Below are positions 1 through 64,000 of a DNA stretch of 64,000 bases, in pieces. The translations under genes and the position numbers were made by a program. The stretch comes from Prescottella equi (GTDB taxonomy: Bacteria > Actinomycetota > Actinomycetes > Mycobacteriales > Mycobacteriaceae): NCBI RefSeq assembly GCF_020171745.1, contig NZ_JAIVAH010000003.1, forward strand, positions 1 to 64,000, in the 5' to 3' direction. The notes under the pieces were generated by a model that saw only the letters and a program-made list of their open reading frames with translations, was not told the origin of the DNA and searched no databases. Position 1 is the stretch's first letter. Each line of letters opens with the position of its first letter.

Positions 1-1700
1 GCGGCCCGAACCGAGATCCGCGAGGCTACCGAGATCCAGACCCGAGCTACCCGCGTCCGTGCCGCCCGCGCTGCCCGCGTCACCCGTGGACCCGAGGGCC
101 GCCGCGCTACCCACGACTGGGAGGGCCAGGCTGCCGAACGGAAGCGCCAAGCTACCCAGAGCGGCCTCACCCAGGCTGCCCAAGTCGAGATCGCCACTGC
201 CCGCAGTCAGCTCACCACTGCCGGTGTCGCCACTGCCCGTGTCGCTGCCGGTGTCGGCACTGCCCGTGTCGCTACCGGAATCGCTGCCCGAACCCAGGTC
301 CGAGAGGCTCCCGGCATCCAGCCCCAAGCTGCCCAGTACAAGCTCGCCCAAGCTGCCCAAGTCGAGATCGCCACTGCCAGCAGTCAACTCACCACTGCCG
401 GTGTCGCCGCTACCGGAGCCGCTACCCGAATCACTGCCCGAACCAAGGTCCGCGAGGCTACCGAGATCCAGACCCGAGCTACCCGCCTCGGTACCACCGG
501 CACTACCCGCATCGCCTGTGGATCCGAGCGCCGCCGCACTACCGACAACCGGCAGGGCCAGGCTGCCGAACGGAAGCGCCAAGCTACCCAGAGCCGCCTC
601 ACCCAGGCTTCCCAAGTCCAGATCACCACTTCCGGCAGTCAGCTCACCGCTGCCGGTGTCGCTACCGGAATCGCTGCCCGAACCGAGATCCGCGAGACTG
701 CCGAGATCCAGCCCCAGGCTACCCAGAGCGGCCTCACCCAGGCTGCCCAAGTCGAGATCGCCACTGCCCGCAGTCAACTCACCACTGCCGGTGTCGCCGC
801 TACCGGAATCGCTACCCGAACCGAGATCCGCGAGGCTACCGGCATCCAGTCCCAAGCTTCCCAACGCGAGCTCGCCCAGGCTGCCCAGATCCAGATCACC
901 ACTGCCCGCAGTCAGCTCACCACTACCGGTCTCGAGGCTGCCCAGCTCGATACCCGAATCGCTACCCGACCCGAGGTCCGCGAGGCTACCGAGATCCAGA
1001 CCCGAGCTACCCGCCTCGGCACCACCGGCGCTACCCGCATCACCAGTCGACCCGAGCGCCGCCGCACTACCGACAACCGGCAAAGCCAGGCTGCCGAACG
1101 GAAGCGCCAAGCTACCCAACGCGGCCTCACCCAGGCTGCCCAGATCCAGATCGCCGCTGCCCGCAGTCAGCTCACCGCTACCGGAATCGCTACCCGAACC
1201 GAGATCGGCGAGGCTACCCAGATCCAGCCCCGTGCTGCCCTCACCGAGGCTGCCGAGCGCAAGCTCGCCCAGGCTGCCCAAGTCGAGATCGCCACTGCCC
1301 GCAGTCAGCTCACCGCTGCCGGACTCGAGGCTGCCCAGCTCGATACCCGAATCGCTACCCGACCCGAGGTCGGCGAGACTGCCTAGATCCAGACCCGAGC
1401 TACCCGCCTCGGTGCCACCGGTGCTACCCGCATCGCCTGTGGATCCGAGCGCCGCCGCGCTACCGACAACCGGGAGAGCCAGGCTGCCGAACGGAAGCGC
1501 CAAGCTACCCAGCGCGGCCTCACCGAGGCTACCCAGATCCAGATCGCCGCTGCCCGCGCCCAGATCAGCCAGGCTACCCAGGTCCAGATCGCCGCTGCCT
1601 GCAGCGAGGTCCCCACTGCCGGCGGGAAGATCCAGGCTCCCCACAGCCAACTCGGCAAGGCTGCCGAGATCCAGAGCCGGGTTCGCACTGCCCGCTGTCA
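1..1700 (-). repeat. Long imperfect in-frame tandem repeats inside the GSL protein gene
   Basis: The block encoding LGSLALPFGSLALPVVGSA recurs with the plus-strand string GCCGAACGGAAGCGCC near 133, 565, 1093 and 1486. The spacings are 432, 528 and 393 bases, all multiples of three, so the reading frame is kept. Shorter GSG/GSL modules between them vary in number. This pattern suggests in-frame expansion and contraction by recombination or slippage. Repeat length in the assembly may be unreliable. Confidence 0.8.
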
Positions 1701-2580
1701 GGTCCGAGCTACCCGCGCTGCCCGAGTCGCTTCCGGTCTCACTGCCCGACGCGAGGCTCCCGAGGTCCGTACCGTCGCTGCCGGTGCCGAGGTCAGCAAG
1801 GCTGCCGGTGCCGAAATCGGCGCTACCCGCTGGCAGCCCCAGGCTGCCGAGAGCGAGATCCGCGAGGCTCCCGAGGTCGACTCCGCCTTCACCGGCACTC
1901 CCCAGCGCCAGTTGCGCCAGAGCGGCCAGGTCGAGGCTGCCGTTGTCCGATCCCAGGTCGGTCAGGCTGCCGAGGCCGGTGTCGCCACTTCCGGGAGCAT
2001 CGCTGCCCGTGTCTGCGCTACCCGCGCCCGCGTTGCCGACGCTTCCCGCAGCCAGATCACCGATGGCCCCGAGTCCGAGCTCGACGCTGCCCAGACCGAA
2101 ATCGCCTTGGTCGCTGCCGGTGTCGCCGATGCTTCCGGTGTCGCCCGTGCTGCCGCCGCCGGCGTTCCCGAGGCTTCCGAGCCCCAGATCGGGCACGACA
2201 TCCGCCACGCTGCCCGCATCCACACCTCCGCCGCCGAGGCTGCCGGTGCCGAGGTTCGCGAGGCTGCCGAACGCCGTCTGCGCAAGATTCGCCAAGTCGA
2301 GGTTGCCGGCGCTGCCCGCGTCGATGCCGCCGTTGGCGCCACCGGGGCCCGCGGTGCTGCCGACGCCGGCATCACCGTTACCGCCGACGCTGCTGCCCAG
2401 ACCTGCGAGTCCTCCGTTGGCGCCGCCGTTCGCGCTGCTGCCGAGTCCGTTCTGCGGGGTGGGCTGAGCCTGAGCGACCGCCGGTGTGGCAATCGTCAAA
2501 GCCCCGACCGCGGTGGCCGCGACCATGATTCGGCTCTTCATCCGCAGTGTTCTCAAGTTACGGGCCCTGTGGGTAGACAT
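1..2580 (-). CDS. Secreted Gly-Ser-Leu repeat protein (5' part, runs off left edge)
   Basis: An open frame on the minus strand runs from ATG at 2580 to the window edge without a stop (860 codons seen). AGGAGG lies about 9 bases upstream of this ATG, which decides the start over a second ATG at 2541. Residues 1-40 form a Sec signal peptide: basic n-region, hydrophobic VAATAVGALTIATPAVA, then an AQA|QP-type cleavage site. About 100 residues of Asn/Gly-rich sequence follow (GGNGD, NGGAN). The rest consists of GSL motifs such as LDLGSLADLGSGSD and GEAALGSLALPFGSLALP. Four longer repeats are visible, spaced 131-176 codons apart. There is almost no Cys, Trp or aromatic residue. No enzyme domain is visible. 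An envelope-associated or extracellular structural protein is an inference. The C-terminus lies outside the window. Confidence 0.8.
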   Translation of the reverse strand, partial: MSTHRARNLRTLRMKSRIMVAATAVGALTIATPAVAQAQPTPQNGLGSSANGGANGGLAGLGSSVGGNGDAGVGSTAGPGGANGGIDAGSAGNLDLANLAQTAFGSLANLGTGSLGGGGVDAGSVADVVPDLGLGSLGNAGGGSTGDTGSIGDTGSDQGDFGLGSVELGLGAIGDLAAGSVGNAGAGSADTGSDAPGSGDTGLGSLTDLGSDNGSLDLAALAQLALGSAGEGGVDLGSLADLALGSLGLPAGSADFGTGSLADLGTGSDGTDLGSLASGSETGSDSGSAGSSDLTAGSANPALDLGSLAELAVGSLDLPAGSGDLAAGSGDLDLGSLADLGAGSGDLDLGSLGEAALGSLALPFGSLALPVVGSAAALGSTGDAGSTGGTEAGSSGLDLGSLADLGSGSDSGIELGSLESGSGELTAGSGDLDLGSLGELALGSLGEGSTGLDLGSLADLGSGSDSGSGELTAGSGDLDLGSLGEAALGSLALPFGSLALPVVGSAAALGSTGDAGSAGGAEAGSSGLDLGSLADLGSGSDSGIELGSLETGSGELTAGSGDLDLGSLGELALGSLGLDAGSLADLGSGSDSGSGDTGSGELTAGSGDLDLGSLGEAALGSLGLDLGSLADLGSGSDSGSDTGSGELTAGSGDLDLGSLGEAALGSLALPFGSLALPVVGSAAALGSTGDAGSAGGTEAGSSGLDLGSLADLGSGSDSGSGSGSGDTGSGELTAGSGDLDLGSLGELVLGSLGLDAGSLSDLGSGSDSGSDTGSADTGSDTGSGDTGSGELTAGSGDLDLGSLGEAALGSLALPFGSLALPVVGSAAALGSTGDAGSAGGTDAGSSGLDLGSLADLGSGR

Positions 2581-3111
2581 CGTTCCTCAACCTCCTCGAT
2601 CGGCATGCCAGCGACGCACAACAAACACCCAGCCGCATGAAGACAGAAAACAGGCGAAGAACGCCCCCCGAAAAACCCGTCAGACCCCCATCTGAACGGA
2701 TAGCAAAACCCCCAGCCACATGCTTACCGGCGTGATCAAGATAGCATCTCGAACCTATATCGATAGCCCCCGCATTCGGCGAAGCCGGCCGAATTCCATT
2801 CGCGGAACTAACCAAACCCGGTGCTGCACATGGCCGATCTGCGGGTTTCGATCAGGAGCCGAATGACACCGCGGGGTGATTCACCCCGACATTCACCCTG
2901 AGGTTGGCTTTCGATGGAGAACCGCAGGAAGACGGACGATTCCGCCTGTAACGACGACGCGCACAAATGCGATCACGCGCGCCCGTTGCGGCCTATTCAC
3001 TGACGATGCATCCGGCGACCACGCCAATTTCCGGCGCGCTTCACACCCCCGTGGATCCGGGCAGACGAAAACGCACACCCACAGAGCATCTCCTCGATCG
3101 CCGGACTGCGT
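2581..3111. other. Intergenic region upstream of the GSL protein; one near-perfect palindrome
   Basis: This 531-base stretch holds the promoter side of the GSL protein gene and the downstream side of the acyl-CoA synthetase gene. Its ORFs are short and not protein-like. At 2872-2888 CGGGGTGA and TCACCCCG flank a single T, and a further TTCACCCT follows at about 2892. This could be a regulator site. I see no clear terminator for the 3112 gene. Confidence 0.45.
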
Positions 3112-4737
3112 CTAGTCGATCCGGTACGAATGCCCGTGCATGGTCGCGTGCTCCTTGGCCCACCCGTAGTCGGGCTTGCCGCTCGGAGTTCGCACCACCT
3201 CGTCGGCGGTCCAGTAGGTCCTCGGGATCTTGTAGCCGGCCAGCTGACTTCGGGCGTGCTTCTCGACGGACTCGAAGTCCGGTTCGACGCCGTCTCGCAC
3301 GCGGACCACGGTGGCCACCCTGCTACCCCACCGCTCATCAGGGACACCGATGACGATCGCGTCGTAGATGTCGGGGTGTGCCTTGACCACGGCCTCGACC
3401 TCCTCGACAAATACTTTCTCGCCACCCGTGTTGACGACCATGTTGCCGCGCCCCAGAAGGGTGATCGATCCGTCGTCCTCGATCCTGGCCCGGTCCCCGG
3501 TGACCACGGCACGCTGCCCGTCGACGACCCGGAAGATCTCGGCGGACCTGACGGGATCGTTGTAGTACCCCACTGGGACGTTGCCGAGCTTCGCCAACCA
3601 TCCCTCGGCCCCGGAACCCGGTGTCAGCAGCCGGTTCTCGTCGTCGACGACGACCGAATACTTGTTCGCCCCGACCTTGGGTCCGCCGTGCTGCTCGAAC
3701 CCCTTGGTGGCGAATCCGATTCCACCGAACCCGGTTTCGGACGATCCCACGGAGTCGGAGATCATCAAGTTCGGCAGGACGTCGAAGAATGCGTCCTTGA
3801 CCGCGGCGGAGAACAGCGCCGCACCGGAGGCGAGCACGGCCAGGCTCGACGTGTCCCGGTCCTGCTCGCGATACGCCTCGACGAGGGGCCGTCCCATCGC
3901 GTCGCCGGTGATGACCATGACCTGCGGCCGGTACTCGGCAACGACTTCCCACACCCGGGACGCATCGAATTTCGGTTCCATGATGACGGTGTTGCCCGAG
4001 AAGAAGGCCGTGAACGTCGGCATCATCGCCGAGGTGTGGATCAGTGGCGGCAGCATCACCCAGCGCATCGCCTCGCCCGCCGCCACCCCGACCCGGGACT
4101 GCTGGAACTCGTCGGCGATCGGCTCGCCGGTGTAGAAGTCCAGTCCGCCGCCCAGTACCCGCCAGATGTCCTCGTGACGCCAGACCACGCCCTTCGGCCG
4201 GCCGGTGGTGCCGCCGGTGTAGAAGATGTAGTGGTCATCCGCGCTGCGCTCCTCGAAGCCGCGCGCAGCACTGCCCCCGGCGAGCGCGTCCCGGTACGCG
4301 ACGGCTCCGATGACCTCGCACTCGTCGCCGATCGCCAGCTCGTCGGCCACCGAGACGAGGTGTCGGATGCGCGGAACCTCGGGCAGCACCTCGGCGACCC
4401 GGTCCGCGAAACCCTGATGGAACACCAGGCCTTCGAGGTCGGCGTTGTCGTAGAGGTAGCGCAGTTCGTCGGACGTGTAGCGGTAGTTCACCGTCACCGG
4501 GATCGCCCGGAGCTTGAAGGCGGCGATGATGACGACCATCGTCTCGATCGAGTTGTGCATGTGGACGCCGATGTGGCTTCCCGCGCCGAACCCGGCGCCC
4601 TCGAGGTGGTGGGCGAGTCGGTTCGCCCGCTCGTCCAGTTCGCGATAGGTGACCTGCTCGCCGGAGACGATCATTGCGAGACGGTCGGGCATCGCGTCCA
4701 CCGAATGCTCGAACAGGTCAGCGAACGTATAGGCCAT
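3112..4737 (-). CDS. Acyl-CoA synthetase (AMP-binding, FadD type)
   Basis: The product (541 aa) should activate a carboxylic acid to acyl-AMP and then acyl-CoA. The P-loop-like AMP-binding motif TGGTTGRPKG is at about residues 174-183. SDSVGSSETGFGG (around residue 330) fits the second core motif. The C-terminal TGDRARIEDDGSITLLGRG region and the late catalytic Lys in RTPSGKPDYGWAKEH complete the fold at normal family length. ATG at 4737 has AGGGGA upstream. It is the last gene of the minus-strand CYP51 cluster, 27 bases after its neighbour, so the substrate may be a product of that pathway. Resemblance to steroid side-chain ligases is possible, but the substrate cannot be read from sequence. 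Confidence 0.9.
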   Translation of the reverse strand: MAYTFADLFEHSVDAMPDRLAMIVSGEQVTYRELDERANRLAHHLEGAGFGAGSHIGVHMHNSIETMVVIIAAFKLRAIPVTVNYRYTSDELRYLYDNADLEGLVFHQGFADRVAEVLPEVPRIRHLVSVADELAIGDECEVIGAVAYRDALAGGSAARGFEERSADDHYIFYTGGTTGRPKGVVWRHEDIWRVLGGGLDFYTGEPIADEFQQSRVGVAAGEAMRWVMLPPLIHTSAMMPTFTAFFSGNTVIMEPKFDASRVWEVVAEYRPQVMVITGDAMGRPLVEAYREQDRDTSSLAVLASGAALFSAAVKDAFFDVLPNLMISDSVGSSETGFGGIGFATKGFEQHGGPKVGANKYSVVVDDENRLLTPGSGAEGWLAKLGNVPVGYYNDPVRSAEIFRVVDGQRAVVTGDRARIEDDGSITLLGRGNMVVNTGGEKVFVEEVEAVVKAHPDIYDAIVIGVPDERWGSRVATVVRVRDGVEPDFESVEKHARSQLAGYKIPRTYWTADEVVRTPSGKPDYGWAKEHATMHGHSYRID

Positions 4738-4764
4738 GCGGATGTCCCCTGTCTGGTCGGCCGA

Positions 4765-6024
4765 TCAGATCACATAGAGCGGCAACGGAATTCCACGGTC
4801 TTCGAAGGTGAATGCGGCACCGGTGCTCACCTTGGTGATCGCGACCTCGACACATTCGGGTGCGGGTTCGTCGGTGACGTCGACGATGGCGTGCAGACCC
4901 GCCGGGTCCTCGCCGGTCACCCGCACGGTGAAGCGCGGGTTGACGCCACGCACCAGCGCCTGCAGCGCCTCGAGGTGTCCGGCGTCGATCAGCGTGGGCC
5001 AGCCGCCGTCGGCGTCGACGAGCCCGTCCCGTCGGATGGTGAGCGTCAGTTGCTCTCCGTCGAAGCGGATCTCGCTGTCCACGTACTGCTTGGGGTTCAG
5101 CAGCGGATGCACGGACAGCACGGTCGCGAGGCCCTCCAGATCGTCCGGCAGCCCGAGTGCGTCGCGGATCCGCTGCGCGGTGACGCCGGCGATTCCGGTG
5201 AGCTGCTTGCGGGTGATCTCCACCGCCTTGTCCTCGTCCACCCGCTTGCGGACCGCGATCAGGAAGCCGAGCGCGAGCAGGTGCTGCTGGAGGCACACCT
5301 CCTCGGCGATCCGGACGAGCGCGGACTGCGAGAAGTCTTGGAACCTCAGATCGGACAGCAGCGGTCCCGCGTAGTCGTGATTGCCGTCGCCGCCGGTGTC
5401 GATCGGGCTGAGTTCGACTGTGTAGGCCGCGGTCCGGCCGATCTGCTCGGTGTGCGGCTGCATCGTCGGCGGGACGTGCGCGTCGTCGATGACGACCGTC
5501 CACGCACAGTGCGGGTGCCGATCCGCCGGTCGGCGCGGCGGACGGTGGATGGGGCGGACCTGCGCGTGCGGATTGGTGGCCAACGCGGTCGCGTCGAAGG
5601 TGGGGTCCTCGATGTCGTGGCACATCGCCGTCACGTACTCGTCGCCGAGCGGTTCGACGTCCATCAGCGCACCACAGTGGTCGAGCCAGAACTCCCCGTG
5701 GTGCGGATCGTCCACCCGGAATCGGAAGTCCATGAACTGCGGCGGCGCCCCGATGTCGAGTTGCAGGCCCTTGAAGATGGTGACCACGTCGTCGCCCTCG
5801 TAGCGCAACGCACGCTGCATGCGGCGGGTGTACCACGGGCTCGACGCCTGCCACTCCTCGATCGCGACCTGCGCCATGCCCTCCCGCCCGAACTCGACGA
5901 TCAGGTGGGCCATGCCGGACCGATCGATGAGCTGGCCGCAGAGCAACAGCTCCGGGACCAGCGTCGCGAGATCGACCCGCGAGAGCGCCCCGAACGAACG
6001 CGACGACTGCGCCTCGGTGCTCAC
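4765..6024 (-). CDS. Conserved protein of unknown function in the CYP51 operon
   Basis: The product is 419 aa and I do not recognise the family. GTG at 6024 overlaps the TGA of the preceding gene (GTGA), so I prefer it to the longer in-frame extension to 6291. The middle of the protein is rich in His, Cys and Asp (DPHHGEFWLDHCGALMDVEP, then MCHDIEDPTFD), which could bind a metal. There is no signal peptide or membrane segment, so it is probably cytosolic. Position between the NTF2-like gene and the acyl-CoA synthetase, with translational coupling, argues for a role in the same pathway. The C-terminal third looks globular without known motifs. Confidence 0.75.
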   Translation of the reverse strand: MSTEAQSSRSFGALSRVDLATLVPELLLCGQLIDRSGMAHLIVEFGREGMAQVAIEEWQASSPWYTRRMQRALRYEGDDVVTIFKGLQLDIGAPPQFMDFRFRVDDPHHGEFWLDHCGALMDVEPLGDEYVTAMCHDIEDPTFDATALATNPHAQVRPIHRPPRRPADRHPHCAWTVVIDDAHVPPTMQPHTEQIGRTAAYTVELSPIDTGGDGNHDYAGPLLSDLRFQDFSQSALVRIAEEVCLQQHLLALGFLIAVRKRVDEDKAVEITRKQLTGIAGVTAQRIRDALGLPDDLEGLATVLSVHPLLNPKQYVDSEIRFDGEQLTLTIRRDGLVDADGGWPTLIDAGHLEALQALVRGVNPRFTVRVTGEDPAGLHAIVDVTDEPAPECVEVAITKVSTGAAFTFEDRGIPLPLYVI

Positions 6025-6572
6025 CACAGCGGAACCGGGGCCTGTCCGGCCGGGTACCAGCCCGGCAGCTTCTCGCCCGAGATCGAGCGCTGGATGCGGG
6101 CCTGCATGCCCGCCGAGAGCGCGTTGTTCTGGATCATCTCCATGAACAGCGCCGACACGTTGCCGAAGTCGAAGAAGTCGCGCTGCCAGGACCACTGGAA
6201 GTTCCCGGAGTACCGGAACCAGCTGCCGCCGATGCCGTACACCGAGTAGTTGGTGCCGTCGGGACGCGCGGCGTCGGAGATCTGCTTCCACAGCCCGATC
6301 ACGTTGCCGCTGCGCTCGTCGATCACGAACTCCTGGTAGGGGTACTCCCAGCCCTCGAGCCCCTGCATCTCCAGTCCGAGTGCGACCTCGCGGATCTCGT
6401 CCCGCCCCACCGCCATGAAATCCTGCTTGGGCCCGTAGTTCCAGCCGTAGGTGGCGTCCTCGGTGTAGAAGTCCGCCAACGGCTTCCAGTCGCCGGCCGC
6501 CTCGGCCTTCTTGTTGGCGTCCACCCAGCGCTGGACCATCTCGTCCAGTTCACCGCGGTCGAATCCGGTCAT
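6021..6572 (-). CDS. NTF2-like/SnoaL-fold protein (Rv0762c-like position)
   Basis: The product is 183 aa. ATG at 6572 is preceded by AAGGAG at a good distance, which decides it over the long in-frame extension to 6773. The N-terminal pattern WVDANKKAEAAGDWKPLADFYTEDATYGWNYGP is typical of SnoaL/NTF2-like domains with a small-molecule pocket. Size and order (next to the ferredoxin and CYP51) match M. tuberculosis Rv0762c. Such proteins can act as isomerases, cyclases or hydratases. No catalytic dyad can be assigned here. It overlaps the following gene by four bases and lies about 50 bases after the ferredoxin gene. Confidence 0.8.
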   Translation of the reverse strand: MTGFDRGELDEMVQRWVDANKKAEAAGDWKPLADFYTEDATYGWNYGPKQDFMAVGRDEIREVALGLEMQGLEGWEYPYQEFVIDERSGNVIGLWKQISDAARPDGTNYSVYGIGGSWFRYSGNFQWSWQRDFFDFGNVSALFMEMIQNNALSAGMQARIQRSISGEKLPGWYPAGQAPVPLW

Positions 6573-6622
6573 GCTGTCGTCTCCTTCGATAGTCCTGGTG
6601 TGGGTACGAACGCGAAATCTCT

Positions 6623-8237
<1,615 letters not shown>

Positions 8238-8241
<4 letters not shown>

Positions 8242-9038
8242 TTCGTCTCCTCGGACTTCGGAAGCGGCGCGAGCGGCGCCTCGGGCTGGACCTCGACGAG
8301 GACGAGGTGGACACCGCGGGGTGCCCCCACCACCGCGACAACGGCGTTCGCCATGTCCGACGCGCGCAGCATGTAGCCGTGGCGAGCGAAGCCCCACTTG
8401 CTCCACAGTTCGGCGACCGGCGCGAGGATCTCGGGCGTGGAGTTCATGCCCATACCGGTGGCGGTCGGTCCGGGTCGCACGATGGATGCGCGAATCCCGG
8501 TGCCTTCGAGTTCCATTCGCATCTGACGACCCATCGCCTCGAGGCCTGCCTTGGCCGCGTCGTAGGCGCCCATCATGGGGCGTTGACGGTCGGCGCAGTC
8601 CGAGCCGATCAGCACGAAGTCGCCGCGCCGGCGCTCGCGCATCCCGGGCAGGACGCGGTGCGCGAGCCGCTGTGCACCGATGAGGTGGACGTCGATCTGC
8701 TTCGCGAAGCGGGCCGGATCCATCTGGTCGGCGGCACCGAACTCGAGGTCCCCGGCACCGGAGACGACGATCTCGGCCGGGCCGAGCGCGTCCTCGGCGG
8801 CCGTGACGAACACGTCCACCGAGGCGTCGTCGGTGACGTCGAGGAAGTGGGCGAACGCCTCTCCGCCGTTGCTGCGGATCTTGTCCGCGATCGCCTCGGT
8901 CTCCGCCACCCGACGGGCGCCGAGCGCGACCGGGTGCCCCAGGTCGGCGAGCGCGTAGGCGGCGGCCTCACCGATTCCGGACGACGCGCCGCTGATCAGC
9001 GTCGGCCTGCGGGCGGGGTTGGGTTCGAAACGGGGCAT
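8238..9038 (-). CDS. Short-chain dehydrogenase/reductase (Rv0765c-like)
   Basis: The product is 266 aa. SGASSGIGEA near residue 17 is the nucleotide-binding TGxxxGxG motif with Ser for Thr. The catalytic Ser is in IGSD and the Tyr/Lys pair is in AYDAAKAG (YxxxK). Position between cyp51 and cyp123 matches M. tuberculosis Rv0765c. Its ATG overlaps the cyp123 stop by one base and its stop overlaps the cyp51 start (ATGA), so it is translationally coupled on both sides. It probably oxidises or reduces a hydroxyl or carbonyl on the P450 substrate. Confidence 0.9.
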
Positions 9039-10267
9039 CAGCGCACCTGCACCTTCATCGGCAGGGCCGCGAAGCCCCGCACGTTCGTGGAATGGACACG
9101 TTCGATTCCGGACTCGTCGACCTCGTATTGCTTGACCCTCTTGGCGAATTCGGCGAGGGCGATGTTCGCCTCGAGCCGCGCGAGATGCGCACCGAGGCAG
9201 AAGTGCACGCCGCCACCGAAGCTGACGAGCTTGTTGGTGGAGTCCCGGCCGATCCGGTACCGGTCGCCGTCCTCGAACACGTCGTCGTCCCGGTTTGCGG
9301 ACCCGATCAGCAGCAGCATCTTCTCCCCTGCCGGCACCGTCTGTCCGTAGTACTCGAGATCGACAGCGGTTGTGCGGGCGACGATCTGGCTGGAGGTGTC
9401 GAATCGCAGGGTCTCCTCGACCCAGTCCGTCACCCGCTCCGGATCGTTCAGTACCTGCGCGACCTGATCGGGATTGTGCGCACCCCAGTACGCGGCGTTG
9501 CCGAGCAGCTTGGTCGTCGTCTCGTTGCCGGCGACCACCATCAGGAACAGGAACCCGAGGACCTCCTGGTCCGACAGCTTGTCGCCGTCGATCTCGGCGT
9601 CCAGCAGCGCCGAGGTGAGGTCCTCGGTGCGCGACCGGCGACGCTGCTCGATCATGTCCTTGTAGTAGGTCATCAGACTGAAGGACGCCTCCACCGACGC
9701 CGGCGGCACGTCGAGAACCCCGTCCTCCCGGTGCACCACCAAGTCTGCGAGACGACGCAGTTCCGCGCGGTCGGCCTCCGGCACGCCCATCAGTTCGGAG
9801 ATGACGTCCATCGGGAGCTTGCCCGCGACCTCGGCGACCCAGTCGAACTCGCCCGCCTCCAACGCCGGTTCCAGGTACTGCCGGGTCAGTTCGAGGATCC
9901 GGCCGTCGAGTTCGGCGACGCGGCGCGGGGTGAATCCGCGGGACACCAACTGACGCAGGCGGGCGTGCCGCGGATCGTCCATCGCGAGGAAGGACATCAC
10001 CAGGTGCGCGTGCGGCCCGTACGCGGCGGGATCGAGCGAGACGCCGTTCGCACTCGACAGCCGGGTGCTGTCCCGGAACGCTCGCAGGACGTCGGAGTGG
10101 CGCGACAGCGCCCAGAACCCGATCTCCGGGTTGTGGTAGATCGGCGCCTCGTCACGCAACCGCGCATAGATCGGGTACGGGTCCTCGTGGAAGTCGTAGT
10201 CGTACGGGTTGAAGAACGTCGAATCGATCGGCGCTTCGGCGCGGGTCGCACCGGACGGATCCAGCAT
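9038..10267 (-). CDS. cyp123: Cytochrome P450, CYP123 family
   Basis: The product is 409 aa. It has the I-helix AGNETTTK, the K-helix ETLRFD and the haem loop FGGGVHFCLGAHLARLEA with the axial Cys. The N-terminus NPYDYDFHEDPYPIYARLRDEAP and the segment LPMDVISELMGVPEADRA closely resemble M. tuberculosis CYP123 (Rv0766c), which sits at the same place beside CYP51. ATG at 10267 has TGGAG upstream and lies four bases after the TetR stop. Its substrate is unknown. It probably takes electrons from the ferredoxin encoded downstream. Confidence 0.93.
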   Translation of the reverse strand: MLDPSGATRAEAPIDSTFFNPYDYDFHEDPYPIYARLRDEAPIYHNPEIGFWALSRHSDVLRAFRDSTRLSSANGVSLDPAAYGPHAHLVMSFLAMDDPRHARLRQLVSRGFTPRRVAELDGRILELTRQYLEPALEAGEFDWVAEVAGKLPMDVISELMGVPEADRAELRRLADLVVHREDGVLDVPPASVEASFSLMTYYKDMIEQRRRSRTEDLTSALLDAEIDGDKLSDQEVLGFLFLMVVAGNETTTKLLGNAAYWGAHNPDQVAQVLNDPERVTDWVEETLRFDTSSQIVARTTAVDLEYYGQTVPAGEKMLLLIGSANRDDDVFEDGDRYRIGRDSTNKLVSFGGGVHFCLGAHLARLEANIALAEFAKRVKQYEVDESGIERVHSTNVRGFAALPMKVQVR

Positions 10268-10271
10268 GTGT

Positions 10272-10832
10272 TCACTCCAGAATCATTGTGGCGGAACGCT
10301 CCAACTGACCGGCCAGGTCTTCGTAGGAGCCGTACCCGATGCCGGCCCGGAGCAGCGCTCCGGCGTACAGGAGGTCGAGGGTCTCGAGAACCTCGGGATC
10401 GGCGGGCTTGCCGAGCGCCTCTCCGATTCGGCCGCGAATCTCGATGCCGATCCGCACCCGCAGGTGCTCGACGTCGGGGTCGCTACCGAGGAGCGCATTG
10501 GTGACGGCACTCGACAGCGCCGGTTCGTCGGCGAGCAGGAGCGCGATGCCACGCAGCACCGCGACGACGCGACCGGTCCGGTCGAGTCCGTCGGACTCGG
10601 GCCGCGGCGACTGCGAGAGCCTGCGCCAGAACACCTCGGCGACGAGGTGTTCCTTGGACGAGAAATAGGTGTATGCGGTCGCGGGTCCGACGCCGGCGCG
10701 CGACGCGACCGCGCGGACCGTCAGGCCCGCGAAGTCACCCTCCCGCAGCACCTCCACCGCGGCCTCGCACAGTCGGTCGACGGTCTCGGCCTGCTTCGGC
10801 GTCAGACGCCGACGCGTGGACTCGAAACTCAT
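10272..10832 (-). CDS. TetR-family repressor of the CYP51/CYP123 cluster (Rv0767c-like)
   Basis: The product is 186 aa from ATG at 10832. The N-terminal helix-turn-helix is clear: LTVRAVASRAGVGPATAYTY, then FSSKEHLVAEVF. The rest is an all-helical ligand domain. There is no ribosome site before the ATG. An in-frame GTG three codons upstream lies about eight bases after TAGTGT, so a leaderless GTG start is a real alternative. The gene heads the minus operon with cyp123 and cyp51, as Rv0767c does. A GACA-N2-TGTC site covers its own start region and recurs at the aldehyde dehydrogenase promoter. Repression of both arms is inferred. Confidence 0.88.
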   Translation of the reverse strand: MSFESTRRRLTPKQAETVDRLCEAAVEVLREGDFAGLTVRAVASRAGVGPATAYTYFSSKEHLVAEVFWRRLSQSPRPESDGLDRTGRVVAVLRGIALLLADEPALSSAVTNALLGSDPDVEHLRVRIGIEIRGRIGEALGKPADPEVLETLDLLYAGALLRAGIGYGSYEDLAGQLERSATMILE

Positions 10833-10835
10833 ACT

Positions 10836-10847
10836 AGACACATGTCC
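10836..10847. promoter_or_regulatory. Candidate TetR operator at the tetR start (AGACACATGTCC)
   Basis: GACA-CA-TGTC at 10837-10846 is an inverted repeat just upstream of the TetR start codon. The same core is found at 11828-11839 in the aldehyde dehydrogenase promoter. A further TGTCC half-site lies at about 10867. Autoregulation is the simplest reading. Confidence 0.6.
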
Positions 10848-10882
10848 GGACACTACTACAGATTCCTGTCCATCGGGAGGGA

Positions 10883-11740
10883 TCACAGGCCGATCTTCAT
10901 GCCGGCACCGGCGTCGATCCGCAACTGCTGTCCCGTGACGTAGCGCGACTCGTCGGAGGCCAGGTACACGACGGCGTGCGAGATATCCTCCGGTTCGACC
11001 CACGGAATCGGCATCGCCTGCATGAACGGGAAGGTCACCGCCGCGTCCTCGGCGGTGGGATTCTCGAGGTCCGGCCGGAAGGTCTTGTACATCGGCGGGC
11101 TCTGCAACATGTCGGTGTTGCAGTTGGTCGGATGGATCGCGTTGACCCGGATCGAACTGGGCCCGAGGGTCAGCGCCAGCGAGTTCGTGTAGGCCTGAAT
11201 CATCTTCTTGGCCAACCCGTATCCGTCACCGCCCGGACCCTGCAGCGCCTGCTGACCATTGAAGCCGGTCTGCGGCACGAGGCCCGCCACCGAACCGATC
11301 GCGATCACCGAGGCGCCCGCCCCCAGGTACGGCAGCGCCGCGTGAACGGTGTTGACCACACCCACGAAGTCGACGTCGAACGCGTCGACGAACGCCTGCG
11401 GCGGCAGATGATTACCGAGCGGACAGATCCCCGCGTTGGCCACCACCACATCGAGGCGACCCAACTGCGCGACGGCATCGGACAGGCGCGCTTCGAGCTC
11501 CGCCCGATCCCGGACGTCCACCTTCGCGGCGACCGCCCTCCCGCCGGCCTTCTCGACCAACTGCACGGTCTCGGCCAGGTCCGCCTCGGTCGCGAGGGGG
11601 TACTCGTTGGTGCCGATGTCCGCACAGACGTCGAACGCGATGACGTCGGCACCCTCCTCCGCCAATCGAACCGCATGACTACGCCCCTGGCCCCGGGCGG
11701 CACCGGTCACCAGAACGACCTTGCCGGCAACTCTCTCCAC
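10883..11740 (-). CDS. Mycofactocin-type short-chain dehydrogenase/reductase
   Basis: The product is 285 aa. VTGAARGQGRSHAVRLAEEGAD is the hallmark N-terminus of the SDR subfamily that holds NAD tightly and depends on mycofactocin in Mycobacterium and Rhodococcus. The extra loop after the second strand (CADIGTNEYPLAT) is also typical. Catalytic residues are Ser in IGSVAG and Tyr/Lys in YGLAKK. The start is GTG at 11740 with AAGGGAG six bases upstream. It is divergent from the aldehyde dehydrogenase across a 119-base promoter region. It may pass electrons from an alcohol step to mycofactocin. The mycofactocin biosynthesis genes are not in this window. Confidence 0.88.
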   Translation of the reverse strand: MERVAGKVVLVTGAARGQGRSHAVRLAEEGADVIAFDVCADIGTNEYPLATEADLAETVQLVEKAGGRAVAAKVDVRDRAELEARLSDAVAQLGRLDVVVANAGICPLGNHLPPQAFVDAFDVDFVGVVNTVHAALPYLGAGASVIAIGSVAGLVPQTGFNGQQALQGPGGDGYGLAKKMIQAYTNSLALTLGPSSIRVNAIHPTNCNTDMLQSPPMYKTFRPDLENPTAEDAAVTFPFMQAMPIPWVEPEDISHAVVYLASDESRYVTGQQLRIDAGAGMKIGL

Positions 11741-11768
11741 GACTGCTCCCTTGCACTACGGCAATGGA

Positions 11769-11791
11769 TTCCGAATGACATTCCATCGGAA
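11769..11791. promoter_or_regulatory. Inverted repeat TTCCGA-N11-TCGGAA in the divergent promoter
   Basis: TTCCGA at 11769-11774 and TCGGAA at 11786-11791 lie between the divergent SDR and aldehyde dehydrogenase genes. This is separate from the TetR-like site and could be a second regulator site or the SDR promoter region. Confidence 0.4.
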
Positions 11792-11819
11792 CGGCATTGC
11801 TGGCGACATTTGTTCGTAC

Positions 11820-11839
11820 TATAGTCCAGACACCTGTCC
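11820..11839 (+). promoter_or_regulatory. aldA promoter with overlapping TetR-like operator
   Basis: TATAGT at 11820-11825 is a good -10 hexamer. AGACACCTGTCC at 11828-11839 contains GACA-CC-TGTC and would cover the expected transcription start. It matches the site in front of the TetR gene. GAAAGG at 11845-11850 is the ribosome site for ATG at 11860. Confidence 0.6.
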
Positions 11840-11859
11840 AGTCAGAAAGGTTTTGCGCA

Positions 11860-13332
11860 ATGACGCTTCGACCGACCGACAGCTCCGCGCTCCTCATCGA
11901 CGGCAAACTGGTACCGGGCTCGGGTGGCGTGTTCGAGGTGATCGATCCCGCCACCGAGGAGGTCGTGGGCAACGCGGCGGAGGGCACGGCTACCGACATG
12001 GACGCGGCGATCGCGGCGGCCCGCCGGGCCTTCGACGACACCGCCTGGTCGCGCGATCCAGCCTTCCGGGCACGGTGCCTGCGCCAGCTGCGGGACGCCC
12101 TGCAGTCACACATCGAGGAACTGCGCGAGATCACGATCGCCGAGGTGGGCGCACCCCGGATGCTCACCGCCGGACCGCAACTCGAAGGCCCGATCGCGGA
12201 CCTCGGTTACTTCGCCGACCTGGCCGAGTCGTACGCGTGGGAGTCCGATCTGGGCGTCGCCGCGCCGATGGGAATCAAGACCCGCCGCCGAATCCTCAAA
12301 GAGGCTGTCGGCGTGGTGGGAGCCGTCACGCCGTGGAACTTTCCGCACCAGATCAACTTCGCCAAGATCGGCCCCGCGCTCGCGGCCGGCAACACCGTCG
12401 TCCTCAAGCCGGCGCCGGACACCCCGTGGTGCGCGGCCCTGGTCGGCAAGGTCATCGCCGAGGAGACCGACATCCCGGCCGGCGTGATCAACATCGTCAC
12501 CTCGACAGATCACCGACTCGGCGCCCAGCTGGCCGAGGATCCGCGCGTCGACCTGATCTCGTTCACCGGCTCGACCGCGACCGGCAAGGCCGTCATGACG
12601 GCGGCCGCGCAGTCGCTGAAGAAGGTGTTCCTGGAATTGGGCGGCAAGTCCGCGTTCATCGTCCTCGACGACGCCGACCTGGCCGCGGGATGCGCGATCG
12701 CCGCGTTCACAGTGTGCACCCACGCCGGCCAGGGCTGCGCGATCACGACCCGCCTGCTGGTGCCGCGCGAACGTTACGACGAGGCCGTCGAGGCCACCGC
12801 CCGCACCATGGCGGGGATTCGGCCCGGCAACCCGGATTCACGCGGAACCGTCTGCGGCCCACTGATCTCCGCCCGCCAGCGTGCCCGCGTGGAGAGCTAC
12901 CTGAAGCTCGCCGTCGAGGAGGGCGGGACGATCGTCGTCGGCGGCGGCCGGCCCGCCGAGCACGAGCGCGGCTTCTTCGTCGAGCCCACCCTGATCTCCG
13001 GCCTCGACAATTCGTCCCGCGTGGCCCAGGAGGAGATCTTCGGGCCGGTGCTGGTGATCCTCCCCCACGACGGTGACGACGACGCGATTCGGATCGCCAA
13101 CGACTCCCCGTACGGCCTGTCCGGGTCCGTGTGGGGCACCGACCCCGACCGCGTCCGGCACGTGGTCGAGGGCGTGCGGACCGGGACGCTCGCCGTGAAC
13201 GGCGGCGTCTGGTATGCCGCGGACGCCCCGTTCGGCGGCTACAAGCAGTCCGGCATCGGCCGCGAGATGGGTGTGGCCGGCTTCGAGGAGTACCTGGAGA
13301 CCAAGCTCGTCGCGGAACCCGCGACCGACTAG
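11860..13332 (+). CDS. aldA: Aldehyde dehydrogenase (Rv0768/AldA-like)
   Basis: The product (490 aa) oxidises an aldehyde to the acid with NAD(P). VTPWNFP is the coenzyme site. FTGSTATGK is the glycine motif. The catalytic Glu is in LELGGKS and the catalytic Cys in HAGQGCAITTR (about residue 288). PFGGYKQSGIGRE closes the family signature. ATG at 11860 has GAAAGG nine bases upstream, which rules out the upstream extension to 11797. It begins the plus-strand arm whose order (ALDH, SDR, hydroxyisobutyrate dehydrogenase-like, CMD-like) is the same as Rv0768-Rv0771. It could process an aldehyde formed by the P450 or alcohol dehydrogenase steps. Confidence 0.93.
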   Translation: MTLRPTDSSALLIDGKLVPGSGGVFEVIDPATEEVVGNAAEGTATDMDAAIAAARRAFDDTAWSRDPAFRARCLRQLRDALQSHIEELREITIAEVGAPRMLTAGPQLEGPIADLGYFADLAESYAWESDLGVAAPMGIKTRRRILKEAVGVVGAVTPWNFPHQINFAKIGPALAAGNTVVLKPAPDTPWCAALVGKVIAEETDIPAGVINIVTSTDHRLGAQLAEDPRVDLISFTGSTATGKAVMTAAAQSLKKVFLELGGKSAFIVLDDADLAAGCAIAAFTVCTHAGQGCAITTRLLVPRERYDEAVEATARTMAGIRPGNPDSRGTVCGPLISARQRARVESYLKLAVEEGGTIVVGGGRPAEHERGFFVEPTLISGLDNSSRVAQEEIFGPVLVILPHDGDDDAIRIANDSPYGLSGSVWGTDPDRVRHVVEGVRTGTLAVNGGVWYAADAPFGGYKQSGIGREMGVAGFEEYLETKLVAEPATD

Positions 13333-13359
13333 CCGAATTCGACGACAGGAGACAAGCAG

Positions 13360-14109
13360 ATGGGACGTTTCGACGGACGCACCGCCATCGTCACCGGCGC
13401 CGCCCAGGGCATCGGCGAGGGGTATGCCCGGGCACTGGCCGCCGAGGGCGCCGACGTGGTCGTCGCCGACCTCAACCGTGAACTGGGCGAGACCGTCGCC
13501 AAGCAGATCACCTCCGACGGGGGCTCTGCCGTGTTCAAGGAAGTCGATGTGGCCGAGCCGGATTCGGCGCTGGAGCTGGCGTCGTTCACGATCGAGAGGT
13601 TCGGCCGCATCGACCACCTCGTGAACAACGCGGCGATCTACGGCGGCATGAAGCTCGACTCGCTGCTCACGGTGCCGTGGGACTACTACAAGAAGTTCAT
13701 GAGCGTGAACATGGACGGCGCGCTCAACGTGTGCCGCGCCGTGGTGCCGCACATGCGCGCGAGCGGCGGGTCGATCGTCAACCAGTCGTCCACCGCGGCC
13801 TGGGTGTACTCCAACTTCTACGGGCTGGCGAAGGTCGGGATCAACGGCCTCACCCAGCAGCTCGCGTTCGAGCTCGGCTGGTCGAACATCCGGATCAACG
13901 CGATCGCCCCGGGCCCGATCGACACCGAGGCCACCCGCACGGTGACCCCCGGCAACATCGTCGCGGACATGGTCAAGCGGATTCCGCTGCAGCGCATGGG
14001 CACTCCCGACGACCTCGTCGGCATGTGCCTGTTCCTGCTGTCCGACGAGGCGAGCTGGATCACCGGCCAGATCTTCAACGTCGACGGCGGGCAGGTGATC
14101 CGGTCGTGA
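13360..14109 (+). CDS. Short-chain dehydrogenase/reductase (Rv0769-like)
   Basis: The product is 249 aa with the classical SDR layout: VTGAAQGIGEG for NAD(P), NNAA in the fourth strand, the catalytic Ser in NQSSTA and Tyr/Lys in YGLAKVG. AGGAGA lies just upstream of ATG 13360. It follows the aldehyde dehydrogenase by 27 bases and overlaps the next gene at GTGA. Position matches M. tuberculosis Rv0769. The substrate is unknown. Confidence 0.92.
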   Translation: MGRFDGRTAIVTGAAQGIGEGYARALAAEGADVVVADLNRELGETVAKQITSDGGSAVFKEVDVAEPDSALELASFTIERFGRIDHLVNNAAIYGGMKLDSLLTVPWDYYKKFMSVNMDGALNVCRAVVPHMRASGGSIVNQSSTAAWVYSNFYGLAKVGINGLTQQLAFELGWSNIRINAIAPGPIDTEATRTVTPGNIVADMVKRIPLQRMGTPDDLVGMCLFLLSDEASWITGQIFNVDGGQVIRS

Positions 14110-15005
14110 GCGAACCCACCCGCACGGTCGGCCACATCGGCCTGGGGAACATGGGCGCCGCGATGGCCACCAGACTGCTCGAACGTCCGGGCACGCTGGT
14201 GGTGTGCGACGCCCGTCCCGAGGCCGTCGAACCGTTCACGAAGGCGGGCGCGACGGCGGTCTCGACACCGGCCCAGGTCGCGGACCGCGCGTCGGTGATC
14301 TCGGTGACCGTGCTCGACGACGCCCAGGTCCGCGATGTCGTCGCCGGGCCGGACGGGATCCTGTCCACGGCCCGGCCCGGCACGGTGATCGCGGTGCACT
14401 CGACGATCAGCGACACGACGGCCACCGAACTGGCCGCAACGTGCCGGGCCAAGAGCGTCGACCTGATCGACGCCCCGGTCAGCGGCGGGGCACCCGGCGC
14501 GCAGCAGGGCCGGTTGGCCGTCATGGTCGGCGGCAGCGACGAGGCGTTCGAGGCGGTGCGTGAACCGTTCGGCTACTTCGCCGAACTGGTGATCCACGCC
14601 GGACCTGTCGGCGCCGGAACGCGGATGAAGCTGGCGCGCAACCTGCTTCACTTTGTCTCGTTCACCGCGGCGTGCGAGGCGCAGCGACTCGCCGAGGCCG
14701 CCGGCATCGACATTCGCAAGCTCGGCAAGGTCGTCCGGCACACCGACGCGATCACCGGCGGCGCGGGGGCGATCATGCTGCGCGACACGACCGCGCCGGT
14801 CGCCGAGGACGATCCGTGGTTCTCGATCCTCTCCCACGTCCGCAACCTCGGGGAGAAGGACCTCGCGCTGGCGCTGGGCCTGGGCGACCGGTTCGACGTC
14901 GACCTCCCCCTCGCCACCCGGGCACTCGCCGGCCTCGGCACCGGACTCGGGGTCGGCACCGGAACCGTTGCCGACCAGTCCGCCCACACCAAGGAGAACG
15001 CATGA
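14106..15005 (+). CDS. 3-hydroxyisobutyrate dehydrogenase family protein (Rv0770-like)
   Basis: The product is 299 aa from GTG at 14106, which overlaps the SDR stop (GTGA). GHIGLGNMGAAMATRLLERP is the N-terminal dinucleotide-binding fold. DAPVSGGAPGAQQGRLAVMVGG is the substrate-binding signature. The catalytic Lys lies in the later helix GTRMKLARNLLHF. The family oxidises beta-hydroxy acids. Here it sits in the conserved CYP51-linked operon and overlaps the next start (ATGA). Confidence 0.92.
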   Translation: MSEPTRTVGHIGLGNMGAAMATRLLERPGTLVVCDARPEAVEPFTKAGATAVSTPAQVADRASVISVTVLDDAQVRDVVAGPDGILSTARPGTVIAVHSTISDTTATELAATCRAKSVDLIDAPVSGGAPGAQQGRLAVMVGGSDEAFEAVREPFGYFAELVIHAGPVGAGTRMKLARNLLHFVSFTAACEAQRLAEAAGIDIRKLGKVVRHTDAITGGAGAIMLRDTTAPVAEDDPWFSILSHVRNLGEKDLALALGLGDRFDVDLPLATRALAGLGTGLGVGTGTVADQSAHTKENA

Positions 15006-15418
15006 GCGACCACAACGGCGATGCCGCCACGTCGGAGCGCCGCAAGCGCGGTGTCGCAATGATGAACCAGGTGTACGGCTGGGAGATGCCGGCGGACGTG
15101 CCGGGCGACTTCTTCGCCGTCACCGCCGACCACCTCTTCGCCGACGTCTGGACCCGCCCGGGCCTGAGCCTGCGCGACCGGCGCCTGCTGCTGCTCGGAG
15201 CGATCGCCGCGCAGGGGCAGACCGACGTCGCGAAGATCCAGATCAATGCCGCGCTGGGCAACGAGGAACTGACCGAACAGCAGATCGAGGAGGCCGCGAT
15301 CTTCCTCTGCCACTACGTCGGCTGGCCGCTGGGCACCGGGCTGAACAACGCGCTGATCTCGGTCAAGGCCGAGCGCCGCAAGGCCGCGCGGGCGGCGGAG
15401 AAGCAGCGATCCGAGTAA
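15002..15418 (+). CDS. Carboxymuconolactone decarboxylase family protein (Rv0771-like)
   Basis: The product is 138 aa, all-helical, and matches Rv0771 in size and place. FADVWTRPGLSLRDRRLLLLGAIAA and a helix ending FLCHYVGWPLG are typical of the family. It lacks the CxxC pair of AhpD-type peroxidases (only one Cys in CHYVG), so a decarboxylase- or hydrolase-like role is likelier than a redox one. The start ATG overlaps the previous stop. It is the last gene of the plus arm. Confidence 0.9.
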   Translation: MSDHNGDAATSERRKRGVAMMNQVYGWEMPADVPGDFFAVTADHLFADVWTRPGLSLRDRRLLLLGAIAAQGQTDVAKIQINAALGNEELTEQQIEEAAIFLCHYVGWPLGTGLNNALISVKAERRKAARAAEKQRSE

Positions 15419-15468
15419 CTCCGCGCGATTCGGGCACGCCGCCCGCCCGATACGCGGATACTGATTTA

Positions 15469-15482
15469 TAGAACACGTTCTA
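15469..15482. promoter_or_regulatory. KstR-type operator (TAGAACACGTTCTA)
   Basis: This 14-base site fits the KstR consensus TnnAACnnGTTnnA exactly and has full dyad symmetry outside the central two bases. It lies 27 bases before the ATG of the flavoprotein gene, in the promoter region. KstR represses cholesterol-ring and side-chain catabolic genes in mycobacteria and rhodococci. Confidence 0.8.
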
Positions 15483-15508
15483 CCCGATGCGCGAAAGGAT
15501 CCACCTCC

Positions 15509-16990
15509 ATGTCAGAGTCGACGTCCGCGGCCACGCCGGTCCGTCCCCTGTCCGCCGAAACCATCGAGACCTGGGACTACGAGGCCGACGTCGTGATCGC
15601 CGGCTACGGCATCGCCGGAGTCAGTGCTGCCGTCGAGGCGGCCCGGGCAGGCGCGGAGGTGCTTGTCCTGGAGCGCGCCGGCGGTTGGGGTGGCGCGGCC
15701 TCGCTCGCGGGCGGGTTCATCTACATGGGCGGCGGCACGCCGCTGCAGAAGGCACTCGGGTTCGACGACACCCCCGAGAACATGAAGACCTTCATGATGG
15801 CGGCGCTCGGACCCGGCGCCGACGAAGCGAAGATCACCGACTACTGCGAGGGCAGCGTCGACCACTACAACTGGCTGGTCGAGTGCGGCGTCCCGTTCAA
15901 GGAGAGCTTCTACGGCCAGCCCGGCTGGGAGACGCCGTACGACGACGGCCTGATGTACTCGGGCGGCGAGAACGCGGCGCCGTTCAACACCATCGCCACC
16001 CCCGCCCCACGCGGGCACATCCCGCAGATGGCCGACAAGAAGGTGGGTGAGAAGGGCGGCGGCTACATGCTGATGAAGCCGCTGGTCGAGACCGCCGAGA
16101 AGCTCGGGGTACAGGCCCAGTACGACATGCGGGTGCAGACCCTGGTCACCGATGCCACCGGCCGCGTCGTCGGCGTGCAGGCCAAGCAGTACGGCAAGGA
16201 CGTCGTGGTCCGGGCGCGCAAGGGCGTCGTGCTGGCCACCGGCAGCTTCGCCTACAACAAGGACATGGTCGAGGCGTTCGCGCCCCGCCTGATCGGACGT
16301 CCGGGCGCCGCGATCGAGGAGCACGACGGCCGCTCGATCCGGATGGCCCAGGCCCTCGGAGCCGATCTCGCGCACATGGACGCCACCGAGGTCGCGTTCT
16401 TCGGCGATCCGCAGATGATGGTCCGCGGCATCCTGGTCAACGGGCGCGGGCAGCGCTACGTCAACGAGGACACCTATCCGGGACGGATCGGTCAGCTCAC
16501 GCTGCTGCAGAACGACAATCAGGCCTACCTGATCATCGACGAGGACTCCTACGAGGAGGCGAAGACGACGCCGAGTTCGACGCCGTTCTTCCGGTTCCAG
16601 CCCAAGTGGGTCGCCGAGACCGTCGAGGAACTCGAGTCCGAGATGGGGCTGCCGGAGGGCACCCTGCAGGCCACGGTCGAGGTCTACAACAAGCACGCCG
16701 CGAACGGGCAGGACCCGGTGCTCGGCAAGAAGCCGGAGTGGGTCAAGCCGATCGGGTCGCCGATCGCGGCACTGGACCTGCGCAACTACACCGCCGGCTT
16801 CACGCTCGGCGGCCTGCGCACCAACACCGCGTCCGAGGTGCTGCACGTATCGGGCGATCCGATTCCGGGGCTGTTCGCCGCCGGACGGTGCACCGCGGGC
16901 GTCTGCGCGTGGGGCTACGCGTCCGGCACTTCGCTCGGCGACGGCAGCTTCTTCGGCCGTCGGGCCGGCATCAGTGCCGCGAAGGGCTGA
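15509..16990 (+). CDS. FAD-binding dehydrogenase, ketosteroid dehydrogenase/fumarate reductase family
   Basis: The product is 493 aa. DVVIAGYGIAGVSAAVEAARAG is the N-terminal FAD-binding fold and VVLATGSFAYNKDMV a second flavin segment. The C-terminal GLFAAGRCTAGVCAWGYASGTSLGDGSFFGRRAG closes the FAD domain. The family takes hydrogens from steroid rings (KstD, delta-4 dehydrogenases) or reduces enoates. Ribosome site GAAAGG precedes ATG 15509. A perfect KstR box lies just upstream, which supports a steroid-linked role. The exact reaction is not clear from sequence. A strong terminator follows the gene. Confidence 0.88.
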   Translation: MSESTSAATPVRPLSAETIETWDYEADVVIAGYGIAGVSAAVEAARAGAEVLVLERAGGWGGAASLAGGFIYMGGGTPLQKALGFDDTPENMKTFMMAALGPGADEAKITDYCEGSVDHYNWLVECGVPFKESFYGQPGWETPYDDGLMYSGGENAAPFNTIATPAPRGHIPQMADKKVGEKGGGYMLMKPLVETAEKLGVQAQYDMRVQTLVTDATGRVVGVQAKQYGKDVVVRARKGVVLATGSFAYNKDMVEAFAPRLIGRPGAAIEEHDGRSIRMAQALGADLAHMDATEVAFFGDPQMMVRGILVNGRGQRYVNEDTYPGRIGQLTLLQNDNQAYLIIDEDSYEEAKTTPSSTPFFRFQPKWVAETVEELESEMGLPEGTLQATVEVYNKHAANGQDPVLGKKPEWVKPIGSPIAALDLRNYTAGFTLGGLRTNTASEVLHVSGDPIPGLFAAGRCTAGVCAWGYASGTSLGDGSFFGRRAGISAAKG

Positions 16991-17003
16991 CCGCGAACTG
17001 ACA

Positions 17004-17043
17004 CTGCGGACATGCCGGATCAATCGGTCCGGCATGTCCGCAG
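17004..17043 (+). terminator. Hairpin terminator after the flavoprotein gene
   Basis: CTGCGGACATGCCGGA at 17004-17019 pairs perfectly with 17028-17043 over 16 bp around an 8-base loop. It starts 14 bases after the stop codon. There is no long T-run, which is common for actinobacterial terminators. Confidence 0.8.
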
Positions 17044-17130
17044 CTGCTGACCTCGGCCGTTCGAGGGTGGATACTCGGAGGGGACCGTCGCCCCGCACGG
17101 GGCGTAGTCCAGCCGTCCGGGGATGCGCCC

Positions 17131-18813
17131 ATGACCGACGTCGAGACTGCCGACGGGAACGATCTCGTCGTCGATGCGCTCGAAAACAACGGAGTCACAA
17201 CGATCTACGGGGTCGTCGGGATCCCGGTCACCGATCTCGCCCGAACCGCACAGGCCCGCGGCATCCGCTACCTCGGTTTCCGTAACGAGCAGGCCGCCGG
17301 GCACGCGGCCGCCGCAGCGGGTTTCCTGACCGGCCGGCCCGGCGTCTGTCTCACGGTGTCGGCGCCGGGATTCCTCAACGGCCTCGTCGCGCTCGCGAAC
17401 GCCACCACCGACTGCTTCCCGATGATCCAGATCAGCGGGTCCAGCGACCGGTCGATCATCGACCTGCGGCAGGGCGACTACGAGGAACTCGATCAGCTCG
17501 CGGCGGCTCGCCCGTTCGCGAAGGCCGCATACCGCGTCGACTCCCCCGACCTCATCGGGGTGGGCGTCGGGCGGGCGATCCGGGCCGCGGTGTCCGGACG
17601 CCCGGGCGGCGTCTACCTGGATCTGCCGGCCCGCGTCCTGGCCGCGACCGCGCCCCGCGCGCCGCGTCCCCCGCTGGTCGATCCGGCGCCGCGCCAATTG
17701 CCCGCGCCCGAGTCGGTCGAGCGGGCCGTCACGCTGCTCGAGCAGGCCGAGCGTCCGCTGATCCTGCTCGGCAAGGGCGCCGCGTACGCCCGCGCCGACA
17801 CCGAGATCCGCGCATTCGTCGAGGCCACCGGCGCCCCGTTCCTGCCGATGTCGATGGCCAAGGGGCTGCTGCCCGACGACCATCCACAGTCCGCGGCGGC
17901 GGCCCGCTCGCTGGTGCTCGGCAGCGCCGACGTGGTGGTGCTCGTCGGCGCGCGGCTCAACTGGATGCTCGAGCACGGCCGCTCGCCCCGGTGGTCCCCC
18001 GACGCCCGGTTCGTCCAACTCGACGTCTGCCCCACCGAGTTCGACAGCAACCGGCCGATCGCCGCCCCGGTTGCCGGCGACATCGCGTCCTCGATGACGG
18101 CGCTGCTGGCGGCGTTGCGGCCCGGCGCGGTCACGCCATCACCGGAGTGGCTCGCCGAGATCGCGGCGAAGAAGCAGGCGAACACCGCGAAGATGGAGGC
18201 GCGGCTGCGCGCCGACGTGCATCCGATGAACTTCGCCGTCGCGCTACGCGCGGTACGGGACGTCCTCGCCGCCCATCCCGACGTGATCGTCGTCAGCGAG
18301 GGCGCGAACACCCTCGACAACGCGCGCAACATCATTCCGATCCACCGGCCGCGGCACCGGCTCGACACCGGGACGTGGGGTGTGATGGGCGTCGGACTCG
18401 GGTATGCGATCGCCGCCGCTGTCGAGACCGGGTCGCCGGTGGTCGCGATCGAGGGCGACAGCGCGTTCGGGTTCAGCGGCATGGAGATCGAGACGATCTG
18501 CCGGTACCGACTGCCCGTCGTCGTGCTGGTGTTCAACAACGGCGGCGTGTACCGGGGCGACGAGACCAACGCGCATTCGACGGATCCGGCGCCGACGGTG
18601 CTGCTGCACTCGAGCCGGTACGACACGCTGATCGAGGCGTTCGGCGGCGTCGGCTACCACGCGGAGACGCCCGACGAGGTGACCGCGGCGCTGCGGTCGG
18701 CACTGGCCTCGGGTGAGCCCGCGCTGATCGACTGCGTCATCGATCCGGCCGTCGGCACCGAAAGCGGCCACCTGCAGAAGCTCAATCGCCCGGCGCACGA
18801 GGAGGAAACATGA
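17131..18813 (+). CDS. oxc: Oxalyl-CoA decarboxylase (thiamine diphosphate enzyme)
   Basis: The product (560 aa) should convert oxalyl-CoA to formyl-CoA and CO2. The N-terminal domain holds the thiamine-activating Glu in GFRNEQAAGHAAAAAG. The segment CLTVSAPGFLNGLVALANAT, followed by the pattern SGSSDRSIIDLRQGDYEELD, is characteristic of oxalyl-CoA decarboxylases. The C-terminal EGDSAFGFSGMEIETICRY followed by NNGG is the GDG-N(27) thiamine/Mg site. It overlaps the CoA-transferase gene at ATGA, forming an oxalate-degrading pair. It sits behind a strong terminator, so it probably has its own promoter in 17044-17130. Confidence 0.93.
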   Translation: MTDVETADGNDLVVDALENNGVTTIYGVVGIPVTDLARTAQARGIRYLGFRNEQAAGHAAAAAGFLTGRPGVCLTVSAPGFLNGLVALANATTDCFPMIQISGSSDRSIIDLRQGDYEELDQLAAARPFAKAAYRVDSPDLIGVGVGRAIRAAVSGRPGGVYLDLPARVLAATAPRAPRPPLVDPAPRQLPAPESVERAVTLLEQAERPLILLGKGAAYARADTEIRAFVEATGAPFLPMSMAKGLLPDDHPQSAAAARSLVLGSADVVVLVGARLNWMLEHGRSPRWSPDARFVQLDVCPTEFDSNRPIAAPVAGDIASSMTALLAALRPGAVTPSPEWLAEIAAKKQANTAKMEARLRADVHPMNFAVALRAVRDVLAAHPDVIVVSEGANTLDNARNIIPIHRPRHRLDTGTWGVMGVGLGYAIAAAVETGSPVVAIEGDSAFGFSGMEIETICRYRLPVVVLVFNNGGVYRGDETNAHSTDPAPTVLLHSSRYDTLIEAFGGVGYHAETPDEVTAALRSALASGEPALIDCVIDPAVGTESGHLQKLNRPAHEEET

Positions 18814-19994
18814 CCGAACACGATCCCGGCGGACATCTCGATCCCACCAAGCCGCAGGCACTCGAGGGCATCACGGTCGTCGACTTCACTCACGTGCTCG
18901 CCGGGCCGACGTGCACCCGTATGCTCGCCGACTCGGGTGCCCGCGTCATCAAGATCGAGCGCCCCGGCATCGGCGACGACACCCGGCAGATGGGGCCGTT
19001 CGCGGACGACGGCAGTTCCGAGTACTACCGGTTGGCGAACGTCGGCAAGGAGAGCATCGCGCTGAATCTGAAGGACGCGGACGACATGGCGTTGGTGCGG
19101 TCGATGATCAAGCACGCCGACGTGGTCGTGGAGAACTTCCGCCCGGGAGTGATGGCGCATCTCGGGCTCGCGCCGGACGACCTCGTGGCCGAGCATCCCC
19201 GACTGATCGTCTGTTCGATCTCGGGGTTCGGCCAGTACGGGCCGATGCATCAGGAGTCGGCCTACGACACGGTGATCCAGGCGCTGTCCGGGATCATGGA
19301 CGCCACCGGGTGGCCCGACGGCCCCGCGACCCGGGTCGGCACGTCGATCTCGGACATCACCGCCGGCATCATGGGGTACTGCGGAATCCTCACGGCCCTC
19401 GTCGCCCGCGATCGGACCGGGCGCGGCACCACCGTCGACATCGCGATGCTCGACAGCACGTTCGCGTTGATGGAGCACGGATTGATGGATGCGCTCGGTC
19501 CCCGCGTCCGGCCCACGCGCCTGGGCAACCGGCACCCCTTCATGTATCCGTTCGACACGTTCGAGTGCAGTGACCGCCCGATCGCGATCGCCGTCGGCAA
19601 CGACCATCTGTTCGAACTCATGTGCGGCGCAATGGGCCTCACTCATCTCCCCGAGGACGCGCGGTTCGCCACCAACGTCGACCGCTGCGCCAACCACACC
19701 GACCTCAAGACCGCGATGGAGGACGTGCTGCGCACGGACACCGGCGAGGCGTGGCGGGGCCGCCTCATCGAGGCCGGTGTGCCGGTGGGCATCGTCCTCA
19801 ACGTCGACGACACCCGGAAGCTCGACCAGATCGCCGTGCGCGGAATGATCAAGACCGTGGGCGGATTCGACGTCCCGGGTACGCCGCTGAAGTTCGGCAC
19901 CTGGGATTCGCTCGGTGCGACGATCCCCTCCCCCGAACTAGACGACTGCGGCGACATGCTGCGCCGGGAGTTCGCTCCGCGTCCCGACGCGTGA
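18810..19994 (+). CDS. frc: Family III CoA-transferase, likely formyl-CoA:oxalate CoA-transferase
   Basis: The product is 394 aa. LEGITVVDFTHVLAGPTCTRMLADSGARVIKIER is the family III N-terminus. The catalytic Asp is expected in the VGTSISDITAG region. It is shorter than the roughly 428-residue Oxalobacter Frc, so its specificity rests on the coupled oxalyl-CoA decarboxylase gene (ATGA overlap) rather than on residues I can verify. In that role it moves CoA from formate to oxalate. Another CoA-transferase of the CaiB group is the alternative. Confidence 0.82.
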   Translation: MTEHDPGGHLDPTKPQALEGITVVDFTHVLAGPTCTRMLADSGARVIKIERPGIGDDTRQMGPFADDGSSEYYRLANVGKESIALNLKDADDMALVRSMIKHADVVVENFRPGVMAHLGLAPDDLVAEHPRLIVCSISGFGQYGPMHQESAYDTVIQALSGIMDATGWPDGPATRVGTSISDITAGIMGYCGILTALVARDRTGRGTTVDIAMLDSTFALMEHGLMDALGPRVRPTRLGNRHPFMYPFDTFECSDRPIAIAVGNDHLFELMCGAMGLTHLPEDARFATNVDRCANHTDLKTAMEDVLRTDTGEAWRGRLIEAGVPVGIVLNVDDTRKLDQIAVRGMIKTVGGFDVPGTPLKFGTWDSLGATIPSPELDDCGDMLRREFAPRPDA

Positions 19995-19997
19995 CGG

Positions 19998-21434
19998 TCA
20001 GCCGCGAGGCGTCACGGTGACCGTGACCTCCTGCCGGGTGGCCGGCGCCCGCAGCGTCAGGATCCGGGTGTCGGGATTCCAGTTCGCGACGTGCGCGCCG
20101 TCGACGTCGGCGCCGTTCGGGAACGTCCGGGCCGGCAGGTACACCTCGGTGGGCGCGGTGATCGACAGGTTCGGCACGTAGGAGAACTCGAGCCGGTCCG
20201 CATCAGCCGCCCATTCGGTGGGCTGGCCGGCGACCGCGCGCGGGTAGGGCTCGTCCAGTGTCGCAACAAGATTCCGTTCGACGCCGTCCTCCTCGTACGG
20301 CCCCCACGGGCCCGGATCCCGCGACCAGTAGGAGACGCCGGCCCCCATCTCGCGGGCGGTGTCGTAGATCCGGTCGACGTAGTCGAGGGCACCCGGCAGC
20401 GTGGTGTCGAGTCCGAACTCCCCCAGGATGATCGGCGCGTTGCCGAGGTCCTTCGCGGTGCGCAGGACGTTGCCGCGCCACGCGTCGATCGTCGCGTCCA
20501 CCTGGGTCCGCGAACTGCCGGTGTACCCGCCGCCGAGGTCCATCGGCAGCGGGTAGATGTGCGGGCAGTAGGCGACGCGCTGTTCACCGTCACGGGCGTC
20601 GTCGATGGGGCGCAGTCCGCTGGGCGTGCCCCAGTTGGTGCCCATCGCCTGCGGGGCGACGCACACCCAGGTGTCCTGGTCGACCGTGCGGATCGCGTCG
20701 GACGTCTTCTGGTACAGCGCCGTCAGCGGCCCGGCCTCGAACGCCGGCCCCTGCAGGGTGCCGCCGTACGGCTCGTTCATCAGGTCGTACGCGACCACGG
20801 CGGGGTTGCCGGCGAAGCGCTCGGCCACCGCGCGCCACGCGTTCGCGTAGTGGTCGGTGAGTTCGGGGTGCGCGCCGGTGGTGTTCCAGAAGTTGTCGAA
20901 CGCCCGGATCACGCCGGGCTCGAGGTAATACATCTCCCACATGTCGTTGTCGCCCACGGGAAGCCCGTCCAGGTACGTCGCCCACGCGGGCGCGCCGTTG
21001 CCGTTCTGCCCGCCCGGGGTGATGGCGCTCGAGTAGAGGTCCTGGTGCATGTCGAGCATGACGCTGTAGCCGCGGTCGGCGTACCAGCCGACGCGTTCGG
21101 CGACGCGGTCCAGATACTCCTGGCTGTACACACCGGGTTCGGGTTCGACCGACCGCCACGAGATGAGGAACCGCACGAAGTTGGTGCCCATGTCGGTGTG
21201 CTCGCGGTCGAGGTCCGCCTCGGTGAACGTCGGCATGCCGTCAGGCGTGCTCTTGGCGCTCGACGCGGTGTTGAAGCCGTTGAGGATCAGCGCACGGCCG
21301 GCGTCGTCGGTGAGATACGCGGTCGACGGTGCCGGGTCCGCCCGGAGCGCCGCACCGATTCCCCCGGCCAGGACCAGTGCCCCGACGGCAGCCAAGGACA
21401 GCACCCACACACGTCCCACCGCTCCACCACTCAC
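19998..21434 (-). CDS. Endoglycoceramidase-type glycoside hydrolase (GH5)
   Basis: The product (478 aa from GTG 21434) matches Rhodococcus endoglycoceramidases, which split the bond between oligosaccharide and ceramide. ALILNGFNTASSAKSTPDGM is a signature segment. The acid/base Glu is in DLMNEPYGG and the nucleophile Glu in ILGEFGLDT. A single hydrophobic segment near residues 8-27 (VWVLSLAAVGALVLAGGIGA) is a signal peptide or membrane anchor. The start is uncertain: the frame stays open to 21518, but that would run into the divergent gene at 21488. It ends three bases from the CoA-transferase stop, tail to tail. Confidence 0.9.
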   Translation of the reverse strand: MSGGAVGRVWVLSLAAVGALVLAGGIGAALRADPAPSTAYLTDDAGRALILNGFNTASSAKSTPDGMPTFTEADLDREHTDMGTNFVRFLISWRSVEPEPGVYSQEYLDRVAERVGWYADRGYSVMLDMHQDLYSSAITPGGQNGNGAPAWATYLDGLPVGDNDMWEMYYLEPGVIRAFDNFWNTTGAHPELTDHYANAWRAVAERFAGNPAVVAYDLMNEPYGGTLQGPAFEAGPLTALYQKTSDAIRTVDQDTWVCVAPQAMGTNWGTPSGLRPIDDARDGEQRVAYCPHIYPLPMDLGGGYTGSSRTQVDATIDAWRGNVLRTAKDLGNAPIILGEFGLDTTLPGALDYVDRIYDTAREMGAGVSYWSRDPGPWGPYEEDGVERNLVATLDEPYPRAVAGQPTEWAADADRLEFSYVPNLSITAPTEVYLPARTFPNGADVDGAHVANWNPDTRILTLRAPATRQEVTVTVTPRG

Positions 21435-21451
21435 TTTCGCACGCAAAACCT

Positions 21452-21463
21452 GGACGATCGTCC
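21452..21463. promoter_or_regulatory. Perfect 12-bp palindrome GGACGATCGTCC between divergent genes
   Basis: The palindrome lies between the start of the endoglycoceramidase and the start of the small membrane protein, in the -35 region of the latter. It could be an operator for either gene. Confidence 0.45.
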
Positions 21464-21475
21464 TACTTACTGGGC

Positions 21476-21481
21476 TAATGT
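21476..21481 (+). promoter_or_regulatory. -10 element TAATGT of a leaderless promoter
   Basis: TAATGT ends six bases before ATG 21488, which is the spacing expected for a leaderless mRNA. There is no ribosome site ahead of that ATG. Confidence 0.5.
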
Positions 21482-21487
21482 TGCGCC

Positions 21488-22069
21488 ATGTCTGTCCAGT
21501 CCGGGGCGTTTTCGGCAAGGCCGCTGATCCGGCGGATCGCAGTGGGTCCGTGGCCCGCGACCGCGACGCTCGTGCTCGCGTCGATCCTGTTCGGCACGTG
21601 GTCGATCACCGGCTGGGTCCTTACATTCACCCCGGAGTTGCTGGTTCCCAGCGCGATCGGGCTGCCGTTCGGGATCCCGCCGCTGCGTCTGTTCCCGCTG
21701 GGCGACACCACGTGGACGTTCTGGTTCGTCGACGTCGTCGCCGCCCTCGTGATGATCGCGACGGCCTGGGTCCGGTTGTCCGCCAGCCGGCGCCGCCCGT
21801 TCCTCGCCGGCCTGCTCGCCACCATGCTCGGTGTCGCGGTCGGCAACCTCGTGCGCATCGTGTACCTCAGCTTCGAGACCCACCAGGGCCTCGGGACGTA
21901 TGCCCTCGCACTGATTCTCGGTCTGGTGGTCTCCGCGCTGTGGGGCGCCGTCGTCGGCCTGTTCGTCGGACTGGTGCACCTGCTCGACGAGAGGCTTCGG
22001 CGACGCGTCGAACCGGCGCCGACGAAGACTCGGGCCGCACGGCCTCGTGCCAGGGCCGGATCGCGCTGA
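21488..22069 (+). CDS. Small integral membrane protein, unknown function
   Basis: The product is 193 aa with about four hydrophobic helices: ATATLVLASILFGTWSITGW, FWFVDVVAALVMIATAW, FLAGLLATMLGVAVGNLVRIVYL and ALALILGLVVSALWGAVVGLFVGLV. The C-terminus is a short basic tail, probably cytosolic. I do not recognise the family. The gene is divergent from the endoglycoceramidase and convergent with the next secreted protein, ending before a bidirectional terminator. A leaderless promoter is likely. Confidence 0.75.
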   Translation: MSVQSGAFSARPLIRRIAVGPWPATATLVLASILFGTWSITGWVLTFTPELLVPSAIGLPFGIPPLRLFPLGDTTWTFWFVDVVAALVMIATAWVRLSASRRRPFLAGLLATMLGVAVGNLVRIVYLSFETHQGLGTYALALILGLVVSALWGAVVGLFVGLVHLLDERLRRRVEPAPTKTRAARPRARAGSR

Positions 22070-22265
22070 GCCGGAGCGTCACCGACCATCAGTCGGTAGC
22101 TACGACATGGTGGTGATCGACGGCGCCGCCCTGGCCGTCCGCATCCACCAATCGCATCGGCCGCACCATCTACTCGTCAACGGGATGTGTCGCCACCGAG
22201 TCAGTAGGAACCTCGCAGCAATGACCAACTCTGAGGCGTTGATCGGTGAGCCACGTCTCCGAATC

Positions 22266-22299
22266 AACGTTGCCTCCGCCCAGTAGAGCGGAGGCAACG
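22266..22299. terminator. Bidirectional hairpin terminator
   Basis: ACGTTGCCTCCGC at 22266-22278 pairs perfectly with 22287-22299 (13 bp) around an 8-base loop. It lies between the convergent genes ending at 22069 and 22329. Confidence 0.75.
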
Positions 22300-22328
22300 T
22301 CGTCAGTGCGTCGATACCGGGAGGACAG

Positions 22329-23201
22329 TCAGCTACCGAAGATCGACCCGAGGGAGCCGAGCGAGCCGCTCGCAGGTTCTTCGACTGTGACCGGATCCGG
22401 CGCAACAGTCACCGTCACGTCGAGGGTTTTGGGGGTTCCGACACCGTTGGCCGCGCCGAGGGTGAAATTGAAGATTCCTGTGGTGGTGGGTGTTCCGGAC
22501 AGGGTCGGGACACCGGTGACGGGATCGTTCGCGAACGTCGTTCCAGGCGGGAGCTTCGCCGGGTCGACGACGGTGATGGTCGGGGCCGGCGTCCCAGTCG
22601 CGGTGAAGGCGCGGGTCAGTGTGGTTCCGACGGTGCCGGTCAATGCGACGGGAGCCGTGTCGTCGAACGCTGAACCGACAAGAGTGGGAATCGTAGGCGC
22701 CGGGATGGTCGCAAAGCCTGCGCTGCAGCAGCCCCCGCCACCCCAGGCCCAGCCCCCACCACTTACACGGCGCTCGAATACGAAACCATCGACCTCCACC
22801 ACCTCGGTGAGACCAGTCGCTGTGGCGTTGTTGGGGTTCCAAGACAACAAGCGAACCCAGTCGCCCTCCGCGAGGTCGGTGCGCACGACGTTGTGACACC
22901 ACATGCCGTTGCCGTAGGGAGTCCAGACGTCACCGTCCCACGTCTCGAACGTGACGTTCTCCATCCACTCGCCGTGCCAGCTGTCCTCGGGCGGGTTCTC
23001 AATCGGCTCACCCTCATTCACCTGAAAAGCAATGTTGTTCCCGTCCTTCGCGTCCGAGCAGAACTTGGCGCGGTAGGAGACCGTGGTGTCGGCCGACGCG
23101 GTACCGACCCCACCGGCGAGTGCAATGCCTGCGGTCGCGGCGAGGAGAGTGGCGGCGAAACGGCCACGCCGGATATGGCGTCGACGATCAGGTGTTGTCA
23201 C
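22329..23201 (-). CDS. Secreted protein with putative Ig-like domain and GSLGS tail
   Basis: The product is 290 aa from GTG 23201, with GGAAAGG about 10 bases upstream. Residues 1-35 are a signal peptide (FAATLLAATAGIALAGGVGTASA|DT). Residues 36-150 form a Trp-rich domain with paired Cys (KFCSDA, MWCHNV) that I do not recognise. GGGCCSAG follows. Then comes a putative Ig (He_PIG-like) repeat with LPPGTTFANDP, GVPTLSGTPTTTGIFNFTL and NGVGTPKTLDVTVTV. The protein ends in SGSLGSLGSIFGS, the same tail type as three other secreted proteins here. It is probably an envelope-exposed binding or adhesion protein, which is an inference. Confidence 0.8.
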   Translation of the reverse strand: MTTPDRRRHIRRGRFAATLLAATAGIALAGGVGTASADTTVSYRAKFCSDAKDGNNIAFQVNEGEPIENPPEDSWHGEWMENVTFETWDGDVWTPYGNGMWCHNVVRTDLAEGDWVRLLSWNPNNATATGLTEVVEVDGFVFERRVSGGGWAWGGGGCCSAGFATIPAPTIPTLVGSAFDDTAPVALTGTVGTTLTRAFTATGTPAPTITVVDPAKLPPGTTFANDPVTGVPTLSGTPTTTGIFNFTLGAANGVGTPKTLDVTVTVAPDPVTVEEPASGSLGSLGSIFGS

Positions 23202-23289
23202 AGTTGGTCTGCCTTTCCTGCAGTATCCGCTCGGGTGCGGAGCGGCCACGGAAGGCAACCGCCGCACTGAAACATAACGGACAGTCGCC

Positions 23290-23590
23290 TTTATGTATCC
23301 ACTTCAGTGCGAGCGACTCCATCAAATCCGCCGCCACCGCGACCGGCACCGCACTCTCCGCGAGGACCTGGGATACCTCCGAGACGACCCGCAGCGTCAC
23401 GTCGCCCTCGAGGCCGGCCGGGGGCCTGATCGAACGCGTCGACGAGCGTCTCGAGGTGCGCGGCCTGGACGTAGCCATCGGCACCCTCGCGATGACCGGT
23501 GGTCATCCCGAACCGCTCCGCCAACCCCGGATCCGCATCGAGCCCGGGGACGCCACCGACGTCGGATGGGCGACGGGATATGCATACGGG
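23290..23590 (-). pseudogene. Possible frameshifted gene remnant
   Basis: Two minus-strand frames give protein-like text that joins near 23430. One reads DADPGLAERFGMTTGHREGA and on to LETLVDAFDQAPGR. The other continues GLEGDVTLRVVSEVSQVLAE and on to VAADLMESLALKW. Neither has a start with a ribosome site, and the combined piece is about 95 codons. This suggests a decayed gene. The opposite strand also has one open frame here with similar third-position GC, so the call is tentative. The rest of 23202-23815 holds the promoters of the two flanking secreted-protein genes. Confidence 0.35.
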
Positions 23591-23815
23591 TGACCTACGT
23601 CGTTGCAGGCGTCGCGGCCGATCACCATCTACTCGTTCACCGGATGTGTCCAGATTTTTGCCTGCGCGCGGTCCGGCGTGCGCGGGCTCCCATTGGATGG
23701 GAGACCCCGTAGTCGGTCCCGGCCAACAGCTGCTTCTGTGATCTTCGACACCCCACGTTTCGGTTCTTCGGCACACCTGAAGTGGGGTCCCCCCCCGACG
23801 AAAGGCTTTCCCACC

Positions 23816-24574
23816 ATGCGAATCCGACCCCTTCGACTATCCATTGCGGTGATGGCGACCGCGGTCGCGGCTACAACCGCTGCCACCGGCGTCGCGTCCG
23901 CCGATATCTCCTTCGGAAGTCTCGGGGGCAGCCTCGGCAGCAGCTTCGGCAGCAGCGACGGCGAGATGGTCATCACCCTGGTGCGTCACGCCGAGTCCGC
24001 CGGTAACCTCTCCGGACTGGTCGACACCAAGGTGCCCGGACCCGATCTGACCCCACGTGGCCGGACGCAGGCAGACAATCTGGCCGTCCAGTTGGCCGAC
24101 CAGAATTTCGACTGCGGCTTCGCGTCCAACATGGTGCGTACCGCGCAGACTGCGGCACCGACCGTCGCCGAGCACCACCTGAGCCTCGACATTCAGCCCG
24201 GTTTCCGGGAGATCGAGGCAGGCGACTACGAGGGCACCCCGGAGGCCGAGGCGCTGGCCGGCTACCTACAGGCGCCGATCAAGTGGCTCTCCGGCGACCT
24301 GAACGCACGGATTCCAGGCTCCATCGACGGCAACGAGTTCGACGACCGCTTCGATCAGGCCCTGCTCGATGTGCAGCGCCGCGGCTGCACCAACCCGGTG
24401 ATCTTCTCGCACGGCGGCACCATCATGTTCTGGTCCATGATGAACGCCGACAACGCCGATATGAGCAAGCTCGGCACCGATCCGATGCGTAACGGCGGCC
24501 ACGTCACCCTCAAGGGCAGCCCGCAGAAGGGCTGGACGATTGTCGACTGGGTCGGCCACCCGGACCTCGGCTGA
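23816..24574 (+). CDS. Secreted histidine phosphatase (phosphoglycerate mutase-like) with GSLGS N-terminal segment
   Basis: The product is 252 aa. ATG 23816 has GAAAGG upstream. A signal peptide ends at GVASA|DIS. The mature N-terminus is FGSLGGSLGSSFGSSDG, a Gly-Ser-Leu segment like those at the ends of other proteins here. The catalytic domain begins VITLVRHAESAGN (RHG motif with the phospho-accepting His). The acid residue lies in FREIEAGDYEGTP, and the second His is in VIFSHGGTIMF. It should be an exported acid phosphatase-type enzyme. Its substrate is unknown. A very strong terminator follows. Confidence 0.88.
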   Translation: MRIRPLRLSIAVMATAVAATTAATGVASADISFGSLGGSLGSSFGSSDGEMVITLVRHAESAGNLSGLVDTKVPGPDLTPRGRTQADNLAVQLADQNFDCGFASNMVRTAQTAAPTVAEHHLSLDIQPGFREIEAGDYEGTPEAEALAGYLQAPIKWLSGDLNARIPGSIDGNEFDDRFDQALLDVQRRGCTNPVIFSHGGTIMFWSMMNADNADMSKLGTDPMRNGGHVTLKGSPQKGWTIVDWVGHPDLG

Positions 24575-24586
24575 TCCACCGCTTCC

Positions 24587-24627
24587 GCGCCCCGGTGCCA
24601 TCGACACGATCGATGGCACCGGGGCGC
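24587..24627 (+). terminator. Strong hairpin terminator after the histidine phosphatase gene
   Basis: The 18-base arm 24587-24604 (GCGCCCCGGTGCCATCGA) pairs perfectly with 24610-24627 around a 5-base loop. It begins 12 bases after the stop codon. Confidence 0.85.
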
Positions 24628-24646
24628 AGTCGTATCTCAGCCAGGT

Positions 24647-24960
24647 ATGCCGCGTCGCCTCGCGGTCAGCGGCTCGCACACCGCAGCGTGGCGGATGGAC
24701 GCCTGGACCAAGTGGTCCCGCGGATTCGCCGGACCGGGGGCCGTGATCGAGTCGCTGTACGGCAAACGCCTGCAGCAACTCGCGCTACCCGCGGATGCCC
24801 TGGCCGTCGCACACGGCGTCGACAGCGAGATCGCCCGGACCGATCACGTCCTGAAGATGTGGGGCGCCACGGCGCGGTCCGGTTGCACTACCGGCTGGTT
24901 CCCGTCCCCGACGTGCGCCCGATCTCGGCCACCGCCCAGGCGACAGCCGAGATCGAGTAG
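24647..24960 (+). pseudogene. Probable frameshifted ORF remnant
   Basis: From ATG 24647 the frame reads WRMDAWTKWSRGFAGPG and continues to ALAVAHGVDSEIARTDHVLKMWG. At about 24880 the sensible text moves to another frame: VRLHYRLVPVPDVRPISAT, ending in TAG at 24960. A single frameshift would join the two into about 104 codons. It sits right behind the phosphatase terminator and has no clear ribosome site. I do not recognise the family. A sequencing indel is the alternative. Confidence 0.4.
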
Positions 24961-24976
24961 GACGCCCGACCCGCCC

Positions 24977-25951
24977 TCAGAAGTGCCGGGTGAGCCAGTC
25001 GACGAGAATCTCGTTGGTGCCCTGCGGGTCCTCGAGCTGCGTCCAGTGCCCGGTGTCGATCATCCGGCGCTCGAAGGTCTCGAAGTACTGCAGCAGGTTG
25101 TCGGTGAGCATCGGGTGGCAGATCGGATCACGACGCGCCGCGACCAGCAGCGCGGGAACCGCGACCTTGGGCACGACGCCGTCCGGGAACAGCTCGGTGT
25201 GCACCTCCCAGTTGCGGATGATGCTGTGGTACCAGCTCAGTCCCCCACCGAATCCGGTGCGTGCGTATGCGTCTGCGTAGTAGCGCATCTCGTCGGAATC
25301 GAGGACAACCTCACCGGGCCACGTCGACTCGTCGTCGGCGAGCCAGTGGATGTAACTCATCGACTCGGGGTCGTGCTTGCCGGAGCGGGACAGGTTGGTG
25401 CCTGATCCGGTGTCGCGTCGCATGAAGAAGCGGAAGGTGCGCTCGGCGTCCTTGTCGAGCAGTTCCTCGCACTCGGGAGTCTGGAAGTGCGCCACGTAGT
25501 TCCGTGGGCCGTACGCCTGCTCGTACTTCTCGATGGGGTTCTCCCGCGAGTACCCGAACGGGGTGTTGAGCGTGATCACACCGGCCACCGAGTCGGGCTG
25601 CAGGTAGGGCATCATCCACGACACCATGCCGCCGAAGTCGTGTCCCACCACGACGGCCTTCTCGTAGCCGGCGTCCGCGATGAGGCCCGCGACGTCGGCC
25701 GTCGTCTCGGCGATGCTGTAGGCCCGGCGGTCGTCCGGCCCGGTCGACTGCCCGTAACCGCGCATGTCGGGGGCCATGACATGGAAGCCGGCGTCGGCGA
25801 TCGGCTCCAACTGGTGCCGCCACGACGCAGCCAGTTCGGGAAAGCCATGGCACAACACGACGCACACGTCGCGGGTGACGCGCTCGGGCACGGCCTCGAA
25901 GACGGCGAGGCGGACACCGTTGGTGTCGACGAATCTCGGTTCGGGAAGCAT
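24977..25951 (-). CDS. Epoxide hydrolase-type alpha/beta hydrolase
   Basis: The product is 324 aa. HGFPE (about residue 35) is the oxyanion motif typical of epoxide hydrolases. The nucleophile Asp is in VVGHDFGGMVSW, and the catalytic His is in DTGHWTQLEDP near the C-terminus. The family opens epoxides to diols through an ester intermediate. GGAAGGA precedes ATG 25951. It is the last gene of a minus-strand unit with the MFS transporter 18 bases upstream, then alcohol dehydrogenase and a flavin monooxygenase. The order suggests that the monooxygenase could make the epoxide. Confidence 0.9.
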   Translation of the reverse strand: MLPEPRFVDTNGVRLAVFEAVPERVTRDVCVVLCHGFPELAASWRHQLEPIADAGFHVMAPDMRGYGQSTGPDDRRAYSIAETTADVAGLIADAGYEKAVVVGHDFGGMVSWMMPYLQPDSVAGVITLNTPFGYSRENPIEKYEQAYGPRNYVAHFQTPECEELLDKDAERTFRFFMRRDTGSGTNLSRSGKHDPESMSYIHWLADDESTWPGEVVLDSDEMRYYADAYARTGFGGGLSWYHSIIRNWEVHTELFPDGVVPKVAVPALLVAARRDPICHPMLTDNLLQYFETFERRMIDTGHWTQLEDPQGTNEILVDWLTRHF

Positions 25952-25969
25952 TGCGAAAGTCCTTCCGGT

Positions 25970-27433
25970 TCAGTGGGCGTGGGAAGCAGCGGCCCGCTCG
26001 AGCCGCGGGACAGCGAGGGAGACCAGTGCGCCGATCGCGGCGGCGCCCGCCGCGATCAGGAACGCACCGCGGAATCCGGCGGATTCGTAGGCGACGCCGT
26101 GGCCGTCGGTGGCCACCACGTAGTGCGCGAGCACCGTGAAGCCGATGGTGGAGATCAGGGTGCCGGCCAGGGTCTGTGCGACGCCGACGAAGTTGGATCC
26201 GACGGCGCGCTCGGTCTCCGGGAGCGCGAGCAGCGCCAGGTTCGGGACGGCCGCGTAGATCATGCAACCGAGGCCGAACACCACCCATGCGAGCACGATC
26301 ACGGCCGGAACGGTCGGGACCGCGGACAGCACCGCGGCGGCGATCGCGATGAACACCGCGCCGAACACCAGGTGGTTGCGGAAGCCGATCGACTTCGCGG
26401 TGGCGCCGACGATGAATCCGCTTGCGACGATCATCAACTGGCCGGGCAGCAGCCAGCCGGCCATCTCGGTCGCGGACAGACCGAATCCGTAGGGCGTGCT
26501 CTCGGGGGCCTGCAGCAGCATCGGGGTGAGGCTCGCGAGCAACGTGGTCGCGCCGTACGCGATGCCGCCACCGATGAGCGTGTACCTCAGGGCCGGTTTG
26601 GCGATGAGGTCGAGCCGGATCAGCGGTTCGTCGGTACGGCGCTCCCACCACACCCAGACGGCGAAGCCGACCAGCGCGACCGCGACACACGTGAGCGTGC
26701 GTCCGTCGGTCAGGCCCCACTCCTTGCCGCGGGAGAGGCCGACCATGATGACGAACATGCTGAACGCCAGCAGCACCGCACCGAGCCAGTCGATCCGCGC
26801 GTGCGAGCGGATCGGGGTCTCCGGCACGAAGAAGAACGTGAGCAACGCGCCGATCGCGCAGAACCCGAACGCGAACCAGAACACCGACCGGACACCGAGA
26901 TGATCGATCAGCACACCGGCGACGAGCAGCGCCCCGACTCCGACGGCGCCGACACCGGTGTTCGCGATGCTGATCGAGATCGGCTGCAGCCGCGGCGGGA
27001 ACGTGTCCCGGATCAGCGTGTATCCCAGTGCGAGGCAGGCGAAGCCCGCACCCGACAGGAAGCGGCCGGCCACCAGGACGGGGAACGTCGGTGCGGTAGC
27101 GGATATCAGCGCCCCCAGCGCCCCGATCGCCGCGGTGACGACGAGCATCCTCTTCTTGCCGTAGAGATCGGCGAGCTTGCCGATGATGGGCGACGCGACC
27201 GCGCCGGACAGCGTGAAGGCCGTCATCACCCACACCACCTGCGTGGTCTGGAACTCGGCGGCGACCTTGGGCAGCGTCGGCGCGAACAGCGAGAAGCCCA
27301 GCGCGGACTGCTCGGTGAGGAGGAGCAGGATCAGGAGGGTGCGCACCCAGTACCGGGTGGGCCGCTCGTTCGCATCCGCCGGCACCCGGCCGGCGCGTTG
27401 TTCATCCGGTCCGTCATTGGTCCGCAAAGACAT
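25970..27433 (-). CDS. MFS transporter, 14-helix drug:proton antiporter type
   Basis: The product is 487 aa, with about 14 hydrophobic helices. Between the second and third helices lies GKLADLYGKKRM, the conserved MFS loop motif. The segment GRFLSGAGFACLALGYTLIRD matches the fifth-helix antiporter pattern. GAGG lies upstream of ATG 27433. It lies between the alcohol dehydrogenase and epoxide hydrolase genes on the same strand. It could import the substrate or export a toxic intermediate of that pathway. Direction cannot be read from sequence. Confidence 0.88.
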   Translation of the reverse strand: MSLRTNDGPDEQRAGRVPADANERPTRYWVRTLLILLLLTEQSALGFSLFAPTLPKVAAEFQTTQVVWVMTAFTLSGAVASPIIGKLADLYGKKRMLVVTAAIGALGALISATAPTFPVLVAGRFLSGAGFACLALGYTLIRDTFPPRLQPISISIANTGVGAVGVGALLVAGVLIDHLGVRSVFWFAFGFCAIGALLTFFFVPETPIRSHARIDWLGAVLLAFSMFVIMVGLSRGKEWGLTDGRTLTCVAVALVGFAVWVWWERRTDEPLIRLDLIAKPALRYTLIGGGIAYGATTLLASLTPMLLQAPESTPYGFGLSATEMAGWLLPGQLMIVASGFIVGATAKSIGFRNHLVFGAVFIAIAAAVLSAVPTVPAVIVLAWVVFGLGCMIYAAVPNLALLALPETERAVGSNFVGVAQTLAGTLISTIGFTVLAHYVVATDGHGVAYESAGFRGAFLIAAGAAAIGALVSLAVPRLERAAASHAH

Positions 27434-27496
27434 GAATACCTCGCTCAGATGAGTAGGGACAGAACTGGATCGGACTCCGCCGAAAACCGGCGGGCA

Positions 27497-28582
27497 TCAC
27501 ATCGAGGCGACGCCTCGGGGCAGGACCATGATCTTGACGTGGTCGTCGGGGGCGCGGAGGGCGTCGAACGCACCCGCCACCCCGTCGAGATCGACGCGGC
27601 CGGTGATGATCGCGTCGGCGTCGATCACTCCGGACGCGAGGCGCTCGAGCACGATCTCGTAGCCGCGTTCGGTGGGCCCGTGCCCGAAGTTGATCGCGAG
27701 GCGACGCAACTGGCCGATCACCGGGATGATCGTCTCGTCGGCGAACGGTGCCGCGAGGACCTGGATCCGCGAGTCGTAGGGCAGATTTCGCAGGAGCGCG
27801 TCGAGCATGCCCTTGCGTCCGCTGCACTCGTAGGCGATGAGGATTCCACCGCCGCCGCGCTCCGGGTCGTTGTGACCGTCCGCGACCATACGGTTCCACA
27901 CCTCGATGGGATCGTCGGAGGTCGGGTCCACGACGACGTCCGCACCCATCTTCAGCGCGAGTTCCCGCCGTTTGGGCGACGGCTCGGACGCGATCACGGT
28001 GTGCGCACCGCGCGCCTTGGCCGCGACGATGGCACCGAGACCGATAGTGCCGCAGCCGATCACCAGCGCGGAGTCGGTGGCGGCGAGTCCCGATCGCTGC
28101 ATGTGCAGCTCGCCGACGTGCAACGGCTCCGCGAGTGCCGCATGCTCGAACGACAGCCCATCGGGAATGTGCCGAACCCAGACGGCGTCGACGACGATCT
28201 GATCACCGAACCCGCCGTGATACGTGTTCGAGTACCCGATGATCTTCGGAATACCCGTGGAGGTGTCGGTAACGATTCCGAGGCCGGCCACCCGATCGCC
28301 GACCGCGAAATCGATTACCTCGGGCCCGACCTCGGCGACCACGCCGGCGTACTCGTGCCCGAGGACGACCGGTCGACCGTGGTCGAAGGTGGCGAGCGGG
28401 TATCGCGCGGCGTCGATGACGTCGACGAACCGGCACGGGTCCTTCGACACGCTCAGGTCGCTCCCGCAGATGCCGCACGCCATCACGTCGATCCGCAGCT
28501 GTCCGGGACCGAGGACGGGGAGGTCGGCAACATCGGCGAGCGTGAACTCGCCCTGATGGAACTGGACAGCGCGCATGGTCAT
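27497..28582 (-). CDS. Zinc-dependent alcohol dehydrogenase (MDR family)
   Basis: The product is 361 aa. CGICGSDLSVSK holds the catalytic zinc Cys, GHEYAGVV the conserved Glu and GCGTIGLGAIVAAKARGA the NAD-binding fold. The usual four-Cys structural zinc lobe is replaced by a different loop, so only the catalytic zinc is expected. ATG 28582 overlaps the stop of the monooxygenase gene (ATGA), so the two are translated together. It would oxidise the alcohol produced by the flavin monooxygenase or a diol. Confidence 0.9.
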   Translation of the reverse strand: MTMRAVQFHQGEFTLADVADLPVLGPGQLRIDVMACGICGSDLSVSKDPCRFVDVIDAARYPLATFDHGRPVVLGHEYAGVVAEVGPEVIDFAVGDRVAGLGIVTDTSTGIPKIIGYSNTYHGGFGDQIVVDAVWVRHIPDGLSFEHAALAEPLHVGELHMQRSGLAATDSALVIGCGTIGLGAIVAAKARGAHTVIASEPSPKRRELALKMGADVVVDPTSDDPIEVWNRMVADGHNDPERGGGGILIAYECSGRKGMLDALLRNLPYDSRIQVLAAPFADETIIPVIGQLRRLAINFGHGPTERGYEIVLERLASGVIDADAIITGRVDLDGVAGAFDALRAPDDHVKIMVLPRGVASM

Positions 28583-29763
28583 GCCCCCGTCTGCGCGGGC
28601 GCGCCGTAGTAGTCGGTCCGCGCCTTCTCGAGTGCACCGACGAGGTTGCCGATGAGGTACTCGCGGTTGTCCTCGGCGAACTGCAGACTCGCCTGTCGCC
28701 GGACGTTGCGCCGACGGAAGTGGGGCACCACCTCCGATGCGAACAGTTCGTAGCTGCGCTTGGTGTCCTCCCAGTTCGCCATGTCGACGTGCAGGATGAG
28801 CATCGTCCCGAAGCCGCCGGTCTTCTCGATCAGCCGCTCGATCTGCGCGATGGCCTGATCCGGGGTGCCGATGATCGCCTGGCCGAACTCGCCGAGCGAT
28901 TCGTGACGCCAGTGCTCGATGACGCCCTGCGGGGTCTCGCCCCACACCGGATAGCGGCCGTTCTGACGATTGGCGTAGTAGGCCATCGACTGGATGCGCC
29001 GACTGACGGCACGCTCCGCATCGGCCTGGGTCTCGGCGAGAAACATCGGATTCACGACGCGCCACGTCGACCGGTCAGCGGTGTGCCCGTGCTCGGCCGA
29101 CACCTTCTCGTAGATCGACCAGTTCCGGTCGAGCGCATCGAAACCGGACGGCGAGCTGGCCGCCAGCGACAGCAGCGACAGCCCGTTCGTGCCGGCGAGC
29201 ACCGACCCGTTGGGCGAGATGGTCGAGGCGGTGACGACCTCGATGCCCGCGGGATCGTAGGTGGGTAGCTGCGCGCGGGCGTCGCGCAGCGTGAACCAGT
29301 CCGTCTCCATGTTCACGATCTCGCCGCGCATGAGCGGGAGGATCGCCTCGAGTGCTTCTCCCTGTCGACGCCGCTGGTCGCGGGGATCGATGCCCATCAT
29401 GTGCGCGTCCAGCGGGATCTTGCCCGGCCCGGTACCGAAGATGACCCGCCCGCGGGTCTGCAGGTCCAGCTGCATCATTCGGTCGACGGTGATCAGTGGG
29501 TGGTGGTACGGCAGCGACACCACCCCGGTGCCGAACCGGATCCGCTCCGTGCGCTCGGCCGCCGCGGCGATGAACACCTCCGGGGACGGCACGATCTCGG
29601 CGCCCGTCGAGTGATGCTCCCCCATCCACGCTTCCTCGAACCCCAGGTGATCGAGGTGCTCCATCAGGTCGATGTCACGCCGAAGTTGCAGGGCCGGATC
29701 GGCGTCGAGGGGGTGGAACGGAGCCAGGAAGGCCCCGAATTTGATGGAGTCCGGTGTCCACAT
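28579..29763 (-). CDS. Luciferase-like flavin monooxygenase
   Basis: The product (394 aa) is a bacterial luciferase-type TIM barrel. WMGEHHSTGAEIVPSPEVFIAAAAERT and RIRFGTGVVSLPYHHPL are family hallmarks. IGTPDQAIAQIERL is the late flavin-site motif. ATG 29763 has AGGAG upstream, which decides it over the extension to 29805. Homologues are often named limonene 1,2-monooxygenase, and an epoxide hydrolase in the same unit would suit an epoxidation, but the substrate is not proven. It is the first gene of the four-gene unit. The palindrome AAACACGTGTTT lies 62 bases upstream. Confidence 0.87.
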   Translation of the reverse strand: MWTPDSIKFGAFLAPFHPLDADPALQLRRDIDLMEHLDHLGFEEAWMGEHHSTGAEIVPSPEVFIAAAAERTERIRFGTGVVSLPYHHPLITVDRMMQLDLQTRGRVIFGTGPGKIPLDAHMMGIDPRDQRRRQGEALEAILPLMRGEIVNMETDWFTLRDARAQLPTYDPAGIEVVTASTISPNGSVLAGTNGLSLLSLAASSPSGFDALDRNWSIYEKVSAEHGHTADRSTWRVVNPMFLAETQADAERAVSRRIQSMAYYANRQNGRYPVWGETPQGVIEHWRHESLGEFGQAIIGTPDQAIAQIERLIEKTGGFGTMLILHVDMANWEDTKRSYELFASEVVPHFRRRNVRRQASLQFAEDNREYLIGNLVGALEKARTDYYGAPAQTGA

Positions 29764-29825
29764 GTCGTCTCCTACCTCGTTGGTACGTCGAACTTCTCGA
29801 CGCACCGAGGTCTATCAAAGATTTG

Positions 29826-29837
29826 AAACACGTGTTT
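29826..29837. promoter_or_regulatory. Palindrome AAACACGTGTTT upstream of the monooxygenase operon
   Basis: This perfect 12-bp palindrome lies in the promoter region of the luciferase-like monooxygenase gene, flanked by TTTG and GAAT. It resembles KstR sites only loosely (the half-site spacing differs). The TetR protein encoded at 31038-31673 is a candidate ligand. Confidence 0.5.
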
Positions 29838-29893
29838 GAATTCTGGCGATTCGGGTCGACCGTCTCCCGCTCAGTGGGCCCACCGACACAGAA

Positions 29894-29930
29894 GCCCGCC
29901 CCTCGATCACGGGCTGATCGAGGGGCGGGC
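29894..29930 (-). terminator. Hairpin terminator after the esterase gene
   Basis: GCCCGCCCCTCGATCA at 29894-29909 pairs perfectly over 16 bp with 29915-29930 around a 5-base loop. On the minus strand it lies 24 bases beyond the esterase stop. Confidence 0.8.
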
Positions 29931-29953
29931 GAGAACGAGCCGGACGAGCGGCG

Positions 29954-30898
29954 TCAGCTCGGGACCGCGAGGGCCGCCTTCAGGCCGAGGTGCATGTCCT
30001 CACGCGTCCGATCGGAGACCCAGATTCCGGGAAAACCGTTGGATCCGTGGAACGTTCCCGGTCGGTGGTGCAGTTCGACGGGCACCCCGGCGCGCATCAG
30101 CCGCAGCGCGTACTCGATGGCCTCGTCGCGCAGCGGATCCAGTTCGTTGGCCGAGATCCAGGCCGGGGGCAGCCCCGAGAGGTCGGCCGCGCGTGCCGCG
30201 GCGGCGTAGGACGGGGTGTCCGCGATTCGGTCGCCGAGGTAGAACTCCCAGCCCAGGATCGCCTGCCCGTGGGTCCACAACGGCGTGTCCGTGAACTCGC
30301 GGATGGACTCGGTTTCCATGCGGTCGTCGAGCATCGGGTTGTCGAGCACCTGGTAGACGAGTCGGGGACCGTTCTCGTCGCGGACCCGCAGTGCGAGGGC
30401 CGCCGTGAGCCCGGCGCCGGCGCTGACCCCACCGATGGCCAGCCGCGCGGGATCGACGCCGAGTTCGTCGCCGTGCTCCGCTACCCATGTCAGTGCGGCG
30501 GAGCAGTCGTCGAGCCCCGCCGGGTAGGGATACTCGGGCGCCAGCCGGTACTCGACGCTGACGACGACACACCCCACCACGTCGGCGATCTCGACACAGG
30601 CACGCTCGGACGCCGCGATCTCACCGAAGACGTAGCCGCCGCCGTGGAACCAGACGAGCGCGCCGGCCTCGGCCGACACCCCACCAGGGGTGTAGATCCG
30701 CACCGGCACGTCGGGCGCCCCGACCGGACCGGGGACGAGACGGTCGACGACGGCCATATCGTGCGGCCGCACGACAGCCGCGGCGAGTTCGGTCGCGCGG
30801 ATCCGCTGACGCTCGCGGAAGGCCGCCGGCTCGGCGATGTCCACCTTCGGGAGCGCGGGGATCAGGGTACGAAGTTCGGGGTGGATGCGATCGATCAA
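29954..30898 (-). CDS. Alpha/beta hydrolase, hormone-sensitive lipase family esterase
   Basis: The product is 314 aa. FHGGGYVFG holds the oxyanion HGGG motif. The nucleophile is in GGVSAGAGL (GxSxG). The Asp is expected in ELDPLRDEA and the His in GTFHGSNGF. The start is TTG at 30898 with AGGAG seven bases upstream. The family hydrolyses short esters and lactones. It lies downstream of a TetR gene on the same strand and beside the flavin monooxygenase unit, so it may act on a product of that pathway. Confidence 0.9.
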   Translation of the reverse strand: MIDRIHPELRTLIPALPKVDIAEPAAFRERQRIRATELAAAVVRPHDMAVVDRLVPGPVGAPDVPVRIYTPGGVSAEAGALVWFHGGGYVFGEIAASERACVEIADVVGCVVVSVEYRLAPEYPYPAGLDDCSAALTWVAEHGDELGVDPARLAIGGVSAGAGLTAALALRVRDENGPRLVYQVLDNPMLDDRMETESIREFTDTPLWTHGQAILGWEFYLGDRIADTPSYAAAARAADLSGLPPAWISANELDPLRDEAIEYALRLMRAGVPVELHHRPGTFHGSNGFPGIWVSDRTREDMHLGLKAALAVPS

Positions 30899-31037
30899 CG
30901 CAGGCTCCTGGAGTCTCGGAACGGCACATGATCAGCGATGACGCTGCAGTTCGACAAGATCCAGGGTAGAAACGGACACCACCGCTCAGAACCGGTCCGC
31001 CCACCGAGCGGGACGGTCGCGGGACACCGGGCGATCG

Positions 31038-31673
31038 TCAGGTCAGCATGCGCTCGGCACCGCCGACCACGAAGGCCACGAGATCCTCGTAGAACGCGAC
31101 GAGTTCGTCGCGACTCCGACCTGCACCGTCGGTCCAGTCGTCGACCCTGCCGAGGGACTGCAGGAAGCTCATCACCGCGATGGGCCACCGCTGGTCGATC
31201 CGCTCCGACGGAGTGTCGGGCAGCGCCCGCCGGACCTGGTCCCGCAGTCGCAGCGACAACTCGTCCTGCCCCGTCGCGGTGACGGCCGGCCGCGCCTCCC
31301 GCGACACCTGCACGACGATCTTGATCCAGCGGACCCCCCGGACCCGATGATTTTGAAGCAGTTCCAGGTACGGATCGGTGAGAGCCCGGACCACGTCCTC
31401 GAGGTCGGGGCGCCGTTCGGACGCGGCCAGTTTGTCGACGCGTGCGGAGATGTCCTGCTTGACCCGCGCACCGACGTCCAGCAACACCGCGGAGAGGAGG
31501 TCTTCCTTCGACCCGAAGTGGTAGTGGACGGCCGCCGGGCCCTGGCCCGCCGCGGCGGTGACGGCGCGCACGGACACCGCATCGACCCCCTGCGCGGCAA
31601 AGAGCTTTTCGGCGGTCTTGATCAGACGGATCCGGGTGGCGTCACCCTGGCGATTCGGCATCGTGCGGGCCAT
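31038..31673 (-). CDS. TetR-family transcriptional regulator
   Basis: The product is 211 aa from ATG 31673. An earlier GTG at 31694 and a later ATG at 31661 are possible starts. The helix-turn-helix is VSVRAVTAAAGQGPAAVHYHFGSKEDLLSA in two parts. The C-terminal domain is helical with several basic residues. It precedes the esterase gene on the same strand with a 139-base gap and lies between two catabolic modules. The palindrome at 29826 and the inverted repeat at 33757 are candidate targets. Confidence 0.88.
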   Translation of the reverse strand: MARTMPNRQGDATRIRLIKTAEKLFAAQGVDAVSVRAVTAAAGQGPAAVHYHFGSKEDLLSAVLLDVGARVKQDISARVDKLAASERRPDLEDVVRALTDPYLELLQNHRVRGVRWIKIVVQVSREARPAVTATGQDELSLRLRDQVRRALPDTPSERIDQRWPIAVMSFLQSLGRVDDWTDGAGRSRDELVAFYEDLVAFVVGGAERMLT

Positions 31674-31736
31674 GCGGAGAGCGTAGCCGACCACCGCGGA
31701 CCCCCTTCGGCGCAGGGAATCCGCGGCAATCGGCCA

Positions 31737-33671
31737 CTACCGGAGGACGAAGTGCTCCTCGATCGGCGTGCGATGCTGCTGCCACACGTCCACCAGCCGC
31801 CAAGGGCTCGCGACGATCACGCGTCCGCTGTCGTTGCGGTAGTAGGTGTGAGCGCCCGGGGTGTGCCGCCACACCGTGCGCTCCATCGCCCGGTCGATCT
31901 CGTCGACGTAGGCCTCGTACGCCTCCCGGGTCGGCTCGATGGACCGGGCGCCGCGCGCGGCCAGCAGGTGCAGGCACTCGACGATGTAGTGGACGGCCAC
32001 CTCGATGCCGAAGTTGTTGCCGGCGCCGTGGCTGGGGTTGGTGTTGGGCGCCGACGTCACGAACAGGTTGGGGAAACCGGGGACGGTACCGCCGCGGTAG
32101 GCCCGCGGGTTTCCGGACCACTCGTCGACCAGGGCGCGTCCGTCGCGTCCACGAATGTCCATGGTGGACAGGAAGTCCAGGTGGAATCCCGTCGCGTACA
32201 CGATGACGTCCACCTCGACGACGTCGCCGTCCGGGGTGACGATCCCCTCCGGCACGATCCGGGCGGGCTCGGCGACCAGGACATCGACGTGGTCGCGGGC
32301 GAGCGCCGGGTAGTAGCCGCCGGGGTCGCGGATGATGCGCTTGCCGAACGGAGCGAAGTCGGGCGTCACCTTCGCGGCGAGGTCCGAGCCGGCACCGAAC
32401 GTGCGGTCGATGTACGCGAGGCAGTCCTGCAGCAGCATGTCGTTGGCCCGCGAGATCGACAGGTGCGTCGACGACCATTCCGGGTCGACGATCACCACCG
32501 GGTAGGCGCTGTCCGCCGATCCCCAGAATGCCTTGAGCCGCAGCCAGTTCGCATAGAACGGGACGTGCCGTGACAACCACCGGTGATGCTCGGGAACGTC
32601 GTCGCTGTCCCGTTTACGCGGCGCCACCCAGTGGGGCTGACGCTGGAACAACGTCAGGTGCGCGACGTCGTCGGCGATCGAGTCGACGATCTGCGCGGAC
32701 GTGCAGCCTGCCCCGATCACCGCGACTCGTTTGCCGGTCAGGTCGAGCGACGGATCCCACTCCCCCGAGTGGACGCTGATGCCCGCGAAGGAGTCTCGCC
32801 CGTCGACCCGCGGGAACTGCGGCCGGTTGAGGTAGCCCAGCGCGGTGATCACCGCCGCGGCGCGCGTCACCGAGCGGGCGCCGTCCGCCGACCGGGTGTG
32901 CACGTCCCAGCGGTGCTCCGCTTCGTCCCAGACCAGCGACTCGACCTCTGTGCCGAAGCGGGTGTGCTCGCGGATGCCGTGCTTGTCGGCGACCGCCCTC
33001 AGATAGTCCCGGTACTCGCCGCCCTTGGGGTAGTAGCTGGTCCAGTCGGGGTTCAACTCGGAGGACAGCGAGTAGTAGGACGACGGGGTGTCGACGCCGA
33101 CACCGGGATAGTTCTGGATGAGCCACGTGCCGCCGACGTCGTCGTTGCGTTCGAGGATCTCGTACGCGATCCCCTCCCGCGCGGCGGCGATCGCGGCCGC
33201 GATGCCCGCCAGTCCCCCGCCGACGATCACCAGGTCGAGCGTTCGGGGCAGCGGTGCGGTGCGCGGCAGCACGGGCTGTGCCGGGTGGAATCCGCCCTGT
33301 TCGAGCAGCATCGGCAGGAACTCGTCGCCGGGCGTCACGCCGAGCGCCAGCGGAACCAGTCGGGCGAACAGACCGGGGTCGTCCGGTGCGAGGCCCGGTG
33401 CCCGGTCGTCGACGGACAGCGCCGCAGACAACTCCGAGACGATCGCGGCCGCCGTCGCGGGATCGGTAACGCCCGCCATCTCGGGCGCGTCGGGCACATG
33501 CGAGATCGCACCGACATAGCGGTCGAGCACGGCGGCATCCCCGGTGACCTGCGCGAGGACCGCAAGCAGCACGGCCGGGTCGGCCTTCCGCAGGTGATCC
33601 GCCAGAGCCGCGGCGTCCAGCGGGGAGCGGTCGTCGTCAGCGAAGGGCGGTGCCGCGGTGGTGGATGTCAT
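31737..33671 (-). CDS. Baeyer-Villiger monooxygenase with N-terminal extension (HAPMO-like)
   Basis: The product is 644 aa. After an extension of about 140 residues comes VIVGGGLAGIAAAIAAAREG for FAD. The fingerprint FAGISVHSGEWDP is close to FxGxxxHxxxW(P/D). AVIGAGCTSAQIVDSIA is the NADPH-binding fold. Length and extension resemble 4-hydroxyacetophenone monooxygenase. It inserts oxygen next to a ketone to give an ester. It is divergent from an SDR-esterase pair, with an inverted repeat between them. Together these could take a secondary alcohol to ketone, ester, then alcohol plus acid. Confidence 0.92.
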   Translation of the reverse strand: MTSTTAAPPFADDDRSPLDAAALADHLRKADPAVLLAVLAQVTGDAAVLDRYVGAISHVPDAPEMAGVTDPATAAAIVSELSAALSVDDRAPGLAPDDPGLFARLVPLALGVTPGDEFLPMLLEQGGFHPAQPVLPRTAPLPRTLDLVIVGGGLAGIAAAIAAAREGIAYEILERNDDVGGTWLIQNYPGVGVDTPSSYYSLSSELNPDWTSYYPKGGEYRDYLRAVADKHGIREHTRFGTEVESLVWDEAEHRWDVHTRSADGARSVTRAAAVITALGYLNRPQFPRVDGRDSFAGISVHSGEWDPSLDLTGKRVAVIGAGCTSAQIVDSIADDVAHLTLFQRQPHWVAPRKRDSDDVPEHHRWLSRHVPFYANWLRLKAFWGSADSAYPVVIVDPEWSSTHLSISRANDMLLQDCLAYIDRTFGAGSDLAAKVTPDFAPFGKRIIRDPGGYYPALARDHVDVLVAEPARIVPEGIVTPDGDVVEVDVIVYATGFHLDFLSTMDIRGRDGRALVDEWSGNPRAYRGGTVPGFPNLFVTSAPNTNPSHGAGNNFGIEVAVHYIVECLHLLAARGARSIEPTREAYEAYVDEIDRAMERTVWRHTPGAHTYYRNDSGRVIVASPWRLVDVWQQHRTPIEEHFVLR

Positions 33672-33756
33672 GTGGTGTCTCCTTGCAGGCCAGGTGTTCC
33701 CGTGTGCCGGGACAGTAGGCCACCGAGCAGGCCGTGTCCATACCTACATCCCATTT

Positions 33757-33775
33757 ACCAGACTCCCAGTCTGGT
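33757..33775. promoter_or_regulatory. Inverted repeat ACCAGACT-CCC-AGTCTGGT in the divergent promoter
   Basis: Two perfect 8-base arms flank CCC between the divergent monooxygenase and SDR genes. A T-run follows, but a terminator between two divergent starts makes little sense, so an operator is likelier. AGTCT also occurs just upstream of the TetR gene that starts at 36356, which may be the regulator. Confidence 0.6.
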
Positions 33776-33862
33776 TTTTTGCACGAAGGTCTACCGCAGA
33801 CCGTTTCAGTGGGCTACGGTCCGATCCGTACCCCAGCGTCCCGACGAAAGGTGTTGCCCGCC

Positions 33863-34798
33863 ATGAATCCACTGCGCTACGACGGACAGGTCGCGCTCGT
33901 CACGGGCGTATCCACCTTCGGACTCGGCCTCGCGTACGCCCGCCTGCTGGCCTCCCGCGGCTGTTCGGTGGTCGTCAACGACCTCGGCCGCGATTGGGCG
34001 GGCGGCGCCGGCACTCCCGGAACGGATGAGGCCGTCCGACTGATCGAGTCCGACGGCGGTACCGCGGTCGGCGTCACCGGCGACGTCGTGACCGACGCGG
34101 ATCGCATCGTGCAGGCCGCGATCGACGCCTTCGGCCGCCTGGACGTCGTCGTCAACAACGCCGGTGCGGGCGGCGACTTCGACACGCTGGTGGATGTGCA
34201 CCTGCGCGGGGCACACCGCATCACCGAGGCGGCCTGGCCGCACCTGTCGGAGACCGGGAACGGCCGAATCCTCAACATCTCGTCGAACGGCAGCTACGGC
34301 GCACCCGCGATGCCCGGGTACGCCGCCGCGAAGGGCGCGATCCTCTCGCTCACCCGGACGCAGGCGATCCTCGGTAAGCGAAACGGTGTGCGCTCCAACG
34401 CGATCCTGCCCGCCGCATGGACCCGATCGACCGCCGGGATCGAACAGCCCGGGTTCGGAGAGTTCATGCAGACCCATTTCCCGCCCGACGCGGTCGCGGC
34501 GTTCGCCGCCTACCTCCTGCACGCCGACACCACCCTGAGCGGCGAGGTGTTCGCGGTGGGCGGCGGACTGGTCTCCCGCGTCGTGCAGGCCGAGACGGCG
34601 GGCGCACTGACCGACGACCACACCCCGGAGGCGTGGTCCGCGCTCATCGACGAGGTGATGACGCCGGGTGACGTGACCGTGTCGAAATCGCTGTGGTCCC
34701 AGCTCGATTCGTTCGTCTCCCGAATGGGACCGCAGACCCGCACGGACTGGGACGCGATCAAGGTCTCCCCCGACGTCGACGGCAAGGTCCAGGCCTGA
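33863..34798 (+). CDS. Short-chain dehydrogenase (17-beta-HSD type 4-like)
   Basis: The product is 311 aa. VTGVSTFGLGLAYARLLASRG is the cofactor motif, in the form seen in multifunctional-enzyme-type SDRs (then VVVNDLGRDW). NNAG, NISSNGSYG with the catalytic Ser and GYAAAKGA (Tyr/Lys) follow. An extra C-terminal stretch of about 60 residues has no motif I know. Ribosome site GAAAGG lies before ATG 33863. It is divergent from the Baeyer-Villiger monooxygenase and 31 bases before an esterase gene, so it could make the ketone for that enzyme. Confidence 0.9.
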   Translation: MNPLRYDGQVALVTGVSTFGLGLAYARLLASRGCSVVVNDLGRDWAGGAGTPGTDEAVRLIESDGGTAVGVTGDVVTDADRIVQAAIDAFGRLDVVVNNAGAGGDFDTLVDVHLRGAHRITEAAWPHLSETGNGRILNISSNGSYGAPAMPGYAAAKGAILSLTRTQAILGKRNGVRSNAILPAAWTRSTAGIEQPGFGEFMQTHFPPDAVAAFAAYLLHADTTLSGEVFAVGGGLVSRVVQAETAGALTDDHTPEAWSALIDEVMTPGDVTVSKSLWSQLDSFVSRMGPQTRTDWDAIKVSPDVDGKVQA

Positions 34799-34829
34799 CT
34801 CCCAGCTCGACTCCGAGAGGACATCGCAC

Positions 34830-35756
34830 ATGCTCGAACTCGATCCCGACGTGGCCGCCTACCTGGGTACCCGTACCGACTGGGTACCCATGCACGTGGC
34901 CGGAGTGCACACAGCCCGCACCGCCTTCGAATCGCTGCCGCAGCGGCCTGGCCCCGACATGCACCACGTCGAGGACCGCGTCGTCGACGGGCCGCACGGA
35001 CCGCTGCGCCTGCGGATCTACCGTCCCGCCGACGCACCGGACCTCCCGGCGATCGTGTACTTCCACGGCGGCGGACTGGTCATCGGCAGCATCGACTCGT
35101 TCGACCGCCTCGCCCGCCTGCTGGCCCAGGCGTCGGGCGCGGTGGTGGTCAGCGTCGACTACCGACTCGCCCCCGAACATCCCTACCCGGTGGCAACCGA
35201 CGAGGCGTACTTCGCGACGCAGTGGGTGGCCGGCAACGCCGCGGACCTCGGCGTCGACCGGGGTCGGATCGCCGTCGCCGGGGACAGCGCCGGCGCGACG
35301 CTCGCGGCCGGAGTGACGCTGCAGACCCGCGCCGAGGGCGGGGTGCCACTGTTGTTCCAGTTGCACATCTACGCGGGCATCGACCGCGACGACACCAAAC
35401 CGTCGGTGCTCGAGTTCGCGGACGGCCCGATCATCACTGCCGGCGACTTCGCGTGGACCAAGAACCTGTATCTCGGTGACGATCCCAGCCGAGACCATCC
35501 GTACGGGGTACCGAGCCTGGCGGAGGATCTGTCAGGTCTGCCGTCGGCGATCGTGGTGACGGCGTCGCACGATCCGAGCCGCGACGGCGCGGAGGAGTAC
35601 GCACATCGGCTGCGGGACGCGGGTGTCCAGACGGCGGTGCTGCGCTATCCCGGTGTGGCACACGGCTTCCTGATGCACGCCGATCTCCACGTCCGAGCCC
35701 GGCTGGCACTCGCCGAGATCGGCGGCATCGTGCGCGCCAAGTTCGCGTTCGGGTGA
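34830..35756 (+). CDS. Alpha/beta hydrolase, hormone-sensitive lipase family esterase
   Basis: The product is 308 aa. FHGGGLVIG is the oxyanion motif and VAGDSAGATLA holds the nucleophile Ser (GDSAG, typical of this family). The Asp is expected in ASHDPSRDGAEEY and the His in GVAHGFLMH. GAGAGG lies nine bases before ATG 34830. Paired with the SDR and facing the Baeyer-Villiger monooxygenase, it is the natural candidate to cut the ester. It ends three bases from the convergent TetR gene. Confidence 0.92.
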   Translation: MLELDPDVAAYLGTRTDWVPMHVAGVHTARTAFESLPQRPGPDMHHVEDRVVDGPHGPLRLRIYRPADAPDLPAIVYFHGGGLVIGSIDSFDRLARLLAQASGAVVVSVDYRLAPEHPYPVATDEAYFATQWVAGNAADLGVDRGRIAVAGDSAGATLAAGVTLQTRAEGGVPLLFQLHIYAGIDRDDTKPSVLEFADGPIITAGDFAWTKNLYLGDDPSRDHPYGVPSLAEDLSGLPSAIVVTASHDPSRDGAEEYAHRLRDAGVQTAVLRYPGVAHGFLMHADLHVRARLALAEIGGIVRAKFAFG

Positions 35757-35759
35757 CCG

Positions 35760-36356
35760 CTACTCCGCCCGCAGGGCGGCACACCAGACGTCGGTGATCG
35801 TGTCGATCGCGCCCTCGCGATCGGCACGCCACCCGCGCACCATCCAGGTGTTGAGGAACAGTTCGAACCCGCTGATCAGCAGCAGCGCGCGCCGCTCGGC
35901 TTCCGCCGCCTCGAATCGTGCCCACAGATCGTCGTTCGCGGTGAGCGCGGCGACGAAGCGATGGTGGTAGTCGAGATAGAACTCGTCGTACCGAACCAGG
36001 CCCGCGGCCTGAACCCGCAGCTTGTCACGGCTGGCCTCCCACATCTCGACCACGCTCGTGACCCAAGCCCGGATCGTGCCACGCGACCAGTCCGGGAGTC
36101 TGCCGAAATCCTGGTACATGGCCTCGGCGCGATCCCACATCTCGACGACGACGGCCTGGACGATTGCGTCCTTGCTCGGGAAGTACGCATACAGCGTGGC
36201 GCGGCTCGCGCCGGCCGCCTTTGCGATGTCGTCGATGGTGGTCTCACGGAACCCGCGTTCCCCGATCAGGCGGGCCGCGACGTCCAGCAGGTGCGCCCGA
36301 CTCTTCTGCTTCTGCAACGCGCGCAGGGACAGCGTCTCGCCGGGCTCGGTTTCCAT
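35760..36356 (-). CDS. TetR-family transcriptional regulator
   Basis: The product is 198 aa. The helix-turn-helix reads TTIDDIAKAAGASRATLYAY followed by FPSKDAIVQAVV. The C-terminal ligand domain is rich in Trp and aromatic residues, suggesting a hydrophobic inducer. Its start faces the gene at 36412 across 55 bases. AGTCT half-sites near its start resemble the arms of the repeat at 33757, so control of the Baeyer-Villiger module is plausible. Confidence 0.88.
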   Translation of the reverse strand: METEPGETLSLRALQKQKSRAHLLDVAARLIGERGFRETTIDDIAKAAGASRATLYAYFPSKDAIVQAVVVEMWDRAEAMYQDFGRLPDWSRGTIRAWVTSVVEMWEASRDKLRVQAAGLVRYDEFYLDYHHRFVAALTANDDLWARFEAAEAERRALLLISGFELFLNTWMVRGWRADREGAIDTITDVWCAALRAE

Positions 36357-36411
36357 ACTCGCAGTCTAGTGTCCGCGGGCGACTGTCTGTGACCGCCCTT
36401 ACACTCACGCC

Positions 36412-37536
36412 ATGACCGTGGAAGTGACCCGCGCGCAGGTGCTCTCGTACCGATGGCATGTCCAGCAACTCGATCGCGGCCCGGGCACCGCGGCGGGGCC
36501 CGCCGACTGCGACGTCCTCGATCTCGGCATCCAGAACACCGGCCCGGACGGGGCCGCCTGGGCGCTGCACCTGCGCGGCACGCCGCCCGACGATTCGGAC
36601 GATCTCGCACTGGCCTGGACCCTGCGTGGGGCGCCGCACTGTTATCGTCGCGCGGACCTGCCGGCCGTCGCGATCGCGACCGCACCGCTCTCCGACGCAG
36701 ACGCCGCCAAACGGATCTTCGACGCCAACCGTCCGCTGAAGGCTGCGGGAATACCGACGCTCGATGCCCTGCGGGCGGTTGCCGCAGAGATGCGCGACAT
36801 CGTCCGACAGCCCACAGTGAAGGGCGAGATGTCGGCGGCGCTCACAGCGCGGATGGATGATCCGTATCTGCGGTTCTGCCGCCCCTGCAACGCGACGCAC
36901 ATGTACGAGATGCCGTTCCGGCTCGCGGCGCTGCAGGCGGGCCTGGAATTGCGCCCAGACACCTCACCGCCCGTTCTCGAGAGGATCCCGGGATGGCGGG
37001 GAAAGCCGTACGCCCGCGCCGGGACGGACGCCGACAGCCGGTTCGACGTGATCCGCGGTTACCTCCGCTTCTTCGGCCCCGCCGACCCCAAGGCCGCCGC
37101 CGCGTACATCGACGCGCCCGTCAAGGACGTGAAACAGCGCTGGCCGGAGGACACGACGGAAGTCACGGTCGACAGCGCCACACGGTCGATCCTGACCGCG
37201 GACCTGGACCTGCTGCGCGACCCGCCGGCGGACGCCTCGGTTCGTCTGCTCGGCCCGTTCGATCCGTACCTGCAGCTCAAGGACCGGGAACTGCTGGTCG
37301 CCGACGGGATCCGTCGGAAGGAGTTGTGGCCGACGCTGGGTCGTCCGGGTGCGGTCGCGGTCGGCGGCGAGATCGTCGGGCTGTGGCGGCCCCGGACGTC
37401 GGGGAAGAAGCTCACGCTCGAACTGACGCCGTGGGCCCGGCTGTCGAAGTCGGTCCGGGCAGGCATCGACGCTCAGGCGAGCGCGCTCGCCGACTTCCGG
37501 GGAGTCGCGCTCGCCGCCGTCACCGAGACCGACTGA
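36412..37536 (+). CDS. Winged-helix DNA-binding domain protein (HTH_42 family)
   Basis: The product is 374 aa. The C-terminal region LLGPFDPYLQLKDRELLV, GRPGAVAVGGEIVGLWRPR and GKKLTLELTPW matches the crosslink-repair-type winged-helix family (HTH_42, YcaQ-like). The N-terminal half has VTRAQVLSYRWHVQQLDR, the typical start of these proteins. The family is linked to DNA glycosylase activity on alkylated or crosslinked DNA in some members. It is divergent from the TetR gene. Its exact role is unknown. Confidence 0.85.
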   Translation: MTVEVTRAQVLSYRWHVQQLDRGPGTAAGPADCDVLDLGIQNTGPDGAAWALHLRGTPPDDSDDLALAWTLRGAPHCYRRADLPAVAIATAPLSDADAAKRIFDANRPLKAAGIPTLDALRAVAAEMRDIVRQPTVKGEMSAALTARMDDPYLRFCRPCNATHMYEMPFRLAALQAGLELRPDTSPPVLERIPGWRGKPYARAGTDADSRFDVIRGYLRFFGPADPKAAAAYIDAPVKDVKQRWPEDTTEVTVDSATRSILTADLDLLRDPPADASVRLLGPFDPYLQLKDRELLVADGIRRKELWPTLGRPGAVAVGGEIVGLWRPRTSGKKLTLELTPWARLSKSVRAGIDAQASALADFRGVALAAVTETD

Positions 37537-37555
37537 CATCGGCCCGGCGCGGGGA

Positions 37556-38317
37556 TCAGCCCAGGGACGCGTGCCAGACGAGGGCCGCGGCGAGCGCACC
37601 GATGCCGTTGAGTGACCAGTGCAGCGCGATCGGCGCCAGCAGGCTGCCACTGCGGCTGCGCAGCCACGTGAATACGAACCCTGCGACCGCGGTGGCCGCG
37701 ACTGCGCCGGCGATGCCGAGGATCTGTCCCATCAGTCCGCCGCCGAGGATGCCGGTGAGGCCGCGATTTCCCGTCGTGAGTCCCAGCGACGAGGCAATGT
37801 GCCACAGACCGAAGAGCAACGACCCGGCCGCGAAGACACCACGGGCCCCCGAGACACGGGACAGCGTGCCCTGCAGGACGCCGCGGAACGCCAACTCCTC
37901 GGGGATGACGGTCTGCAGCGGGATGACGATCATGGATGCGATGAGGGCACCGGAGATGGTGGCGTAGCGATCGGCCATGAAGAACTGTCGGGTGAACGGC
38001 AGTGCGATACCGATAGCGACGACGGCGAGCACCAGACCCACGCACGCCAGGGCATACAGGGTCCCCTTCTTCCAATGCCGCGGTGACAGGCCCAACTCCG
38101 CCCAGCCGAGTCCGCGACGGCGGGTGAGCCCGACGAGGATGACTGCGGCGATCGGGACGGTCGCGATGCTGGCCCAGACGGTGGTGAAGTGCGCGATGAG
38201 GTTGGTCGACACCAGGACGGCGATGACGACGACGACGTCGAGCCAGGCGTGCGCGGCACGGATGCGATGAATGCCCGTGGTCGACACGGCACCGGCGTTC
38301 GCTGTAGCGACATTCAT
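37556..38317 (-). CDS. CPBP (CAAX-type) intramembrane metalloprotease
   Basis: The product is 253 aa, with about seven hydrophobic helices. PEELAFRGVLQG carries the EExxxR motif. The later motif His residues are in LFGLWHIASS and IALHWSLNG. This set defines the CPBP/Rce1-like family of membrane proteases. No substrate is evident. It is convergent with the winged-helix gene, with 19 bases between stops, and divergent from fumarase across about 230 bases. Confidence 0.9.
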   Translation of the reverse strand: MNVATANAGAVSTTGIHRIRAAHAWLDVVVVIAVLVSTNLIAHFTTVWASIATVPIAAVILVGLTRRRGLGWAELGLSPRHWKKGTLYALACVGLVLAVVAIGIALPFTRQFFMADRYATISGALIASMIVIPLQTVIPEELAFRGVLQGTLSRVSGARGVFAAGSLLFGLWHIASSLGLTTGNRGLTGILGGGLMGQILGIAGAVAATAVAGFVFTWLRSRSGSLLAPIALHWSLNGIGALAAALVWHASLG

Positions 38318-38551
38318 GCGGTGAGGATCCCCCGTCTGTGCGATCTACCCGATACCGACAGACAACGCATTGTTATCTGTCTGTTATCCAATTGAGCGTA
38401 CGCCTACTCGACTCCGCCGCCGGGTGAACTTCCGCACACCTCCGAGGCGACCACCTTCGATGGTACGACCCGCGTCCCGCCCCGATTCGGACGTGCAAAC
38501 GCCCGCCGTTAGCCTGGATACGAACTCAACAGCCCGTGTTCAGGAGAAACG

Positions 38552-40249
<1,698 letters not shown>

Positions 40250-40269
40250 ACTGACGGACACGAATCCTG

Positions 40270-40303
40270 AAGGCCCGGTGGAGCATTCGCTCCACCGGGC
40301 CTT
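40270..40303 (+). terminator. Intrinsic terminator of the fumarase gene
   Basis: AAGGCCCGGTGGAGC at 40270-40284 pairs perfectly with 40289-40303 (15 bp) around ATTC, followed by TCGTCGTCTTT. It starts 20 bases after the stop codon. Confidence 0.92.
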
Positions 40304-40404
40304 TCGTCGTCTTTGCCGCGTGCAGCGCGAACCCTTGCCAGGATCCGCCCGCGGGGCTTGACTGGAATGCGGACCACCGACCGCCACACGGAGCGAGGGT
40401 GCCG

Positions 40405-41418
40405 ATGTCGACCCATCGAGCAGTACACGTCCAATCCCCCGGCGAACCGCTGACGCTCGCCGACGTCGAGACGGCACCACCCGGCCGCGACCACGTCCGC
40501 ATCGCGGTCGCCGCGTGCGGCGTCTGCGGCACCGATCACGGGTTCGTCAACGGCGGATTCCCCGGAATGTCCTGGCCGCTCACCCCCGGACACGAAATCG
40601 CCGGGACGATAGCCGAACTCGGGGACGGCGTCGACGACTTCGCGGTGGGCGACCGGGTGGCCGTCGGCTGGTTCGGCGGGCACTGCAACGAGTGCGTCCC
40701 GTGCCGCAAGGGGATCTTCATCCACTGCGAGCGGATGCAGGTGCCCAGCTGGCAGTATCCCGGCGGCTACGCCGAGTCGGTGACCGCGCCGGCCAACGCG
40801 CTGGCCCGCATCCCCGACGGTCTGTCCTTCGCCGAGGCCGGCCCGATGAGCTGCGCCGGTGTCACGACCTTCGACGCGCTCCGCAAGACCCGGGCGCGTC
40901 CCGGCGACCGCGTCGCCGTCCTCGGAGTCGGAGGACTCGGACACCTCGGCGTCCAGTTCGCCCGGGCGATGGGGTTCGAGACGGTCGCGATCGCGCGCGG
41001 CGCCGAAAAGGGTGACGATGCACGCCGATTCGGCGCTCATCACTACGTCGATTCCACCGCGGGCGACGTCGCCGCGGCCCTGCAGTCGCTCGGGGGCGTG
41101 TCCGCGGTGCTGGCGACCGCAGCCAACTCGAAGGCCATGGCCGACACGGTCGGCGGGATCCTTCCGCAGGGTGAGCTGGTCGTCGTGGGCGTCACCCCGG
41201 ATCCGCTGCCGATCAGCCCCCTGCAGCTGATCATGCCCGGAGTCAGCGTGACCGGTCATCCGTCGGGCACCGCCCGCGACGTCGAGGAGACGATGCAGTT
41301 CGCGGTCCTGTCCGGCGTGCGTGCGCAGATCGAGGAGCGCCCGCTGGCCGAGGCCGCAGAGGCCTACGCCGCGATGGACGAGGGCCGCGCGCGATACCGC
41401 ATGGTGCTCACGATGTGA
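40405..41418 (+). CDS. Zinc-dependent alcohol dehydrogenase
   Basis: The product is 337 aa from ATG 40405 (a GTG two codons earlier is possible). CGVCGTDHGF carries the catalytic zinc Cys and GHEIAGTI the Glu. CNECVPCRKGIFIHC gives the four structural-zinc Cys. VLGVGGLGHLGVQFARAMG is the NAD(P) fold. This is a full-length medium-chain ADH of the AdhP/AdhA group. It ends 15 bases from the convergent thioredoxin-like gene. Substrate unknown. Confidence 0.92.
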   Translation: MSTHRAVHVQSPGEPLTLADVETAPPGRDHVRIAVAACGVCGTDHGFVNGGFPGMSWPLTPGHEIAGTIAELGDGVDDFAVGDRVAVGWFGGHCNECVPCRKGIFIHCERMQVPSWQYPGGYAESVTAPANALARIPDGLSFAEAGPMSCAGVTTFDALRKTRARPGDRVAVLGVGGLGHLGVQFARAMGFETVAIARGAEKGDDARRFGAHHYVDSTAGDVAAALQSLGGVSAVLATAANSKAMADTVGGILPQGELVVVGVTPDPLPISPLQLIMPGVSVTGHPSGTARDVEETMQFAVLSGVRAQIEERPLAEAAEAYAAMDEGRARYRMVLTM

Positions 41419-41433
41419 GCGCGCCCACCCCCG

Positions 41434-42033
41434 TCATTCCGCCGCGATCCGCTCGACCACCGGCTGCAGATCGACGTCGAGCAGTTCCCGCAGGAACACC
41501 GCGGCGACGCGGTGCTGCCGATCGAGGACGATCGTGGACGGGATGACACTCGTCGGATACTTGCCGCCCAAGGCCAGCAGCGAGCGCATCGACGGGTCGT
41601 AGATCGACGGGTAGGTGAGCCCGAAGTCGACGGCGAAGTCCTGCGCCTTGTCCCGCTGGGGATCTCGGACGTTGATGCCGAGGAACTGAACACCGCTACC
41701 CTGGGTCGCCTGATAGACCCGCTCGAGGTCGTCCGCCTCGGCGCGGCACGGCGCGCACCACTGGCCCCACAGGTTGATCACCACGACCTGCCCGGGGTAG
41801 TCCGCGACCGCGACCGGCTGATCGGTGATCAGCTCCGGGCCGGCGAGGTTCCCGATCGCACCCCGCGATTCCGGCGGGTCGTAGAAGATGTCCATCTGGC
41901 CACCCGGGGCGACGAAGTCGAACGTCCCGCCCTGCGCGACGGCGTCCGCTCCCGTGGCACACCCCGACAGCAACAGGACGGCTGCCCCAGCGGCGGCGAT
42001 TGCGCGGCCGCTCCTCATTCCTCGCATCCACAC
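41434..42033 (-). CDS. Thioredoxin-like lipoprotein (TlpA/ResA type)
   Basis: The product is 199 aa from GTG 42033 (ATG at 42027 or 42018 are alternatives). The lipobox LLLSGC places it outside the membrane as a lipoprotein. VVINLWGQWCAPCRAEADDLE holds the CxxC redox pair. The later cis-Pro is in SVIPSTIVLD. Proteins of this type reduce exported disulfides, often for cytochrome c assembly. No ccd or ccs genes are nearby. A palindrome lies 16 bases upstream of the start. Confidence 0.9.
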   Translation of the reverse strand: MWMRGMRSGRAIAAAGAAVLLLSGCATGADAVAQGGTFDFVAPGGQMDIFYDPPESRGAIGNLAGPELITDQPVAVADYPGQVVVINLWGQWCAPCRAEADDLERVYQATQGSGVQFLGINVRDPQRDKAQDFAVDFGLTYPSIYDPSMRSLLALGGKYPTSVIPSTIVLDRQHRVAAVFLRELLDVDLQPVVERIAAE

Positions 42034-42049
42034 GCCCCCAACATACTAT

Positions 42050-42061
42050 CTACGTACGTAG
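42050..42061. promoter_or_regulatory. Perfect palindrome CTACGTACGTAG upstream of the thioredoxin-like gene
   Basis: It lies 16 bases upstream of the lipoprotein start and is extended by ATCTA-type flanks (TATCTACGTACGTAGGC, then AGTAGAT). It is a candidate repressor site. Confidence 0.5.
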
Positions 42062-42087
42062 GCAGTAGATATGCCCCCGGGGTGGCT

Positions 42088-42690
42088 TCACAGGACGAAC
42101 GGGATCAACCGCCGCGTCCGCCGCATGTACTGCCGGTACGGCTCACCCAGCCCCTCGACGAGAACGTGCTCCTCGTGCGGGATCCGCACGACGTATGCCG
42201 CCGCGAGCCCCAGGACCGTCAGCGGCGCAAGCCAATTCGTGTAGGCGATCGTGAAACCGAGGGCACAGATCAGCGCACCTGTGTACGACGGGTGCCGGAT
42301 CCGGCGGTACAGACCCGTGTCCACGACACGCTGCCCCTGCACGGTCTGGACCTGGAACGTGAACGACGCACCCAGTTCGCGGACAGCCCGCAGGCGCAGC
42401 GCCTGTCCCGCCGCAGCCACGGCGAGCCCCACCCAGAAGAACCACCAGGCACCGCCGGTGATCACGGTCGCGGGCACGAGGACGCTGACCGCCGCACCCC
42501 CGACGTACGCCGCCACCAGTCCGAGGCCCACGGCCGGTCCTGTCCAACCGTCCCGATGGGAGCCTGCACCCGGGTGCGTCCGGCCGATCCAGAGCTCGGA
42601 GAGCAGGACGCCGAGGAACGCGGCGGCCAGAATCGCGGCCGCGACCGCATCGGTCGCGAACAGCGGGAGTGCTGCGCCGTTGGCCGCCAC
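42088..42690 (-). CDS. Isoprenylcysteine carboxyl methyltransferase/PEMT family membrane protein
   Basis: The product is about 200 aa (start uncertain, GTG 42690 or further upstream to 42750). There are four to five hydrophobic helices. LYRRIRHPSYTGALICALG is the conserved SAM-binding RHPxY motif. IPHEEHVLVEGLGEPYRQYMRRTRRLIP is the C-terminal signature, shown here in one family-typical run split by the membrane end. It probably methylates a lipid or membrane substrate. It is followed by the thioredoxin-like gene in the same direction. Confidence 0.85.
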   Translation of the reverse strand: MAANGAALPLFATDAVAAAILAAAFLGVLLSELWIGRTHPGAGSHRDGWTGPAVGLGLVAAYVGGAAVSVLVPATVITGGAWWFFWVGLAVAAAGQALRLRAVRELGASFTFQVQTVQGQRVVDTGLYRRIRHPSYTGALICALGFTIAYTNWLAPLTVLGLAAAYVVRIPHEEHVLVEGLGEPYRQYMRRTRRLIPFVL

Positions 42691-42765
42691 CCTTCGAGTG
42701 TGCCGCGTCGACGGCCGTCCCACGACCCCAACGGACCGAACTCGGCGCAACGATCGGGTACACGC

Positions 42766-43335
42766 TCAGCCCACCACGACGCCCGCATCGACCGCAGCGG
42801 CCCGGTACGCCCGGGCCAGCGAGTCGACGGTGTCGTGCGCGTTGAGGCCGCTCGGATTCGGTACCACCCACAGCGCGGCGCCCTCGAAACCGTCGGGCTG
42901 ACGTCCCGTCGCCGCCTTCCGCGCGCCGAACGCCGTCCGGTAGGCGGTGATGCCGGCGACCGCGACCACCCGCGGCCGCACCCGGGCAACCGTCTCCCAG
43001 AGGCGGGCCCCGCCCGCCCGCAACTCGTCCGCGGTCAGTTCGTCGGCGCGCGCCGTCGCCCGATGGGCGATGTTCGTGATCCCGATGCCGCGAGCGACGA
43101 GCAGGTCCCGGTCGTCGTCGGACATGCCGGCGGCCGGGTCGATCGGCCGGTCGACGATGCCGGCCCGCTGCAGCGCCGGGTAGAAGCGGTTGCCGGGCCG
43201 CGCGAAGTGCGCGCCGGTGGCCGCGGTCCACAGCCCCGGGTTGATGCCCACGAACAGCAGGCGGCAGCCCGGGCCGATCAGGTCCGGTACCTCCGCATCA
43301 CGGAAGGCCTCGAGTTCGGCACGACTGAATCCCAT
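42766..43335 (-). CDS. mug: Mismatch-specific uracil/thymine-DNA glycosylase (MUG type)
   Basis: The product is 189 aa. LLFVGINPGLWTAATGAHFA carries the GINPG catalytic motif of the MUG/TDG family (Asn at the active site). VPNPSGLNAHDT is the second motif, which inserts into the DNA helix. The enzyme removes uracil or thymine opposite guanine in base-excision repair. Its full length and both motifs make this a firm call. Confidence 0.93.
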   Translation of the reverse strand: MGFSRAELEAFRDAEVPDLIGPGCRLLFVGINPGLWTAATGAHFARPGNRFYPALQRAGIVDRPIDPAAGMSDDDRDLLVARGIGITNIAHRATARADELTADELRAGGARLWETVARVRPRVVAVAGITAYRTAFGARKAATGRQPDGFEGAALWVVPNPSGLNAHDTVDSLARAYRAAAVDAGVVVG

Positions 43336-43375
43336 GCGCTACAGCGAACCGCACCGATCGGGCACGGCCAAACCG

Positions 43376-43852
43376 TCAGTCGTTCTCGTACGCCTCACGG
43401 ATGACGTCGATGTCGAGCTTGCGCATCTGCAGCATCGCCTGTGTGGCGCGCTGCGCGCCCGCCGGGGCCGGGCCCCCGATGTACGAGGCGAGGGCCTCCG
43501 GGATGATCTGCCACGACACACCCCAGCGATCCTTCAGCCACCCGCACTGACTCTCCTGGCCACCGTCGGCAGTCAACCGATTCCAGTACTCGTCGACCTC
43601 GGCCTGGTCTGCGCAGCTCACCTGGAACGACACGGCCTCGGTGAAGGGGAACTCCGGCCCGCCGTTGAGTGCCGTGAACTTCTGGCCGTTCAACTCGAAC
43701 TCGACGGTCAGAGCGAGCCCCTCCGGCCGGTGCATGCCGGGCCCGTACCGGGAGATGTTCAGGATCTTGGAGTTCTTGAACAGCGCGACATAGAAGTTCG
43801 CGGCCTCCTCGCCCTCTGTGTCGAACCACAGGCACGGGGTGATCGTCTGCAT
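43376..43852 (-). CDS. VOC-fold PhnB-like protein
   Basis: The product is 158 aa. ATG 43852 has GGAAGG upstream, so the extension to 44047 is dropped. [22 protein letters not shown] and [20 protein letters not shown] are typical of the PhnB/3-demethylubiquinone-like VOC family. [18 protein letters not shown] closes the fold. Function is unknown. The family often occurs next to SRPBCC proteins, as here (44989). Confidence 0.88.
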
Positions 43853-44045
43853 GGTCGAGATCCTTCCGGTCGTCGTGTTCCTGGACATGCGCTGTCGGGA
43901 TAGACCGCGGCCGCGGCGGAAACTCATCGGCCGGCGGTCGCGAGCGTACGACGAAGCGGCGACAACCGGCCGGACGTCCGCCGATCCGGCGGTAGATTGG
44001 GACGGGAACGAGCCCGCGCATCGCCGATCGCCGAGGTGGTTCCCC

Positions 44046-44966
44046 ATGTATCAGGTTCCCGACATGACGGGCCGGTACGTCGTCGTCACCGGCGCCAACA
44101 GCGGCACCGGCAAGGAGGCCACCCGACGGCTGGCCGCGGCCGGTGCGCACGTCGTGATGGCCGTCCGCACCCCAGGCAAGGGCGAGGCGGCGTGCGCCGA
44201 GATCATGCACGAGAACCCGGACGCGCAACTCGAGATCCGTCGGATCGACCTCGCCGATCTCGGATCGGTGCGGGAGTTCGCCGCGGGCTTCCTCGACGAC
44301 GGTCGACCGCTCGATCTGCTGGTCAACAATGCCGGCGTCATGTCGCCGCCGCGCAGGTTCGAGACCGCCGACGGGTTCGAGCTGCAGTTCGGCTCCAACT
44401 TCCTGGGCCCGTTCGCCCTCACGAATCTGCTGCTGCCCCTGCTGTTGGACGCGCCCGAGGCGCGGGTCGCGACGATGACGAGCGGCACGGCGCACTACGG
44501 CCGGATCAACTTTCGCGACCTGCAGTCCCGGCACCGGTACAGCCCGGCGCTCAGCTATGCGCAGTCCAAGCTCGCCGACATGCTGATGGCACAGCACCTG
44601 GCACGGGTGGCGGAAGCCAGCGGCTGGAGCCTGCTCAGCACCTACGCGCACCCCGGGTACACCCGCACCAATCTCCAGACCGCGGGCGCGAGCCTGGGCC
44701 GGGACAAGCCCAGGCACGGGATGTTGTCCGGCAACGACCGCACGATGCTGCCGTCGCAGGACGTACGCGACGGCGTGGAGCCGATCCTGTTCGCCGCCAC
44801 CAGCCCCGAGGCCGTGCAGGGCGGCTACTACGGACCGGGTGGCCGAATGGCGCTCGTCGGCCCCACCCGGCGGTACGATCCGCCGCGCAGCTCGCGCGGC
44901 GAGGATCTGGCCCCCTCGCTCTGGGCGATGGCCGAAAAACTTACCGACACAACACTTCCCTACTGA
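44046..44966 (+). CDS. Short-chain dehydrogenase (retinol dehydrogenase-like)
   Basis: The product is 306 aa. [21 protein letters not shown] binds the cofactor, followed by NNAGVM and the catalytic set Ser in MTSGTA and Tyr/Lys in YAQSKLA. The C-terminal part with GGYYGPGG matches the WW-oxidoreductase/retinol dehydrogenase-like group. It starts 193 bases from the divergent VOC gene and is followed by an SRPBCC gene 22 bases later. Confidence 0.92.
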
Positions 44967-44988
44967 GCATCCGACGACTGGAGGATCG

Positions 44989-45468
44989 ATGACCGGCCGG
45001 ACATCTGCCGCAAGCGTGACCACTACCGGCGAGCGCGGAGTGCACATCGAACGCGTCATCGCCGCACCGCGCGACCGCGTCTGGGCGGCCTACACCGAAC
45101 CGGATCTGCTCGCCCAGTGGTGGGGGCGCGGAAACCGGCTCGACATCGAGAAGTGGGAACTGGAGCGCGGTGGGCACTGGCGCTTCGTCGAGCACCACGA
45201 GGGTGGCGTCGCCGGATTCGAGGGCCGATTCCGGGAGGTGACGCCGGTCGAACGCATCGTCTGGTCGTTCGAGTGGGACGGCATGCCCACCCACGTCTCG
45301 GTCGAGACGATCGAGTTCGTCGACCTCGGCGACGGCCACACCAAGCTGGTGACGGACACGATCTTCATGACCGGCGAGGACCGCGACGGCATGATGCAGT
45401 CCGGCATGGAGGCGGGCATGAATGCGAGCTTCGCGGCTCTCGACGCGCTGCTCGCCCGGACCACCTGA
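44989..45468 (+). CDS. SRPBCC/AHSA1-family protein
   Basis: The product is 159 aa. ATG 44989 has GGAGG upstream. IERVIAAPRDRVWAAYTEPDLLAQWWG is the hallmark N-terminus and WSFEWDGMPTHVSVETIEFVD the central strands. TGEDRDGMMQSGMEAGMNAS is the C-terminal helix. The fold binds hydrophobic ligands. It probably forms one transcript with the SDR. No specific role can be assigned. Confidence 0.92.
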   Translation: MTGRTSAASVTTTGERGVHIERVIAAPRDRVWAAYTEPDLLAQWWGRGNRLDIEKWELERGGHWRFVEHHEGGVAGFEGRFREVTPVERIVWSFEWDGMPTHVSVETIEFVDLGDGHTKLVTDTIFMTGEDRDGMMQSGMEAGMNASFAALDALLARTT

Positions 45469-45544
45469 CGTCACCGCCACCGGCCGCTGGACGCTTGTCC
45501 ATGTCGGTTTGCACAAAACGCCCTTCACCAGCGCAGCGCTCGGC

Positions 45545-45550
45545 TATATT
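45545..45550 (+). promoter_or_regulatory. -10 element TATATT of the small-peptide gene
   Basis: TATATT lies 49 bases before the ATG at 45600. A weak -35 (TTCACC, about 15 bases upstream) may go with it. The location, after the stop of the SRPBCC gene, gives the small ORF its own transcript. Confidence 0.55.
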
Positions 45551-45599
45551 TCGGTCGCATAACGACCCGACACCCGGTCTCGCCCTGGAAAGGCCCAAG

Positions 45600-45689
45600 A
45601 TGAACCTCAACCTCATCTCGTTGTTCCCGTCGTTGATCGGAACGATCGGAAACCTCGTGAACTTCGGCAGCACCATCGAGTTCAGCTGA
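45600..45689 (+). CDS. Free-standing 29-residue hydrophobic peptide
   Basis: This is a complete small gene: -10 at 45545, GGAAAGG seven bases before ATG 45600, 29 codons, TGA, then a perfect terminator 20 bases on. The peptide begins MNLNLISLFPSLIGTIG and ends FGSTIEFS. It has no charged residue apart from one Glu, no Cys and no signal peptide. A hydrophobic amphipathic stretch fills residues 2-21. Size, lack of a signal peptide and the Leu/Ile/Gly pattern recall the short mycomembrane channel peptides (PorA/PorH) of Corynebacterium, but I see no direct homology. A type I toxin-like or signalling peptide is the alternative. Confidence 0.65.
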   Translation: MNLNLISLFPSLIGTIGNLVNFGSTIEFS

Positions 45690-45709
45690 GTTCGACTCTC
45701 TCTTCAGAC

Positions 45710-45739
45710 GAACACCCCGGGGTTGCTCCCGGGGTGTTC
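45710..45739. terminator. Perfect 12-bp hairpin terminator shared by the small peptide and rtcB
   Basis: GAACACCCCGGG at 45710-45721 pairs with CCCGGGGTGTTC at 45728-45739 around a 6-base loop. It lies between the convergent small-peptide gene and rtcB and could serve both. Confidence 0.88.
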
Positions 45740-45756
45740 GCGCGCCCGAGGCCCGA

Positions 45757-46953
45757 TCACGTGCCCTTGACGTTGAGGATCTGCCGTAACTGGTGCCGGA
45801 CCTCCACGAGATCACGGGCGTCGTCCATGACGACGTCGATGTCCTTGTAGGCGTCCGGGATCTCGTCGATCCACTCGGCTCCGTGCCGGTACTCGATCCC
45901 TTTCATCCGATCGGCCAGGTCGGCGACGGTGAACCGCTTACGGGCCTGGGTGCGGGAGAACCTGCGGCCGGCGCCGTGCGGGGCCGAGCACAGCCCGCGC
46001 GCATCGCCCTTGCCCCGGACCACGTAGGACCGGGTACCCATCGATCCTGGGATGACCGCGTCGACGCCCCCGTGGGCGTTCACCGCGCCCTTGCGGGTGA
46101 GCCAGACGCTCTCGCCGTAGTGCTCCTCCTGCTCGGTGTAGTTGTGGTGACAGTTGATCCGCTCGGCTTCCACCACCGGGGTACCGATCCACTCGCCGAA
46201 CACCAGGGCGAAGCGGTCCAGCATCTCCGCTCGGTTCAGCAGCGCGAAGCGCTGCGCCCAGCGCAGTTCCCGGATGTAGTTCCAGAACTCGGGCGTCCCC
46301 TCCGCCAGGTAGGCGAGGTCCCGGTTCGGCAGGTCGATGTGCCATGTCCGGCACAGCCTCTGGGCGATCGCGATGTGCTTCTGCGCGATCTTGTTCCCCA
46401 CGCCCCGGCTGCCGGAGTGCAGGAACAGCCACACCCGGTCCTGCTCGTCGACGCACAGTTCGATGAAGTGGTTGCCGCCGCCCAGCGAGCCCAACTGCTC
46501 GCGCCACTTCGGTGAGTGCGACAGGTCGACGCCGTCACGCGCGGCCCGCTCCTCGAGTTCGGCGATCCGCGGCTCCGCGAACCACTTCCCCAGCGACGCC
46601 GTGAGGTTGTAGTTACCCGGGGACAGCGGGATCGCGTGCTCGATCCGCAACCGCAGCGCGTGCAGCGTCCGCCCCGCGCCACCGGCACCCTCGATATCGG
46701 CCAGCGTGAACTGCGTTCGGGCGGCGATCATTCCGCAACCGATGTCGACACCGACGGCAGCCGGGATCACCGCGCCGCGGGTGGGGATGACCGTTCCCAC
46801 CGCCGAGCCCTTGCCGAAGTGCGCGTCGGGCATCAACGCGACGTGCGGGTACACGAACGGCATGGACGCGGTCTCCCGCGCCTGCGCGAGGGTTCCGTCG
46901 TCGAGGTGGCTGGCGAAGTTCACGAGGTTCTGGTCGTGCTCGGTGGGGCTCAC
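45757..46953 (-). CDS. rtcB: RNA-splicing ligase RtcB
   Basis: The product (398 aa from GTG 46953) joins RNA 2',3'-cyclic phosphate or 3'-phosphate ends to 5'-OH ends using GTP and Mn. VGVDIGCGM carries a metal-binding Asp/Cys. GGGNHFIE and LHSGSRGVGN are core motifs. The guanylated His is in CSAPHGAGRRFSR. GGAG lies before GTG 46953, which favours it over GTG 46983. No rtcA or archease gene is adjacent. It lies tail to tail with the small-peptide gene. Confidence 0.94.
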   Translation of the reverse strand: MSPTEHDQNLVNFASHLDDGTLAQARETASMPFVYPHVALMPDAHFGKGSAVGTVIPTRGAVIPAAVGVDIGCGMIAARTQFTLADIEGAGGAGRTLHALRLRIEHAIPLSPGNYNLTASLGKWFAEPRIAELEERAARDGVDLSHSPKWREQLGSLGGGNHFIELCVDEQDRVWLFLHSGSRGVGNKIAQKHIAIAQRLCRTWHIDLPNRDLAYLAEGTPEFWNYIRELRWAQRFALLNRAEMLDRFALVFGEWIGTPVVEAERINCHHNYTEQEEHYGESVWLTRKGAVNAHGGVDAVIPGSMGTRSYVVRGKGDARGLCSAPHGAGRRFSRTQARKRFTVADLADRMKGIEYRHGAEWIDEIPDAYKDIDVVMDDARDLVEVRHQLRQILNVKGT

Positions 46954-47121
46954 TGTTCCGCTCCGGTCGGGGACGAAGGCCACGGGGATCGCCGCGCCGT
47001 CGTCCGATCAATTGTTCGATCTTCCAACCGTAGAGCGATTTCGGGACAGGGCAAGCGAATTACGCTCCGGCGGCGTTCAATGGACCGCACGCGCGCAACG
47101 ACTCGAGAACGGTGACGAGAC

Positions 47122-48012
47122 ATGACGGAACACGACGACTGGGCACGCCACAGCGGCGCTTCGGCGCTGCGCCATTTCGCTCCCGAGGTGGCATCGACGC
47201 TCGATCGACTCGTTGCGATCGCGCCCATCGATCTCGTCGCCGGCACCCGCGTGGTGTGCGCGCGGACGCTGTCGCTTCCGCCGCTACCGGCGCCCGCACA
47301 GACCACCGACGCACTCACCGCCGCCCCACTGGAGTTCGCCGAGCAGTTCTCGGTGGACGTGTCGATGATCGACGACGCCCAGCGGGCCGCACTGGCGTCC
47401 GGACTCGGCCAAGACACCGGCCGATTCGTCCAACTGCTGTACGTCGCCGACTGGGTGCCGCGGGCACGGGCCGGCCTCGACGCACTGTTCACGGCGCCGG
47501 AACCGGGATGGCCGGTCCCCGTCGAGTGGGACACCACCGGCGAACCGTGGCCACTGATCCAGCGCACGCTCGTCGAGGTTGCTCGGGTGCGGGAACTCGA
47601 TCCGGTGACGACCGAGGTGGTCCGCCTCTACCAGGCCCGGCAACACAACTGCCGACTGTGCAAGTCGCTGCGCAACCGGACCGCGATGCTGGCCGGCGGC
47701 GGCGAGGAACTCTACGACGAGATCGACGACTTCCGGGCAAGCAGCCTGTCGCCCCGGCACAAGGCCGCGCTCGAGTTCGCCGACGCCCTCATCTGGCAGC
47801 CCGCGCACCTCGATCCACAGGTCGTGGCCGACGTGCGCACGCACTTCTCCCCCGCCGAGGCCGTCGAGTTGGTGATCGACCTGATGCGCAACGCGTGCAA
47901 CAAGATCGCGGTGTCGACGGGAACGGACGGGGCGAACGTTGCCGACGGAATCGAGGTCTACGACGTCAACGCCGACGGCAGCGTCGATTTCGGTCTGGCG
48001 CTACCCGGCTGA
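47122..48012 (+). CDS. Carboxymuconolactone decarboxylase/AhpD-like protein
   Basis: The product is 296 aa, about twice the usual single-domain length. The C-terminal half has the CMD/AhpD pattern RQHNCRLCKSLRNRTAM with a CxxC pair, and LSPRHKAALEFADALIWQP follows. This supports a peroxidase-like thiol chemistry. The N-terminal half looks like a degenerate copy of the same helical domain. It is divergent from rtcB. Confidence 0.85.
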   Translation: MTEHDDWARHSGASALRHFAPEVASTLDRLVAIAPIDLVAGTRVVCARTLSLPPLPAPAQTTDALTAAPLEFAEQFSVDVSMIDDAQRAALASGLGQDTGRFVQLLYVADWVPRARAGLDALFTAPEPGWPVPVEWDTTGEPWPLIQRTLVEVARVRELDPVTTEVVRLYQARQHNCRLCKSLRNRTAMLAGGGEELYDEIDDFRASSLSPRHKAALEFADALIWQPAHLDPQVVADVRTHFSPAEAVELVIDLMRNACNKIAVSTGTDGANVADGIEVYDVNADGSVDFGLALPG

Positions 48013-48082
48013 CCCACTTCGGGCTGCCGCAGCGCCATTGCCAGGTCCCCGGTACCGGAGGAAGGTGAAGTGAGAAACGGGA

Positions 48083-48098
48083 CCGGTGGCGCCACCGG
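48083..48098. promoter_or_regulatory. Perfect 16-bp palindrome CCGGTGGCGCCACCGG
   Basis: It lies in the 115-base gap between the CMD-like gene and the next plus-strand gene, 30 bases before its GTG. It could be an operator or a short hairpin in the leader. Confidence 0.45.
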
Positions 48099-48127
48099 GG
48101 CGCCGCCCCGAGGAAAGGGAGTCGATC

Positions 48128-48745
48128 GTGTACGCGCGTTCTACAACCATTCAGGCGCATCCCTCGTTCATCGACGCCGGAATCAAACACATCCGTGACA
48201 CCGTGATGCCGGCGCTCGCCGACATCGAGGGCAGCGAGGGACTGTCGCTACTGGTCGACCGCGAATCCGGACGCTGCATCGCCACCAGTTCGTGGAGGGA
48301 CGAGGAGACGCTCCGGGCGAGCGAGGGACCCGCCATTCACCTCCGGGATCAGGCCACCGAGGTCTTCCACGGCACCGCGCACGTCGAGCGGTGGGACATC
48401 GAGGTCCTGCACCGCGACCACACGTCGCGCCCCGGCGCGTGCGTCCGCGCGACCTGGTTCAAGGTCGATCCCGGCACGATGACGCACGCAGTCGATGTCT
48501 GGAAGCTGAACTTGCCCGCGATGGAAGGCACCGACGGCTTCTGCAGCGCGAGCCTGATGGCCGACCATGCCGCGGGCCGGGCAGTGTCCTCGGTGACCTT
48601 CGACAGCGTCGAGCAGATGCGTGCCGATCGCGAGCAGGCCGAAGCGATCCGGACTCGGGCCCTCCGTGAGACAGGCGCCGAGCTACTGGAGGTGTGCGAG
48701 TTCGAGCTGGCAATTGCGCACCTGCACGTGCCCGAAATGGTCTGA
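48128..48745 (+). CDS. Tandem antibiotic-biosynthesis-monooxygenase-like (ABM) domain protein
   Basis: The product is 205 aa from GTG 48128, with AAAGGGAG six bases upstream. The N-terminal half (IQAHPSFIDAGIKHIRDTVMPAL, then SGRCIATSSWRDEETLRAS) has the ABM/dimeric alpha-beta barrel pattern. The C-terminal half repeats it weakly (ADHAAGRAVSSVTFDSVEQM). Such domains act as cofactor-free monooxygenases or simply bind small molecules. No function can be assigned. Confidence 0.8.
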   Translation: MYARSTTIQAHPSFIDAGIKHIRDTVMPALADIEGSEGLSLLVDRESGRCIATSSWRDEETLRASEGPAIHLRDQATEVFHGTAHVERWDIEVLHRDHTSRPGACVRATWFKVDPGTMTHAVDVWKLNLPAMEGTDGFCSASLMADHAAGRAVSSVTFDSVEQMRADREQAEAIRTRALRETGAELLEVCEFELAIAHLHVPEMV

Positions 48746-48763
48746 CCGTCGAGGAGGTCGGGT

Positions 48764-49252
48764 TCAGACGTACAGCCGGTCGACGAACGCGTTGATGTTG
48801 TCGCGCACGCGCTCGGTCTTCTCCTCCGGGCTGAGGTCCTCGCGGTACCGGCTGCCGAGCGCGGGCTTCTTCCTGCCGCGGGCATACAGCGGGCACGCCA
48901 GGTCGATGCACATGTAGATGCCCACGGAGTTGCCCGCCCGGCCCGATTCGCCGATCTTGTTCGCGGTCATCAGCGCGATGCCGCCACGGGTGTGGGTGGT
49001 GAGGCAGATCGCGCACATCTGGGACTTGCCGGACCCGTTGGGTTCGAAGCGCATCGCCACGCCGATCGGACCGTCCGCCCGGGGCACGACCAGGTAGCCG
49101 CGTCCGGGGAACGATTGGTCGGTCCAGCCCAGGAAATCCAGATCGTCCCAGGGGCGATCGTCCAGGTCACGCGGCGCGGGCAGGCGCTTGGCGTCCCCCT
49201 TGGAACAGTTGACGAACGACGCCCGCAGGTCGCGTTCGGTGATCGGATCCAT
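48764..49252 (-). CDS. FBP-type treble-clef zinc-finger protein (EF-G-binding, fusidic-acid-resistance fold)
   Basis: The product is 162 aa. The zinc ligands are the Cys pairs in QMCAICLTTH and YMCIDLACPLY. The remaining sequence FLGWTDQSFPGRGYLVVP and ENINAF-like C-terminal helix match the C-terminal domain of FusB/FBP-like proteins. These bind elongation factor G and can rescue it from fusidic acid in Staphylococcus. In actinobacteria the stand-alone form is common and its role is untested. It is convergent with the ABM gene. Confidence 0.85.
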   Translation of the reverse strand: MDPITERDLRASFVNCSKGDAKRLPAPRDLDDRPWDDLDFLGWTDQSFPGRGYLVVPRADGPIGVAMRFEPNGSGKSQMCAICLTTHTRGGIALMTANKIGESGRAGNSVGIYMCIDLACPLYARGRKKPALGSRYREDLSPEEKTERVRDNINAFVDRLYV

Positions 49253-49461
49253 GACGGGGCCGGCTCCTTCGATCGTTCGGGCAGCGAACTGCCGCCACGA
49301 TACGACCGGGGCCGGCGGATGGACAAACGGTTTCTTGCCCGCTCGAACGCTTCACCGAGGCCGTCGTGCTCGCCGAAGCTCTCGCGCACGGCACCAAACC
49401 ACAGTTCGTCTTCGACTGAGGTCGGGACGACGAGTGGTTCGGCGCCGGCGTTCGGTTCGGG
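49253..49461. other. Short gap with a protein-like plus-strand tail
   Basis: An open plus-strand frame from about 49257 ends with PLERFTEAVVLAEALAHGTK and QFVFD before TGA at about 49418. It has no start codon with a ribosome site. It may be the remnant of a lost gene. Otherwise the gap holds only the FBP gene promoter. Confidence 0.3.
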
Positions 49462-50559
49462 TCAGGCCGCCTGTAGCAGCCCCTGCCGGGACAGGATCGG
49501 CCGCACGCCCTCCGCGAACCAGTACGCCTCCTCGATGTGCGGCTGGCCCGAGAGGACGAAGTGTTCGACGCCCACCGCCGCGTACTCCCGGATCAGCGCC
49601 GCCACCTCCTCGTGGCTGCCGACGAGCGCGGTGCCGGCACCGCCGCGGACCAGTCCGAATCCCGCCCACAACCCGGGGTACACCTCGAGATTGCGCAGGT
49701 CCGCGCTGAGCCCCAGCTGACGCCGCTGCCCCTCCGACTCGCTCTGTGCCAGCCGGGTGCGGGCCAGCTCGATCTGGGCGGGACTGATCCGGCCGACGAG
49801 CTTGTCGGCCTCGGCCCACGCCTCCTCGGACGTGTCCCGCGCGATCACGTGCGCGCGGATGCCGAAGCTCAGCGTCCGCCCGTGGACGGCGGCACGACGG
49901 CGGACGTCGTCGATGAGTGCGCCCACCTTCGCCGGCGGCTCGGTCCAGGTGAGGTACGTGTCGACGTGCTCGGCCGCGACGTCGAGCGCGGGTTCGCTGG
50001 CGCCGCCGAAGAAGATTCCCGGTGCCGGGGAGGGCGCCGGGAAGGCCGCCGCACCCTCGACCGTGTAGTACTTGCCGGAGAAGTCGTACGGCGTGCCGCT
50101 CCAGGCCCCGCGCACGATGTCGAGGAACTCGCCGGTGCGCTCGTACCGCTCCTCCTTGGAGTGGAAGTCGCCGAAGCGGCGCTGCTCCTCGGCGTCGCCG
50201 CCGGTGACGATGTTGAGCAGCAGACGGCCTCCCGACAGCTGCTGGAACGCGGCCGCCTGCTGGGCCGCGAGTGTCGGCGTGATCAGTCCGGGCCGAAATG
50301 CGACCAGGAACTTCAGGTTCCGGGTCTCCCGGATGAGTGCCGCCGTGGTGATCCAGGCGTCGGGGCACCACGATCCGGTGGGCGTGAGCACGGCCTCGAA
50401 TCCGAGTTGTTCGGCGGTCTTCGCCACCAGCGTCAGGTAGTCGAGCGAGGCCGGGCGGAACTCGGACGCCCGTCCCGACGCCTCACGGGGTTCGAGGGCG
50501 CCGATCACCTCACGCCCGTCGCCGTTCGTGGGCAGGTACCAGTGGAAGTGCAGGGTCAT
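49462..50559 (-). CDS. ssuD: FMNH2-dependent alkanesulfonate monooxygenase
   Basis: The product (365 aa) splits alkanesulfonates to aldehyde and sulfite. HWYLPTNGDGREVIGALEPRE is a family start and FLVAFRPGLITPTLAAQQAAAF the conserved central region. NIVTGGDAEEQRRFGD and GTPYDFSGKYYTVEGA follow. ATG 50559 overlaps the ssuB stop (ATGA). It is the last gene of ssuA-C-B-D. It needs a separate FMN reductase (SsuE), which is not in the window. Confidence 0.95.
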   Translation of the reverse strand: MTLHFHWYLPTNGDGREVIGALEPREASGRASEFRPASLDYLTLVAKTAEQLGFEAVLTPTGSWCPDAWITTAALIRETRNLKFLVAFRPGLITPTLAAQQAAAFQQLSGGRLLLNIVTGGDAEEQRRFGDFHSKEERYERTGEFLDIVRGAWSGTPYDFSGKYYTVEGAAAFPAPSPAPGIFFGGASEPALDVAAEHVDTYLTWTEPPAKVGALIDDVRRRAAVHGRTLSFGIRAHVIARDTSEEAWAEADKLVGRISPAQIELARTRLAQSESEGQRRQLGLSADLRNLEVYPGLWAGFGLVRGGAGTALVGSHEEVAALIREYAAVGVEHFVLSGQPHIEEAYWFAEGVRPILSRQGLLQAA

Positions 50560-51266
50560 GCCGAAATCCCTTCGAGAACACCGAGATGAACGAGAACTTG
50601 CTTGCGCAGGGCGACGACGTCCGGATCCGCGCGCTGCCGCGGACGCGGCGCGCTGACCGCGACGTCGTGGGCGATCCGTCCATCGTCGAGGACGAGGACG
50701 CGGTCGGCGAGCAGCACCGCCTCCTCCACGTCGTGGGTGACCAGCAGGACGGCGAAGCCGTGCCGCCGCCACAGTCGGATCAGCAACTCGTAGGCCGTGA
50801 TCCGGGTGAGCGCGTCGAGCGCCCCGAACGGCTCGTCGAGCAGCAGCAGGTCCGGCTCACGGACCAGCGCGCGGGCGAGGGACACCCGCTGCGCCTCACC
50901 GCCCGAGAGCGTGAGCGGCCACGCGTCGACACGGTGGCCGAGGGCGACCTCGCCGAGGGCGTCGATCGCCCGCCGCTTGCCGTCACCGTCGGGAAGTCCG
51001 AGGGAAACGTTGCGGTGCACCCGCTTCCACGGCAGCAGCCGCGGTTCCTGGAAGGCGACGGCAACCGAACCGTCGACGTCGATGCGGCCCTCGTGTCCAC
51101 GGTCGAGCCCGGCGACGGTGCGCAGGAGCGTCGACTTGCCCGACCCGCTGCGCCCGACGAGTGCGACGATCTCGCCGCCGCGCAGCGTCAGGTCGATGCC
51201 GTCGAGCACGACGTCGGTGCCGAACACCCGCCGCACGCCGCGGGCGGTGACGACGGCGTCCCTCAC
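50556..51266 (-). CDS. ssuB: Sulfonate ABC transporter ATP-binding protein
   Basis: The product is 236 aa from GTG 51266, which overlaps the ssuC stop (GTGA). Walker A is GRSGSGKST, the signature LSGGEAQRVSLARAL, Walker B LLLLDEPFGALD and the switch His is in LVTHDVEEA. The Q-loop FQEPRLLPW is typical of the nitrate/sulfonate/taurine group. It powers uptake through SsuC. Confidence 0.95.
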   Translation of the reverse strand: MRDAVVTARGVRRVFGTDVVLDGIDLTLRGGEIVALVGRSGSGKSTLLRTVAGLDRGHEGRIDVDGSVAVAFQEPRLLPWKRVHRNVSLGLPDGDGKRRAIDALGEVALGHRVDAWPLTLSGGEAQRVSLARALVREPDLLLLDEPFGALDALTRITAYELLIRLWRRHGFAVLLVTHDVEEAVLLADRVLVLDDGRIAHDVAVSAPRPRQRADPDVVALRKQVLVHLGVLEGISA

Positions 51267-52105
51267 GCGCCCTGGTACGTCTTGCGCCATGTCAGCAGCC
51301 TTCCCTCCAGGGCCCGCACGATCGCGTCGGTCGCGAGACCGAGGAATGCGTAGACGAGCAGACCGAAGATGACGATGTCGATGCGGAAATAGATGCGGGC
51401 GTTGTTGATCAGGTAGCCGAGGCCGGCGTCGGCGTTGATCTGTTCGGCGACGATGAGTGCGAGCCAGGCGACGCCGAGCGACATCCTCAGCCCGGTCAGT
51501 GCCTGCGGCAGTGCACCGGGGAGGACGACATGGAGGGCAAGCTGGAACTTGTTCAACCCCAACGTCTCCGTCGCCTCGATCAGCTTGCCGTCGATGCTGC
51601 GGATACCCGCGAACAGATTGAGGTAGAGCGGGAACATCACGCCGAGCGCCACGAGGAACACCTTGGGCTGCTCGCCGATCCCGAACCAGATGATGAACAG
51701 CGGGATCAGGCCGAGGAACGGGACCGTCCGCAACATCTGGATCGGCGGATCGATCGCGAGCTCCACGATCCGGGAGAACCCGGCCAGCACGCCCAACAGC
51801 ACGGCGACCGCGATGCCGAGGACGGCGCCGAGCAGCACCCGCTGCACCGAGACGGCCAGCGCGTCCTGCAGGCTGCCGTCCGACCACAGTTCCGCGGCCG
51901 CCGAGATCACCTGCGCGGGCGAGGCGAGTGTCTTGTCCGAGACGACGCCGGCGCTGCTGAGCAGCTGCCACAGGACGAGCAGCACCAGCGGGGAGATCAG
52001 GCGCAGCAGCGGTGTCCACGAGCGCCGCGATTGTTTCGGCTGTCCCGGTGCGGCGGCTTCCGTCGCCGCGGCCTCCGGCAAGCCCTTCGTCAGCACGGCA
52101 GTCAT
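51263..52105 (-). CDS. ssuC: Sulfonate ABC transporter permease
   Basis: The product is 280 aa with about six membrane helices. The EAA loop region GKLIEATETLGLNKFQLALHV (contact with SsuB) is clear, and LIVAEQINADAGLGYLI is typical of sulfonate and nitrate permeases. ATG 52105 overlaps the ssuA stop (ATGA). The N-terminal 30 residues are cytosolic and Ala-rich. Confidence 0.95.
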   Translation of the reverse strand: MTAVLTKGLPEAAATEAAAPGQPKQSRRSWTPLLRLISPLVLLVLWQLLSSAGVVSDKTLASPAQVISAAAELWSDGSLQDALAVSVQRVLLGAVLGIAVAVLLGVLAGFSRIVELAIDPPIQMLRTVPFLGLIPLFIIWFGIGEQPKVFLVALGVMFPLYLNLFAGIRSIDGKLIEATETLGLNKFQLALHVVLPGALPQALTGLRMSLGVAWLALIVAEQINADAGLGYLINNARIYFRIDIVIFGLLVYAFLGLATDAIVRALEGRLLTWRKTYQGA

Positions 52106-53112
52106 TTCGCACCCGCCTGAATCTGCGCGTTGAACCGGGCGTCGAACCAGTCACCGGCCACCGGCGCCTGCTTCAGCAGTCCTGCGGCGGCGAACAGGTC
52201 GATCAGCCTCTGCTGCTTCGCGATGCGCTGGTCGTCGATCGCAACGTACGACCCCTTCGACGTGTCGAACGACGCCGCGGCGACGTCCTCGGGCAGCTTG
52301 GTCAGCTTCGCGAAGATCGGCACCCACGCCTCCGGGTGCGCGTCCGCCCACACCTGGGCGCGGGCCAGTCGTCCGAAGAAGTCGGCGAGTGCCGCCGACT
52401 TCGCCGGATCGGCCAGGGCCTCGGACGCGGCCGAGAAGTACGACTGCCCGGTGGTGACCTCGCTGCCATCCGCGATGATCCGGGCGCCGGCGGTGTTCTT
52501 GCCGATCGTCGAGTAGGGGTTCCACACCGCCCACGCGTCGACCTGTCCGGCGGTGAACGCGCTCAATGCGTCGGCGGGACCGAGGAACTGGAACTGGAAG
52601 TCCGACACCGGCAGCTTCGCCTGCTCGAGCAGCCCGAGGACTAGCCCGTGCGAGCTCGACCCCTGCGTGACCGCGATCTTCTTGCCCTTCAGGTCGGCGA
52701 TCGACGACGCCGTCGAGTTCGCCGGCACCAGCAGGAAGTCGTTGGCACCGGTCCGCGCCTGCACCGCGACGATGCGGCCCGAATTGCCGTTGGCCTGCGC
52801 GAATACCGGGGGTACGTCGCCGGTACCGCCGGCGTCGATCTTGTTGGCGCCCAGCGCCTCCAGCAATGGCGGTCCGGCCTCGAACGTGGACCACTCGATC
52901 TTGTAGTCGAGGCCGTCGAGCGCGCCGGCCGCCTCGAGCAGCGACTGGGTGCTCTTGACCTGGTCGCCGATGCGCAGGGTGACGTCGGCCTGCGGGTTAC
53001 CCGCCGAGTCCGACGCCTCGGACGCGCCGGAACTGCTGCATGCACCGATCGTCAGAGCAGATACCGCCGTCAGGGCGGCAAGGACGAAACGTGTTCGCGT
53101 CGAACGACGCAT
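52102..53112 (-). CDS. ssuA: Sulfonate ABC transporter substrate-binding lipoprotein
   Basis: The product is 336 aa. A signal peptide ends in the lipobox LTIGAC, so it is anchored outside the membrane. LRIGDQVKSTQSLLEAAGAL starts the binding domain, and LKGKKIAVTQGSSSHG and AFTAGQVDAWAVWNPY are typical of SsuA/TauA proteins. GGAGG lies five bases before ATG 53112. It is the first structural gene of the operon, 106 bases after a cysteine-rich leader ORF. Confidence 0.94.
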   Translation of the reverse strand: MRRSTRTRFVLAALTAVSALTIGACSSSGASEASDSAGNPQADVTLRIGDQVKSTQSLLEAAGALDGLDYKIEWSTFEAGPPLLEALGANKIDAGGTGDVPPVFAQANGNSGRIVAVQARTGANDFLLVPANSTASSIADLKGKKIAVTQGSSSHGLVLGLLEQAKLPVSDFQFQFLGPADALSAFTAGQVDAWAVWNPYSTIGKNTAGARIIADGSEVTTGQSYFSAASEALADPAKSAALADFFGRLARAQVWADAHPEAWVPIFAKLTKLPEDVAAASFDTSKGSYVAIDDQRIAKQQRLIDLFAAAGLLKQAPVAGDWFDARFNAQIQAGAK

Positions 53113-53218
53113 GGAGACCTCCGATATGAACGTGAGGAGTGCACGAGGAACCCGGGCCCGATCGGGACGACCGGCGGGTGAGGAGAATCGGCCTGGCGAG
53201 GACGCTCGGCCGGTGAGA

Positions 53219-53305
53219 TCAACAGGAACGCGGACAGGGCGCACACACGCAGCAGGCCGAGAAGGCGTGCCGGCGGGCCAGGGTCTCGACGCTGCCGTAG
53301 GTCAT
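53219..53305 (-). CDS. Cysteine-rich leader peptide (uORF) of the sulfonate operon
   Basis: A 28-codon ORF upstream of ssuA starts at ATG 53305 and ends at TGA 53219. It begins MTYGSVETLARRH and ends SACCVCAPCPRSC, with five Cys in the last eleven residues. Poly-Cys leader ORFs in mycobacteria work as cysteine-responsive attenuators of sulfur genes. Ribosome stalling at Cys codons when cysteine is scarce lets transcription or translation proceed. Here it precedes sulfonate-sulfur uptake, which suits that role. An AGGA lies eight bases upstream, and a promoter is also placed right for a leaderless start. Confidence 0.75.
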   Translation of the reverse strand: MTYGSVETLARRHAFSACCVCAPCPRSC

Positions 53306-53311
53306 GCCGAG

Positions 53312-53341
53312 AATCCTGGGAGGGCCCGGAGCAACCGTCAA
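53312..53341 (-). promoter_or_regulatory. Promoter of the leader-ssu operon
   Basis: On the minus strand TTGACG (53341-53336) is a near-consensus -35. About 18 bases later comes AGGATT (53317-53312), a modest -10 ending six bases before the leader ATG. GATTCT, two bases further on, is an alternative -10. Confidence 0.5.
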
Positions 53342-53485
53342 CGGATGCAGGCGCTTCGACACCGTCGTTCCCGCGATTGTGCTGGGGGTTCAAGAGTTTC
53401 GATCACGCGACGCGGATTCGAACCATTTGCATCGAAATACGGAGAATTCGGGACAGGCGGGCAGCCCGGCTGCCATACTCCGGCC

Positions 53486-53755
53486 ATGCTGATCATCGGG
53501 ATCATCCTGTTCGGGCTGCTCGTCGGCGCCGTCGCCCAGTTGGTCGTGGGCAAGTCCAAGTCGGGCATCGACTGGGGTCTGGCCTGCGCCGCCGGCGTCG
53601 GCGGCTCGTTCGTCGGCGGTCTGCTGATCAGCCTCTTCGCCGGTGACGGTCTCGCGCTCCGTCCGAGCGGGATCATCGGCTCCCTCGCCGGCGCGATCAT
53701 CGTGACCGCCGCCTGGACGTGGTGGAAGGCGCGGGACACCGCCGAGGTCAATTGA
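53486..53755 (+). CDS. GlsB/YeaQ/YmgE-family small membrane protein
   Basis: The product is 89 aa with three hydrophobic helices. MLIIGIILFGLLVGAVAQLVVG, then GVGGSFVGGLLISLF and GSLAGAIIVTAAWTWW match the transglycosylase-associated/GlsB family. Its role is unknown and often stress-linked. It is divergent from the sulfonate operon. Confidence 0.88.
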   Translation: MLIIGIILFGLLVGAVAQLVVGKSKSGIDWGLACAAGVGGSFVGGLLISLFAGDGLALRPSGIIGSLAGAIIVTAAWTWWKARDTAEVN

Positions 53756-54225
53756 GCCGGACTGTCCGGGACGAACGACACCGGCCGGCCAGTGCCGCCC
53801 ACCTGATTGCGGGTGCCCCGCGCGAACATCGGGCCAGGGTATGCGTGGCGAGCGGGTCGGCAACGACGGTTCCCTCGACGTCCGCCTGAGGCGGCTCGTC
53901 CCGCAGCGGGAGCAATACATTCAGTCCGGCAGGGCCTCCCGGCTCGTCGTAGAACGTCGCGACGCCACGCGTGGCGCCAGCCAGTGATCACCTTCTGCGC
54001 AGTTCTGCCGACCAGTTGGGTGCTGAACGCACTCCTGGGTCCTCTCGTCGCCAGTTGGCCTGCCTCGCAGTGCGCCCAGAGCCGACCGAATCGTGCCGCT
54101 TCCGGCCCACGCGACGATTCTTTTTGATAGACATTGCCATTCGTGCCCAAATCGCTCATCACTCGACAACTCCCACCCGCGTCGATGCGTGATGCCGCCC
54201 TCACCGCTGCGCCGAAGGAACAATC
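53756..54225. other. 470-base gap with no confident gene
   Basis: A minus-strand frame from about 53975 to 53752 reads ATFYDEPGGPAGLNVLLPLR and on to TVVADPLATHTLAR but has a stop just upstream and no start codon with a ribosome site. It may be a remnant. AT-rich sequence at about 54118-54140 (ATTCTTTTTGATAGACATT) stands out and may hold the promoter of the next gene. Confidence 0.35.
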
Positions 54226-55344
54226 GTGCCCGCTCCCCTAGCCCTGGAATCGCGCCGGCCCCTGCAGTTCGCCCACCGCATGCGTTCCACGCTCCTTGCG
54301 GCCGCCGTCGCCGCAACCGTCGCAGCGTCATTGGCTGCCTGCGGGAGCAGTGACTCCGCCGGGGGCACCCTCACCGTGCCGAGCGCTACCTCGTCGACGA
54401 CGACTCCCGCGGCAACACCGACGACACGCGCCGCCGCCCCCGTGGCGATGCTGACCTCCGACGCCGCCACAGCTGCCCTCGCCACGCTCGAGACGTTGCC
54501 GGTGAAGGGCCGGGCTCCCAAGACCGGGTACGACCGGGCCCTGTTCGGTCAGGCTTGGTCCGACGATGTGACCGTCCCGGGCGGCCGCAACGGCTGCGAC
54601 ACCCGCAACGACATCCTGCGCCGCGACCTGCTCGACATCACCGTCAAGCCCGGCTCGAACAACTGCACCGTTCTGACAGGCACCCTCGACGACACGTACA
54701 CGGGTACGACCATCGCGTTCACTCGGGGCGAGGGAACTTCGAACGCGGTGCAGATCGATCACGTCGTCGCGCTGTCCGACGCCTGGCAGAAGGGCGCGCA
54801 GCAGCTCGACGAGGCGGCCCGCCGCAACCTGGCGAACGACCCGCGCAACCTGCAGGCCGTCGACGGCCCCACCAACGGGCAGAAGAGTGACGGGGACGCC
54901 GCGACCTGGCTGCCTCCGAACAAGGCCTATCGATGCACCTACGTGTCCCGGCAGGTCGAGGTGAAAGCCGCGTACGGACTGTGGGTGACCCAGGCAGAGA
55001 AGGACGCGATCGCGCGAGTTCTCGGCGACTGCGGGGGCGTTCCGGCCGCCGCGACCTCGGCCGCGATCTCGGCATCGGCGTCGGCGTCGATGGCTCCGAC
55101 GACCCTCGCGCCGCCGGCCACCGCGGCCATCCGGCAGTCGGCCCCGGCTCCCGCTCCCGCACCGGCGCCAGCTCCGGCACCGGCACCGGCTCCGGTGGTT
55201 GCGCCTGTCGCACCGCAGGGCGCGAGCGTGCACTATGCCAACTGCGCTGCCGCCCGCGCGGCGGGCGCAGCCCCGATCTACGCCGGGCAGCCGGGCTACA
55301 GCAGCAAGCTCGACCGTGACAGCGACGGAGTCGCCTGCGAGTAG
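54226..55344 (+). CDS. HNH-nuclease lipoprotein with Ala-Pro linker and excalibur domain
   Basis: The product is 372 aa from GTG 54226 (GAAGGA upstream). ATG 54280 would give a shorter standard signal peptide. The lipobox SLAACG anchors it outside the cell. The nuclease domain has QIDHVVALSDAWQKGA and NDPRNLQAVDGPTNGQKSD, the DUF1524-type HNH pattern (His-Asn-His). An (AP)n linker of about 20 residues follows. The C-terminal CAAARAAGAAPIYAGQPGY and LDRDSDGVACE form an excalibur calcium-binding domain. A surface DNase for nutrient recovery or competition is inferred. Confidence 0.9.
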   Translation: MPAPLALESRRPLQFAHRMRSTLLAAAVAATVAASLAACGSSDSAGGTLTVPSATSSTTTPAATPTTRAAAPVAMLTSDAATAALATLETLPVKGRAPKTGYDRALFGQAWSDDVTVPGGRNGCDTRNDILRRDLLDITVKPGSNNCTVLTGTLDDTYTGTTIAFTRGEGTSNAVQIDHVVALSDAWQKGAQQLDEAARRNLANDPRNLQAVDGPTNGQKSDGDAATWLPPNKAYRCTYVSRQVEVKAAYGLWVTQAEKDAIARVLGDCGGVPAAATSAAISASASASMAPTTLAPPATAAIRQSAPAPAPAPAPAPAPAPAPVVAPVAPQGASVHYANCAAARAAGAAPIYAGQPGYSSKLDRDSDGVACE

Positions 55345-55467
55345 AGCCAAGGCTCACTCCCGCCGCCGGCGAAGGAGACCGAACGGTCATTCGTATGCCA
55401 GAATGACCGCCGCTCGGGCTGTCGTGACGCGCACGTCGGCCTACCGAGCGGATTGAAGAGGAACGAA

Positions 55468-56904
55468 ATGAATCGTCGGTTCGGCCTGCTCGGCCGTGGA
55501 CCGCGTCGCTCGGTGATTGCGGCGGCGGCACTGTCGGCAGCGGCGGCGCTCGCGCTGTCCGGTTGTTCGTCACCGGAGGCCGACGCGACGGGACCGTCCG
55601 ACGCCGCAGTCGAGACGGTCGTGACCGGGGAGGCGCTGGATTCACCGACCGCGCTGGCGATCCGACCGGACAGCACCGAACTGTGGGTCACCAATGCCGG
55701 CAACGACTCCGTCACCGTGATCGACACCGCGGTCGCAGGCTCGGCCAAGATGATGCAGGACAGCTACGGCGAGCACTTCACGGCACGGCCCTCGGGCATC
55801 GCCTTCACCGACGACGGCGGATACTTCGCGGTGTCGAACAACTCGAACAACGAGGTGCGCGGGATGGAGTTCAAGCTCAATCCCGAGCGCGAAGCCCACT
55901 TCAAGGGCAACAACTTCATGGGCCCGACGTTGTTTTCCACCAGCACCTTCGCACTCGCCGGCCAGAGCAAGCCCTACATGGCGGACTGGCCGCAACCGGG
56001 CATCAGCCACGATCCGCCGGACGACACCCCGCAGAACCAGTGCCCGTCCGAGTACTGGTCCGACGCGACCGCGCGCTGCGTGTGGCCCCGCCAGGGCAGT
56101 CACCTCGACATGCTGCACGGCAACCCGCTCGGCACCGGCATCCTGCACGACGAGGTCAACGCGTTCTTCATCCTCGACGGCTGCGGCGTGCACGACGCGG
56201 CCAACGAGTGCCAGGGCCCCGGCCACGTGGCGCGCGTCGACTTCAACCGGGACCACCAGGAGGGCAACGGCTTCCACGGCGACGGCACCACCAAGCGCTA
56301 CATCGATCTGCCGTACCAGCGGGTGGACGACGTGCCCAGCGGCATGTTCGAGCACGACGGCTGGGTGTACTACTCCGACACCGGTGCCGGTGTGGTTCGA
56401 CGGTTTCAGCCCGACAGCGGAACCACCGAGGTGATGGTCGAGAACTGGAACGACTCCCCCGCGAGCCACGGTGAGCACGGGCCCGGCGTCATCGACTGGA
56501 GCCACATCGAGAACGGCCCCGGCGACGGGGACGATCCTGTCACCGTCGATGCATGGGTCGAGCGACGCGGCAACCACGCCGCCATCGCCGCGGCCGGGGA
56601 CAAGTGGATCCGCCCGATGGAGACGCTGTCCGAGTACTCGTACGTGTGGAACGCGACCCGCGAGGACGCCAGCCCTGCGGGCGCAGTCGAGCGCCCGGCC
56701 GGCCTGGCCGCGGGCGCGGATTCGTGGTTCGTCGCGGACAACGCGTCCGGCCGCATCGTCGAGTTCGACTGGAGCGGAAAGCAGCTGCGAGTCCTCGAAA
56801 CCGGAAAGAGCGGACTCACCGGCCTCACGATCACGCCGGACGGCAAGACACTCTACTTCTCCGACGCCGCAACCGACGGGGTGTTTCGGCTCGCGCTGAG
56901 CTGA
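55468..56904 (+). CDS. Beta-propeller lipoprotein
   Basis: The product is 478 aa. GAGGA lies upstream of ATG 55468. The lipobox LALSGC makes it a lipoprotein. SPTALAIRPDSTELWVTNAGN and LTGLTITPDGKTLYFSDAA are YVTN/NHL-type propeller repeats at both ends. The middle has Cys-rich loops (NQCPSEYWSD, CVWPRQGSH, CGVHDAANECQGPGH) and many His/Asp/Trp residues that could bind metal. I do not recognise a more exact family. Its 3' end overlaps the convergent kinase-like gene by 52 bases. Confidence 0.85.
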   Translation: MNRRFGLLGRGPRRSVIAAAALSAAAALALSGCSSPEADATGPSDAAVETVVTGEALDSPTALAIRPDSTELWVTNAGNDSVTVIDTAVAGSAKMMQDSYGEHFTARPSGIAFTDDGGYFAVSNNSNNEVRGMEFKLNPEREAHFKGNNFMGPTLFSTSTFALAGQSKPYMADWPQPGISHDPPDDTPQNQCPSEYWSDATARCVWPRQGSHLDMLHGNPLGTGILHDEVNAFFILDGCGVHDAANECQGPGHVARVDFNRDHQEGNGFHGDGTTKRYIDLPYQRVDDVPSGMFEHDGWVYYSDTGAGVVRRFQPDSGTTEVMVENWNDSPASHGEHGPGVIDWSHIENGPGDGDDPVTVDAWVERRGNHAAIAAAGDKWIRPMETLSEYSYVWNATREDASPAGAVERPAGLAAGADSWFVADNASGRIVEFDWSGKQLRVLETGKSGLTGLTITPDGKTLYFSDAATDGVFRLALS

Positions 56905-57485
56905 CGCACCGAGAGTACGAAGTCCGCGGAATCGACCGCCGCCGCGACCCGCGCCACCGTCGCGTCCACGTCGAGGCCGCCGGTATCGAGGGCGTGCTTC
57001 TCGAGGACGCCGAGGTCCGCGAACTGGCGCCACATCTGCGTGATCGGGGCCGGATCGGTGAGCGCGTCCGGCCCCGTTCGCGCCATCGCGCGCGCGATCG
57101 TCGTGGCCTGATCCGGCCGAAGGACGACGTAGTGGCGCGTGGCGTGCACGTCGTCGCTCCCTCCCGGGGTGAAATGGCCGAGCATCCACGGGCCGACGAT
57201 TCCGTCGACGATCGTGGTGAATCCGCCCCGCGCGTATCCCTCGGCCGCGGCGGCGATGACACCCAGCACCGTCTGGTTCTGCTCGTCCGCCTCCACCAGG
57301 TACGGCGGTACGCCGCCGCTGACGATGGCGTGCCAGAAATCATCCGTGTGGAGGTGCACGGCCTTGGGGTATTGCCTGGCGAGCCGCCGTGACACAGCGC
57401 TCTTGCCAGCACCGGGCGGACCCGTCACGATGACGATCCGACCGGGAGCCGAGTCCGCATTCACGGGCCCACCGTAGCTCGGCAT
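56853..57485 (-). CDS. P-loop kinase-like ATPase
   Basis: The product is about 210 aa from ATG 57485 (GTG 57464 is the alternative). IVIVTGPPGAGKSAVSRRLA is the Walker A segment. LHTDDFWHAI has the Asp-Asp pair typical of small-molecule kinases of the AAA_33/shikimate-kinase type. HYVVLRPDQATTIARAM follows the usual lid region. It probably phosphorylates a small molecule or acts in antibiotic modification. The substrate is unknown. Its last 52 bases overlap the tail of the lipoprotein gene. Confidence 0.85.
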   Translation of the reverse strand: MPSYGGPVNADSAPGRIVIVTGPPGAGKSAVSRRLARQYPKAVHLHTDDFWHAIVSGGVPPYLVEADEQNQTVLGVIAAAAEGYARGGFTTIVDGIVGPWMLGHFTPGGSDDVHATRHYVVLRPDQATTIARAMARTGPDALTDPAPITQMWRQFADLGVLEKHALDTGGLDVDATVARVAAAVDSADFVLSVRQLSASRNTPSVAASEK

Positions 57486-57582
57486 TCGTCGGCCTGTCTT
57501 GCCATTATTCGGCATCCGACCTCGGTCGGAAATCGCCTCGTCGCGACCGCGCCGACGTCGGTGGGATGATGGCCTGGTGCCG

Positions 57583-58542
57583 ATGCCTTCACCGCTGCCC
57601 GTCCGAGACGGGGTCGGGCCGACGCGACTGCGGGTCCCGACGTCCGGTCCGTGGGCGACGATCGCCGAGTACGTGATCACGAGATTCGACCACCTGGACG
57701 CGGACGACCTGTACCGACGATTCGACGCCGGCGAGATCGTGGGCGCCGACGGCGGCCCGATCGGCCGCGACACGGCGCTCGGCGACCAGGTGTTCGTCTG
57801 GTACTACCGCGACCTGCCGGTCGAGGAACCGATTCCGTTCCGGGAGGAGATTCTGCACGTCGACGACGACCTCGTCGTGATCGACAAGCCGCACTTCCTG
57901 CCGACCACCCCGGGCGGGCGCTATCTGCGGGAGTCCGCGCTCGTCCGATTGCGGACCCGGCTCGACAACCCCGATCTGACGCCGATCCATCGGCTCGACC
58001 GTGCGACCGCCGGCCTGGTGATGTTCTCGGCTCGTCCCGCGACGCGCGGCGCCTACCAGTCGCTGTTCGAGAAGCGTCGGGTCGCCAAGGTCTACGAGGC
58101 GGTGTCGGCACTACCGGCCGAGTGGAACCCGGACGCACCGGCGCTGGCCGGTCACGCCGTTCCCGTGGTGTACCGCAACCACATCGAGGCCCGACGCGGT
58201 GAGCTGCGGGTCGTCGTCGACGAGTCCCGCGAACCCAACTCCGAGACGCTGATCGAGGTCCGGGGCACCGGGATGAGCGCCTCCGGACGCGCTGTGCTGC
58301 ACACGATCCTGCGCCCGCACACCGGACGGATGCACCAGCTGCGGGTACACCTGTCGGCACTCGGCGTCGGGATCCTCGGCGACAGTTGGTATCCCGACCT
58401 GCTGTCCGAGGCACCGGACGACCACGCCCTCCCACTCCAATTGCTCGCGCGGGAACTGGAATTCACCGATCCACTGTCGGGTGCACGGCGGCGCTTCGTC
58501 ACCGAGCGGACGCTGAGCGAGGCGCCCGAAGCGGAGCTCTGA
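57583..58542 (+). CDS. RluA-family pseudouridine synthase
   Basis: The product is 319 aa from ATG 57583 (GTG 57577 is possible). The catalytic Asp is in PIHRLDRATAGLVMFS. LHVDDDLVVIDKPHFLPTTP is the family's entry strand and HTGRMHQLRVHLSALGVGILGD the late motif. It isomerises uridine in rRNA or tRNA. The N-terminus lacks a convincing S4 domain, so it is the short RluA/TruC-like type. Confidence 0.92.
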   Translation: MPSPLPVRDGVGPTRLRVPTSGPWATIAEYVITRFDHLDADDLYRRFDAGEIVGADGGPIGRDTALGDQVFVWYYRDLPVEEPIPFREEILHVDDDLVVIDKPHFLPTTPGGRYLRESALVRLRTRLDNPDLTPIHRLDRATAGLVMFSARPATRGAYQSLFEKRRVAKVYEAVSALPAEWNPDAPALAGHAVPVVYRNHIEARRGELRVVVDESREPNSETLIEVRGTGMSASGRAVLHTILRPHTGRMHQLRVHLSALGVGILGDSWYPDLLSEAPDDHALPLQLLARELEFTDPLSGARRRFVTERTLSEAPEAEL

Positions 58543-58758
58543 CACGCGGCACTGCCTGGCCACGTGCACTCGAGGCCGCCGGCGACACCGTGACCCGCGG
58601 CGCACCGTTCGGCGAGCGTCGTCGGGCATGTCTTCACTCCGTGCACGTGAACACGCGCACCGTGCACCCGCAGAATCACCCCTCAAAACTGCCCGATAGG
58701 TCGACACTGCCCACTACAGTCGCCGGGACCCCCCACGGAACCTCAGGGAGAAAACGGA

Positions 58759-59262
58759 ATGCGCAAGTCCATCGCTGCCGGCGTAGTCGCAGCAGCATCG
58801 GTAGGAATCGTCCTCGGCGGCAGCGGAATCGCCTCCGCAGCATCCAAGACCATCCCTGCGGGGACCGGGTTCTACTACGTGAACACCGACATCCGGCCCG
58901 GCATCTACACCACCGAAGGTGCACTCGTCGACGGAGACCAAACCTGCACCTGGGTACGCGGAACGATGAAAACGCTCCGTATGGAACCGATCGCATCCGG
59001 TATGACCAAGGGCCCGACCACGGTGAAGATCGAGGACACCGACGACGTGTTCATCACCTCCGGGTGCGGTGAGTGGACGCGCGAGACCCAGCTGGACGGC
59101 GGCTTCCTCCATTCGCTGTTCGGCTCACTCGACTTCGGCTCCCTGACGGATGGCCTGGTCGGATCGCTCGAGGTCGGTTCCGCAGCAGGGTCGCTCGGCG
59201 GTTCCCTCGCCACCGGTTCCATCGTCAACGGATCACTCGCGAACGAGTCGCCCGGCTCCTGA
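58759..59262 (+). CDS. Secreted protein with GSL-rich C-terminal tail
   Basis: The product is 167 aa. CAGGGAG precedes ATG 58759, with TACAGT (-10) upstream. The signal peptide ends at GIASA|AS. The core (residues 30-105) has IPAGTGFYYVNTDIRPGIYT and a Cys pair (TCTWVRG, SGCGEWTRE), like small actinobacterial secreted beta proteins. The last 50 residues are HSLFGSLDFGSL, VGSLEVGSAAGSLGGSLATG and NESPGS. The core should fold as a disulfide-bonded domain, while the tail looks unstructured. Function unknown. Confidence 0.85.
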   Translation: MRKSIAAGVVAAASVGIVLGGSGIASAASKTIPAGTGFYYVNTDIRPGIYTTEGALVDGDQTCTWVRGTMKTLRMEPIASGMTKGPTTVKIEDTDDVFITSGCGEWTRETQLDGGFLHSLFGSLDFGSLTDGLVGSLEVGSAAGSLGGSLATGSIVNGSLANESPGS

Positions 59263-59274
59263 TCTCGGCAACCG

Positions 59275-59296
59275 GCCCGTCGCGCATGCGGCGGGC
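59275..59296. terminator. Bidirectional hairpin between convergent genes
   Basis: GCCCGTCGC at 59275-59283 pairs with GCGGCGGGC at 59288-59296 (one G-U pair) around GCAT. It lies between stops at 59262 and 59309. Confidence 0.6.
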
Positions 59297-59308
59297 TTCG
59301 ACCCGACG

Positions 59309-60697
59309 TCACACCCGTGAACGGAAATCCGCGGCGAGTTGTGTCACGGTCTCGGCCGCGCAGCCTCGGTTGTCACCGACACCACCGGACGCGCCTCGCT
59401 TCGCCCAGCCGACCACGTACAGCCCCTCGAGCGGTTCTCCGGTCTCGTGGGAGATCACCTGTCCGCCAAGGTTCGGCACGACGCCGCGGGCGCCCAGCGG
59501 GACTCCGTCGATCGGTTTGGTGGTGAATCCGGTGGCACAGATCGCAGAGTTCGTGTGGAAGGTCCGGCCGGCGGTCGTGGTGACCGCGACGACACCCCGG
59601 TCGGTCGCAGCGAGGCCTGCTACCTCCTGCCCGAACGACAGGACGATGCGCAGGGGTCCCACTGCACCGGCCGGAGCGGGGGGCACCCCGCCGACATCGG
59701 TGGCGGGCAGACGCGACAACGCACGCAGCAGCGGGCTGTCCGCGGCGGCGCTGGGTGCGCTGCCGGCGCGATCGATCAGCACCTCGGTGTGGTCGAGGTC
59801 GAGAAGCTCGTAGAACGCCGAGGGCGTGAAGGCGGCGCCGTCCGCGGCCGACCGCGACAGGATCACAAGTTCGCGGAGTTGTTCACTCGCGGGCACCCGG
59901 TCGCGGGTCTTCGCGGCCCACCGGACGACATCGAAGGCAACGTTGCCCGCGCCGATCACGACGCACCGTGGTCCGGCGGGCGCGGGCGGCGGGAAGGTGC
60001 CGCAGTTCTCCGCGACCAGGATGTCGATGGCCTGACGGATCTCGTCACCGGCACCGGTGGACGCGATCCGGCGAGGCTGCGAGGCTCCGCAGGCGAGGAT
60101 CACGGCATCGAATCTCGTTCGCAGCTCGTCAATCGAGATATCCACGCCGACTTCGGTTTCGGGAACAACCGTGACGCGGTCGTCGCCGAAGGGCACATCG
60201 AACAGCCGGATCATCTCGCGCACGCCGACGTGGTCCTGGGACACGCCTCGGTGCAGCAGTCCCCCGATCGTGTCGTGCTGCTCGTAGACGGTGACGCGGA
60301 TCGACGACGACCGCTGCAGGAGCTCGCGAACGGTGTACATCGCGGCCGCACCCGCCCCCACCACGGCGATCTCGCGTCGGTCAGTGGGGCGGGCCAGCGG
60401 CAACTCGAAGACTGCGCGCGGCCGGGTGCGCGGCGCCGCGGGTACCTGCGCGAAGAACTCACGGTTACGCGCGGCGTACGGGAGTTCGGTCGAGGTCAGT
60501 GCGTGCTCGGGTTTGATGGCCGAGGCCGGGCAGGCCTCGACGCACGCGGTGCAGTCGATACACGAATCGGGGTCGATGTAGAGCGTCTCGGAGGACATGA
60601 AGCCGTCCTCGCCGGGGGCGGGATGGATGCAGTTCTGTGGGCACACCCGCACACACGAGGCGTCCTTGCAGCAATGTCCCAGGATGACATGGGCCAC
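59309..60697 (-). CDS. Ferredoxin-fused NADPH:ferredoxin reductase (FprB-like)
   Basis: The product is 462 aa from GTG 60697 (AGGAG six bases upstream). The N-terminal domain is a 7Fe/8Fe ferredoxin: CCKDASCVRVCPQNCIHP and CIDCTACVEACPAS. The reductase follows with AVVGAGAAAMYTVRELLQR for FAD and VVIGAGNVAFDVVRWAA for NADPH, then VGWAKRGASGGVGDNR, the adrenodoxin-reductase-type motif. The layout is that of M. tuberculosis FprB, here shorter. It sits 12 bases after an AurF-like diiron oxygenase gene and is its likely electron source. Confidence 0.92.
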   Translation of the reverse strand: MAHVILGHCCKDASCVRVCPQNCIHPAPGEDGFMSSETLYIDPDSCIDCTACVEACPASAIKPEHALTSTELPYAARNREFFAQVPAAPRTRPRAVFELPLARPTDRREIAVVGAGAAAMYTVRELLQRSSSIRVTVYEQHDTIGGLLHRGVSQDHVGVREMIRLFDVPFGDDRVTVVPETEVGVDISIDELRTRFDAVILACGASQPRRIASTGAGDEIRQAIDILVAENCGTFPPPAPAGPRCVVIGAGNVAFDVVRWAAKTRDRVPASEQLRELVILSRSAADGAAFTPSAFYELLDLDHTEVLIDRAGSAPSAAADSPLLRALSRLPATDVGGVPPAPAGAVGPLRIVLSFGQEVAGLAATDRGVVAVTTTAGRTFHTNSAICATGFTTKPIDGVPLGARGVVPNLGGQVISHETGEPLEGLYVVGWAKRGASGGVGDNRGCAAETVTQLAADFRSRV

Positions 60698-60709
60698 GAC
60701 GACTCCTAG

Positions 60710-61597
60710 TCAGAGAAGGTTCGACTTTCGGTAGACCCATCGGGCGCCGGGATTGAGCAGTCCTTCCTTGCTCATGAATTCGATGAACGGCTCGGCGGCC
60801 CTCCGGAACATCATCCGATGATGTTCGTTCCCATCGATGTTCGCCTTCACGACGTCCCAGTCGAGGCCGAGATCGTCGTACACCCGGCGATTGATCAGGC
60901 TCCTCGCGATGAGGTGCATGCCGGCCGCGATGGTCAGGGTGCTGACGAATCGCCTGAAGCGGGAGCGTCCGACCAGGAGATCACGGATCTTCCGACGCGC
61001 GAACGCCATGTGCCGGGACTCTTCGACGACGTGAATGTAGGCGGACCGGCGGATGGGTGCGGCGACGTCGTCGCTGTTCATCCAGTCGCGTTGCATGACG
61101 TCGAAGACCTCCTCGCCGGCGAGGACGATTCCGTATGCGACTTCGTCCCAAGCGATGTGGCGGAACACCCAGCCGAAGAAGTCCACCGAGCGGTCGCGCG
61201 GATAGAAGTGGGACCCGATGCTCTCGACGGCATTGGCGAACATCAACGAGTGCAGGTTCTCGTCCGCGCATTCGTTGAGGAGGAACTTGACGTCCGGTCG
61301 TGCCGGATCCGCGCTGTGGCTCGCCCTCAGCAGAGCCACCTGCAGGCCCACTTCGAGCCAGATGCCGATGCCCAGGAAATGCGCGACCTCGCACCTGGTG
61401 AGCCGGACCCGCTCCGACTCGGACATACCGTCCCACAACGGGGTTCCGTAAAGGGGCGACCACTGCGGTGTCATACCGTGGCGTTCGTCGTCGCCGGGTT
61501 CGGACTGGTAGACCAGAGGACTTCGCGAATCGAACGACAACCGCCTGGCAGATTCCAAAAGGGTCTCGAAAATTGCGTCGCTTTCGGAACCTGCCAT
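60710..61597 (-). CDS. AurF-like diiron oxygenase
   Basis: The product is 295 aa. Iron ligands fit TRCEVAHFLG (Glu), CADENLHSLMF (Glu and His), LAGEEVFDVM (Glu) and VVEESRHMAFAR (Glu and His), the pattern of AurF-type N-oxygenases. AurF oxidises aminobenzoate to nitrobenzoate. This protein's substrate is unknown. GGAGGAG lies about 10 bases before ATG 61597. It heads a two-gene unit with the ferredoxin-fused reductase, which would supply electrons. Confidence 0.88.
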   Translation of the reverse strand: MAGSESDAIFETLLESARRLSFDSRSPLVYQSEPGDDERHGMTPQWSPLYGTPLWDGMSESERVRLTRCEVAHFLGIGIWLEVGLQVALLRASHSADPARPDVKFLLNECADENLHSLMFANAVESIGSHFYPRDRSVDFFGWVFRHIAWDEVAYGIVLAGEEVFDVMQRDWMNSDDVAAPIRRSAYIHVVEESRHMAFARRKIRDLLVGRSRFRRFVSTLTIAAGMHLIARSLINRRVYDDLGLDWDVVKANIDGNEHHRMMFRRAAEPFIEFMSKEGLLNPGARWVYRKSNLL

Positions 61598-62780
61598 CGT
61601 GCCCTACTCCTCCGATCACCGTGCCGCTGTGGACACGGGGGTGCCCGAGCTTCCACTCGTACGGGCATGGAACCACACGTTCGGGGTGCTGTCGCGACGG
61701 AGCGGCGCCTCGAACATCGACAGCGGTTCGCTGTCGACATCATGCCGGCAGAGCGTAACCCGAATCACACCGATCGAGGGCATGCCTGGCCGATGCAGAC
61801 GAGAGAACGGCGAGCGCACTGCGAGCAACGGCGTTGATCAAACCTCTGACCAGTGGATCCAGAAGCTGGGGCGGAACGCGAGCAGGTGGCCCGATGCACC
61901 GGCACCTGTCGCGGCACGTCGTTTCGAGCTTTACGAGCACTTGACGGTAACCAGGGATCAGCTCGAGGATCCCGATGCGATCTTGAACGAGGCGCGCCCC
62001 AGCGGCGGCCTGATCACCGGCGCCGACATCGGCCGCATTCAACAGCGCCGCGCAGCATGCCTGACGCCGTCGTCGCGGAGAGCCACGTCGAGACACTCCG
62101 AATTCTCCAGATATCATGGGCCCGAACATGTTCCGGCAAGCTCGAGACCCAAACACTCGATTCTCCGCAGCTGCGCGGCCCGGCCGCCGACCCGCTAGCA
62201 GCCATCGGCGAAACCGACTGCACAGCAACCGGACTCGCGTTCACCCCACCCATCAGTCCCGGCACCTTCACGCCACACCTCGCCGGGCGTCACGCACCCG
62301 CGCCGCCCTCCGCGCACCCCTGGTTTCGACCCGCCCCGAAGCACCCCCGTCGGCGTGACCGCCTCTGGCGACGGGCGACTGCCCAGAAACCACCGGGCGA
62401 CCCGATCGACGCAGCTCCTACGAAGGCAGGAGATCACCTCCTCCGAAAGTAGGAAACATGCTCCAGAGCAGCCCTTTCTTCCCGATCCCCGCGCGCCCCC
62501 GTGCTACATCTACACACCGAGCCCAATCCAACGAGTTTATAAAGACCGACCAGTCTCCTTGATATCTGTCGGTTGATTGTCTACCGTCGGGACGGTCGCT
62601 CGACTGTTCATCGACATGAGCAGAGAACGACGCCTGTGACTTATGGGGGCCACAGGGGGTTGCGTCGGCTGTTGCGACAGTGCAGACGCTTGTAATGACT
62701 TGAAGACATCGAGGCGGGACTTCCACATTCCCGCCCCGACGTCGAACCGTGTCCGCGACTCCCAACGAGGTGAGTGAAGT
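61598..62780. other. 1.2-kb region without a confident gene
   Basis: No frame has a ribosome site and a consistent protein text. A plus-strand stretch at about 61900-62090 reads RRFELYEHLTVTRDQLEDPD and on to GGLITGADIGRIQQRR, which may be a remnant of a decayed gene. A TATAAAG at about 62538 followed by ACCGAC...GTCGGT arms (about 62545-62573) may be promoter and operator of the secreted protein at 62781. The rest looks non-coding. Confidence 0.45.
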
Positions 62781-63644
62781 ATGTCCAAGAACGCATTCCG
62801 CATCGGCTCGGCCGCTGCGATCATCAGCGCCGCCGCGCTCGTCGTGCCCGCGCTCGCCGGAGCCGAGCCGACCGGATCCCTCGGCTCACTCGGCTCGAGC
62901 GACGCATCGACCGGATCCGCAGGCTCGCTCGGTTCGAGCGAGGTTTCGGAAGGAGTTGCTTGCGAGCAGCTTTCGACCGAGAACACCCCCAACGGGTGGG
63001 GTATCCCGTTCGAGGACGAGAAGCGACAGGTCGCCTACTACACCGCCGAGAATGTGCTCGACACCGACGGCGCCCTGAAGCTCGAGGTCGAGAGCACTGC
63101 CAACAGGTCGGTCAGCTACCGCGAGGCCGGCGGCATCAAACTGTCCGACGCCATCAAGAAGGAGATCGGCTTCTCGGAGTTGGCCGAGAATCCGACCGCT
63201 TCCTTCCAGCTGCGGCTGACCGGCACATTCGAGAACGAGAAGTTCCCGGACAACGGTTTCACCACCCTGGTCTGGGTGCCGGACGAGAACGCGGCCAATA
63301 CCTCCGAGGGCGGCGTTCATGCCAACCTGCAGAACGGAAAGTGGTGGAGCACTTCGAACATCGCGGGAGCAACCGGCCGCGCACTCGTGCCGCTCACCGA
63401 GATTGCGGCGGCCAACCCGAATGCGGTCGTCGACCACTACGGCGTGAGCATCGGACGCGGCCTCCCGGCCACCTCGACGCTGGTCGACGCCGTGAAGTTC
63501 AACGGCTGCACCACCAACTTCGCCAAGAACGATCCGGAGCCTCCGGCCGAGGAGTCGACGGGCTCGCTCGGGTCGCTGGGCTCGCTCGACCTCTTCGGCT
63601 CGCTCAGCACCGGTTCACTGGACACGGGTTCGCTCGGCTCCTGA
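62781..63644 (+). CDS. Secreted protein with GSLGS segments at both ends
   Basis: The product is 287 aa. GAGGTGAG lies about seven bases before ATG 62781. The signal peptide ends at LAGA|EP. The mature N-terminus is TGSLGSLGSSDASTGSAG. A globular core (residues 57-255) has one Cys near each end (VACEQLS, FNGCTTNF), likely a disulfide, and a jelly-roll-like strand pattern (ASFQLRLTGTFENEKF, TTLVWVPDENA, GKWWSTSNI). The C-terminus is STGSLGSLGSLDLFGSLSTG and ends GSLGS. I do not recognise the core. It ends 60 bases before a terminator. Confidence 0.85.
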   Translation: MSKNAFRIGSAAAIISAAALVVPALAGAEPTGSLGSLGSSDASTGSAGSLGSSEVSEGVACEQLSTENTPNGWGIPFEDEKRQVAYYTAENVLDTDGALKLEVESTANRSVSYREAGGIKLSDAIKKEIGFSELAENPTASFQLRLTGTFENEKFPDNGFTTLVWVPDENAANTSEGGVHANLQNGKWWSTSNIAGATGRALVPLTEIAAANPNAVVDHYGVSIGRGLPATSTLVDAVKFNGCTTNFAKNDPEPPAEESTGSLGSLGSLDLFGSLSTGSLDTGSLGS

Positions 63645-63703
63645 TCTGAAGCAGGCAGGACGCTCGGACCCTGCCCGATGATCGGCGGGAATCCCACGGT
63701 CGT

Positions 63704-63732
63704 CGCAGCATCCTCACGATAAGGATGCTGCG
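63704..63732 (+). terminator. Hairpin terminator of the secreted-protein gene
   Basis: CGCAGCATCCT at 63704-63714 pairs perfectly with AGGATGCTGCG at 63722-63732 around a 7-base loop. Confidence 0.75.
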
Positions 63733-63787
63733 GCGGCCGAGTCGTTCCCGAGCTGGCGCCACGGCCCCAGCTCGGTTGGACCGCTGA

Positions 63788-64000
63788 CTATGCCGGCTCT
63801 CGGATCACCCCGAAGTGGCGCACCTCCCCCGAAAGGCCGGGGAGCTCTTGCACCGGCGACCAGGTACTCAGCCCATCCGTGCTGTCGGAGTAGAAGTACT
63901 TTCCTTCGGTGTACGCGTCGAGGTAGATCCGCCAGGCCCCGTCGGGCAACTGGACGACGGAGGGCCCCTCCACCAGCGTGCCCCAGTTTCCGGGCGGGAC
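63788..64000 (-). CDS. 3' end of a GH43-like glycoside hydrolase gene (cut by the right edge)
   Basis: The minus-strand frame is open to the window edge and ends in TGA at 63788 (about 70 codons). GTLVEGPSVVQLPDGAWRIY holds the Glu-Gly-Pro signature and YFYSDSTDGLSTWSPVQELP a late propeller blade of GH43/arabinanase-like enzymes. GEVRHFGVIRE ends the protein. The start lies outside the window. The internal GTG at 63973 is not the start, because the same frame reads sensibly upstream of it. Confidence 0.7.
   Translation of the reverse strand, partial: VPPGNWGTLVEGPSVVQLPDGAWRIYLDAYTEGKYFYSDSTDGLSTWSPVQELPGLSGEVRHFGVIREPA

Follow-up and report, generated by a model that had tools for sequence, protein, structure and literature searches.

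Gly-Ser-Leu tags on unrelated exported proteins as candidate acceptor segments for protein O-mycoloylation

Exported proteins of Prescottella equi carry Gly-Ser-Leu segments, here called tags; together with FGS ends at the C-terminus, these were found on about 17 unrelated cores. They were noticed in a window of 64 kb, which is the whole stretch of DNA analysed, and they lie behind the signal peptide, inside loops, or at the C-terminus, where they often finish in FGS-COOH. Judging from the sequence, we lean towards reading these GSLGS/FGS segments as acceptor tags for protein O-mycoloylation. More tentatively, they may act as a mycomembrane zip-code that can be moved between proteins and between positions, a GSL repeat with a preferred FGS-COOH end by which unrelated exported enzymes and adhesins, dozens of them, would be marked for O-mycoloylation. 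If this bolder reading is true, the tag and not the core would be the substrate, and the segment would be the first recognisable acceptor sequence for O-mycoloylation and the mark of a general lipid-anchoring system of Rhodococcus-type bacteria. Mycoloylated proteins would then become predictable from genomes, O-mycoloylation would be carried beyond Corynebacterium, and a simple means of anchoring proteins on biotechnological rhodococci would be at hand. Such tags did not appear as described anywhere in the literature that we searched, and the relevant passages of two papers on O-mycoloylation report no acceptor sequence (PMC11066868; PMC5310785).

The five tagged genes that a first-pass annotation had located in the window (see table) are all open and coding, and each of the five products has a signal peptide by a crude test. 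Taken in the order 22329, 23816, 58759, 62781 and 1-2580, they reach between them maxima of 8, 4, 4, 6 and 7 GS dipeptides per 30 residues, and the other 54 called genes reach at most 2. That annotation had described GSLGS-type segments on unrelated cores, and the description is confirmed with corrections. Four of the genes do carry tags at the N-terminus, the C-terminus or both, but the 1-2580 protein contains only GSL-x(n) repeats (spanning about 7-2178) and no literal GSLGS-type pentamer. The cores are indeed different, but the libraries name only two of them (PF00300 and NF053833), and the Ig-like label given to 22329-23201 is backed by neither Pfam nor NCBIfam. The window starts at base 1 of contig C3, hence the 1-2580 reading frame is truncated; its product has no match in either library. 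The structure predicted for the 62781-63644 protein from four sequences (mean pLDDT 44) says nothing on the tags. The gene at 63788-64000 encodes a product which we take to be beta-propeller-like, and a relative of it (L112:2495-3508) gave no NCBIfam match.

Tagged genes and tag segments in the 64-kb window
Feature	Coordinates	Strand	Remarks
Secreted low-complexity protein	1..2580	-	860 aa, cut by contig end; GSL/GSG/LGS repeats
Secreted protein, core unnamed by libraries	22329..23201	-	C-terminal tag GSLGSLGSIFGS
C-terminal tag, FGS directly before stop	22332..22367	-	
Secreted histidine phosphatase	23816..24574	+	PF00300, E 1.9e-30; tag right behind signal peptide
N-terminal tag GSLGGSLGSSFGS of histidine phosphatase	23915..23953	+	
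Secreted Rv1352/Rv1906c-domain protein, C-terminal tag	58759..59262	+	NF053833, 2.2e-17
C-terminal tag, 46 residues, SPGS end	59122..59259	+	
Secreted protein, unnamed family, tag at each end	62781..63644	+	
N-terminal tag of 62781-63644 protein	62874..62936	+	
C-terminal tag of 62781-63644 protein, SLGS end	63561..63641	+	
3' end of secreted protein	63788..64000	-	internal Gly-Ser tag just beyond window

A 1.2 Mb sample of the genome, window included, was searched for tags, defined as four or more GS dipeptides within 30 residues, in genes called with a caller trained on clear genes. By predicted class, the tagged share is 17/220 for exported, 2/178 for membrane and 0/641 for cytosolic proteins, counts that still hold four motif matches judged false by eye (amidase-like L064, penicillin-binding-protein-like L066, ligase-like L055 and regulator-like L051). 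With the window removed the figures are 13/207 (L064 and L066 among the 13), 1/170 and 0/604, respectively. Seventeen of the 19 tagged proteins pass the signal-peptide test and the remaining two belong to the membrane class; the test is crude, and since some cytosolic enzymes pass it, such as the SDR-like one encoded in L049, the exported class is diluted. The first-pass annotation had proposed a comparison with shuffled sequence, and after residue shuffling an average of 0.2 proteins reached the same threshold in the exported class, 1.0 in the membrane class and 0.2 in the cytosolic class, so that 17 exported proteins were seen against 0.2 expected. Tags as frequent in cytosolic as in exported proteins, the outcome that would have refuted its idea of a shared signal, did not turn up in this genome (0/641). 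An NlpC/P60 protein (L083) is likewise GS-rich, and its signal peptide is unconvincing at the called start.

The composition of the tags is peculiar. Ser (31%), Gly (28%), Leu (14%) and Ala (9%) prevail, Lys is absent and Arg amounts to 0.4%. These figures exclude the 1-2580 protein, which alone contributes more than half of all tag residues (700/1178). Such a Gly-Ser-rich stretch could be a flexible spacer or a sticky low-complexity segment, serving as a wall-spanning linker or in self-association with no enzyme involved, a role that would suit the long repeats of 1-2580 and those ahead of the membrane helices of L057 and L060. We regard it as unlikely, because nothing lies beyond the C-terminal tags to be spaced, tags also occupy enzyme loops (L070, L074), and the share of Leu together with a Phe that recurs before the final GS is unlike plain GS linkers. 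The loop comparison left out several loci, L121 among them, where another gene or region was shown. Against the acceptor reading, some tags (1-2580; L057 95-3889) are much longer than an acceptor would need.

Nine of 218 exported proteins, and none of 794 others, have FGS as their last three residues; four unrelated families are represented among the nine, and one paralogous cluster accounts for six. The strictly C-terminal position of FGS, its export bias and the presence of FGS ends in several genera could indicate that the tag, chiefly as GSL-x-FGS-COOH, is a sorting or insertion signal for a mycomembrane machine yet to be discovered, with no acylation involved. This is a somewhat weaker contender than a spacer, as a reader of C-termini would miss the many N-terminal and internal tags; moreover, no insertion machine is known, and the need for specific mycomembrane insertion machinery is called unknown in the relevant part of PMC12632848.

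Mannosylation of proteins in actinobacteria prefers stretches rich in Thr and Pro. One protein of the genome exceeds the PMT family cut-off, but both residues are scarcer in the tags than elsewhere in the tagged proteins (Thr 2.3% vs 11.0%, Pro 2.1% vs 6.3%, 1-2580 left out), which makes it quite improbable that the tags are O-mannosylation sites. Among the homologues of the 62781-63644 protein the tag drifts and a Gly-Ser or FGS-type end is retained in most of those read, a set in which L031 is probably not a genuine family member and the starts of L036 and L037 were missing from what was read. That a simple GC-rich repeat has expanded neutrally, though compatible with low complexity and with tag lengths that differ between orthologues, is scarcely credible given that none of the 641 cytosolic genes sampled reaches the tag threshold, Ser is encoded by both TCN and AGY codons in 15 of the 19 tag stretches outside 1-2580, and Gly-Ser ends persist in the 62781-63644 family on cores diverged to 31-44% identity. 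The shuffles and the codon mix rule out chance or composition as the origin of the tags.

The reading as O-mycoloylation acceptors draws on sites mapped in Corynebacterium glutamicum, which are Ser, less often Thr, set amid Ser, Gly and Ala in flexible and often clustered positions with no strict consensus (PMC11066868). As far as flexibility can be predicted from composition, the tags match this flexible, Gly/Ala/Ser-rich context of clustered serines. One of the tagged proteins, L070, is itself an Ag85-like mycolyltransferase, and its tag aligns over residues 281-296 of Cmt1, an enzyme mycoloylated at S281, S284 and S296 (PMC11066868, Table 1). The Cmt1 numbering in this alignment was checked by the triad S189, E310 and H341, and most of the 281-296 segment is missing in eight other aligned mycolyltransferases. 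Four features point together to a modification of Ser, namely O-mycoloylation: the tags are not bound to one position, they lack charge, they can end in F-G-S, and they coincide with mapped mycoloylation sites. Judged from its group and genes, the host would make mycolates; among 12 mycolyltransferase-like matches in the genome, L102 (C13:448501) is nearest to Cmt1, scoring 238 bits against it, 158 against PS1 and 102 against Ag85A.

A tagged protein would be exported by Sec or Tat, after which the flexible, nearly uncharged Gly-Ser-Leu stretch, whether it follows the signal peptide, sits in a surface loop or forms the last residues, may enter the active site of a mycoloyltransferase of the Cmt1/MytC type. 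The enzyme would shift the mycoloyl group from trehalose monomycolate to one or several serines of the tag, and the lipid would then help to keep the protein in the mycomembrane. We infer both the acylation of serine by a Cmt1-like enzyme and the resulting anchoring. Since the lipid would hold the protein, acquisition of a tag could anchor any core. In C. glutamicum, a protein does not always owe its placement to mycolate: membrane insertion of PorA works without it (PMC11927696), and for PorH assembly one modified partner of PorA/PorH suffices (PMC12632848).

The tag signal is clear in the window's genome and, by DNA pattern, in its genus. A literal GSLGS DNA pattern gave fewer real than control matches (321 vs 434) and was hence useless. 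A stricter pattern gave 175 matches against 61 in the control for genus g1 (14 genomes, 13 above control and one equal), and it was noisy outside the genus, with 16 against 60 in the 28 genomes of g29 and a mixed outcome in g23. Several g6 genomes show high counts with this pattern, nearly all on one strand. The strict GSL-x-FGS-stop pattern matched in two of the eight genus genomes searched. In 11 other genomes of the family such features are rare, with a tag or FGS end in 3/139 exported and 4/575 other proteins, and their link to export is not significant (p 0.14). Five genomes of f12, f14 and f15, with only weak mycolyltransferase matches, have no tag among 66 exported proteins, and two g3 genomes, taken for Corynebacterium, none among 15. 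The absence from g3 implies that a tag is not required for mycoloylation, and the presence of a Cmt1-like enzyme is by itself no predictor of tags. The first-pass annotation had suggested that the tags are one common signal, for sorting, for anchoring or for modification of Ser, and perhaps a mycomembrane one. This is partly supported: the near-confinement of tags to exported proteins in their own genome agrees with it, Ser modification being favoured, but their rarity in the 11 family genomes and absence from g3 exclude a universal mycomembrane signal.

A sortase signal, PE_PGRS and O-mannosylation were rejected as the main reading. Sortase (LPXTG) proteins also anchor unrelated cores at the surface, and the genome has three sortase matches; their motif is C-terminal whereas the tags are also internal, and no LPxT[GA] or LxxTG was found in the last 60 residues of the 15 exported or membrane proteins that end in GS. 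L057 95-3889 and L060 have a terminal membrane helix and a basic tail without LPXTG. The PE_PGRS proteins of mycobacteria are mycomembrane proteins with a Gly-rich low-complexity region. They differ in that the tag motif is Gly-Ser-Leu and many tagged cores are ordinary enzymes, and the five window proteins gave no PE domain match at E up to 1. The closer likeness is to PorA, PorH, PorB, PorC and ProtX of C. glutamicum, substrates of Cmt1/MytC, in which the Ser acceptor likewise lies in a flexible, uncharged context. PorB and PorC have Ser-rich N- and C-terminal regions that resemble the tags, and PorH and PorB end in NFSS where the tags end in FGS (PMC5310785). The penultimate Ser is modified in PorH (S56 of 57; PMC5310785) and in ProtX (PMC5310785; PMC12632848), whereas in the tags the last residue is itself the Ser and its modification is predicted. 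The porins share no common motif, whereas here one GSL motif extends across enzymes and adhesin-like proteins. Proof of mycoloylation, in the relevant passages of the cited papers, is confined to Corynebacterium. The O-mycoloylome of C. glutamicum likewise consists of unrelated exported proteins, mycoloyltransferases and hydrolases included, with clustered serines; it is described there without a consensus (PMC11066868), whereas the tags, in a different genus, would be identifiable by their sequence.

Gene calling with a simple, retrained codon-based caller gave 59 genes in the window, which spans positions 1-64000 of contig C3 in this 5.49 Mb genome (GC 68%). Five of their products carry 4–8 Gly-Ser dipeptides per 30 residues, against at most two in the remaining 54, and a crude test finds a signal peptide in each of the five. 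The first-pass annotation had described secreted proteins sharing a tag on differing cores; signal peptides and tag hold up. The cores are named in two cases only, library searches with the five proteins having matched nothing beyond histidine phosphatase (PF00300) and the Rv1352/Rv1906c domain. In a sample consisting of the window and 59 further stretches (1,198,860 bases, 1069 genes), at least four dipeptides per 30 residues are found in 17/220 exported, 2/178 membrane-class and 0/641 cytosolic proteins, and in none of 30 genes open at the 5' end, where shuffling predicts 0.2 exported, 1.0 membrane and 0.2 cytosolic proteins. In this genome the tags are enriched over shuffled sequence and are not equally common in cytosolic proteins. 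The membrane-class pair comprises the 1-2580 protein and the surface protein L060, which has a membrane helix at its C-terminus. When hydrophobic-GS triplets are counted as a second measure, one cytosolic protein passes; by either measure, 20/220 exported proteins stand against 3/819 others (Fisher p 1.5e-11). Without the window the first measure gives 13/207, 1/170 and 0/604, respectively. Beyond the window, 12 tagged proteins occur in 1.13 Mb (two false motif matches taken out), which by proportion suggests roughly 60 in the whole genome.

Tags, or FGS directly before the stop, are present in 28 proteins, which blastp of masked cores sorts into 21 clusters, and into 17 once four false matches are taken out. 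Among them are two mycolyltransferases (PF00756, with Ag85C and Cmt1 as PDB matches), a tyrosine phosphatase (PF13350), a PhoD phosphatase, a beta-lactamase-family protein, an NlpC/P60 protein, a DUF7507 protein, a DUF11/choice-of-anchor-D protein and several unnamed ones, together with six related secreted adhesin-like proteins clustered in stretch L075, all with FGS ends, of which one tested member has Big_3_5 Ig-like domains. The genome holds 12 mycolyltransferase-like matches, at least two of them tagged (L056, L070). In the large DUF11/choice-of-anchor-D protein of L057, GSL repeats are followed by a membrane helix and a basic tail; of three sortase matches in the genome, one is located some 650 bases from its gene, so sortase may additionally anchor some of the tagged proteins, though no LPXTG was seen in this one. 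A secreted, probably beta-propeller-like protein at the window's end, with an internal Gly-Ser tag, has two copies in Rhodococcus sp. OK519 beside the 62781 homologue, one apparently cut short.

Locations of the tagged genes and associated features
Feature	Location	Strand
Tagged window gene	1-2580	-
Tagged window gene	22329-23201	-
Tagged window gene	23816-24574	+
Tagged window gene	58759-59262	+
Tagged window gene	62781-63644	+
Internally tagged secreted protein, running on into L009	63788-64000	-
Its copy in Rhodococcus sp. OK519	L112:2495-3508	
Its copy in Rhodococcus sp. OK519	L112:11023-11445	
DUF11/choice-of-anchor-D surface protein	L057:95-3889	-
Sortase match (L239)	G000:C10:4535-4966	
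Adhesin-like cluster (L075)	G000:C33:1-20000	

The 22 tag stretches, spread over 19 proteins, directly follow the signal peptide in some cases and are internal or C-terminal in others. From sequence comparison, the internal ones look like insertions. The PhoD tag sits inside the PhoD_N domain, past the LWTR strand, where homologues have a differing, untagged loop (22/29 loci readable, own locus apart). The tag of the L070 mycolyltransferase falls between residues matching Ag85C 219 and 228; in genus relatives it is full in L115 and L116 and reduced in L117 (L121 left out of the comparison), and it is absent from every loop compared in other genera. With the 1-2580 protein left out, tags consist of Ser (31%), Gly (28%), Leu (14%), Ala (9%) and Asp (4%), Lys, Arg, Pro and Thr being scarce, and 15/19 tag stretches use both Ser codon families, which indicates that the motif is maintained at the protein level.

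At the C-terminus, GS ends 14/218 exported, 1/172 membrane and 3/622 cytosolic proteins of the own-genome sample, and FGS directly before the stop ends 9/218, 0/172 and 0/622; since six of the nine belong to one cluster, these represent four unrelated families. In 12.7 kb of R. erythropolis NBRC 15567 (L114), one protein ends in SIFGS, another in LFGSS (no signal peptide at the called start) and the 62781 homologue in NIFGS. The DNA pattern GSL-x-FGS-stop, a narrow one with a single spacer length and TCN serines only, has four matches in the own genome vs none in the control, and is present in 9/121 family genomes, just 2/8 of the genus, with one control match overall.

Homologues of 62781 occur in 23/121 family genomes, and in most of the 30 stretches compared, one or both termini retain Gly-Ser runs or an FGS-type ending, with core identity down to 31–44% in most other genera (64–66% in genus g23); a few, such as L023, have little or none. 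Across 40 stretches from 11 other family genomes, at least four dipeptides per 30 residues were found in 3/139 exported proteins (one each in genera g23, g13 and g4), in one g4 cytosolic protein, and in no exported protein of g22, g27, g29, g3, g9 or g31. By either measure the counts are 3/139 exported vs 4/575 others (p 0.14), so this sample does not establish export bias outside the genus. In families f12, f14 and f15, which we infer to lack mycolates, 0/66 exported proteins reach the threshold (20 stretches, five genomes); the tagged exported share differs between the own genome and these families (p 0.010) and between it and other family genomes (p 0.018). A mycolyltransferase search of 121 genomes gave strong matches in 15/15 family genomes sampled (best E 1.7e-58 or better) and, in the 18 non-family genomes with a match, weak ones only (best E 4.1e-33), which we read as ordinary esterases; of the five genomes from f12, f14 and f15, G131, G188 and G220 are among the 18, G134 had no match, and G299 lay outside this search. 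Separately, the GSLGSLGS DNA pattern has high counts (7–16), almost all one-stranded, in G409, G446, G455, G517 and G532 of genus g6, unlike the remaining g6 genomes, perhaps reflecting one long repeat gene.

The matches listed in our literature search, which left most subscription papers outside, contained no description of GSLGS-type tags; among those listed for the GSLGS motif itself, no title concerned these bacteria. The accessible portions of the literature searched yielded no report of mycoloylation in Rhodococcus. O-mycoloylation itself is already known; a dedicated acceptor tag for it would be the new element. With moderate confidence, which already takes account of the export bias not being established outside the genus, we consider the tag a probable acceptor of this kind, as three lines converge: site context, C-terminal form and overlap with the Cmt1 sites. 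As to context, mapped C. glutamicum sites are on Ser, with Thr about one ninth as frequent, amid Ser/Gly/Ala in flexible segments and often in clusters (PMC11066868). Cmt1 is itself modified at S281, S284 and S296 (PMC11066868), within a region (280-305) disordered in the free enzyme (PMC11927696). In a MAFFT alignment, its Cmt1 numbering verified on S189, E310, H341 and the three site serines, the tag of L070 coincides with Cmt1 281-296, a segment mostly missing from eight other mycolyltransferases; gap placement is uncertain in this poorly conserved loop, so the coincidence is suggestive, not proof. A Cmt1-like enzyme (L102, 44% identity) is encoded in the own genome, and Nocardia and Rhodococcus possess Cmt1 orthologues (PMC11066868). 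Mycoloylation in Corynebacterium evidently does not require the tag, and some modified porins of C. glutamicum are independent of their own mycolate (PMC11927696, PMC12632848). PorH terminates in 54-NFSS-57 with its site at S56, PorB is also NFSS-terminated, and ProtX is modified at the penultimate Ser (PMC5310785, PMC12632848). Whereas the modified Ser is penultimate in PorH and ProtX, the Ser of the FGS ends is the last residue, and the C-terminal match is therefore close, not exact.
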